This document shows positions 1 to 27,877 of a DNA stretch of 27,877 nt, in pieces. The translations under genes and the position numbers were made by a program. This DNA is from a virus. Location of the stretch: positions 569-28,445 of IMG/VR virus record IMGVR_UViG_3300002242_000169; one strand, written 5' to 3'. The notes under the pieces were generated by a model, which searched no databases, was not told where the DNA came from, and saw only the letters and a program-made list of their open reading frames with translations. Position 1 is the first letter of the stretch; every line of letters starts with the position of its first letter.

Positions 1-10
1 ATTGAATAAA

Positions 11-213
11 AATATGAATGAGATTCGGCTAAATAAATAAGAATCAAATTCAATCAAATAAAGTGGAGCAATTAATTATATATTTTATAATATTTTTAAT
101 TGTTTTTTTTGCATTAGATGCTTTAATCAAATAAAATGCGAATGGTTTTAGCTTAAATAAATAAGTATACATAGTTATAAGAAAATATGAATGCGATTGG
201 GCTAAATAAACAT
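11..213 (+). repeat. Imperfect direct repeats, 3 copies
   Basis: Copies at 11-41, 133-165 and 183-213 share ATGAATG or ATGCGAATG, then GATT or GTTTT, then GGCT or AGCT, then the AAATAAA tract. The best pair (11-41 and 183-213) differs at only a few positions. The copies have the same orientation but uneven spacing (about 122 and 50 bases), so this is not a strict iteron array. Confidence 0.55.
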
Positions 214-407
214 GATATGTCGATGAAAGAGAATTTTATAAACATATAGACTCAATGCCCCGACATAATTATAAACGATTTTGAGCGAAATAAAGAGTAT
301 TTGGGCATATAAGGGCAAAAGCCAAAGATAGTCAAAGAATATCAGCCAATTTAATTACCTTTAAAAAGGTATAAAGTAAGAAAAGCTTGGGTGAGCGAAA
401 AAAAACC

Positions 408-436
408 TTGACAAACGAGCTAATATTTGAGATAAT
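408..436 (+). promoter_or_regulatory. Sigma70-type promoter, leaderless start at 443
   Basis: TTGACA at 408-413, a 17-base spacer and GATAAT at 431-436. The ATG follows 6 bases after the -10 box, so transcription should begin at or next to the start codon. Confidence 0.85.
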
Positions 437-442
437 ATAAGC

Positions 443-1207
443 ATGACAACGAAAAAGGAAGAACAACTAGACCTTTCTCTTATTGAAAAGCATATTGAGA
501 TAGCTAAAGCTAATCCACTCAAGAGCGGAACTAAGAGTAAAGGTTATCGCAAACCAACTGCTTCACCTAGCTTAGATAAATTTTTAAGCAAATTAAGCAA
601 GGGAGCAATCAAGACTAATACAGAATATTGGGACTCTCTTACGATCAAGAATGATTTTGAGTATTTTCAAAGATGGGTTTTTGCCATCTGTTCTGTACAT
701 ACCACATGGGAATCCAATGTTAAAGGTTACAATATATTGATGAGCGACCTTTCTTGGACGATCAGCAAGGATCGCCTTACGGAGATTATCAAGACTAGCG
801 GATTGGGTATGTTTCACAGAAGGATTAAGGGTCTATGGCAACTCGCAGAAGGTTTCCGAAATGATCCCAAAGAGTTCTACAAGAGCGATTTAGAAACTTG
901 GGAGGAGGCAAGGAATAGGTTAGTTGGACGAATTTATGGGTTAGGTTACGCTAAGACCACTTTCGCAATTACGCTTTCGTTTCCTACTCAAGCCAAACTC
1001 GTTTGCCTTGATGTTCACATTTTGCGTTTCATGGGTTACGATAGAGATGGTACTCCAAGTGGCAAATTCTATTTGGACATGGAGCAAGTATGGTTGAAGA
1101 TTTGCCGTAAGCATAATGTAAATCCTGCGGTTGTACGAGAAATCTATTGGGATAGAGTGCAAAACAAAAGGAGTCCGAGATATTGGTCTTACTGCTTAGA
1201 GCAATGA
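443..1207 (+). CDS. HhH-GPD DNA glycosylase-like protein
   Basis: This 254-residue protein has the C-terminal half of a helix-hairpin-helix DNA glycosylase. The hairpin is at residues 162-176 (GRIYGLGYAK), followed by CLDVHILRFMGY with Asp190 where the catalytic Asp of the OGG1/EndoIII family lies. The hairpin Lys171 is one residue later than in canonical bifunctional enzymes, so lyase activity is uncertain. The basic N-terminus (1-60) is unassigned. The likely role is excision of damaged or modified bases. It starts leaderless from the promoter at 408-436 and overlaps the next gene by 4 bases. A second, more canonical relative is at 4379-4963. The superfamily is fairly secure; the substrate is unknown. 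Confidence 0.7.
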   Translation: MTTKKEEQLDLSLIEKHIEIAKANPLKSGTKSKGYRKPTASPSLDKFLSKLSKGAIKTNTEYWDSLTIKNDFEYFQRWVFAICSVHTTWESNVKGYNILMSDLSWTISKDRLTEIIKTSGLGMFHRRIKGLWQLAEGFRNDPKEFYKSDLETWEEARNRLVGRIYGLGYAKTTFAITLSFPTQAKLVCLDVHILRFMGYDRDGTPSGKFYLDMEQVWLKICRKHNVNPAVVREIYWDRVQNKRSPRYWSYCLEQ

Positions 1208-1443
1208 ATCCTAATTATACAGAAAAAATTATTGAACTACATGAGGCAATCGACTTTATTGTTACAGAAGGAACTGATTTTTTGTCAGAAGAGCATCTAG
1301 TAGAGATACATACAAAAATAGGTGGTGCGGAGCAATCGATCAGTTTTTTCGAGGGAATAGATAATTACGATAGAATCATTTATGAGTTGACAACATTGAG
1401 AGATTGGCTTATACTATATATAAAAGATAAAACAGAATTTTAA
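1204..1443 (+). CDS. Unknown small acidic protein
   Basis: A 79-residue protein that I do not recognise. An upstream ATG at 1183 is possible. The ATGA overlap at 1204-1207 with the glycosylase stop is the more natural start and implies translational coupling. The sequence is acidic and predicted mostly helical, with a hydrophobic LRDWLILYI segment near the C-terminus. It is probably co-transcribed with the glycosylase. Confidence 0.7.
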   Translation: MNPNYTEKIIELHEAIDFIVTEGTDFLSEEHLVEIHTKIGGAEQSISFFEGIDNYDRIIYELTTLRDWLILYIKDKTEF

Positions 1444-1447
1444 TATT

Positions 1448-1750
1448 ATGGAAATTATAAAAGAATTAAGACAAGCAAGACGAGAACGCATTCAAGCATT
1501 GGTTGATAATATAGCTGAACTTAATCCCGAAGCTATTTTGCTAGAACCACAAAGTTTTTATAATGAAACTATAATGGGGTATAGTGAAGATGGAAGAGTA
1601 GTATATTCAGTCGATCAAATTCTAAGTGGTCATGTTAATCAAGATGATATGACATATGAGGAAGCTATAGAATTTTTTGAGTTTAATACGATAGGAACAT
1701 TTATGGGCATGGATAATCCCAATAAACCTGTCTTTATGTACGAAGAATGA
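1448..1750 (+). CDS. Unknown 100-residue protein
   Basis: Not recognised. The N-terminus is basic and helical (ELRQARRERIQALVDNIAEL) and the remainder acidic, containing MTYEEAIEFFEFNTIG. It starts 4 bases after the preceding stop and overlaps the next gene by ATGA at 1747-1750, so it is the third gene of the operon that begins at 443. A shape like that of phage proteins of unknown function is all that can be said. Confidence 0.7.
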   Translation: MEIIKELRQARRERIQALVDNIAELNPEAILLEPQSFYNETIMGYSEDGRVVYSVDQILSGHVNQDDMTYEEAIEFFEFNTIGTFMGMDNPNKPVFMYEE

Positions 1751-1932
1751 AGAGAGAGGAATATATCTGTAGGGATATTGCTTACAATAATGCAAAGGTA
1801 GCTGAACTATGTGGTTATCCAAAAGCTTTAATTTTACTAGAAAAAAAGTGCAGTATACACAACAAGCACCGAAAGGTAGGCAAGAGAAAATTAGTCAGAA
1901 GAAATGCGAATAAACTTGCACATAGTGCTTGA
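1747..1932 (+). CDS. Unknown small basic protein
   Basis: A 61-residue, strongly basic protein with a Lys/Arg-rich C-terminus (HRKVGKRKLVRRNANK) and two or three cysteines. Nucleic-acid binding is possible but not shown by a motif. The start overlaps the previous stop (ATGA). Its own stop TGA (1930-1932) is part of the TTGACA -35 box of the next promoter. Confidence 0.6.
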   Translation: MKREEYICRDIAYNNAKVAELCGYPKALILLEKKCSIHNKHRKVGKRKLVRRNANKLAHSA

Positions 1933-1957
1933 CAAAACAACTAAACTGTGAGATAAT
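1929..1957 (+). promoter_or_regulatory. Sigma70-type promoter for 1967
   Basis: TTGACA at 1929-1934, a 17-base spacer and GATAAT at 1952-1957. The ATG at 1967 is 10 bases past the -10 box. The -35 box contains the stop codon of the upstream gene. Confidence 0.85.
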
Positions 1958-1966
1958 ATATACATA

Positions 1967-2326
1967 ATGAAAATTAGATACGATGAAAACTACTTGGAAG
2001 TCGGAGACTATCGCCTCATTCGTGTGGACGATTGGAATGTCGAAGTTCAAGAATTAACTGAAAAGGGATGGGGATTTATTGGATATGCAGGAGACTTAGC
2101 GAATGGAGTTCGCATGGTATTTACGCTAACAATGAACAAAATCCGCAAAACGCTTAAAGCCGAAGATCCGAATCATCCGTACCTTGAGATGTATGGAGAT
2201 GTTGAAGAAGTTGGGGGCAAGGTGAAAGCAAGTTGCTCCAACAAGGCATTAGGCATGGAGCATCTACCGATAGCAAAGATAAGGAAGATTGAAGCGGGGC
2301 AGATGGCTAAGCCAACAGGGGAATAA
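1967..2326 (+). CDS. Unknown 119-residue protein
   Basis: Not recognised. The first half alternates as in beta strands (YRLIRVDDWNVEVQEL) and the last third is basic with two Cys/Ser-rich turns. It starts at the promoter-proximal ATG and is probably leaderless. The next gene begins 2 bases after its stop and uses a Shine-Dalgarno sequence inside this gene's 3' end, so the two form an operon. Confidence 0.7.
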   Translation: MKIRYDENYLEVGDYRLIRVDDWNVEVQELTEKGWGFIGYAGDLANGVRMVFTLTMNKIRKTLKAEDPNHPYLEMYGDVEEVGGKVKASCSNKALGMEHLPIAKIRKIEAGQMAKPTGE

Positions 2327-2327
2327 A

Positions 2328-2990
2328 ATGACTTATTGTGTTTATGGAGCTTGCAGGGTTGACTTAGAACCAAAAAATTGCGATCAGTTAATTGCAATAA
2401 ATATAAAGGTAGGTAAAACTACTCAAGAGTCAGGGACATTTAACTACCCAACTCCCGCAGACAAGAGAATGAGCCAACATTGGACTCAATATCACAACGG
2501 AGATACTACATCAATATGCCACAAGCATAAACATAATATTGATAATGGTAAATACGAATACGATTATTGGGTAAATTGGGGTTTTGGAGGGACGAGACCT
2601 CTTTGTGAGAATAATTTATTTTATGATTCGTACGAGAATGACGAAGTGTCAATGCTGAAAGCAGAACAGGTTTTGCACAATACAATAAGAAAATGGGCGA
2701 AAAAATTCACAAATACTGAAACTAAGGTTGTACTGCATGAAGGACTCCCCTATAAGGAAGATGGATCATTTAATAAACTCACAAACCCCTACCCCAACAT
2801 TGGCGGAGAACTGACAAACGAGTTTTTTCTTAAAAAATTAGAAGAGGTAATCAGAAATGGGCTTGAGAGCGAAAAACAAAAAAAGTTAAAGTACAACAAG
2901 GAGCAGTTGGAGAAAAAGACAAAAGAACTTTCTGATCTTGGAGTTTCGTTTGAGGCTCGAATGCAGAAAATTAATAAAATTTCTATATAA
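2328..2990 (+). CDS. Unknown protein, possible GIY-YIG-like N-terminus
   Basis: This 220-residue protein starts at 2328, with AGGGGA about 6 bases upstream; an in-frame ATG at 2289 lies inside the preceding gene. The N-terminus (VYGACRVD, then INIKVGKTTQ, then KRMSQHW) resembles the spacing of GIY-YIG/T5orf172-type nucleases, where a Tyr-rich strand, a KVG-x-T strand and an Arg follow in order. The match is weak. The C-terminus (residues 165-220) is a charged coiled coil (QLEKKTKEL). A promoter for the ligase begins directly after the stop. Confidence 0.65.
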   Translation: MTYCVYGACRVDLEPKNCDQLIAINIKVGKTTQESGTFNYPTPADKRMSQHWTQYHNGDTTSICHKHKHNIDNGKYEYDYWVNWGFGGTRPLCENNLFYDSYENDEVSMLKAEQVLHNTIRKWAKKFTNTETKVVLHEGLPYKEDGSFNKLTNPYPNIGGELTNEFFLKKLEEVIRNGLESEKQKKLKYNKEQLEKKTKELSDLGVSFEARMQKINKISI

Positions 2991-2995
2991 AATGC

Positions 2996-3024
2996 TTGAC
3001 AAACCAAGCTATATATGAGATAAT
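2996..3024 (+). promoter_or_regulatory. Sigma70-type promoter for the DNA ligase
   Basis: TTGACA at 2996-3001, a 17-base spacer and GATAAT at 3019-3024. The ligase ATG is 6 bases past the -10 box. Confidence 0.85.
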
Positions 3025-3030
3025 ACTTGT

Positions 3031-4215
3031 ATGATGACAAAAACACTACCAAAACTATTTAAGATTGATTCTGTCGGCAGATTGCGTGAATGGCAGGTTC
3101 ATATTGATGATTCACGATTTTACGCAGTAAAGGGACTTGTTGAGGGTAAAAAGACCCAAGACAAGCCAACTTCTTGCGAAGCCAAAAATGTTGGACGCTC
3201 CAACGAAACAACTCCTCAAGCCCAAGCAGGTTTAGAGGCTCAGTCTAAATGGCAGAAGAAATTAGATTCGGGTTATGCGAAAACACCCGAACAAGCAAAG
3301 ACCAAGAAGTTCTTTGAGCCAATGTTAGCATTGAATTACGATGACCGAAAAGCGGAGGTACAATATCCGATTTATTCGCAACCAAAATTAGATGGAATTA
3401 GGTGCATCGTTCGCATGGAGGATGGAGAGTTAATTGCTCGCTCACGCAAGGGTAAAGTAATTGATGCAGTTCCACATATTCTATCGAGCCTCAAAGGTTT
3501 GTTTGCAGAGCATCCCGATACGATTCTTGACGGAGAACTTTACAATCACGAATTGAAAGAAAATTTCAATAAGATTACATCTCTTGTTCGCAAGCAAAAG
3601 CCTGTTCGTGGAAAGAATGATACCGATACAAGTTTTGCCAAGAAGCAAAAAGCCTTTACAGAAAGACTTGAAGAAGCAAAAACCACAATCCAATATTGGA
3701 TATATGATGCACCACAAATTAATATTTTAGGTAGCAATACAAAATTTTCTTTGCGATTGGAAGAATTAAGTTCTTTATTTCCACAAAGTGATTCTTTGGT
3801 TCTTGTTACTACATCTCAGATTCATAGCGAAAAAGGCTTGAACGAAATGTATGAAACATATCTTGAGTTTGGATACGAAGGTCAAATGATTCGTACCAAT
3901 TCACCATATGATGAAAACAAGCGAAGTAAGACCTTGTTAAAGAGAAAAGACTTTCAAGATGCAGAATACAAAGTAATCGACATTGAAGAGGGTAATGGTA
4001 ATAGAAGTGGTACTTGCAAGCATTTAGTTTGTTATTGCCCCAAAACCCAAAAAACATTTAATTCTAATGTCAAAGGCTCATTTGAGTACCTCAAAGAGAT
4101 ACTCGACAACAAGGAGCAATACATTGGCAAGGAAGCTACAATAAAATTCTTTCAGCTTACTCCTGATGGCATTCCGAGATTTCCATTTGCAATCGCTTTT
4201 AGAGATTACGAATAA
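3031..4215 (+). CDS. ATP-dependent DNA ligase
   Basis: A 394-residue NTP-dependent ligase that seals nicks using ATP. Motif I (SQPKLDGIR) gives the adenylated Lys119 and Arg124. Later motifs are ILDGELY (165-171), EGQMIR (283-288) and SKTLLKRKDF (299-308). An OB-fold region follows from about 311. Residues 1-95 are an added N-terminal part with a WGR-like look (LREWQVHIDDSRFYAVKGLVEG) and a low-complexity linker. Minimal phage ligases lack such an extension. ATGATG at the start gives two possible starts; the first is nearest the promoter. The two HhH glycosylase genes around it suggest a base-excision repair group. The ligase call is firm; the N-terminal domain name is tentative. Confidence 0.93.
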   Translation: MMTKTLPKLFKIDSVGRLREWQVHIDDSRFYAVKGLVEGKKTQDKPTSCEAKNVGRSNETTPQAQAGLEAQSKWQKKLDSGYAKTPEQAKTKKFFEPMLALNYDDRKAEVQYPIYSQPKLDGIRCIVRMEDGELIARSRKGKVIDAVPHILSSLKGLFAEHPDTILDGELYNHELKENFNKITSLVRKQKPVRGKNDTDTSFAKKQKAFTERLEEAKTTIQYWIYDAPQINILGSNTKFSLRLEELSSLFPQSDSLVLVTTSQIHSEKGLNEMYETYLEFGYEGQMIRTNSPYDENKRSKTLLKRKDFQDAEYKVIDIEEGNGNRSGTCKHLVCYCPKTQKTFNSNVKGSFEYLKEILDNKEQYIGKEATIKFFQLTPDGIPRFPFAIAFRDYE

Positions 4216-4237
4216 GCGTGCGCTGAGTACTATAGAC

Positions 4238-4266
4238 TTGACTTTGCTGACAAAACAAAGTATAAT
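4238..4266 (+). promoter_or_regulatory. Sigma70-type promoter with a normal leader
   Basis: TTGACT at 4238-4243, a 17-base spacer and a perfect TATAAT at 4261-4266. Unlike most promoters here, it is followed by a leader of about 20 bases containing AGAGGA before the ATG at 4292. Confidence 0.85.
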
Positions 4267-4291
4267 GTCTTATAACAAGAGAGGAAAAAAA

Positions 4292-4360
4292 ATGAATGGA
4301 ATTATTGATATACTTAATATGTTTCGGCATTTTCTATTGGTACTTAATATCTCTAGATAA
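4292..4360 (+). CDS. Hydrophobic 22-residue peptide
   Basis: A short frame with a good Shine-Dalgarno sequence (AGAGGA) and a perfect-consensus promoter encodes a hydrophobic peptide (IIDILNMFRHFLLVLNI). It may be a small membrane peptide or a leader for the glycosylase gene 18 bases downstream. TACTTAATAT occurs twice within it (about 4311 and 4340). Confidence 0.4.
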   Translation: MNGIIDILNMFRHFLLVLNISR

Positions 4361-4378
4361 CTAAACAAAAAAACACAC

Positions 4379-4963
4379 ATGATTAATCCAAAAAAAGTAA
4401 CTAACTATAAACGGACTCAATGGCAACTACAAGAGTTTTTGCTATACTGCATATGCGTTGCAGGAAAAAAGAGTGAAATTGAAACACGCAAGCTAGATTT
4501 ATTTCTAGAAGGAGCAAGAGAGCAAAGTCTATACCCTTTTGACTATATAAGGCAATTAAGGGCAAGAAGTGAATTAATGAAGCAATTGAATAAATGCAAG
4601 ATTGCACCTTACAAACAAAGATATAATTCATTTGAAGATTGTGCGGATTTAATGCCCGATGATTTGATTGGAATTACGATTGAAGAATTGCAAGAGGTTC
4701 GTGGAATTAGCACCAAGACTTCGAGGTTCTTTCTTACTCACTCAAGCGAGGATTATGATGAGCCTGTTTTGGATACCCATATTCTGCGTTATCTAACTGA
4801 TGTAGGATACAAGAATGTTCCGAAGTCAACTCCCCAAAACCCAAAGATTTACGAGAGGTTCGCAACCTTGTTTAAGCGTATAGCTAATTTTGAAGGAATG
4901 AGTGTCGCAGATTTTGATTTGAAGATTTGGAAAGAATACTCATATGGAAAGAGTGCGGTCTAA
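4379..4963 (+). CDS. HhH-GPD DNA glycosylase/AP lyase-like protein
   Basis: A 194-residue protein with a well-preserved glycosylase signature. The hairpin VRGISTK (107-113) puts Lys113 at the position of the bifunctional Lys, and PVLDTHILRYL gives Asp132. The Lys-Asp distance of 19 equals that of human OGG1 (Lys249-Asp268). A bifunctional glycosylase/AP lyase, for instance for oxidised purines, is a reasonable inference. It lies downstream of the ligase and shares the D-x-HILR motif with the protein at 443-1207. The start ATG has no clear Shine-Dalgarno and may be read by coupling from the short peptide before it. Confidence 0.75.
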   Translation: MINPKKVTNYKRTQWQLQEFLLYCICVAGKKSEIETRKLDLFLEGAREQSLYPFDYIRQLRARSELMKQLNKCKIAPYKQRYNSFEDCADLMPDDLIGITIEELQEVRGISTKTSRFFLTHSSEDYDEPVLDTHILRYLTDVGYKNVPKSTPQNPKIYERFATLFKRIANFEGMSVADFDLKIWKEYSYGKSAV

Positions 4964-4980
4964 ATATAGGAGATTGAAAT

Positions 4981-5061
4981 ATGGCTAATTGGAAACACAA
5001 ACTACGGAAAAAGATACTTTACGGAAAACCGAAACCAAAACCGAAGAAATACGACTTTTAG
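4981..5061 (+). CDS. Lysine-rich 26-residue peptide
   Basis: Begins 17 bases after the glycosylase stop with AGGAG at 4968-4972. It encodes a very basic peptide (KHKLRKKILYGKPKPKPKK) ending in YDF. The strong ribosome site and the terminator just after it support it as the last gene of the operon. Function unknown. Confidence 0.55.
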   Translation: MANWKHKLRKKILYGKPKPKPKKYDF

Positions 5062-5078
5062 TTGTCATCATGTGTCTA

Positions 5079-5110
5079 CCCTCTCACTCTACGGAGTGAG
5101 GGGGTTTTTT
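5079..5110 (+). terminator. Intrinsic terminator with UACG tetraloop
   Basis: CTCACTC pairs with GAGTGAG around a TACG loop closed by C-G, a UNCG-type stable tetraloop. The stem is extended by CCCT with GGGG and followed by six T. It ends the ligase/glycosylase operon. Confidence 0.9.
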
Positions 5111-5127
5111 ATTGGGGTTATATAATA

Positions 5128-5205
5128 CATAAATGCTTGACTATCAACGACTTGTGGCAGCGGTCTCCGCGCGCCGAAACCCTTGAGCATCAGGGGTTTA
5201 CAACT
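5128..5205. repeat. Double-hairpin element DHE1
   Basis: Arm 1 at 5128-5156: CATAAATGCTTGA, then TCAACGACTTGTG. The core at 5157-5175 is GC-rich (GCGGTCTCCGCGCGCC). Arm 2 at 5177-5199: AAACCC...GGGTTT with TTGA/TCA at the loop. Arm 2 differs from other copies but still pairs, which is covariation. It lies between a terminator and the next promoter. Confidence 0.8.
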
Positions 5206-5231
5206 ATTTTCGCTCTAGGTGCATTTTTTTC

Positions 5232-5259
5232 TTGCAATTAACCCGAAATCTGTCATAAT
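5232..5259 (+). promoter_or_regulatory. DHE-adjacent promoter (TCTGTCATAAT class)
   Basis: TTGCAA at 5232-5237, a 16-base spacer and CATAAT at 5254-5259 preceded by ATCTGT. The ATG at 5267 is 7 bases past the -10 box. Confidence 0.75.
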
Positions 5260-5266
5260 ATATATA

Positions 5267-5677
5267 ATGAATCGAACAAAAGATGACAAAAGATATGAAA
5301 TTGACTTTGACCGCAAGGTCTTTGTTTACAAGAACCTCCATAAGGATTGTTGGAGCGTTAAGCAGGATGGTTTGGTGAAGGCTCATGCAGAAGACCTTAC
5401 GATCTATTCTGGTTCCATGAAGGTAAATCGTAAGGGTAGGGAAAGAGTCCTAAAGGAAAAGAGAAAAAATGTTCACGCAGGTATCAGAGGATATATTTCT
5501 CACCCCGACCCATCTTTTGCGTGTTGGGATGATATCAAGGGCGAAGAACTCACGCAAATCACTTATAACCCATACAAGCACGAATCGTTTGTCGATAAGG
5601 TTACACAAAAGCCTAGATGGTTCTGCTCTGTAGCGAAACTGAATAAAAAATCGGTCTTTGTTGAAAAAAACGCTTGA
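5267..5677 (+). CDS. Unknown conserved-looking phage protein
   Basis: A 136-residue basic protein that I cannot name. The N-terminus is beta-rich (EIDFDRKVFVYKNL, CWSVKQDGLVKAHAEDLTIY), followed by an Arg/Lys-rich part (NRKGRERVLKEKRKNVHAG). The start is placed at 5267, next to the promoter, rather than at the in-frame ATG at 5219, which lies upstream of that promoter. The stop TGA forms part of the next TTGACA box. Confidence 0.75.
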   Translation: MNRTKDDKRYEIDFDRKVFVYKNLHKDCWSVKQDGLVKAHAEDLTIYSGSMKVNRKGRERVLKEKRKNVHAGIRGYISHPDPSFACWDDIKGEELTQITYNPYKHESFVDKVTQKPRWFCSVAKLNKKSVFVEKNA

Positions 5678-5702
5678 CAAAACCCCGAAAATTTGAGATA
5701 AT
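5674..5702 (+). promoter_or_regulatory. Sigma70-type promoter for the DUF932-like gene
   Basis: TTGACA at 5674-5679, a 17-base spacer and GATAAT at 5697-5702. A leader of about 25 bases with AAAGGA follows before the ATG at 5736, an exception to the leaderless rule. Confidence 0.85.
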
Positions 5703-5735
5703 ATACTTATAACATTAAAAAAGGATAATTAAAAA

Positions 5736-6512
5736 ATGGTTAATATAATAGACACGACTGAGATTCAATCTCCAAAAGTAAATCTTAACATCTGTGGTGG
5801 CAATCACACGAGGGTTGATTTGAGCGAAGTTGCTCAAGTTGAAACTCCCGAAGCTACTGAAACTTGGCGTCCAATCGGACACAATTTTCTCATCAACAAG
5901 GTGCAATCTCGTTTGGAAGATCGAGGTTTTGAGGTTTTGGGTTCATCCCACAATCTTGCCCGTGATGGTCAAAGGTACTTTGGGTTGTTCCAAGTATCCC
6001 ATAAGGATAGAGAGAATAATGAACGAGGCACAATCGTTGGGTTGAGAAATGCTCACGATAAGTGTTTTCCTGCAGGATTGTGTGCAGGAGATGCACCATT
6101 CGTTTGCGACAATCTCATTTTCCACAATGAGGTAACGCTCGCCCGAAGGCACACCAAGAATATCTTGAATGACCTTGACGAGGTAATATCTCGCACGCTT
6201 GGAAAGTTGTTCGGAATGTGGAACAAGCAAGACAATCGGATTGAGGCTTATTCTCAGTTTGATCTTGAGGATTCTCAAGTTAATGACCTTGTGGTTCGCT
6301 CTTGTAAGGCAGGTGCTTTGCCCAAGTCAAAGATTATGGATGTCGTTGAGCAATGGCATGATTCTGATCACGATGAGTTCTCTCATCGGAATATGAATTC
6401 GCTTTACAATGGATTCACCGAAATCTACAAGGGCAACCTCATGGCTTTGCCAAAGCGTTCTGAAGCATTGCACTCTGTGCTTGATGCAGAAGTTGGATTT
6501 AAACTAAACTAA
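5736..6512 (+). CDS. DUF932-like phage protein
   Basis: A 258-residue protein resembling the DUF932 family of phages and plasmids. The central part, residues about 99-130, reads GLRNAHDK, then CAGDAPFVCDNLIFHNE, then RRHT, matching the family's pattern of a N-S/A-H-D-K strand followed by FVCDNL and a charged helix. Molecular function is not established for the family. Translation starts after a leader with AAAGGA at about 5720-5725. The next gene follows 11 bases after the stop, so they are co-transcribed. Confidence 0.75.
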   Translation: MVNIIDTTEIQSPKVNLNICGGNHTRVDLSEVAQVETPEATETWRPIGHNFLINKVQSRLEDRGFEVLGSSHNLARDGQRYFGLFQVSHKDRENNERGTIVGLRNAHDKCFPAGLCAGDAPFVCDNLIFHNEVTLARRHTKNILNDLDEVISRTLGKLFGMWNKQDNRIEAYSQFDLEDSQVNDLVVRSCKAGALPKSKIMDVVEQWHDSDHDEFSHRNMNSLYNGFTEIYKGNLMALPKRSEALHSVLDAEVGFKLN

Positions 6513-6523
6513 GGAATAATATT

Positions 6524-6739
6524 ATGCAGTTAGAAAAAGTACTCGAAAATCACAAAGGTCGATTTGTTTCTCTTCTTGTTCAGCGAGGAGATGAGCGCAA
6601 GCGCCATTCGGTTAAGGTCGGACGTCGCAATAAGCTTGTCTGTTTTAGGGACATGAATGCAGGAAATCGTCGCGTAGTCAAGGGGCAGATCCTTAAAGCT
6701 AAGTGTGGTGACGCTGTTTTTGTCAGTAAGTCGGTCTAG
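6524..6739 (+). CDS. Unknown small basic protein
   Basis: A 71-residue basic protein with alternating strands (RFVSLLVQR, RHSVKVGRRNKLVCF, GQILKAKCGDAVFV), suggesting a small beta barrel, possibly nucleic-acid binding. AAGGA about 10 bases before the ATG gives a normal ribosome site. It is the last gene of the DUF932 operon and is followed by an intrinsic terminator. Confidence 0.7.
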   Translation: MQLEKVLENHKGRFVSLLVQRGDERKRHSVKVGRRNKLVCFRDMNAGNRRVVKGQILKAKCGDAVFVSKSV

Positions 6740-6761
6740 GTTGTAACGTCGCGCATGCGGC

Positions 6762-6795
6762 AAAGGGTCCACCTTAAACGGTGGGCCCTTTTTTT
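6762..6795 (+). terminator. Intrinsic terminator
   Basis: A 12-base stem, AAAGGGTCCACC with GGTGGGCCCTTT (one G-U pair), around a 6-base loop, followed by seven T. It stops the DUF932 operon immediately before DHE2. Confidence 0.92.
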
Positions 6796-6871
6796 GTAAC
6801 CTAATGGCAGTCAACGACTTGCGTGCGCGGGGGCCGCTTTCATAAAGTACTGAGCGCCAAAGCTTTACAAC
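6796..6871. repeat. Double-hairpin element DHE2
   Basis: Arm 1 at 6796-6823 has a weak left half (GTAACCTAATGG) and a standard right half (TCAACGACTTGCG). The core is TGCGCGGGGGCCGC. Arm 2 at 6841-6869 is ATAAAG-...-CTTTAC. ACAACTA and an A-rich tract follow, as in other copies. Confidence 0.8.
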
Positions 6872-6897
6872 TAATTTCAATTTAACAAAAAAAAACC

Positions 6898-6926
6898 TTG
6901 ACTTTACCCTGTTTTCCTGCCATAAT
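6898..6926 (+). promoter_or_regulatory. DHE-adjacent promoter for 6949
   Basis: TTGACT at 6898-6903, a 17-base spacer and CATAAT at 6921-6926 preceded by CCTGC, a variant of the TCTGT class. The ATG is 22 bases downstream. Confidence 0.8.
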
Positions 6927-6948
6927 TATAGAATAACAATTAAGAAAA

Positions 6949-7158
6949 ATGGATAAGTTTATAAATGCAGTTGATTCAGTAGTAATGCTAAAAGTTGGAG
7001 TTTCAGTACACGATATGCCCGACTTTCCCTTCTATGACTATTTTGACGATAGAGTTAAGGTAGGAACGGAAGCATGGAAGGATATGGTTATGGTGTGCGT
7101 AAAGGATTTCTTGTATGATGTGGAATCAGAATACGGATATTTGAATCTTTTTTCTTGA
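6949..7158 (+). CDS. Unknown small acidic protein
   Basis: A 69-residue acidic protein rich in Phe, Tyr, Asp and Val (DMPDFPFYDYFDDRV). No family recognised. There is a short leader without Shine-Dalgarno. The stop TGA at 7156-7158 is inside the TTGACA of the next promoter. Confidence 0.65.
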   Translation: MDKFINAVDSVVMLKVGVSVHDMPDFPFYDYFDDRVKVGTEAWKDMVMVCVKDFLYDVESEYGYLNLFS

Positions 7159-7183
7159 CAATTAGCTGAAAATTTGCGATAAT
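7155..7183 (+). promoter_or_regulatory. Sigma70-type promoter for 7190
   Basis: TTGACA at 7155-7160, a 17-base spacer and GATAAT at 7178-7183. The ATG is 6 bases further on, giving a predicted leaderless mRNA. Confidence 0.85.
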
Positions 7184-7189
7184 ACTATA

Positions 7190-7360
7190 ATGAAGACAAT
7201 AGATATAACACCGAAATGGGAACACCTCATCCATGTAATGATCGAGGTTCTCCAAAACCCTAAAGCATCAGTTGATTCCAAGCGAGAAATTCGTGCGGAA
7301 CTTGTAAAGATGGCAAAGATCATGGATCAACTTAACGAGGAGCAGAAACAAAATGGATAA
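7190..7360 (+). CDS. Unknown 56-residue helical protein
   Basis: The start sits directly at the promoter. The protein is amphipathic and helical (HLIHVMIEVLQNP, then KREIRAELVKMAKIMDQL), with a coiled-coil-like C-terminal half. It overlaps the next gene by 8 bases. Confidence 0.65.
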   Translation: MKTIDITPKWEHLIHVMIEVLQNPKASVDSKREIRAELVKMAKIMDQLNEEQKQNG

Positions 7361-7613
7361 TAACGATTTTACCAAAAAAGAACTTGAGGTATTGTTTGAT
7401 ATTGTTAATGTCTATGACCCAAACGACATAAGCCATGTATATCCCGAAATGGGAAGTGAGGATTTTGTTAGCGAAGTTAAAGGGCTTTTCCACAAACTGC
7501 TAGACGCAGTAAAAGAAGCAGATCGAAAAGAGAAGCATAATCCCGAAAGGTATTATTGGCATCCCGAAGAAGTCGCAAACAGAAAGTGGTGCGAAGAAAA
7601 CAAAGCAAATTAA
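7353..7613 (+). CDS. Unknown 86-residue acidic protein
   Basis: Not recognised. Helical and acidic, with KKELEVLFDIVNVYD near the N-terminus and a charged end containing RYYWHPEEV. The start lies inside the preceding gene, so coupled translation is likely. The next promoter begins 4 bases after the stop. Confidence 0.65.
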   Translation: MDNNDFTKKELEVLFDIVNVYDPNDISHVYPEMGSEDFVSEVKGLFHKLLDAVKEADRKEKHNPERYYWHPEEVANRKWCEENKAN

Positions 7614-7616
7614 TGC

Positions 7617-7647
7617 TTGACAAAACAGACAAAAACTGACAGAATAT
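7617..7647 (+). promoter_or_regulatory. Sigma70-type promoter for 7652
   Basis: TTGACA at 7617-7622 and a GAATAT -10 box at about 7642-7647, with a spacer of 17-19 depending on the -10 chosen. The -10 is weaker than at neighbouring promoters. The ATG follows within 5 bases. Confidence 0.65.
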
Positions 7648-7651
7648 ACAT

Positions 7652-8002
7652 ATGATGAAAACAGAATTAGTAGAAACTAAAAGCATATCACGCCCAAAAG
7701 GGACTTATACTGAGTTTGGACAACTCCAATGGGTTGCCAACAAACCAATTCCTGCGGTTGACTCAGAAGTCGAAGTAAAGATTAACGGCATTGGTCGCTC
7801 AAAAGTAGTCAAGTACTTTGTCGAGCATGGCTTTATAGGTTTAGTTGTTCAACCACAAAATCCACCCACTTGGTATATCGAGCAAAATGGTGCGGATGAG
7901 CCTTGTCATGTATTCCCTGCCGAATGCCTTGAATTTCAAGTTCGCAACGATGACGGCAAAGTAGATGAAGTATTTTACAAGGAAGCACTTCAACCTGTAT
8001 AA
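7652..8002 (+). CDS. Unknown 116-residue beta-rich protein
   Basis: Strand-rich (EVEVKINGIG, KVVKYFVEHGFIGLVV), compatible with an SH3-like or OB-like barrel, with a conserved-looking CHVFPAECLEF near the C-terminus. No family identified. It starts with ATGATG at the promoter and its stop overlaps the next start by one base (TAATG). Confidence 0.7.
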   Translation: MMKTELVETKSISRPKGTYTEFGQLQWVANKPIPAVDSEVEVKINGIGRSKVVKYFVEHGFIGLVVQPQNPPTWYIEQNGADEPCHVFPAECLEFQVRNDDGKVDEVFYKEALQPV

Positions 8003-8253
8003 TGAATTACTCTACAGACGAACATGAATATTTGGATTGGGTAGAACAATCCAATACAGAAAACAAGTATAGTCCTTGCGATATTCACTATGGGGCATAT
8101 ATGCTAGTAGATGACGCATCTCCCGATGCACTACCAAGGTATTTTACGACTCTTGATGGAGCAGTAAGTTGGGCGAAAAACGATAAGCAATACGCATCCT
8201 ATCAAGGAGTAGAGCAATGGTCTGTCTATCAAGTAGGTAGCAAAGTTATGTAA
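8002..8253 (+). CDS. Unknown 83-residue protein
   Basis: An acidic, aromatic-rich protein with a YFTTLDGAVSWAKNDKQYASYQGVEQWSVYQV region, which looks like a small alpha-beta domain. It is the second gene of a TAATG-coupled pair. Function unknown. Confidence 0.65.
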   Translation: MNYSTDEHEYLDWVEQSNTENKYSPCDIHYGAYMLVDDASPDALPRYFTTLDGAVSWAKNDKQYASYQGVEQWSVYQVGSKVM

Positions 8254-8261
8254 CTTTTTGC

Positions 8262-8290
8262 TTGACATTTAACGAAAAATTTAAGATAAT
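8262..8290 (+). promoter_or_regulatory. Sigma70-type promoter for 8297
   Basis: TTGACA at 8262-8267, a 17-base spacer and GATAAT at 8285-8290. The ATG is 6 bases later. Confidence 0.85.
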
Positions 8291-8296
8291 ATAACT

Positions 8297-8488
8297 ATGA
8301 CAACGATAACAGGAAAAGAACAAATTGATGCCTTTCGAGCAAGAGTATTGCTTAGAGGTTTAAAACTAGAAACGCTTGGAATGACCAAACGAGGTCAGTC
8401 TTGCTATGCTATCATAAAGCAAGAGTATGGACTAAAGGGAAGTAAACAAAAGGTTTACGAACAATTCAAGGAGATGTTGGGAGTATGA
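8297..8488 (+). CDS. Unknown 63-residue basic protein
   Basis: Small and helical, with RARVLLRGLKLETLGMTKRG followed by SCYAIIKQEYGLKGSKQKVYEQF. The spacing hints at a small DNA-binding helical bundle, but no defined motif is met. It overlaps the next gene by ATGA. Confidence 0.65.
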   Translation: MTTITGKEQIDAFRARVLLRGLKLETLGMTKRGQSCYAIIKQEYGLKGSKQKVYEQFKEMLGV

Positions 8489-8757
8489 TTACTGACGCTT
8501 ATGTAGATGCAGTTTGTGCTAGAGATGAATTGGGAGTTATGCCCCCATTGGACGAACCGCAATATGATGCCGATTCAGATTTGTGGGGAGTATGGTTTGA
8601 GTTCTTTGATCCATACGAAGGGATGAATGACTTAACTTGCTATTGGTACGACACCAAAGAAGAGGCGACTCTAACGATTCGTGAAATTGAGGAAGAGCGA
8701 GTAGTTAATCAAAAGCTACTTGACGAAAAAAAAGCGAAAGCTAAAAATGTGAAATAG
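8485..8757 (+). CDS. Unknown 90-residue acidic protein
   Basis: The N-terminal half is rich in Asp and aromatics (DLWGVWFEFFDPYEGMNDL). The C-terminus is a charged helix (EIEEERVVNQKLLDEKKAKA). Coupled to the preceding gene by ATGA. No family recognised. Confidence 0.65.
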   Translation: MITDAYVDAVCARDELGVMPPLDEPQYDADSDLWGVWFEFFDPYEGMNDLTCYWYDTKEEATLTIREIEEERVVNQKLLDEKKAKAKNVK

Positions 8758-8821
8758 GGGCGAGCCAAATATGGAGCAAATATACCCCTCTGCTCGCTCT
8801 CCTCCTCGATTCAACTAAAAA

Positions 8822-8900
8822 ACCTATCCCACTCATGATCAACGACTTATGAGATCGGGGGCCGCGTCCGTAAGCTATTGATACGCAGGGAGTTACAACT
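8822..8900. repeat. Double-hairpin element DHE3
   Basis: The left half of arm 1 is degenerate; its right half (ATCAACGACTTATG) ends at 8851. The core is ATCGGGGGCCGCG. Arm 2 at 8870-8896 is GTAAGCTATTGATAC...GTTAC. The usual ACAACTATTTTTAATTT tail follows. Confidence 0.75.
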
Positions 8901-8925
8901 ATTTTTAATTTGATGAATTTTTTTG

Positions 8926-8953
8926 TTGACTTTGCGGTGGAATCTGTCATACT
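8926..8953 (+). promoter_or_regulatory. DHE-adjacent promoter (TCTGTCATACT)
   Basis: TTGACT at 8926-8931, a 16-base spacer and CATACT at 8948-8953 preceded by ATCTGT. The ATG at 8960 is 6 bases further on. Confidence 0.75.
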
Positions 8954-8959
8954 GTAGTT

Positions 8960-9115
8960 ATGATTAAAGCAAAAGACAGAATGAAAGAATTCAATAAACT
9001 TCCGCCTAACACAATCGCATGGGAAACATTCAAAAGGCTAGTGGGGCAATTCGGGCTTGAGGGCGGAATTGAAAAAGCAAAAAAGATTACGAAAAAGCTT
9101 GACAAGCAAGGTTAA
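8960..9115 (+). CDS. Unknown 51-residue basic protein (MIK start)
   Basis: A Lys-rich helical protein beginning MIKAKDRMKEF. The -35 box of the next promoter lies inside its last codons (the CTTGACAAG that encodes LDK). A first gene after DHE3; function unknown. Confidence 0.6.
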   Translation: MIKAKDRMKEFNKLPPNTIAWETFKRLVGQFGLEGGIEKAKKITKKLDKQG

Positions 9116-9127
9116 TTATACTATTAT
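9099..9127 (+). promoter_or_regulatory. Promoter embedded in the 3' end of the upstream gene
   Basis: TTGACA at 9099-9104, a 17-base spacer and TATTAT at 9122-9127. The ATG at 9134 is 6 bases past it. The -35 box is in codons of the gene ending at 9115. Confidence 0.8.
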
Positions 9128-9133
9128 TATATC

Positions 9134-9856
9134 ATGATTAAGACAACTATACTTACTTCGGGCAATCAAAAAATTCTCAAGGGCGAGAAACTTGGTTACA
9201 TCACAAAAGGAATTCATTTAGCTCCTGCAAATTTGTCGGGCTACGAAACTTGCCGTTGGCGTTCAAAAGGTTGCACAATGGCTTGTTTGAATACGGCAGG
9301 TCGTGGACAAATGAATATGATTCAAGATTCACGCATTGCCAAGACAAAGCTATTCTTCGAGCAAAAGTTTGATTTTCTCGCTAAATTATCAAAGGAAATT
9401 ATTTCCTCGGTAAAGTCTGCACACAAAAAGAATATGAAAGCAGTTTTTCGACTCAACCTCACAAGCGATTTAATGTGGGAAAATGAGATCAATGAGGATG
9501 GCGTTACTGTATTTGAGAAGCATGGCTCAACTCAATTCTACGATTACACCAAGTCATTTCAACGCATGGCAAAGTTTATCAATCAAGCTGAAGATTTTCC
9601 TTCCAACTACCACTTGACCTTTTCTCGCTCCGAGCATAACGATTCGCTTTGCGATATGGTTTTAGAAATGGGCGGTAATGTTGCGGTTGTATTTCGCAAT
9701 CAGCTACCGAAAACTTGGAAGGGCTTTGAAGTTGTCAATGGTGACGAAACCGATTTGCGTTTCCTTGACAAGAAGGGTGTTGTTGTCGGGCTTATCGAAA
9801 AAGGCAGAGCCAAAAAAGATGAGACGGGTTTTGTGCAGGAAGGAGTGAACTCATGA
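9134..9856 (+). CDS. Gp88-like phage protein
   Basis: A 240-residue protein resembling the phage Gp88 family known from mycobacteriophages and other phages. The signature is a Cys cluster (C40, C47, C51 in CRWRSKGCTMAC), then GRGQM and R-x-AKTKLFF, followed by an RLNLTSDL strand and a central aromatic region. The Cys spacing could bind metal, but the family's role is not established. It starts at the promoter with the recurring ATGATTAAG module and overlaps the following small gene by ATGA. Family assignment is from memory of its pattern. Confidence 0.65.
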   Translation: MIKTTILTSGNQKILKGEKLGYITKGIHLAPANLSGYETCRWRSKGCTMACLNTAGRGQMNMIQDSRIAKTKLFFEQKFDFLAKLSKEIISSVKSAHKKNMKAVFRLNLTSDLMWENEINEDGVTVFEKHGSTQFYDYTKSFQRMAKFINQAEDFPSNYHLTFSRSEHNDSLCDMVLEMGGNVAVVFRNQLPKTWKGFEVVNGDETDLRFLDKKGVVVGLIEKGRAKKDETGFVQEGVNS

Positions 9857-10023
9857 TTGACTATTACGAATCAGCGGAAGGGGTCACAATCTCAAGAGAG
9901 AGAGCTTGCCAAGAGTTAAAGGATCACAATCAAGACGCAAAAGATGTTAACCAATTCTTTGAAGAACTTGGCTTTTTGTCTTACTATAAAGCAACTGATG
10001 TTTTGGCTTGGTTAGGTTACTAA
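9853..10023 (+). CDS. Unknown 56-residue protein ending in DHE4
   Basis: An acidic helical protein (ISRERACQELKDHNQDAKDVNQF) with an aromatic C-terminus (FLSYYKATDVLAWLGY). The start overlaps the previous stop. Its TAA stop at 10021-10023 is inside arm 1 of DHE4. Confidence 0.65.
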   Translation: MIDYYESAEGVTISRERACQELKDHNQDAKDVNQFFEELGFLSYYKATDVLAWLGY

Positions 10024-10095
10024 ACTGTTGAAGCTCAGGCACTTACGTGCGCGGGGTGCGCCCAGCTAACTCGTTGATATTCAAAGCTTTACAAC
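10020..10095. repeat. Double-hairpin element DHE4
   Basis: Arm 1 at 10020-10047 (TAAACTGTTGA, then TCAGGCACTTACG) includes the upstream stop codon. The core is TGCGCGGGGTGCGCCCA. Arm 2 at 10065-10092 is GCTAACTCGTTGA then TTCAAAGCTTTAC. The ACAACTA tail and an A tract follow. Confidence 0.8.
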
Positions 10096-10121
10096 TATAT
10101 TTAGTTTCACGAAAAAAAAGC

Positions 10122-10149
10122 TTGACTCTGAGCCGATTTCTGTCATAAT
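10122..10149 (+). promoter_or_regulatory. DHE-adjacent promoter of the tRNA-like gene
   Basis: TTGACT at 10122-10127, a 16-base spacer and CATAAT at 10144-10149 preceded by TTTCTGT. No protein start follows; the next element is the tRNA-like fold about 27 bases downstream of the expected start site. Confidence 0.8.
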
Positions 10150-10183
10150 TGTATTTAGTTCTTTTGATAGTTTAGATCGTTAT

Positions 10184-10300
10184 GCCCTCTTAGTTTACAC
10201 TAGGTGAAAACAACGACTTACAGCAGTATACTAGTTAAGCCTGCGAGCGATTGATCATCGTTTTGAGTCGGAGAGGTGAGTTCGAATCTCACAGAGGGCA
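10184..10300 (+). tRNA. tRNA-like gene with an enlarged anticodon loop
   Basis: A cloverleaf is visible. The acceptor pairs GCCCTCT (10184-10190) with AGAGGGC (10293-10299), with discriminator A10300. The D-arm is GTTT/AAAC with GG in its loop (10193-10211). The T-arm is GTGAG, TTCGAAT, CTCAC (10276-10292). The anticodon stem CGAC/GTCG encloses 49 bases instead of 7, an excess of about 42, so no anticodon can be assigned. CCA is not encoded. The insert could be a small intron, a stable insertion or a mark of a decayed gene. The 5' acceptor can be extended by one T-A pair at 10183. Confidence 0.6.
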
Positions 10301-10575
10301 GCAATTTCCTGTAGGTCGCAAGACTGAACAACGAGGCGTCTGAATCCACGCCTACAACCCGAAAGGGAGAGAGGAATAGGGACATAACACAATTTTGAGA
10401 GGCAGTACTACGCCTAGTGGGTCAACCCCTGTAAGCTTTACCAAGTATGGCGACTTGGCTCTCAATTCACTTTTGTTAGCGTAAGTAATCTAGGCTCTTC
10501 ATGTGGGAGGTCTCTATAAGATGATCTCCATGAATCCATAGATGAAAAAACTAACAGATTCAGAGTTTCCCGTCG
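10301..10575 (+). ncRNA. Structured non-coding RNA region
   Basis: About 275 bases without a gene but dense in potential helices. GTC-GCAA-GAC (10315-10324) and CCC-GAAA-GGG (10358-10367) carry GNRA loops. AGGCGT/ACGCCT closes at 10334-10353. TTGAGAG (10395-10401) pairs with CTCTCAA (10459-10465) around several hairpins, including CCAAGT/ACTTGG. GTTAG near 10475 pairs with CTAAC near 10553 around TTCATG/CATGAA. It probably shares the promoter of the tRNA-like gene. No known RNA class was recognised. Confidence 0.5.
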
Positions 10576-10617
10576 GTTCTCATTTGTCAAAAACCGATAC
10601 CAATTTAAATTTAATCC

Positions 10618-10646
10618 TTGACACAAACACGCTTATAGTCTATTAT
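10618..10646 (+). promoter_or_regulatory. Sigma70-type promoter for 10654
   Basis: TTGACA at 10618-10623, a 17-base spacer and TATTAT at 10641-10646. The ATG of a 13-residue leader peptide is 7 bases later. Confidence 0.8.
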
Positions 10647-10653
10647 TATATAC

Positions 10654-10695
10654 ATGATTAAGAAAAGATATGAAGTTATACATTACACTAACTAA
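10654..10695 (+). CDS. 13-residue leader peptide
   Basis: The repeated ATGATTAAGAAA start module here opens a frame of only 13 codons (MIKKRYEVIHYTN). The real gene follows 12 bases after the stop with its own Shine-Dalgarno (AAAGGA). It may be a translated leader or a residue of a cassette start that now drives a downstream gene. Confidence 0.4.
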   Translation: MIKKRYEVIHYTN

Positions 10696-10707
10696 AAGGA
10701 AAAAACT

Positions 10708-10941
10708 ATGTACAAACTAGACGACACCAACGACAAACAAACCCCTTCCGCTACAGAAGCAATGGATTCCTCTATGGATTTTCTTTTTAAGAATTTTATT
10801 GATCCTGTTGAGGCTGATCTTAGCGAAGATCAAGCGTATATCCTCGCACACATTGGCATTGCATTCAAGATCATTGCGGAAAAGGCTCAAGCCTATGAAG
10901 ATATGGTTGAAGGTAATGGAGGAGACATTTACAAAAATTAA
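10708..10941 (+). CDS. Unknown 77-residue acidic protein
   Basis: Acidic and helical (SMDFLFKNFIDPVEADLSEDQAYILAHIGIAFKIIAEKAQ). No family recognised. It has AAAGGA before its ATG, unlike first genes elsewhere in the array. The next -35 box begins 3 bases after its stop. Confidence 0.7.
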   Translation: MYKLDDTNDKQTPSATEAMDSSMDFLFKNFIDPVEADLSEDQAYILAHIGIAFKIIAEKAQAYEDMVEGNGGDIYKN

Positions 10942-10944
10942 CCC

Positions 10945-10973
10945 TTGACAAACTCTCTTAAATTTGCTACTAT
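10945..10973 (+). promoter_or_regulatory. Sigma70-type promoter for 10981
   Basis: TTGACA at 10945-10950, a 17-base spacer and TACTAT at 10968-10973. The ATG is 7 bases later. Confidence 0.8.
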
Positions 10974-10980
10974 ATATACA

Positions 10981-11223
10981 ATGAAAAGAATAAAACTAAC
11001 TGAATACGCAAAGTCCCTAATTCAAAAACTTGGTGAATCCATCTTGTTTATTACAGATGAGCCAAGGAAGCTCAATCTTCTCAAGAAGTTTGCTTTTAGC
11101 TATAAGCGAAAGGGCTTTACAATCAACCGAGTCGTGAAGGCAGTCAATTATGTTGACGCAGTTTCCAAGATTCGCTCAGATTACCCAAAAGCTATTGTGC
11201 AAGAAGTCAAGGAGGTTGCTTAA
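10981..11223 (+). CDS. Unknown 80-residue basic protein
   Basis: Basic, with KLTEYAKSLIQKLGESILFITDEP followed by a Lys-rich helix and a C-terminal strand-helix pattern (VVKAVNYVDAVSKI). An in-frame TTG at 10945 is not a plausible start because it is the -35 box. One-base TAATG overlap with the next gene. Function unknown. Confidence 0.7.
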   Translation: MKRIKLTEYAKSLIQKLGESILFITDEPRKLNLLKKFAFSYKRKGFTINRVVKAVNYVDAVSKIRSDYPKAIVQEVKEVA

Positions 11224-11432
11224 TGGAGAACGAGTTTGACTCTCCTTTTGTGCTTACTTCCATAGACCAACACGCAATAATTATGAGAAAAAACCATCCA
11301 TACTACAAGGAAAAGAAAACAGATATGTTTCTGAGTTTGGATTGCGTTTTAGCTAACGAAAAAAAACTAATAGATGTAAGTGACCAATTCGGTTACGGAG
11401 ATAACCCAATTTGGGTTTTGGAGGAAAAATAA
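11223..11432 (+). CDS. Unknown 69-residue protein
   Basis: Second gene of a coupled set. It mixes acidic and basic stretches, with IDQHAIIMRKNHPYYKEKK and a C-terminal YGDNPIWVLEEK. The end of this gene provides the GGAGGAAAA ribosome site of the next one. Confidence 0.65.
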   Translation: MENEFDSPFVLTSIDQHAIIMRKNHPYYKEKKTDMFLSLDCVLANEKKLIDVSDQFGYGDNPIWVLEEK

Positions 11433-11434
11433 TT

Positions 11435-11644
11435 ATGTCAACATCAAAAAATGCTCGTAGCTCTGAAATCATGCAAAAGATGACAAAGGGCAATTATGTT
11501 AAACAAGGAAAATTTGCTAACTTTGGGTCTATTCCCGAAGATAGCATTTATTACCATACCATGCTCGCTCAAAAAGCAGATGCAGAAAGGGCAGAAAGAA
11601 TTGCTCAAAGCAAGATAAGGCTTCAGCGGAAAGGTTTCGCATGA
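11435..11644 (+). CDS. Unknown 69-residue basic protein
   Basis: Basic and helical, with ADAERAERIAQSKIRLQRKG at the C-terminus. GGAGGA lies about 9 bases before the ATG at 11435, so this start is preferred over the in-frame ATG at 11411 inside the previous gene. ATGA overlap with the next gene. Confidence 0.65.
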   Translation: MSTSKNARSSEIMQKMTKGNYVKQGKFANFGSIPEDSIYYHTMLAQKADAERAERIAQSKIRLQRKGFA

Positions 11645-11817
11645 TAGACGAAGAACATCATTATCTTGCCATGCAAATACGAGATTTGCTAGAGAAAAAG
11701 CTTGACCTTACGATTAAAAATCATGGGCTTTGGCGAATACAATGCCTAATTCATGACGAGCTAGAGGAAAAAGATATACTTGAAGGATGCAATGAAGTAA
11801 CCATAAGTTCTTCATAG
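11641..11817 (+). CDS. Unknown 58-residue protein ending in DHE5
   Basis: A helical acidic protein (HYLAMQIRDLLEKKLDL, LIHDELEEKDILEG). Its last codons and stop (to 11817) lie inside arm 1 of DHE5, so the hairpin sequence encodes its C-terminal ISSS. It is the last gene of a four-gene operon. Confidence 0.65.
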   Translation: MIDEEHHYLAMQIRDLLEKKLDLTIKNHGLWRIQCLIHDELEEKDILEGCNEVTISSS

Positions 11818-11876
11818 TCAAGGACTTGTGGGGGCGGGGGCCGCGCAGCTAACCTGTTGATACTCAAGGCTTTGCG
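11802..11876. repeat. Double-hairpin element DHE5
   Basis: Arm 1 at 11802-11830 (CATAAGTTCTTCA, then TCAAGGACTTGTG) pairs over almost all 13 positions and overlaps a coding end. The core is GGGGCGGGGGCCGCGCA. Arm 2 at 11848-11875 is GCTAACCTGTTGA then CTCAAGGCTTTGC. Confidence 0.85.
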
Positions 11877-11900
11877 GGGCAAAAAAAATTATTTTAGGGC

Positions 11901-11929
11901 TTGACAAAAGGCTTTTGCTAGTGTAATAT
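11901..11929 (+). promoter_or_regulatory. Promoter for 11939
   Basis: TTGACA at 11901-11906, a 17-base spacer and TAATAT at 11924-11929. The ATG is 9 bases later. Confidence 0.75.
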
Positions 11930-11938
11930 ATAGGTATT

Positions 11939-12055
11939 ATGAAAATTAAGGTAAGAAAACCCATTTTGTTCACTAAGTCTCGCCCGATGAAAATGCGAAA
12001 CAAAACGCTTGACCGCAAGCAAAAACATAAAAAAAGGCTTGACAACGAGTCTTAA
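11939..12055 (+). CDS. Very basic 38-residue peptide
   Basis: Nearly half the residues are Lys, Arg or His (KSRPMKMRNKTLDRKQKHKK). It could bind nucleic acid, though no motif shows this. The -35 box of the following promoter lies within its last codons (CTTGACAAC). Confidence 0.5.
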   Translation: MKIKVRKPILFTKSRPMKMRNKTLDRKQKHKKRLDNES

Positions 12056-12067
12056 TTCTGCTATATT
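12039..12067 (+). promoter_or_regulatory. Promoter embedded in the upstream gene end
   Basis: TTGACA at 12039-12044, a 17-base spacer and TATATT at 12062-12067. The ATG at 12074 is 6 bases later. Confidence 0.85.
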
Positions 12068-12073
12068 ATATAC

Positions 12074-12238
12074 ATGATTAACCACTTAGAGCCTCTCCTT
12101 AATTTTAATGTCGTGGCAATTCACCGCAAAACTGGCAAGGTTCAGTTTGCGACAATTCCCGCACCAAGCCAACAGGATGCAGATGATTTTGTTTCCGATG
12201 TGCAACCCGATTGGATTGTTATCAGAGGAGAAAAGTAA
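12074..12238 (+). CDS. Unknown 54-residue protein (MIN start)
   Basis: A small alpha-beta protein: FNVVAIHRKTGKVQFATIP strands, an acidic helix (SQQDADDFVSDV), then a DWIVIRGEK strand. It carries the cassette start module ATGATTAA. Its end supplies AGAGGAGA as ribosome site for the next gene. Confidence 0.65.
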   Translation: MINHLEPLLNFNVVAIHRKTGKVQFATIPAPSQQDADDFVSDVQPDWIVIRGEK

Positions 12239-12240
12239 TT

Positions 12241-12579
12241 ATGACTAAAAGATACGAAGTATTAGAAAATGGAACTTGCTATCCTCACAACTCTTTCGAG
12301 AAGTGTCGGGAGGGTTTGAAGCAAGCCTACGAAAACGCAGAGCAAGAGCTTGCCGACAAAGGGCATGAGCTTTGGCAACTTGAAATCGTTTGCTCTACTT
12401 ACGATGCCACAGGCAAGATTGTTTCTTGTGAAGTGGTTGAGGAGTTTGATGTGCCAAATGAGGGTTACATTGATGAGAGTATGGACGGAGATTTCGATTC
12501 AGCTATGACTTCTGCGGGATTTGGAACTGACGAAGATTATGGTTGCTTCGGAGATGAAACCTATGGGGCAGATTTTTAA
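12241..12579 (+). CDS. Unknown 112-residue acidic protein
   Basis: The N-terminal part is mixed charge (NSFEKCREGLKQAYENAEQEL). The C-terminal 35 residues are extremely acidic and Gly-rich (DESMDGDFDSAMTSAGFG), resembling DNA-mimic or chaperone-like tails without proof. The Shine-Dalgarno at about 12224-12230 selects this start. TAATG overlap with the next gene. Confidence 0.7.
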   Translation: MTKRYEVLENGTCYPHNSFEKCREGLKQAYENAEQELADKGHELWQLEIVCSTYDATGKIVSCEVVEEFDVPNEGYIDESMDGDFDSAMTSAGFGTDEDYGCFGDETYGADF

Positions 12580-12695
12580 TGTACAAGTTTATCCATGAAC
12601 ACCATGCGAGGCAATTTGTCTACATGAAAAGGCAAAATGGAGTTGACACCATTCTCACTAAAGGTGAAGGGTGTTGGTGGGTAGAGGAATTGTAG
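12579..12695 (+). CDS. Unknown 38-residue peptide
   Basis: A short basic peptide with a Trp pair near its end (GEGCWWVEEL). It is TAATG-coupled to the preceding gene and ends 4 bases before DHE6. Confidence 0.5.
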   Translation: MYKFIHEHHARQFVYMKRQNGVDTILTKGEGCWWVEEL

Positions 12696-12698
12696 TTT

Positions 12699-12775
12699 CC
12701 CTATCTCGTTGACAGTCAGCCGCTTATGGGCGCGGGGGGCGGATTCCTAAGGTGTTGACATGCAGTACTTTATGG
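12699..12775. repeat. Double-hairpin element DHE6
   Basis: Arm 1 at 12699-12728 (CCTATCTCGTTGA, then TCAGCCGCTTATG), core GGCGCGGGGGGCGG, arm 2 at 12747-12774 (CTAAGGTGTTGA, then TGCAGTACTTTATG). The A tract and a promoter follow. Confidence 0.8.
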
Positions 12776-12808
12776 GGCAAAAAAAGTTGCTCTTTTTGAA
12801 AAAAAAGC

Positions 12809-12836
12809 TTGACTTTTGGTCAGATTCTGTCATACT
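12809..12836 (+). promoter_or_regulatory. DHE-adjacent promoter (TCTGTCATACT)
   Basis: TTGACT at 12809-12814, a 16-base spacer and CATACT at 12831-12836 preceded by ATTCTGT. The ATG at 12844 is 7 bases later. Confidence 0.8.
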
Positions 12837-12843
12837 TGTATAC

Positions 12844-13236
12844 ATGATTAAGAATAAAACAACTCTAAAAGGCTTCGATGATTTGACTTTCGGTCAACAC
12901 GGAGGATTCGCAGATGGTAAGGCTCGTCAAGCAAGATTGACCTTCGGTCAACGAGACAAAGACAATCAAGATCAATTTACGATCTCGGTTGTTCAAAACC
13001 TTAACGACGGCAATGGGCTTTATGGTCACATCAATGACAACACTTACGAAGTCGCAATGTGGTTTCAAGATCGAGACACCATGCTTCCTTTGACAAGGTT
13101 TGACGATGTACTTGGTTGGCAAACTCCCGACCAAGTCACCAAGCTAATGCATCAAGCACAACTTAATGACTTTGCTTGGGTGACCTTACTTCACCAACTG
13201 AGAGATGATTCTAGAAAAGAATTAGGGCTTGACTAA
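12844..13236 (+). CDS. Unknown 130-residue protein (MIKNK start)
   Basis: Not recognised. It has two near-repeats with FGQ (DDLTFGQHGG and ARLTFGQRDK), a strand region (QFTISVVQNL, TYEVAMWFQDRD) and a helical acidic C-terminus. The start at the promoter is preferred over the in-frame ATG at 12760 inside DHE6. The -35 box of the next promoter is in its final codons. Confidence 0.7.
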   Translation: MIKNKTTLKGFDDLTFGQHGGFADGKARQARLTFGQRDKDNQDQFTISVVQNLNDGNGLYGHINDNTYEVAMWFQDRDTMLPLTRFDDVLGWQTPDQVTKLMHQAQLNDFAWVTLLHQLRDDSRKELGLD

Positions 13237-13257
13237 TTACAAAAAATTTGCTATTAT
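13229..13257 (+). promoter_or_regulatory. Promoter embedded in the upstream gene end
   Basis: TTGACT at 13229-13234, a 17-base spacer and TATTAT at 13252-13257. The ATG at 13264 is 6 bases later. Confidence 0.8.
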
Positions 13258-13263
13258 ACTATA

Positions 13264-13422
13264 ATGGACACACAAATGAAAAACTATCAAATTCTCAAAA
13301 ACGGCAAGCCTCTTGCCGAATCAATCGGAACACTCAACCAAGTAGTCGCTCACATTAGGCTTTTGGAAAGTCACTTGAATCGACTGAAGCAACATTCACC
13401 TTATACCATTGCAAGAAGATGA
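13264..13422 (+). CDS. Unknown 52-residue basic protein
   Basis: Probably helical (NQVVAHIRLLESHLNRLKQH). A second ATG at 13276 is also possible. ATGA-type overlap with the next gene at 13419-13422. Confidence 0.6.
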   Translation: MDTQMKNYQILKNGKPLAESIGTLNQVVAHIRLLESHLNRLKQHSPYTIARR

Positions 13423-13544
13423 GCAACGAAACAGAACTAACAGGAGCAACGCTTTTAATGTATTTAATGAGTCGTTTCAATATGACCAAGCAAGAAGCCT
13501 TGCATTCGATGAGAAAAGCAGGACACAACACAGATAACCTATAA
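13419..13544 (+). CDS. Unknown 41-residue peptide
   Basis: A Met-rich helical peptide (LLMYLMSRFNMTKQEALHSMRKAGHNTD). Coupled on both sides: it overlaps the previous gene, and the DUF7249-like gene starts 2 bases after its stop. Confidence 0.55.
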   Translation: MSNETELTGATLLMYLMSRFNMTKQEALHSMRKAGHNTDNL

Positions 13545-13546
13545 TT

Positions 13547-13795
13547 ATGACTGATACAACTTACAACGGATGGACAAATCACGTAACTTGGAATGTGGCT
13601 CTATGGATTGGCGGAGATCAAGGTCTTTACGAATTCGCTAAAGGTTGCGAAGATTACAGAGATTTCGCTCAACAACTGAAAGAGGTTTCGGGAGATAGTG
13701 CAATCGGCTACCAAACTCCTGACGGAGTAGCTTGGAACGATTCGGGGCTTGATATTGCCGAGCTTAACGAGATGATCCAAGACTTGGGCAAATAG
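13547..13795 (+). CDS. DUF7249-like small protein
   Basis: The N-terminus YNGWTNHVTWNVALWIGGDQGLYEFA fits a small family common in phages and plasmids, which begins YNGWTNxETWxVxLWxxNDEGLY. I know it as DUF7249; the name is from memory. Its role is not established. The rest is acidic and helical. It is the third gene of the set starting at 13264. Confidence 0.7.
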   Translation: MTDTTYNGWTNHVTWNVALWIGGDQGLYEFAKGCEDYRDFAQQLKEVSGDSAIGYQTPDGVAWNDSGLDIAELNEMIQDLGK

Positions 13796-13861
13796 TCGAA
13801 ATAGGCAGCCCACAAATAGGAAAGGCTAATTGAGTTTTATCTTAACTTAATCATACCAATT
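13796..13861. other. Short gap with a fossil reverse start module
   Basis: No gene seen. Read on the minus strand, 13840-13856 contains GGTATGATTAAGTTAAG, the cassette start module, but that frame stops after five codons (MIKLR). It looks like a leftover of a minus-strand cassette. Confidence 0.3.
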
Positions 13862-13938
13862 CCGTAAGTCTCTGATAATCAGGGGCTTGCGGATGCGGGG
13901 GGCGGTTGCGCAACCCTTTGACTAACAAGGATTTACAC
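13862..13938. repeat. Double-hairpin element DHE7
   Basis: Arm 1 at 13862-13892 is the best hairpin of the set: CCGTAAGTCTCTGA pairs with TCAGGGGCTTGCGG over all 14 positions, including G-U pairs, with a TAA loop. The core is ATGCGGGGGGCGG. Arm 2 at 13910-13936 is GCAACCCTTTGA, then AACAAGGATTTAC. Confidence 0.88.
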
Positions 13939-13961
13939 TGAAAGAAAAATGAAAAAAAGGC

Positions 13962-13990
13962 TTGACAGGAAGGGTTTTTTGTGCTATATT
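13962..13990 (+). promoter_or_regulatory. Promoter for the HAD gene
   Basis: TTGACA at 13962-13967, a 17-base spacer and TATATT at 13985-13990. The ATG at 13997 is 6 bases later. Confidence 0.85.
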
Positions 13991-13996
13991 ATATAC

Positions 13997-14497
13997 ATGA
14001 TTAAGAATAAAACTAAAGCATTCGTTTTCGACTTCGATGATACGCTTGCTTTTACCGATGCAAGGGTTCATGTATTAAGTCCATCGAAATTGGTTCGCAA
14101 GAGCTTGACCCCTCAAGAGTTTAACTCTCATAAATTGCGTGAGGGAGAGTCTTTTGACTTCTCCGATTTTGATAGAGCGAGCTTGATCCTTAACGGCAAG
14201 CCAACCAAGTTGATTGACTTGGCAAAAGATGTTTTTTCAGAAGGTCATTCCGTTTTCATTCTTACGGCAAGAGCGGATTGTGCAAGCTCTCCCATATCTG
14301 AATTTCTTAATGGTTTCGGTGTAGTCGCCAAACAAATTCATTGCGTAGGATCTTCCAATGGTGGAGACATTGCCAAGGCAAAGCGTAAAGTTTTGCTTTC
14401 GATAATTGAGAACTTCGACAAGGTTTGGTTTTTCGATGACGATGCAAGAAACATTGAGCTTGCAAAAGACTTACCACTAAAGGCAAAAAAAGTTTGA
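13997..14497 (+). CDS. HAD-superfamily phosphatase
   Basis: A 166-residue hydrolase of the haloacid dehalogenase superfamily. Motif I is VFDFDDTLA (Asp12 nucleophile, Asp14 acid/base). Motif II is ILTAR with Thr90. A Lys near 127-130 (AKAKRK) can serve motif III, and FFDDDARN (Asp147/148) is motif IV, binding Mg2+. Between motifs I and II lies a charged cap-like insert. The substrate could be a nucleotide or a polynucleotide end, as in phage deoxynucleotidases or kinase-phosphatases; the sequence does not decide. It starts with the cassette module (MIKNKTK), and the start at 13997 is preferred over the in-frame ATG upstream of the promoter. Confidence 0.88.
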   Translation: MIKNKTKAFVFDFDDTLAFTDARVHVLSPSKLVRKSLTPQEFNSHKLREGESFDFSDFDRASLILNGKPTKLIDLAKDVFSEGHSVFILTARADCASSPISEFLNGFGVVAKQIHCVGSSNGGDIAKAKRKVLLSIIENFDKVWFFDDDARNIELAKDLPLKAKKV

Positions 14498-14504
14498 TTT
14501 TTGC

Positions 14505-14533
14505 TTGACATTTAAGGAAAAATTTGCTATATT
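14505..14533 (+). promoter_or_regulatory. Promoter for 14540
   Basis: TTGACA at 14505-14510, a 17-base spacer and TATATT at 14528-14533. The ATG is 6 bases later. Confidence 0.85.
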
Positions 14534-14539
14534 GTATAT

Positions 14540-14722
14540 ATGATTAAGATAGAAAAGAATGAAAACTTCAGAGGGTTTTTTAATGTCTTTGCATTCGGTA
14601 GGCTTATCGAGCAAGTGCAAGGTCGAGCTAGAGCGTTGTCTTTAGCTACTGAACTCGCAAAACAAAACGAGCAAACTCACTTCGTGAGTCACGCTGATAA
14701 AATGGTAAAGGTTGCAAAATGA
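14540..14722 (+). CDS. Unknown 60-residue basic protein
   Basis: Starts MIKIEKNENF. A short strand (FFNVFAFGRLIEQVQ) is followed by a helix (ARALSLATELAKQNEQ). No family recognised. ATGA overlap with the membrane peptide gene that follows. Confidence 0.65.
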   Translation: MIKIEKNENFRGFFNVFAFGRLIEQVQGRARALSLATELAKQNEQTHFVSHADKMVKVAK

Positions 14723-14808
14723 ATTGGGATGTAATATTATTATTGCCTTGGGTCGTTGTCTTTTGGGTCATGTTTCGTGACCTATTTAAGGCACAAAAAC
14801 CTTGGTAA
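14719..14808 (+). CDS. 29-residue membrane peptide
   Basis: One clear transmembrane helix (DVILLLPWVVVFWVMF) followed by a positively charged tail (RDLFKAQKPW), so an N-out/C-in orientation is expected. ATGA-coupled to the preceding gene. Its stop TAA (14806-14808) is the TAA of GTAAG in arm 1 of DHE8. Confidence 0.6.
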   Translation: MNWDVILLLPWVVVFWVMFRDLFKAQKPW

Positions 14809-14880
14809 GTCTTTGGTAATCAACCGCTTGTGAGAGCGGGGGCCGATTGCGTAAGTTGTTGAGCCTTAAAGGTTTAGGTT
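14804..14880. repeat. Double-hairpin element DHE8 at the strand switch
   Basis: Arm 1 at 14804-14832 (GGTAAGTCTTTGG, then TCAACCGCTTGTG), core AGAGCGGGGGCCGATTG, arm 2 at 14851-14877 (GTAAGTTGTTGA, then TTAAAGGTTTAG). The plus-strand stop is inside arm 1, and the minus-strand stop (14879-14881) abuts arm 2, so one element serves two convergent units. Confidence 0.88.
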
Positions 14881-15160
14881 AGTCAAAAAGACCATTAAGA
14901 AAATCCTTTCGGACTCCTTCAAGACTCTTGACGAAAGCTCTTGCCTTTTCGGCTTTTGCTTTTTCTTGGGCAGATTTTAAGGCTACTCTAAGCACTGCGA
15001 TTTGTGCCTTAGTTGCATCGACTTGCAATTCGCGAGAGTTACGCAAAGAAGCCTTTCGGCTTTTGGCAAGCATGGTTTGCCACTCGGCAAGGATGGTGAT
15101 CCTGCGAGCGATGGCGTTTTTAATGTCCTTTACGGAAGTTGGAATTTCTACGATTGTCAT
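14879..15160 (-). CDS. Small coiled-coil protein, SRK-SLR family
   Basis: A 93-residue basic helical protein. The segment LAEWQTMLAKSRKASLR matches LAWWQDKLNRSRKESLR in the gene at 20008-20205, so the two are paralogues; the gene at 18172-18354 is a weaker relative. The C-terminal half is a Lys/Ala-rich coiled coil (LKSAQEKAKAEKARAFVKSLEG). The start MTIVEI at 15160 is preferred over the upstream in-frame ATG, which overlaps the preceding gene. Function unknown. Confidence 0.7.
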   Translation of the reverse strand: MTIVEIPTSVKDIKNAIARRITILAEWQTMLAKSRKASLRNSRELQVDATKAQIAVLRVALKSAQEKAKAEKARAFVKSLEGVRKDFLNGLFD

Positions 15161-15180
15161 AAATTTTTGTTTTTCTTTGG

Positions 15181-15432
15181 TTAGGTTAAAACGGCAGGGT
15201 TTACTTCTCCGAAAGCTCCATACTTCGGGCAAGGCGATTCATCACGCCACTCGATGAAAGCCTTTTTGCCGTTTGCGTTTACATCCTTAAGAATATATTT
15301 TGCAGAGTCAAGGCAAGAAAACTTGTGAGCATATTCGACATTTCCGAAACTATAATTTCCACCCATACCAAGAGCAAGGTAAGGTTTGCGAGGCGTTTTT
15401 GTTTCTCCAATTAGTTTGATATAGTAGTACAT
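15181..15432 (-). CDS. Unknown 83-residue protein
   Basis: A strand-rich N-terminus (MYYYIKLIGETKTPRKPY) and a Gly-rich middle (LALGMGGNYSFGN). The end has two Cys (ESPCPKYG). Second gene of the minus cassette between DHE9 and DHE8. CCTAAAAAAATTATG precedes its start, a string also seen before the gene at 16888-17064. Confidence 0.65.
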   Translation of the reverse strand: MYYYIKLIGETKTPRKPYLALGMGGNYSFGNVEYAHKFSCLDSAKYILKDVNANGKKAFIEWRDESPCPKYGAFGEVNPAVLT

Positions 15433-15439
15433 AATTTTT

Positions 15440-15736
15440 TTAGGATTCGATTGTGTCGAAAAGGTCAGCGAACGAACCGCTCACGCAATCCATATCAACC
15501 TGTTCCTCATCGTTTTCGTCAATGTCATCCTTGTCGGACTCAACTGCATCGAGAGAAACGAACTCCTCTTCAACTTCCTTCTCGGAAGCGTGTTGAATGC
15601 CATGCTCAAGGACTAAATCCTCGGCGAGCTTTTCGGCTTTGAGTTCTTCAAGGAGTCCTTGAAACTGAGGAGCGACCTTGTTAGCGGAAGCAACTGCGTT
15701 AGCGATTAAAGCGAATCTATCTTTCTCATTTAACAT
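15440..15736 (-). CDS. Acidic protein with APQFQGLLEELKAE motif
   Basis: A 98-residue acidic protein, paralogous to the gene at 17127-17399. Both have an N-terminal helix, then VAPQFQGLLEELKAE, VLEHG-QxAS, F-SLDAVE, and an acidic DSD/DEN tail ending in VDMD-VS. The duplication indicates cassette copying. The acidic tail suggests protein-protein contact. Function unknown. Confidence 0.75.
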   Translation of the reverse strand: MLNEKDRFALIANAVASANKVAPQFQGLLEELKAEKLAEDLVLEHGIQHASEKEVEEEFVSLDAVESDKDDIDENDEEQVDMDCVSGSFADLFDTIES

Positions 15737-15742
15737 AACTAC

Positions 15743-15770
15743 ATAATGACAGAATATGAGAAAATCGCAA
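15743..15770 (-). promoter_or_regulatory. DHE-adjacent class promoter, minus strand
   Basis: On the minus strand: TTGCGA (15770-15765), a 16-base spacer and CATTAT (15748-15743) preceded by TTCTGT, matching the TCTGTCATAAT class of the plus side. The ATG is 6 bases further. Confidence 0.75.
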
Positions 15771-15801
15771 GCTAATTCGTATCAAGCTAACTTTTTATGC
15801 G

Positions 15802-15829
15802 GTAAGCTATTGATACTAAGATACTTATG
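15802..15829. repeat. Single DHE arm
   Basis: GTAAGCTATTGA, TAC loop, then TAAGATACTTAT. It has a degenerate partner to the left (15771-15791) and no GC core. Confidence 0.6.
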
Positions 15830-15897
15830 AAAGAAACTTTTTTTACATCACAGCGGAGAAAAAACAGTCAAAAATGCAATCTCGACTTTTTTTGTGC

Positions 15898-15926
15898 CAT
15901 AAAGCATTGATGCTCATAGGGTTATG
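15898..15926. repeat. Single DHE arm
   Basis: CATAAAGCATTGA, TGC loop, then TCATAGGGTTATG. Terminal five and loop-proximal pairs are intact; no GC core lies beside it. Confidence 0.65.
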
Positions 15927-15949
15927 ACATAATTTTTCGTTAAATTTTT

Positions 15950-16022
15950 ATAAGATGTTGACTGTCAGAGACTTGGGCATGCGGCCCCCGCCCTCGTAAG
16001 TTATTGAGGGAGAAGGGTTTAG
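15950..16022. repeat. Double-hairpin element DHE9 (core inverted)
   Basis: Arm 1 at 15950-15976 (ATAAGATGTTGA, then TCAGAGACTTGG). The core ATGCGGCCCCCGCCC reads as the reverse complement of the usual G-run. Arm 2 at 15995-16022 (CGTAAGTTATTGA, then GAAGGGTTTAG). The stop of the minus gene (16024-16026) abuts it. Confidence 0.82.
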
Positions 16023-16023
16023 G

Positions 16024-16326
16024 TTACTTATTGATTGTGAAAAGTGAATCCTTGCCGTCAGAGATCATGACAAAGATTTTGTCTAATTCCTTGCGAGTTT
16101 TGTTCACTTCTTGTTCAAGTTCTACGCCAACTTTTTGAGCGTGACCCTCAAGGATAAACGGCTCATTATCAACGCTTTCTCCATTGAGGAATTTAAGTCT
16201 TCCCTCTATACGGGCAAGAGCAAGGGCGACATTGTCAAACAAGTCACTTCTTACTGCGTTCATGGTTTTAGAAGCGGAATCTATTACATCCCACTTTTGA
16301 TCTATTAGGTCTTTTGTTTTAATCAT
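16024..16326 (-). CDS. Unknown 100-residue helical protein
   Basis: Mixed-charge helices (ALALARIEGRLKFL, then GVELEQEVNKTRKELDKIF) suggest a coiled coil. It starts MIKTKDL at the promoter, presumably leaderless. Its stop abuts DHE9. Not recognised. Confidence 0.7.
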   Translation of the reverse strand: MIKTKDLIDQKWDVIDSASKTMNAVRSDLFDNVALALARIEGRLKFLNGESVDNEPFILEGHAQKVGVELEQEVNKTRKELDKIFVMISDGKDSLFTINK

Positions 16327-16332
16327 AAGTAT

Positions 16333-16361
16333 ACTCTAAAGTAAAAAGGGGGTTTTGTCAA
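16333..16361 (-). promoter_or_regulatory. Promoter for 16326
   Basis: Minus strand: TTGACA (16361-16356), a 17-base spacer, TAGAGT (16338-16333) and the ATG 6 bases on. The -35 box includes the TGA stop of the upstream gene. Confidence 0.75.
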
Positions 16362-16585
16362 GCACCAACTTGAACTAATTCAACTTTTTCAAAGGTGGCG
16401 GAATGCTCAATAGCTTCCTCTTGTGCAAGGATGCGAGCAAGATGGGGAGAACGACCTTGCTTGTCGATTCCTGCAATTCTAACCCTTGGAGCCAATCCAA
16501 TGATTGACGGGCGTGAGCTTGAGACTTCCCAAATTTTAACACTCCAAAAGGTGGAGAACTTTTTTACTTCTATTTTCTTAATCAT
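16358..16585 (-). CDS. Unknown 75-residue protein
   Basis: Starts MIKKIEVKKF; strands (FWSVKIWEVS, RVRIAGIDKQG) are followed by a helix (LARILAQEEAIEHSATF), an alpha-beta pattern. The start at 16585 is chosen for its position after the promoter; there is a leader of about 12 bases. The stop is inside the next promoter. Confidence 0.65.
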   Translation of the reverse strand: MIKKIEVKKFSTFWSVKIWEVSSSRPSIIGLAPRVRIAGIDKQGRSPHLARILAQEEAIEHSATFEKVELVQVGA

Positions 16586-16603
16586 AATCTTTTTTAACTT
16601 TCT

Positions 16604-16632
16604 ATAATACAATGTAACACAGGTTAGCCCAA
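16604..16632 (-). promoter_or_regulatory. Promoter for 16585
   Basis: Minus strand: TTGGGC (16632-16627), a 17-base spacer and TATTAT (16609-16604). The surrounding CTGTGTTACATTGTAT is repeated near 17690-17712. Confidence 0.6.
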
Positions 16633-16640
16633 AACGCAAA

Positions 16641-16754
16641 TTATTTCTTTAGTTTTTTTTCTAAAGCTTTACGGATAGTGGAGAGGACATTTTTCTTGCC
16701 CTTGGCTTTCATGATGAGAGCGAGCTTCTGTAAATTCTTTTTGTTCTTAATCAT
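16641..16754 (-). CDS. Lysine-rich 37-residue peptide
   Basis: MIKNKKNLQKLALIMKAK, then a Lys-rich end KALEKKLKK. Small, basic and helical. Its 3' end is shared with the 24-residue peptide at 17731-17805, both ending KK followed by TAATTTGC. Confidence 0.55.
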   Translation of the reverse strand: MIKNKKNLQKLALIMKAKGKKNVLSTIRKALEKKLKK

Positions 16755-16760
16755 ATGTAT

Positions 16761-16789
16761 AACATACCACAAAAAACGGCATTTGTCAA
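16761..16789 (-). promoter_or_regulatory. Promoter for 16754
   Basis: Minus strand: TTGACA (16789-16784), a 17-base spacer, TATGTT (16766-16761) and the ATG 6 bases further. Confidence 0.8.
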
Positions 16790-16817
16790 GGATTATTTTC
16801 ATTTATTTTAAAAATTA

Positions 16818-16892
16818 CCTAAAGCGTTGGCTATTAGGGGTTTATGCCGCCTGCCCCCGCGCCCGTAAGGCGTTGCCTATTAAGGCTTTACG
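16818..16892. repeat. Double-hairpin element DHE10 (core inverted)
   Basis: Arm 1 at 16818-16846 (CCTAAAGCGTTGG, then TTAGGGGTTTATG), core CCGCCTGCCCCCGCGCC (C-rich on the plus strand), arm 2 at 16864-16892 (CGTAAGGCGTTGC, then TTAAGGCTTTACG). The minus-strand stop at 16888-16890 is in arm 2. Confidence 0.88.
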
Positions 16893-17064
16893 CTAACGCT
16901 ACTGCTAAGAACTTGGAGCGGTTAAAGTGAGGATTAAAAGCCTCGAATTCGTCCGCAAGATTACAGGCAAGCGTTGTAAGGATATTTTCCGCTTGCTCGC
17001 TTGGAGCATTGCGAAAAGAGAGGTTGAGCTTTTCAGCTACTGCGGTGAAGTGTATTCTAGTCAT
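16888..17064 (-). CDS. Unknown 58-residue protein ending in DHE10
   Basis: Starts MTRIHFTAVAEKL; helical (SEQAENILTTLACNLADEF) and ends FLAVALA, with the stop provided by the GCGTAAAGCC sequence of DHE10 arm 2. CCTAAAAAAATATG precedes the start. Not recognised. Confidence 0.6.
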   Translation of the reverse strand: MTRIHFTAVAEKLNLSFRNAPSEQAENILTTLACNLADEFEAFNPHFNRSKFLAVALA

Positions 17065-17070
17065 ATTTTT

Positions 17071-17127
17071 TTAGGTTGTAGTGTAAACGAAAATTGCGGT
17101 ACAAGTTAAAAGCGTAATTAGAAACAT
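17071..17127 (-). CDS. 18-residue hydrophobic peptide
   Basis: TAATG overlap with the preceding gene opens a frame of 18 codons, MFLITLLTCTAIFVYTTT. It is hydrophobic with an LLTC string. It may be translated by re-initiation, or may be chance. Confidence 0.3.
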   Translation of the reverse strand: MFLITLLTCTAIFVYTTT

Positions 17128-17399
17128 TATTCTCCGAAGATTTCACGCATGGACTCAGAAACGGAATCCATATCGACAAGGTTTTCGTCAGAGTCAAAGT
17201 CTTCGACTTCCTCTCTTTCGACTGCATCAAGAGAAAGAAACTCGTCTTTCACTTCGTCATCTGAAGCGTTTTGCACTCCATGCTCAAGGACAAATTCTTC
17301 TGCCTTGAGTTCTTCAAGCAAGCCTTGAAACTGCGGAGCAACTTCTGAAGCGTTCGCAACTGCGTTTTTAATTAGTTCTAGTCTTTTTGATTCTGTCAT
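17127..17399 (-). CDS. Acidic protein with APQFQGLLEELKAE motif
   Basis: A 90-residue paralogue of 15440-15736. Identical blocks include VAPQFQGLLEELKAE and SLDAVE, with an acidic linker (EEVEDFDSDENLVDMDSV) and the end REIFGE. It starts leaderless at 17399. The two copies sit in different cassettes separated by two DHEs. Confidence 0.75.
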   Translation of the reverse strand: MTESKRLELIKNAVANASEVAPQFQGLLEELKAEEFVLEHGVQNASDDEVKDEFLSLDAVEREEVEDFDSDENLVDMDSVSESMREIFGE

Positions 17400-17405
17400 A
17401 AGTAT

Positions 17406-17434
17406 AATCTAAAGGATTTTCAGTTAAAAGTCAA
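17406..17434 (-). promoter_or_regulatory. Promoter for 17399
   Basis: Minus strand: TTGACT (17434-17429), a 17-base spacer and TAGATT (17411-17406), then ATACTT and ATG, as in the promoter of 16326. Confidence 0.8.
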
Positions 17435-17453
17435 GCTTTATTTTCAACTATTT

Positions 17454-17657
17454 TTAGCGTTCGTCCCAAACGCCTGCGTTTTGTTCCATGGACTTAAAGC
17501 CAACTCGATCTTCAAACTCTTGCATTTGGACATCGTGAAGGATGTTTTTCCATTGCTGAAGGTCGTTCTTCAGTTGGTCGATTTCTTGCGAATCGGAAGC
17601 CTTTTCGAGCTTGGCGTTTACTTCTTGGATGCGGAATTTTATTTGGAATGAGGACAT
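17454..17657 (-). CDS. Unknown 67-residue coiled-coil protein
   Basis: A helical heptad-like sequence (FRIQEVNAKLEKASDSQEI, DQLKNDLQQWKNIL). It has a leader of about 35 bases from a weak TATATA at 17693-17698, in which ATAAGATTAAGA looks like a mutated start module (ATG to AAG). Distantly like the other small coiled-coil proteins of the array. Confidence 0.65.
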   Translation of the reverse strand: MSSFQIKFRIQEVNAKLEKASDSQEIDQLKNDLQQWKNILHDVQMQEFEDRVGFKSMEQNAGVWDER

Positions 17658-17730
17658 AATTTTTATTTTAGTAGTTTATCTTTCTTAATCTTATATATAC
17701 AATGTAACACAGCTTGAGCGAAAAAGCAAA

Positions 17731-17805
17731 TTATTTCTTCACTTTTTTTTGTTTAGCTATTACAAATTTGCAAAGGATTTTTTCTCTTTCTGTTAAGTTA
17801 ATCAT
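17731..17805 (-). CDS. 24-residue basic peptide
   Basis: MINLTEREKILCKFVIAKQK, then a short KK-rich end. A very short product from a clear leaderless promoter; the 3' end is shared with the gene at 16641-16754. It may be a shortened version of that gene. Confidence 0.45.
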   Translation of the reverse strand: MINLTEREKILCKFVIAKQKKVKK

Positions 17806-17811
17806 ACCTAT

Positions 17812-17840
17812 ACAGTACCACATAAAACCCCAAAAGTCAA
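17812..17840 (-). promoter_or_regulatory. Promoter for 17805
   Basis: Minus strand: TTGACT (17840-17835), a 17-base spacer, TACTGT (17817-17812) and ATG 6 bases further. Confidence 0.75.
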
Positions 17841-17868
17841 GCTTTATTTTCACTTATTTTACTTTTTT

Positions 17869-17943
17869 CACAAAGCGTTGAATATCAAGCGCTTGGGCGC
17901 ACGGGGGCGGGCCTCGTAAGGCGTTGATTACTAAGGCTTTACG
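17869..17943. repeat. Double-hairpin element DHE11
   Basis: Arm 1 at 17869-17897 (AAGCGTTGA, ATA, TCAA-G-CGCTT, with one bulged G), core CACGGGGGCGGG, arm 2 at 17915-17943 (CGTAAGGCGTTGA, then CTAAGGCTTTACG). The minus-strand stop at 17939-17941 lies in arm 2. Confidence 0.88.
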
Positions 17944-18088
17944 CTGAGAAAAGCCCGTAACGACGAGAGCCGTCATTCGCTTTGGCTCTGCGAAGAAGAA
18001 GCCTTTCGGCGTCTTTCTTTCGCATTGCGATGGATTCGACTTGCCAAACAGCACCTGCTTGGTTGAGGATGGATTTGAGGATGTACAT
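17939..18088 (-). CDS. Unknown 49-residue basic protein ending in DHE11
   Basis: MYILKSILNQAGAVWQVESI, then an Arg/Lys-rich stretch (RKKDAERLLLRRAKA). AAGGA precedes the ATG. A frame continuing through DHE11 was not used because GCGTAA stops translation inside arm 2. Function unknown. Confidence 0.6.
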   Translation of the reverse strand: MYILKSILNQAGAVWQVESIAMRKKDAERLLLRRAKANDGSRRYGLFSA

Positions 18089-18133
18089 ATTTTTTTCCTT
18101 TTTGTTAATGGTTTATCTTAATCTTATGTATAG

Positions 18134-18162
18134 AATATAGCAGAGTTTTCGAAGAAAGTCAA
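18134..18162 (-). promoter_or_regulatory. Promoter for 18088, with leader
   Basis: Minus strand: TTGACT (18162-18157), a 17-base spacer and TATATT (18139-18134). A leader of about 40 bases has ATAAGATTAAGATAAAC, again like a mutated start module, before AAGGA and the ATG. Confidence 0.8.
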
Positions 18163-18171
18163 GAACTTTTT

Positions 18172-18354
18172 TCAGTTATTTTTTACGGCAAGCTTGTCTT
18201 GAGCTTCCCATTCGGCAAGCCAAGACTTGTTTTGCTCGATAAGGCTTTCGAGAATTCCCTTCTCGATGCTATCGGTTGAGACTCTCAAACGGCGTTGGCA
18301 CCATGCGAGGTCGGCTTTAACTTTGGTAAGAACTTCTATTCCTTTGTGATTCAT
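18172..18354 (-). CDS. Small coiled-coil protein, LAW family
   Basis: A 60-residue protein, MNHKGIEVLTKVKADLAWCQ, then RRLRVSTDSIEKG. The DLAW-C/W-Q--L pattern is shared with the gene at 20008-20205, suggesting a divergent paralogue. Two Trp near the end (SWLAEW). The start at 18354 is set by the promoter; a longer in-frame start would run back through it. Confidence 0.65.
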   Translation of the reverse strand: MNHKGIEVLTKVKADLAWCQRRLRVSTDSIEKGILESLIEQNKSWLAEWEAQDKLAVKNN

Positions 18355-18360
18355 AAGTAT

Positions 18361-18389
18361 AATGTAGCAGAGTTTTCGGGTTTTGTCAA
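18361..18389 (-). promoter_or_regulatory. Promoter for 18354
   Basis: Minus strand: TTGACA (18389-18384), a 17-base spacer, TACATT (18366-18361) and ATG 6 bases further. Confidence 0.85.
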
Positions 18390-18421
18390 GAGTTTTTTTT
18401 CGCCTATTGATCGATTTTTCT

Positions 18422-18580
18422 CTATCCGCGAGAATCACCCCAATCACCGAGGACAAGGTGAAGGACTTGAGAAGTGCCCCAACGGCGAACTTCTGCAAGC
18501 TCTCCGCATGGAAGCAAGGAGAGAACGAGAAACATTCCGTCGAAACGGTCGAGAACGATATCATCTTTCTTAATTATCAT
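18422..18580 (-). CDS. Unknown 52-residue protein
   Basis: MIIKKDDIVLDRFDGMFLVL, then CGELAEVRRWGTSQVLHLVLGD. Strand-rich, like a small barrel. Leaderless start with the module ATGATAATTAAGAAA. Frames on the opposite strand here are shadows. Confidence 0.6.
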   Translation of the reverse strand: MIIKKDDIVLDRFDGMFLVLSLLPCGELAEVRRWGTSQVLHLVLGDWGDSRG

Positions 18581-18586
18581 ACAAGT

Positions 18587-18615
18587 AATGTACCATAAAA
18601 ACAGGCAAAAGTCAA
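18587..18615 (-). promoter_or_regulatory. Promoter for 18580
   Basis: Minus strand: TTGACT (18615-18610), a 17-base spacer, TACATT (18592-18587) and ATG 6 bases further. Confidence 0.85.
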
Positions 18616-18641
18616 GAACTTTTTTTCACTTATTTCGTACT

Positions 18642-18716
18642 GTAAGGCCTTGGCTATCAAAGGCTTAGGCGCGCGGGGGCCGCCTTCGTAAGGCGTTGAG
18701 TATCAGCAACTTAGTG
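18642..18716. repeat. Double-hairpin element DHE12
   Basis: Arm 1 at 18642-18669 (TAAGGCCTTGG, CTA, TCAAAGGCTTA), core GCGCGCGGGGGCCGCC, arm 2 at 18687-18716 (CGTAAGGCGTTGA, then TCAGCAACTTAGTG). The minus-strand stop at 18711-18713 is in arm 2. Confidence 0.88.
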
Positions 18717-18881
18717 CGTGATCAACTGCTTTTCTAGCTCGTGGATCTTGGCATCAATGTCAGCCTGTACAGATTGAATCTGATTGGCTTCTGATGCGTT
18801 ACCCGAACGCAATGCGTTAATGCGTTGAAGCGTGAGAGCTTGAAGAGTTGCAACTAGGCGATTTATTTGTTCTTGAATCAT
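18711..18881 (-). CDS. Unknown 56-residue coiled-coil protein ending in DHE12
   Basis: A heptad-like helix over its full length (INRLVATLQALTLQRINAL, ANQIQSVQADIDAKIHELEK). It starts MIQEQ from a leaderless promoter; the stop is inside DHE12 arm 2. Confidence 0.65.
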   Translation of the reverse strand: MIQEQINRLVATLQALTLQRINALRSGNASEANQIQSVQADIDAKIHELEKQLITH

Positions 18882-18887
18882 AGCTTA

Positions 18888-18916
18888 TGTTATGTCAGTT
18901 TTTAGAGTTTTGTCAA
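18888..18916 (-). promoter_or_regulatory. Promoter for 18881
   Basis: Minus strand: TTGACA (18916-18911), a 17-base spacer and ATAACA (18893-18888), or CATAAC with 16. The ATG is 6 bases past. Confidence 0.65.
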
Positions 18917-18923
18917 GCCTTTT

Positions 18924-19115
18924 TTAGTTAAAAAGAGGATGAAGCTTTACATCGCTAAAGCGAATGCCAACCTTGCGATTGGTGCGGTATGGGCGAACCA
19001 TTGCGATAGTACCAAGCTGATCGTGCTTGGTGGCTTGGATAAACTGAAAGACTTTGCCATCTCTAGAGAGAAGAACATCGCCTTTTTGGAATCTATTGGT
19101 TTTATTTTTAATCAT
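18924..19115 (-). CDS. Unknown 63-residue beta-rich protein
   Basis: MIKNKTNRFQKGDVLLSRDG, then KVFQFIQATKHDQLGTIAMVRPY. The pattern of a basic start, KGD turn and several strands suggests an SH3-like small barrel. The start is chosen at the promoter-proximal MIKNK module. Confidence 0.65.
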   Translation of the reverse strand: MIKNKTNRFQKGDVLLSRDGKVFQFIQATKHDQLGTIAMVRPYRTNRKVGIRFSDVKLHPLFN

Positions 19116-19120
19116 ACTAT

Positions 19121-19149
19121 AAGGTAACACAGGTAAAGGTAAATTGCAA
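19121..19149 (-). promoter_or_regulatory. Promoter for 19115
   Basis: Minus strand: TTGCAA (19149-19144), a 17-base spacer, TACCTT (19126-19121) and ATG 5 bases further. Confidence 0.7.
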
Positions 19150-19165
19150 GCAAAATCGTATAAAG

Positions 19166-19390
19166 TTATTCACAATTTGCATAAAAGTAGTCAAGGTTTT
19201 TCATGTAGAGATCAGAAAGCTCCTCCTCTACTTTCACGAGTTCAGGCAAGGCAAGTATTTCGATTGCCATTTCAACAGTCTCGTTGGTTGCAGGAGTTGC
19301 GTCTTTGCGCATCTTTGCAATGGCTTGATTGATTGATTCAACCCTTGACTCTAAAAGGGCGATGTGGATCTTAGTTTCATTCTTAATCAT
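19166..19390 (-). CDS. Unknown 74-residue acidic coiled-coil protein
   Basis: MIKNETKIHIALLESRVESI, then a Thr/Ala-rich linker (KDATPATNETVE) and an acidic helix (LPELVKVEEELSDLYM). First gene of the cassette ending at DHE12. Confidence 0.65.
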   Translation of the reverse strand: MIKNETKIHIALLESRVESINQAIAKMRKDATPATNETVEMAIEILALPELVKVEEELSDLYMKNLDYFYANCE

Positions 19391-19396
19391 ACCTAT

Positions 19397-19425
19397 AACA
19401 TACCAAAGAAATGCCGAAAAGTCAA
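19397..19425 (-). promoter_or_regulatory. Promoter for 19390
   Basis: Minus strand: TTGACT (19425-19420), a 17-base spacer, TATGTT (19402-19397) and ATG 6 bases further. Confidence 0.8.
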
Positions 19426-19466
19426 GAAAAACATTCGACTATTTTCTTGCACAATCTTCTTGTTTA

Positions 19467-19542
19467 CATAAGTTGTTGAGTAGTATAGGCTTACGAGCGC
19501 AGGGGCGGCTTACGTAACTAGTTGACCTTCAGTAGCTTAGCG
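19467..19542. repeat. Double-hairpin element DHE13
   Basis: Arm 1 at 19467-19495 (CATAAGTTGTTGA, GTA, GTATAGGCTTACG), core AGCGCAGGGGCGGC, arm 2 at 19513-19542 (CGTAACTAGTTGA, then TCAGTAGCTTAGCG). Arm 2 encodes the last codons and stop of a minus-strand gene. Confidence 0.85.
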
Positions 19543-19859
19543 CTGACTACCTTGGTGCATTGCCACACCCAAGTGCCTCGTGAAGACTTGCGTTGAGCAT
19601 CAAAACCTCGGTAGTAGCGTAGACTTGCCTGCCAAACATTCTTGCCGTATTGGTGAACGGTAAAGCTGTGATTCATTGACCTGTTCTGTACAGTAAGAGC
19701 GTAGAGATTGCCTGAGCGATGAGCTTGCCAACGCTTAGCAACACCCTTCCATGCAGGATCTGATGGGATGTTACTCTTACAAGTAACACCGCCCTTGATG
19801 TCGTCTAGTGCCTTGCATTGGTCATGCATGGCTTGAGTATATGGTTGAGCTTGAAACAT
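19518..19859 (-). CDS. Unknown 113-residue basic protein ending in DHE13
   Basis: A basic, Trp/Tyr-rich protein (AWKGVAKRWQAHRSGN, then NVWQASLRYYRGFDAQRKSSRGTW) with three Cys. It could contact nucleic acid, but no family is recognised. The C-terminal KLLKVN and stop are encoded by DHE13 arm 2. Its ATG is one base after the stop of the membrane peptide before it. Confidence 0.7.
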   Translation of the reverse strand: MFQAQPYTQAMHDQCKALDDIKGGVTCKSNIPSDPAWKGVAKRWQAHRSGNLYALTVQNRSMNHSFTVHQYGKNVWQASLRYYRGFDAQRKSSRGTWVWQCTKVVSAKLLKVN

Positions 19860-19860
19860 A

Positions 19861-19959
19861 TTATATTATACTAAGGAGAAAGTAAACGCCTGCAACAGTT
19901 AAGCCTGTAACAAGCAAGTAAAGGAAGAGAGAAGTAAGTAAGTCAATGTAATCTTGCAT
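19861..19959 (-). CDS. 32-residue membrane peptide
   Basis: One strong transmembrane helix (LLTSLFLYLLVTGLTVAGVY) after an acidic MQDYID start. A leaderless promoter precedes it and it is coupled to the 113-residue gene. A holin-like or regulatory membrane peptide is possible but not shown. Confidence 0.6.
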   Translation of the reverse strand: MQDYIDLLTSLFLYLLVTGLTVAGVYFLLSII

Positions 19960-19965
19960 AATTGT

Positions 19966-19994
19966 ATAGTAAGGGAATTAATGGATAAAGTCAA
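19966..19994 (-). promoter_or_regulatory. Promoter for 19959
   Basis: Minus strand: TTGACT (19994-19989), a 17-base spacer, TACTAT (19971-19966) and ATG 6 bases further. Confidence 0.8.
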
Positions 19995-20007
19995 GAAAAA
20001 AATTCAA

Positions 20008-20205
20008 CTATTTTCTAGGCATATCGGAAAGCATTTCCAAGTCGTGAGCTTGAACGCTTTGCTCGAGCTTTTTGATTTCGCTCTGCAAGTGTTGCACATG
20101 AACGGCACGAATCGAACGAAGCGATTCTTTGCGAGAGCGATTGAGTTTGTCCTGCCACCAAGCAAGATCATTTTGAAGTTTTTCTAGTTTCTTAATCATT
20201 TTCAT
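20008..20205 (-). CDS. Small coiled-coil protein, SRK-SLR family
   Basis: A 65-residue basic coiled coil (MKMIKKLEKLQNDLAWWQDK, then LNRSRKESLRSIRAVHVQHLQ). LAWWQ-KL-RSRK-SLR is shared with 14879-15160. It opens the minus-strand array. The start MKMIKK lies 6 bases past the -10 box; MIKK is a second possible start. Confidence 0.7.
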   Translation of the reverse strand: MKMIKKLEKLQNDLAWWQDKLNRSRKESLRSIRAVHVQHLQSEIKKLEQSVQAHDLEMLSDMPRK

Positions 20206-20211
20206 ACATAT

Positions 20212-20240
20212 AATGTAACACATAAAAGCCCATTTGTCAA
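20212..20240 (-). promoter_or_regulatory. Promoter for 20205
   Basis: Minus strand: TTGACA (20240-20235), a 17-base spacer, TACATT (20217-20212) and ATG 6 bases further. Confidence 0.85.
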
Positions 20241-20264
20241 GCGTTTTTGAAAGTTTTTTGCATT

Positions 20265-20293
20265 CGTAAGGTGCTTGTTATTAACTAGTTACG
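20265..20293. repeat. Single DHE arm at the array border
   Basis: CGTAAGGTGCTTG, TTATTAA around the loop, then CTAGTTACG. It is the last recognisable arm; no GC core adjoins it. Confidence 0.6.
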
Positions 20294-20471
20294 GAAACAG
20301 GCGAAAAAAAGTAAAGTTTTTTACCTAAGCCTCCCCCCTTTTTTCAAATTCATTTAAAAAAGCGTTTCTGAGATTTAGCTGGGGGGTGGTGTTTCTCAAT
20401 ATCCCGAACAAAAAAATAAGCAAGCAATTACGGTTTGGGCGGCTCAAGGTGTAATTTAAAATGTATATAAT
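20294..20471. other. Non-coding border between array and late block
   Basis: No gene seen. CCTCCCCCC (20330-20338) can pair with GGGGGGTGG (20381-20389) with one mismatch around a 42-base loop. ATATAAT directly before the ATG at 20472 could be a promoter, but no good -35 is present. Confidence 0.45.
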
Positions 20472-20663
20472 ATGAAAAAAGTAAAAGTGAGTCATGTAAT
20501 CACACCCAAATTCATTAGAGAATTATATGAAAAGGCAGCAACGCTGCCCCCTGAGCAAGCAAAAGAAATAATTAGGCAATGTGAATTTTTTTCTTCCCAC
20601 ATTGGAGAATACCTTGTACAAGATATTGACAATGGAGATAAAAGCTCAATGCCCGAAAAATAA
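20472..20663 (+). CDS. Unknown 63-residue protein
   Basis: MKKVKVSHVITPKFIRELYE, then ATLPPEQAKEIIRQCEFF. Helical. First gene of the late-type block; it overlaps the HAD-like gene. Not recognised. Confidence 0.6.
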   Translation: MKKVKVSHVITPKFIRELYEKAATLPPEQAKEIIRQCEFFSSHIGEYLVQDIDNGDKSSMPEK

Positions 20664-21120
20664 TCAATGTCCATTCCCTCCGCCATGTCCGTGGCCAATG
20701 CATTGCCCTCCGTGTCCTGATTACCCAGAAACAACAATAAATAAAAAGGAAATGAAAAAATACAATACAATATTCTGCGATATAGATGGATCCATATTCA
20801 AATATAGAAAATTTGAAACGTACGAAAGTTCCGAGCCAGAGCCCTGTGAGGGAGCATGCGAGAAGCTTAAAGAGTGGGCGGACGAGGGTCACATGATAAT
20901 CTTGACTACTGCTCGACCAGAATACCTAAGAGATCACACGGTAAAAGAATTGCACAAATACGGAGTTTCGTATCATAGGCTAATCATGGAAATCGAGCGA
21001 GGCCCAAGGTTTTTAATAAACGACATGGATCCAGAAAAGCCTGGCGAACGGGCAACTGGAATCAATTTAATTAGAAACGAAGGTTTTTCCGAAGTAAATT
21101 GGAAAAAAATGGGGCTATAG
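20632..21120 (+). CDS. HAD-like phosphatase with Cys/Pro-rich N-terminus
   Basis: From the ATG at 20632 this is 162 residues. Motif I is IFCDIDGSIF, motif II IILTTARPEY, and motif IV FLINDMDP, so a HAD-superfamily phosphatase is well supported. Residues 7-33 are Cys/Pro-rich (CPFPPPCPWPMHCPPCPD), with six Cys that could bind metal. A shorter start at 20752 (MKKYNTIFCD), preceded closely by AAGGA, would omit that region. It overlaps the previous gene and ends next to the convergent PhoH gene. Confidence 0.8.
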   Translation: MEIKAQCPKNNQCPFPPPCPWPMHCPPCPDYPETTINKKEMKKYNTIFCDIDGSIFKYRKFETYESSEPEPCEGACEKLKEWADEGHMIILTTARPEYLRDHTVKELHKYGVSYHRLIMEIERGPRFLINDMDPEKPGERATGINLIRNEGFSEVNWKKMGL

Positions 21121-21840
21121 TTAGCGCTGCTGAATTTTACTTATAATAAATTTCAGTATCTCGCTTCTAAATATATCTTCTTCAGTAAAACGGAATGTAT
21201 GAATCCCGTTTTCTGCACAATCGCTTGATGAAAATAGGTTTACCATTTCGTTGAACCCGCTTTTCCCGTTAATATCGCTTTGCATTGGATCTCCGCAGAT
21301 AAATAATTTCGTTCCTTCGCCTATTCTGGTTATAAGGGTAGTAAGCTCCGAGAAGGAAAAGTTTTGAGCCTCGTCGGCGATAACCACTTTCTCTGCCCAG
21401 GACGCACCCCTTAAGTAATTTATTGGAATTGCTGAAACTCTCTGGCTTTTCATTAGGTCATGAATCTCCGAATGAGTAATTATTTCCTCCAATTTATCCA
21501 AAAGGGGACTCATGTAGGGATTGAATTTCTCTTCTATGTCTCCTGGGAGCGCCCCTAATCCCTTGTCGGCACTTTCGATTACCGTACGTACATAAAGTAA
21601 GTCCAGGTCTTTATTTTTGTTTAAAAGCGACATGGAAGAATAAACCGAGAGATAGGTTTTTGCGCTTCCTGCTGGACCGCTTACAAAAATGACTTTAGTT
21701 TTTGTCGAGGTAGAGAGTTTAAACAACTCTCTCTGCTTTGCAGACATTCTTTTCCCTTTGAGTTTTATTTTTTGGGGGGCAGAAAGCCAGGCTTCCTCAA
21801 TTTCCTGGGTAAAATTCTCAGATTTCTTTTTTCTTGGCAT
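21121..21840 (-). CDS. phoH: PhoH-like ATPase
   Basis: A 239-residue P-loop ATPase of the PhoH family, common in marine and T4-like phages. Walker A is GPAGSAKT (55-62) and Walker B VVIADEAQN (152-160). ICGDPMQSD is the family's sensor-like motif and LRGASW precedes Walker B. The basic start (MPRKKK) is typical. The cellular role in phages is not settled; RNA-related or phosphate-stress roles have been proposed. It is the only minus-strand gene of the right block, convergent with the HAD gene and divergent from 21888. Confidence 0.95.
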   Translation of the reverse strand: MPRKKKSENFTQEIEEAWLSAPQKIKLKGKRMSAKQRELFKLSTSTKTKVIFVSGPAGSAKTYLSVYSSMSLLNKNKDLDLLYVRTVIESADKGLGALPGDIEEKFNPYMSPLLDKLEEIITHSEIHDLMKSQRVSAIPINYLRGASWAEKVVIADEAQNFSFSELTTLITRIGEGTKLFICGDPMQSDINGKSGFNEMVNLFSSSDCAENGIHTFRFTEEDIFRSEILKFIISKIQQR

Positions 21841-21887
21841 TTTTCACAAATATATACACTATACTTTAAATAAGTGTAATATATTTT

Positions 21888-22259
21888 ATGATGAGTTTAG
21901 AAAATTTCATATATTCTATAGTTTCTGGGGTGTTTGGGATACTGTGTGCGATAGCTATCTCGATGATAAAAAACAGAAAGAAAATAGATGAAGATAAGAT
22001 ACAGCAAGGCGTGCAAAAGATTGCAGAAGAGCTAAATATAGAATCCATTAATCTATTTTTAGTTGATGACCGAAAAGGAAAAAAGAAAAATAAAAAAATA
22101 AAATTCAGATTTCAGTCTAAGGGAGCGGATAGCTTCTCTACAAATAAAGATGTTGCATATCAGGTAGTGGGGTCCAGCGGTGCTGTTGCAGTAATAGTTG
22201 TTTCACGTATTCATCCTAATTTAGAAGAAAAACTAAAAGACCTTTCTTTTTGTTTTTGA
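21888..22259 (+). CDS. Membrane-anchored unknown protein
   Basis: 123 residues. One transmembrane helix (ENFIYSIVSGVFGILCAIAI) at 5-25, then a basic/acidic helix and a beta region (KIKFRFQSKGADSF, AYQVVGSSGAVAVIVVSRI). The soluble part probably faces the cytoplasm. ATGATG gives two starts. Not recognised. Confidence 0.7.
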   Translation: MMSLENFIYSIVSGVFGILCAIAISMIKNRKKIDEDKIQQGVQKIAEELNIESINLFLVDDRKGKKKNKKIKFRFQSKGADSFSTNKDVAYQVVGSSGAVAVIVVSRIHPNLEEKLKDLSFCF

Positions 22260-22292
22260 TTTTTTTTAAAAAAACCCTAAAATAGTTTTGTT

Positions 22293-22676
22293 ATGGCTAC
22301 TATGTACTGTTCATCATGTGGGGGAAAGCTTGAGTATTTTTCCGTTAAACCAAAATTTTGTTCTCATTGCGGGACTTCCATTGGGGAAGTTTCTCAATCC
22401 TCAGTTCAGGACAATCAAGTGGAAGCTGAGCCTGCTGGGGAATTAAGGGAGGGGGAGATACCTAATTTAAGCAAAATGGAATACGAGGTAATATCAAGGC
22501 CAAGCACCAATATGACTATTGGTGGTGTAATTGGTACTTCTTCTGGCTCTGATACTATCGCAAGAAGAGACCCTCCCAGAAAGAGCGGGCAAAATATTCT
22601 TGATGAAATGAAGGATAGTTGTGCCTCCGTTCGAGATAAGACAACTAGGGTCGATGGCGAAAAAGATAACTTATGA
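22293..22676 (+). CDS. Zinc-ribbon protein
   Basis: 127 residues with an N-terminal zinc ribbon: Cys6, Cys9, Cys23 and Cys26 (YCSSCGGKL, KFCSHCGTSI). The rest is Ser/Gly/acidic and probably disordered. It overlaps the sigma factor gene by 23 bases, so a role with transcription is plausible from context only. Confidence 0.75.
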   Translation: MATMYCSSCGGKLEYFSVKPKFCSHCGTSIGEVSQSSVQDNQVEAEPAGELREGEIPNLSKMEYEVISRPSTNMTIGGVIGTSSGSDTIARRDPPRKSGQNILDEMKDSCASVRDKTTRVDGEKDNL

Positions 22677-23346
22677 AGAAAAATTCGAACTCATAGATTC
22701 CCTGATCGCCAAGAGGCGATCTAGATGGAATCTTGGGGCATTAAGTTGGTTTGACTTTGATGATGTGGAGCAAATCATCAGGGCGCATATTTACAAAAAA
22801 TGGGATCAGTGGGATCAATCTAGACCCCTTGAACCGTGGGTAAATAGAATAGTAACGAACCAAATTAAAAACATTCTCAGGAACAACTATTCGAATTTCT
22901 TGAAGCCATGTCATGGATGCCCATTTAATACCGAGGCCTCAGGGGTAGAGGAGGGCTGTGATTTCACGAAAAGTGGAACTCAATGTTCCGCTTGTCCGCT
23001 TTTCGCTAAATGGGAAAAAACAAAAAAGAATGCATATAATATAAAAATGGCAGGGAGTCTGGACGCACATCATTACAATTTTGTTTCAACTGGAACGCAA
23101 ATAGATTGGGAGAATGCGGAAGCAAGGCTCCACCAGGAGATGGAAGGGGTTTTAAATGAAAAGCAGTATAAAGTTTATAAGCTTCTGTTTATTGACCATA
23201 TGGACGAGGAGGACGTAGCAAAAGAAATGGGATACAAGACTTCAGAGAAAGGGAGGACTGCGGGATATAGGCAAATAAAAAATTTAAAGAAGATTTATAA
23301 GCAAAAAGCGGAAGACATCCTAAAAAAGAAAGATATTATATTATGA
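22654..23346 (+). CDS. Phage sigma factor (gp55-like) with Cys insert
   Basis: A 230-residue sigma70-family factor of the compact type that directs host RNA polymerase to phage late promoters. Region 2 lies at 34-78 (FDFDDVEQIIRAHIYKKW, PWVNRIVTNQIKNILR). Region 4 is at about 165-220, with helix-turn-helix MDEEDVAKEMG and AGYRQIKNLKK. Between them, residues 86-114 carry five Cys (PCHGCP, GCDF, QCSACP), probably a metal-binding insert. The start at 22654 is preferred to an upstream in-frame ATG inside the zinc-ribbon gene. ATGA overlap with the next gene. The match to T4 gp55 is by architecture. Confidence 0.8.
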   Translation: MAKKITYEEKFELIDSLIAKRRSRWNLGALSWFDFDDVEQIIRAHIYKKWDQWDQSRPLEPWVNRIVTNQIKNILRNNYSNFLKPCHGCPFNTEASGVEEGCDFTKSGTQCSACPLFAKWEKTKKNAYNIKMAGSLDAHHYNFVSTGTQIDWENAEARLHQEMEGVLNEKQYKVYKLLFIDHMDEEDVAKEMGYKTSEKGRTAGYRQIKNLKKIYKQKAEDILKKKDIIL

Positions 23347-24395
23347 GCTTATCTAAAGAACAGCAAGATCAGGTGCTTTCCTTGCATGCATCCGACAAAA
23401 GCCTGATAGAAATAACAAGAGAAGTGTTTGGGGATGAAGAGCTCGACGGAAGAAGTAAAGAGGGTAGGTCTGTTAGGCAATTTTTAAGCGAGCAGGGTCT
23501 TGAGTATAATACCACGAAGAGAGAGAAGGTTCCAGATATTGATCTATCTGAAGAACAGAAAGGATTTATAAGGCAATATTCTCAAGAGGGAATGAATAGC
23601 CTTGAGATCGCCAAGCTTATTTTCGGGGCGGATGTAGAGGTAAAAAAATTAGGAAAAGAGCAGCGATCTGTAATAGATTATCTTGACGAAGTTGCTCCAG
23701 ATTTAATACAGGCATCAGAGGACGCATTGTCTCAGAGGTGGGTTTGCCCGACAGTCAGGGAGCAAATAGTTGGGATGGTAAATAATTACTGTGCAGAAAA
23801 AATTAATCTCAATAAAGTATCCAAGGAAAACGAGGAGTGTTTGGACAAGGTATTAATATACCTATCTTCCCCTAGATTCACTTCTACGATAAATAGCTAT
23901 ACCGCGTCAGAGGATAGGGATTTATTTGAGGCCGACTTTATAAGGGCTGTTTGGGACAAGCCTGACTTGACTACGGACGAGATAAACCTTTATATTAATG
24001 TATGTATCGACTATATAAATCTAAAAAATATAAACAAGCATATAGAAAAACTAAATAGAATGTTTGACGTCCTTGAGGAAGAAAATGAAATGACCGTAAG
24101 GCTTGCAGAAATACTTAAGGCAAAGAGTACGGAGTATGATCAATGCGAAAAAAGACAACAAAATTTAATATCAAGCCTTAATGGAGACAGGGTGAAGAGA
24201 ATCGCCACAAAGATCGACAAGAATGCGTCAATTTTATCGTTAGTTCAGGCATTTCAAAACGAAGAGGAAAGAAAGTTTATGGTCCAACTTGCCGAGAAGC
24301 AGAAAATGGACGTAGAGGCCGAAGCAAATAGAATAGAAAGTGTTGATGCGTGGAAGGCGAGGGTCTTGGGTATAGATAAAAGAGATGTTATCTAA
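23343..24395 (+). CDS. Unknown protein with two HTH-like repeats
   Basis: 350 residues. Two related N-terminal units (about 3-50: LSKEQQDQVLSLHASDKSLIEI; about 68-115: LSEEQKGFIRQYSQEGMNSLEI) each continue with a helix, a G-D/A acidic turn, and K-x-x-RSV-x-x-(F/Y)L. They look like duplicated helix-turn-helix domains. The middle is unassigned and residues 230-330 form a coiled coil. Coupled to the sigma factor by ATGA, which suggests a transcription-related role. Confidence 0.6.
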   Translation: MSLSKEQQDQVLSLHASDKSLIEITREVFGDEELDGRSKEGRSVRQFLSEQGLEYNTTKREKVPDIDLSEEQKGFIRQYSQEGMNSLEIAKLIFGADVEVKKLGKEQRSVIDYLDEVAPDLIQASEDALSQRWVCPTVREQIVGMVNNYCAEKINLNKVSKENEECLDKVLIYLSSPRFTSTINSYTASEDRDLFEADFIRAVWDKPDLTTDEINLYINVCIDYINLKNINKHIEKLNRMFDVLEEENEMTVRLAEILKAKSTEYDQCEKRQQNLISSLNGDRVKRIATKIDKNASILSLVQAFQNEEERKFMVQLAEKQKMDVEAEANRIESVDAWKARVLGIDKRDVI

Positions 24396-25183
24396 TGATA
24401 ATTGAAGAAAATAAGGGCTTATTTGTTAGAATACCAAAAACTGGCAGTACAAGTGTATTTTCTGCAATAACTGGCAGGGAGCCTATTGATGGAGCGCCGT
24501 TAAGACACAAGGTTGACACTGGTGTTTCGATTGAGGGAAGTCAAGAGCGAAAAAAAAATGAAAATATAAGCAGGTACATGTCTCTTTTTCCAGGTGGTGC
24601 GCCAACTGGACTTATGCACGCCCCTTATTCTTCATGGAAAAGCCTGCATCCAGAGGTTGCGAAAATTTTTTCGTTTACATTTGTAAGGAATCCATGGGAT
24701 TGGCTTATTTCTCAATATGAATTTTTAAAAAAAATATATAAAAGAAGAATTGTTTCAATGGGAAGCGGTACTCCAGCCTCCAAGTATAAAAACGCAGAAC
24801 TTAAAGAGGAATTTTCCAAGACGCTTGAGCTATTAGGTACAAGCTTCAAGGATTTTATTATTGATGAAAATTCCATATCATTTAATTCTTATATCGAATA
24901 TTACTTTTCGTCAAGCGAGGACAATAAAACTCAATCCTTTTTCATAAAGGACGCAGAGGGCGAAATTGCGGTGGATTATATAGCAAAAACAGAATCAATT
25001 CAAGAAGGCTGGAACTATATATCAAGTAAGATTGGGGTTGATTCAAATAAACTTAAGGTCCTGAATAGCTCCACAAAAAGCGGAAGCAGAAAAGATTATT
25101 TCGAGTCAAGCCAAACAAGGCAAATTGTTGACAGTGGAATGGGCGAAGATATAGAGCGATTTCAATATGAATTCGGAGAATGA
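24395..25183 (+). CDS. Sulfotransferase
   Basis: 262 residues with the PAPS-binding signature. The 5'-phosphosulfate loop is VRIPKTGSTSV (11-21). The 3'-phosphate site is FTFVRNPWDWLISQYEF, with Arg98 and Ser106. This fits carbohydrate-type sulfotransferases (family 2-like), which transfer sulfate from PAPS to a sugar or protein. The sugar-nucleotide genes at 26649 and 27500 suggest a polysaccharide target. TAATG overlap with the preceding gene. Confidence 0.85.
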   Translation: MIIEENKGLFVRIPKTGSTSVFSAITGREPIDGAPLRHKVDTGVSIEGSQERKKNENISRYMSLFPGGAPTGLMHAPYSSWKSLHPEVAKIFSFTFVRNPWDWLISQYEFLKKIYKRRIVSMGSGTPASKYKNAELKEEFSKTLELLGTSFKDFIIDENSISFNSYIEYYFSSSEDNKTQSFFIKDAEGEIAVDYIAKTESIQEGWNYISSKIGVDSNKLKVLNSSTKSGSRKDYFESSQTRQIVDSGMGEDIERFQYEFGE

Positions 25184-26108
25184 AAAAACTACATGTAAGG
25201 TATGCGGGGCAGCGTTTGATTCACAAAGGGCGCTTCATGCGCACATAAAAAGTCACGATTTATATTTAGCGGAATATTATTGCAAGTATTGGCCGAGACA
25301 CAACCTTCTAACAAAAGAACCTCTTCCTTTTAAAAATGTGGAAGATTATTTTACAAAAGGCTTTTCTAACAGAAAGGAGCTAAATAAATGGGCAACTACT
25401 GCAAAAACAGAAGAGCTCAAAGAGTACATCCTTCTGCAACTAAAAAACAGAATAGAGAAAAAAGGTCTGTCTCGAGGACCTAGCCACTTGGAGCTAGAAC
25501 TATACTCCCTGCCTTCTGTGGGTCTCTATAAAGAGGCTTTCGGGAGTTACTCTAAAGCATGTGCCGAAGCTGGGGTGACCCCTTTATTTTACAAAAATAT
25601 CAGCGACGACTTTTTTGATGACGACCCCTCAATTTCCGAAATAGAAATTATTGTTGACACAAGAGAGCAGAAGCCCTTGGATTTTGTCAACCCTAAGGTT
25701 ATGAAGTTGGATTTTGGGGATTATACTACTACTGGTGAAAATTATACAAAAACTTTTGTAGACAGGAAAAGCGAATCGGATTTTAAGTCAACCCTCTCTA
25801 CTGGACTAGACAGATTTAGGAATGAACTTGAGAGAGCGAAGGCTTTTGGGGCATATCTTTATGTTGTAACAGAAAGCAGTATAGAGAAAATAATAAGAAA
25901 CAATAACTATGGGGCACACAAGTCTAAACTTGATTATATTTGGCATAACATGAGGGTGTTGAGTCACGATTTTGCAGATAATTGCCAATTTGTATTTGCT
26001 GGGGATAGAAATTCTTCAAAAAAAATTATTTTAAAACTTTTGACAAGTGGGGATAATCTATGGAATACTGATGTACAATACTTTATAGATAGGCAAAATG
26101 AACTCTAA
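25167..26108 (+). CDS. C2H2 zinc finger/ERCC4-type nuclease
   Basis: 313 residues. A classical C2H2 finger at 10-30 (C-x2-C-x12-H-x3-H, with Phe17 and Leu23 in place). The linker region 100-140 (SHLELELYSLPSVGLYKEAF) is helical. The ERCC4/XPF-type nuclease follows: VDTREQ (Asp164), FGDY (Asp185), and VDRKSESD (Asp199, Lys201, Asp205), matching GD-Xn-(E/D)RK-X3-D. This fold cuts branched DNA near single-strand junctions. A finger fused to this nuclease is uncommon. It overlaps the sulfotransferase by 17 bases and the resolvase-like gene by 11. Confidence 0.85.
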   Translation: MNSENEKTTCKVCGAAFDSQRALHAHIKSHDLYLAEYYCKYWPRHNLLTKEPLPFKNVEDYFTKGFSNRKELNKWATTAKTEELKEYILLQLKNRIEKKGLSRGPSHLELELYSLPSVGLYKEAFGSYSKACAEAGVTPLFYKNISDDFFDDDPSISEIEIIVDTREQKPLDFVNPKVMKLDFGDYTTTGENYTKTFVDRKSESDFKSTLSTGLDRFRNELERAKAFGAYLYVVTESSIEKIIRNNNYGAHKSKLDYIWHNMRVLSHDFADNCQFVFAGDRNSSKKIILKLLTSGDNLWNTDVQYFIDRQNEL

Positions 26109-26652
26109 TAAAAAAGGCAAATCATGGGAGCTTGAGGTCGCACACCTTCTTTCTGACGTATTTGAGGGGAACTTTAATAGAGTTCCAAGATCTGGAGGGA
26201 TGTTTGGGGGCAAGAATGTAATTCATGCAGAAGGAGAAAGGGATGACGTAAAGGAGATAATGTCTGGAGATATAATATGCCCTAAGGATTTTCCTTTTTC
26301 GGTGGAGGCAAAAAATTACGCATCTTTTGATTTTGCAAAGATATATAAAGGAGAGCACAAGGAGCTAGATGATTGGATATCTCAAGCAGAAGCAGATGCA
26401 GCCCTTTCAGGGAAAGAGCCGCTAATTTGCATGAAGTTTAATTACAAGGGTTCGTTTGTCGTGTTCGGAAAAGATATAGTAAGTTCAAGATTACTTAATA
26501 CTTCTACTTTTTTTTCTAATTATTCAGTGTATAAAAGAAAGTATATAATAATGTCCATGGATAAATTTTTAGAGAATGGGCATATGTTGGTAGATTTTGC
26601 AAAAGCAAAGCAATACAAAATGAAAATATCAAAAGCAAGTAAAAATAAATGA
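26098..26652 (+). CDS. Hjc-like PD-(D/E)XK nuclease
   Basis: 184 residues. The start (KKGKSWELEVAHLLSD, Glu11), MSGDII (Asp58) and FSVEAKNY (Glu70, Lys72) give the E...D...EXK pattern of Hjc-type Holliday-junction resolvases. RVPRSGG also fits the family. It probably resolves recombination or replication branches, together with the ERCC4 nuclease it overlaps. ATGA overlap with the next gene. Confidence 0.8.
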   Translation: MNSNKKGKSWELEVAHLLSDVFEGNFNRVPRSGGMFGGKNVIHAEGERDDVKEIMSGDIICPKDFPFSVEAKNYASFDFAKIYKGEHKELDDWISQAEADAALSGKEPLICMKFNYKGSFVVFGKDIVSSRLLNTSTFFSNYSVYKRKYIIMSMDKFLENGHMLVDFAKAKQYKMKISKASKNK

Positions 26653-27500
26653 AATACAAAATAGGAATTATTGGAGGGGGTTTTGTTGGGGGAGCTGTAG
26701 CGCATGGATTCTCGGAAATGTCTCCTTTGCTTTACGACAAAAACCCTGATATATCTAAGAATTCACTCCATGAGGTGCTTCTTCAGGATTATGTTTTTAT
26801 TTGTGTGCCCACTCCAATGAACACATCAAAGGGAGGGCAGTGCAATACATCAATAATAGACGACTGCTTACAGCAAATATCTGATATCGGGTCTGATGCG
26901 ATTTTAATCATAAAGTCCACTGTTCCTGTAGGGTTTACGGAGACGAGGTCTAAAAAATTTAAAAATTTAAAAATAGTGCATTCTCCAGAGTTTTTGACCG
27001 CTCGGAATGCCGAATACGATTTTGATAATCCAGACAGAAATATTTTGGGCCACAGTGGCAACATATCTGAGGCTGAGAGAGTTAGGGATTTAATTGTTTT
27101 TAGGTTTCCTTCTGTTCCTTGTTTGATTATAAAAAGTAATGAGTCTGAGTTATTGAAATATATATCCAATTGCTTTTTAGCGGTCAAGGTTTCATTTTTT
27201 AATGAAATGTTTGATTTCAGTGAAAGCGTTGGCGCTGATTGGGGTGCGGTACTACAAGGACTTCTACTTGACCCAAGAATCGGAGCCTCTCATTGTTTTA
27301 TACCTGGCCCAGATGGGGATAGGGGCTTTGGGGGCACCTGCTTCCCGAAGGATATAAATTCAATGATTTTTCAATTAGAGTCTGCTGGAGTCGACCCCAG
27401 CTTAATTAAGGCAGCATGGAAAAAGAACTTAATGGTTCGAGGGGATTTTGATTGGGAGTCTAATATATCGGCTGTAAACAACGAACAAATAAAGGAATAG
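26649..27500 (+). CDS. Short UDP-glucose 6-dehydrogenase
   Basis: 283 residues. The Rossmann motif [17 protein letters not shown] is at the N-terminus. [18 protein letters not shown] and SPEFLTARN follow family order, and [10 protein letters not shown] contains the catalytic Cys231. Full-length enzymes are about 400 residues; the C-terminal nucleotide-binding domain is absent, as in some phage versions. It would oxidise UDP-glucose to UDP-glucuronate with NAD+. TAGTG overlap with the next gene, which would convert the product to UDP-xylose. Confidence 0.85.
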
Positions 27501-27877
27501 TGAGGTATCTAATAACTGGCGGAGCGGGCTTTATAGGAAGCCATTTATGCAAAAAAATTATTGACAGAGGAGATGAAGTTATTTGCTTAGATAGTTTTTT
27601 TACTGGAAGAAGGTCTAATCTTTATAGCCTCATGAAGAGCGAAAGGTTTGAAGTGATTAGGCATGATGTCATTGACCCATTTAAGGTTGAGGTTGATTTC
27701 ATATATAATTTAGCTTGTCCTGCATCCCCAGTCCATTACCAGTATAATCCTATTAAGACTAACAAAACTTCCGTTCTGGGTGCGATCAACTGCCTTGGTT
27801 TGGCTAAGAGAATTAAGGCAAGAGTTTTTCAGGCGTCCACCTCTGAGGTTTATGGAGACCCAGATGTATCCCCTCAA
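27500..27877 (+). CDS. UDP-glucuronate decarboxylase (UDP-xylose synthase), partial
   Basis: The first 126 codons, cut by the window end. The start is GTG at 27500, one base overlapping the previous stop, with AAAGGA upstream. [20 protein letters not shown] is the NAD-binding start of extended short-chain dehydrogenases. [25 protein letters not shown] and [12 protein letters not shown] are typical of UDP-xylose synthase. It decarboxylates UDP-glucuronate, supplied by the preceding gene. Confidence 0.9.

What the first reader, a model, noticed from the sequence alone, without database searches (positions are those of the whole stretch)
5128..19542. Thirteen GC-cored double-hairpin elements dispersed through a phage gene array
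Thirteen elements of about 75 bases share one plan: arm (GTAAG-nnn-TTGA, 3-base loop, TCAA-nnn-CTTAC), core near GCGGGGGCCGC, and a second arm of the same plan. The arms change bases while keeping pairing (AAACCC/GGGTTT in DHE1, CCGTAAG/CTTGCGG in DHE7), so structure is maintained. The GC core stands out in AT-rich DNA. They recall SPbeta repeated elements, BIMEs and fungal mitochondrial double-hairpin elements, but match none that I know. They could be recombination sites, replication or packaging signals, or RNA-end stabilisers.
Basis: partly seen in the sequence, partly recalled or inferred. Interest (0 to 1): 0.92.

Follow-up and report, generated by a model that had tools for sequence, protein, structure and literature searches.

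The report
Phage gene-cassette boundary DNA elements
A large group of uncultured, mostly marine viruses of bacteria separates small early genes with a repeated 75-base DNA element, and the gene blocks between the elements have been swapped and reordered at the middle of it, apparently a new kind of junction for shuffling virus genes.

Summary
In detail: thirteen 75-bp elements (29-bp arm, 17-bp GC-rich core, 29-bp arm) at 5128-19541, matrix scores 64-89 against a shuffled maximum of -5. The structure claim fails: covariation lies below shuffled controls (497/500 shuffles reach it). Letters are conserved instead, in four inverted half-sites (TCAnnnnCTTR). The element occurs about 117 times in 14 related virus contigs and in some 20 more IMG/VR contigs; arms are shared, core sequence and length are lineage-specific. 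It sits where one transcription unit ends (stop codon often inside the arm) and the next promoter begins (-35 about 25-35 bp away). Between relatives, gene blocks are permuted exactly at elements (G005 a-b-c-d-e, G006 a-d-c-b-e, orientation kept), and each half-element travels with its flank, placing crossovers in the core. Each arm equals two inverted IHF consensus sites (WATCAANNNNTTR) sharing the central W; the same palindrome is scattered by the hundred, at the same 46-bp spacing, in a Microscillaceae genome. Best reading: IHF/HU-bent cassette boundaries that double as recombination junctions, working like T4-type PeSLs and RIB/BIMEs but a member of neither. IHF binding and the recombination enzyme are inferred.

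The parts
5128..5202 (+). cassette-boundary element 1 (arm 29 / core 17 / arm 29); strand given = G-rich strand of the core
   Evidence: matrix score 69.9; intrinsic terminator 5078-5105 on one side, promoter -35 at 5232 on the other
6795..6869 (+). cassette-boundary element 2
   Evidence: score 72.8; terminator 6762-6791 before it, promoter -35 at 6898 after it
8823..8897 (+). cassette-boundary element 3
   Evidence: score 74.2; promoter -35 at 8926
10019..10093 (+). cassette-boundary element 4; stop codon of the preceding ORF lies in its first arm
   Evidence: score 74.9; ORF end 4 bases inside the edge; promoter -35 at 10122
11802..11876 (+). cassette-boundary element 5; preceding ORF ends inside the first arm
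   Evidence: score 88.7; promoter -35 at 11901
12700..12774 (+). cassette-boundary element 6
   Evidence: score 79.2; promoter -35 at 12809
13863..13937 (+). cassette-boundary element 7; left half matches G001 10438 and G004 3908 while the right half differs
   Evidence: score 82.1; left 37/38, right 18/37 against G004; promoter -35 at 13962
14804..14878 (+). cassette-boundary element 8, between two convergent genes, stop codons at both edges
   Evidence: score 81.5; one-flank junction against G001 11738, 30/38 v 18/37; gene ends read
15949..16023 (-). cassette-boundary element 9
   Evidence: score 69.3; minus-strand gene 16024-16326 ends at its right edge
16818..16892 (-). cassette-boundary element 10
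   Evidence: score 77.7; minus-strand promoter -35 at 16789
17869..17943 (+). cassette-boundary element 11
   Evidence: score 84.4; gene end 4 bases inside the edge; TTGACT about 28 bp outside the other edge
18641..18715 (+). cassette-boundary element 12; right half and right flank match G004 9852, left flank does not
   Evidence: score 88.7; 38/38 near half, flank scores 185 v 10; minus-strand promoter -35 at 18615
19467..19541 (+). cassette-boundary element 13
   Evidence: score 64.4; minus-strand promoter -35 at 19425
15801..15829 (.). single arm upstream of minus-strand gene 15440-15736
   Evidence: 16/20 arm match; score 16.0
15898..15926 (.). single arm paired at 51 bp with element 9 across a conserved AT-rich 22-nt core
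   Evidence: same arrangement in G001 16339, G004 6229 and G015 1936, 3614
20265..20293 (.). single arm upstream of minus-strand promoter 20240-20212, between divergent genes
   Evidence: 15/20 arm match, score 18.0; promoter

Best explanation
Each 75-bp unit is a composite DNA site that marks the boundary of a small early-gene cassette. Its two 29-bp arms are palindromes, each equal to two inverted IHF-type half-sites (WATCAANNNNTTR) that share the central base. I infer that an IHF/HU-family protein, most likely the host's, binds and sharply bends each arm, folding the boundary between one transcription unit's 3' end and the next unit's promoter (insulation, promoter architecture). The GC-rich core between the bends is where recombination junctions fall: over evolutionary time cassettes have been exchanged, lost and reordered by crossovers inside the core, most simply by homologous or annealing recombination between the similar elements. 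Shown: anatomy, fixed arrangement, spread, position relative to genes, junctions in the core, match to the IHF consensus. Inferred: IHF/HU binding, bending, effect on transcription, and the recombination enzyme.
For: Letter conservation without covariation. Clade-wide family with conserved arms and lineage-specific core. Position: stop TAA inside the arm (distance -4 recurs), next ATG often 60-74 bp beyond the other edge; -35 about 24-38 bp from the edge; convergent cases have gene ends on both sides. Cassette permutation G005 v G006 at full cassette length (1381/1381, 1204/1204 bp), orientation kept. Orthologue adjacency broken at 8 of 18 element boundaries v 0 of 28 other boundaries in G005/G006, 76% v 46% over all pairs. 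Synteny-block ends near element centres 95 v 40.2 expected. Half-element follows its flank: excess identity 0.12-0.21 in near arm and near core half, 0.07 (not significant) in far core half, 0.05-0.06 in far arm. IHF consensus at 82% of maximum in 234 phage arms, 0 of 20000 column permutations as good; 93% in a Microscillaceae genome, where TT and R lie outside the search seed; consensus as published in PMC7581858. Same 45-47-bp arm spacing in that genome. RecA-like gene in G015 and G021.
Against: No binding data; host unknown; no phage-encoded HU/IHF gene in 12 contigs, so the protein must come from the host or from missing sequence. The IHF resemblance was noticed after the motif was known. 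IHF sites are normally asymmetric, and two inverted sites sharing a base cannot both be occupied. Conserved letters beyond the IHF consensus (A at +8, C at +9, G at +14) call for extra contacts. Arm spacing differs between lineages (42-60 bp). Genome pairs are not phylogenetically independent, ORF calls are mechanical, and element boundaries are also operon boundaries, which may rearrange more readily anyway.
Confidence: 0.5

Rival explanations
1. Multi-copy operators: the arms bind a phage-encoded regulator (as MrpR binds SPBRE, or as stoperators are bound) that switches the early promoters next to them; cassette shuffling is a by-product of repeated sequence.
For: 29-bp dyads 25-40 bp upstream of -35 boxes; single arms also sit upstream of promoters, one of them between divergent genes at 20265; contacts over 13-bp half-sites fit a large dimer; SPBRE was only recently tied to MrpR (PMC10516654).
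Against: Elements occur between convergent genes with no promoter (14804; G005 11229; G006 12042); many promoters in the array have no element; the GC core has no role in this model; the same arm occurs hundreds of times in a Bacteroidota chromosome.
Confidence: 0.2
2. Site-specific recombination sites (integron- or pdif-like): a dedicated recombinase exchanges strands in the core and moves cassettes as circles.
For: Junctions in the core, cassettes permuted with orientation kept, three elements in tandem separated by only 9 nt in L148 2781-3060, oriented half-sites inverted about the core.
Against: No tyrosine recombinase (PF00589, 12 contigs including 211 kb and 116 kb), no serine recombinase (PF00239, 7 contigs), no Y1 transposase (PF01797, 7 phage contigs); core sequence and length differ between lineages while arms do not; weak match to dif, loxP and attC consensus.
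Confidence: 0.13
3. RNA elements: double hairpins acting as terminators or 3'-end stabilisers of early mRNAs.
For: Location at 3' ends of genes, also in convergent pairs; some lineages have hairpin cores with varying tetraloops (L148).
Against: No covariation in the near relatives; core palindromy barely above shuffled cores (4.44 v 4.18 pairs); no T-run after the core; true intrinsic terminators sit next to the elements (5078-5105, 6762-6791); single arms also sit upstream of promoters.
Confidence: 0.1
4. REPIN/BIME-type miniature mobile elements spread by a REP-associated tyrosine transposase.
For: Two inverted imperfect palindromes with a short spacer, 3'-end location, hundreds of copies in a Microscillaceae genome.
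Against: No GTAG or CGTC tag, which defines the two large REP super-families (PMC3733652); no Y1_Tnp in 7 phage contigs; copies sit at cassette boundaries, not at random insertion points.
Confidence: 0.05

Closest known systems
PeSL (promoter-early stem-loop) mobile regulatory cassettes of T4-type phages RB49/phi1 (Arbiol et al. 2010; from memory, text not held)
   Same: Repeated intergenic units next to sigma70-like early promoters in a plastic early region, at which gene modules are shuffled between relatives
   Different: Here the repeat is a letter-conserved double palindrome with a GC core and no covarying stem, separate from the terminators, and spread over many virus lineages
RIB/RIP elements (IHF-binding BIMEs) of enterobacteria (from memory)
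   Same: Repeated extragenic element at 3' ends of transcription units, carrying inverted repeats and IHF sites
   Different: Here the IHF-type sites form the arms and a GC-rich stretch forms the centre; no REP sequence; carried by phages; coincides with recombination junctions
SPBRE / MrpR of SPbeta (PMC10516654)
   Same: Conserved motif repeated in intergenic regions of a phage genome
   Different: SPBRE is a 15-bp motif in promoter regions of a temperate phage; here 75 bp, also between convergent genes, sequence not compared letter by letter
ESAS of cluster K mycobacteriophages (PMC3203893)
   Same: Pairs of imperfect inverted repeats upstream of a subset of small phage genes
   Different: ESAS: 17-bp repeats, short variable spacer, tied to a 13-bp start-associated sequence and staying with the same gene families; here 29-bp palindromic arms, GC core, 3'-end position and shuffling
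Integron gene cassettes with attC sites
   Same: Cassette arrays whose order changes at a repeated site lying after each gene
   Different: No integrase found; cassettes carry their own promoters; no attC R-sites

Membership tests
Covarying RNA double-hairpin element | Pairing kept through compensatory changes | tested here: not met
   Covariation 0.153 v 0.177 shuffled, 497/500; swap test z -1.3 to +1.0 for the arms
IHF-type site | WATCAANNNNTTR in each half-site | tested here: met
   82% of maximum in phage arms, 0/20000 permutations; 93% in Microscillaceae; consensus PMC7581858
IHF-type site | Bound and bent by IHF/HU | not testable with these tools
   no biochemical data; no PF00216 in 12 contigs
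PeSL | Junctions of gene shuffling between relatives | tested here: met
PeSL | Stem-loop that terminates transcription plus early promoter in one unit | tested here: inconclusive
   promoter adjacent; no covarying stem; terminators separate in some cassettes
REP/BIME/REPIN | GTAG or CGTC tetranucleotide at one end of the palindrome | tested here: not met
   arm ends read C-(G/C)-T-A-A on both sides, no tag outside; definition from PMC3733652
REP/BIME/REPIN | Y1/RAYT transposase in the genome | tested here: not met
   PF01797 absent from 7 phage contigs, present in the Microscillaceae genome; contigs may be fragments
Integron | IntI-type tyrosine recombinase | tested here: not met
   PF00589 absent from 12 contigs; contigs may be fragments
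Integron | attC R'/R'' core sites | tested here: not met
   best R-site match 4.0 bits, 0.41 of maximum
SPBRE-type repressor operator | Copies in promoter regions | tested here: not met
   convergent cases 14804, G005 11229, G006 12042; the other copies do meet it
Known Rfam RNA | match to a family | tested here: not met
   no match at E<=1 in the window

The most novel reading that the evidence does not exclude
A phage-borne, integrase-free counterpart of the integron: a site-specific cassette exchange system in which IHF-type bends at two inverted arms present a GC-rich core for strand exchange by a recombinase not yet recognised, used across a large group of uncultured viruses to reshuffle early genes.
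Probability: 0.15. Interest if true: 0.92.

Novelty: new variant of a known kind. Interest (0 to 1): 0.75.

Why it matters
Early-gene regions of large phages are where host-takeover and anti-defence genes are thought to be gained and lost, and how they are reshuffled so fast is an open question. Here the junctions are visible, repeated and conserved over tens of virus contigs, so the question becomes testable: which protein binds the arms, what the core does, and whether exchange is homologous or site-specific. The arm motif is also a sequence handle for finding and splitting cassette arrays in metagenomic viruses, and its presence by the hundred in a Bacteroidota genome hints at a wider IHF/HU-linked palindrome family.

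Tried and rejected
Covariation and swap tests for hairpins within arms, core and whole element: no support; the inner halves are even less complementary than swapped ones (z about 3-4). tRNA or known RNA family for the elements: none. Element as terminator: separate intrinsic terminators sit beside it. Phage-coded HU/IHF, tyrosine, serine and Y1 recombinases: none in the contigs tested. G002 (65% GC) was a chance pattern match. Element in isolate phages by blastn: only partial hits of about 28 bp at E 0.6. Strict arm pattern in genome contigs: none; a looser one gave bacterial hits. Text search for the palindrome in papers: nothing relevant. PeSL primary paper not held. The first promoter scan missed the diverged promoters of G005/6/13/16; reading the flanks showed CTTGCG-type boxes after a T-tract.
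Full report
OBSERVATION. The window is bases 569-28445 of a 39,521-base IMG/VR record. At 15 or more of 20 matches there are 25 hits, none in eight Markov shuffles. A 75-bp matrix gives 62-92 bits on 40 elements of three related contigs, against a best of -5 in twenty shuffled 56-kb sequences.

STRUCTURE CLAIM. The variable positions of the arms do not pair better than chance: paired fractions at the variable steps are mostly 3-7 of 13. Pairing true left and right halves gives hairpins no more stable than pairing halves of different elements (arm 1 z -0.8 and -1.3, arm 2 z +1.0 and +0.2 with DNA and RNA parameters). On 40 aligned elements the covariation score is below its shuffled control (0.153 v 0.177; 497/500 shuffles reach the observed value). 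Over the wider clade one arm shows a small effect (z about -2.7) and the other none; inner-half pairing across the core is disfavoured (z +3 to +4). Letters are conserved instead: four inverted half-sites plus a GC core.

SPREAD. A pattern and a protein search found near relatives (G001, G003 which equals G001 at 99.997%, and G004). A terminase search found 257 relatives (80 kept), while the best isolate matches were about 26% identical. Paired arms occur in 14 contigs of this set, 117 elements with GC core, among them a 211-kb contig in which the listed pattern matches all fall within bases 1.9-11.7 kb. An arm-only pattern scan found 44 stretches, most with paired arms. Arms are shared; cores are lineage-specific in sequence and length (13-14, 16-18, 19, 20, 21, 22-25, 29 nt), e.g. 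GCGGGGGCCGC here, CGGCAGCCG in G005/G006, CGGCGCGCGCCGG in L136, a tetraloop hairpin in L148. In the G005/G006/G009/G011/G013/G016/G019 group the half-sites next to the core read mostly GTAAGTGCTTGA and the outer ones GTAAGTCGTTGA, so the two arms are oriented and inverted about the core.

POSITION. Elements lie between transcription units. The upstream ORF commonly ends inside the arm (stop TAA four bases inside the edge), and the next ATG often lies 60-74 bp beyond the other edge, with a -35 about 24-38 bp out and the ATG most often 6 nt after the -10, so many transcripts should be leaderless. In the window all seven elements 1-7 have a promoter-like -35 25-35 bp beyond their right edge, and elements 10, 12 and 13 have one on the minus strand 26-42 bp beyond their left edge. 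Element 8 (14804) lies between convergent genes, as do G005 11229 and G006 12042. Intrinsic terminators stand beside elements 1 and 2, so the element is not the only terminator.

JUNCTIONS. Homology blocks between relatives stop at or inside elements: 95 block ends within 45 bp of an element centre v 40.2 expected under rotation of the map, never reached in 2000 rotations. 57 element pairs share one flank and not the other. G005 and G006 carry the same cassettes in the order 0-1-2-3-4 and 0-3-2-1-4, whole cassettes, same orientation. Orthologous neighbours stay together 28 of 28 times without an element between them but only 10 of 18 times across an element (all pairs 54% v 24% kept; pairs are not independent). 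In 29 one-flank pairs among close relatives the excess identity runs 0.37 (shared flank), 0.16 and 0.12 (near arm), 0.21 (near core half), 0.07 not significant (far core half), 0.05-0.06 (far arm), 0.03 (far flank), placing the crossover in the core. Three elements in tandem with 9 nt between them in L148 look like emptied cassettes.

WHO BINDS. The half-site read from the palindrome centre is W-A-T-C-A-R-n-n-A-C-T-T-R. It fits the IHF consensus WATCAANNNNTTR (PMC7581858) at 82% of the maximum score, best of 20 consensus sites tried (the others written from memory), with 0 of 20000 column permutations as good; each arm is two such sites in inverted order sharing the W. In a Microscillaceae genome TGATWATCA occurs 183 times in 185 kb (about 12 expected; contigs chosen because they hold the arm) and its unselected flanks show the same TT-R (93% of maximum), with neighbours 45-47 bp apart, the phage spacing. 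892 copies within 3 mismatches lie in that genome, and only 7 of 148 class relatives hold any. No phage HU/IHF gene was found, so a host protein is the likelier ligand. This step is inference.

WHAT MOVES THEM. No tyrosine, serine or Y1 recombinase domain was found in the contigs tested; RecA-like genes exist in two contigs. Homologous or annealing recombination between similar elements is the simplest agent; a dedicated recombinase is not excluded, since the contigs are fragments.

VERDICT. The family is real, widespread and, as far as the held literature shows, undescribed; the hairpin reading falls; the best reading is an IHF/HU-type cassette boundary that doubles as a recombination junction.

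Noticed in passing
window 10184-10300 (+); L017 6991-7115 (+): tRNA genes (Rfam RF00005, 40.1 and 49.6 bits) with 47-58 extra bases in the anticodon loop, missed by ARAGORN; inserts partly alike although the tRNA bodies differ: phage tRNAs with a short intron-like insert.
   Followed up: partly
L167, L196-L207 (Microscillaceae MAG, G026): The arm palindrome is scattered 276 times within 2 mismatches (892 within 3) over 6.8 Mb, mostly intergenic, sometimes in tandem at 46-47 bp (L199 4579-4812).
   Followed up: partly
L166, L169-L185: Near-perfect single arms in Fibrobacter, Akkermansia (17 copies in one MAG), Treponema and Verrucomicrobia; in L176 next to a parS-like TGTTCCACATGGAACA.
   Followed up: no
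window 15898-15977; L017 16339; L020 6229; L110 1936 and 3614: Second core type: arms 51 bp apart around a conserved AT-rich core like TTTAACGAAAAATnnTCTC, shared with the distant 211-kb contig.
   Followed up: no
L148 2781-3060: Three elements in tandem separated by only ACGAAGAGT, as if cassettes had been lost; hairpin core with loop ttcg/gaag/gtag/ctac.
   Followed up: no
L135 8642-13239, L158 3332-4290: Dense runs of weaker arms with varied spacers, some around promoter-like or terminator-like sequence: a different arrangement of the same palindrome.
   Followed up: no
L168 1695-5729: Contig binned with a Rhodobacteraceae MAG carries three phage-type elements with 24-nt GC cores; possible host hint.
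   Followed up: no
G113 (class relative of G026): 23 copies of a half-related motif GTTTGATATTGATTATCAAATACTTAC: one half-site kept, the other replaced.
   Followed up: no
window 15440-15736 and 17127-17399: Two minus-strand genes with stretches 78% alike over 86 and 69 bp: cassette-gene paralogues.
   Followed up: no
window 24395-25183: Sulfotransferase-family gene (PF03567) among phage core genes.
   Followed up: no
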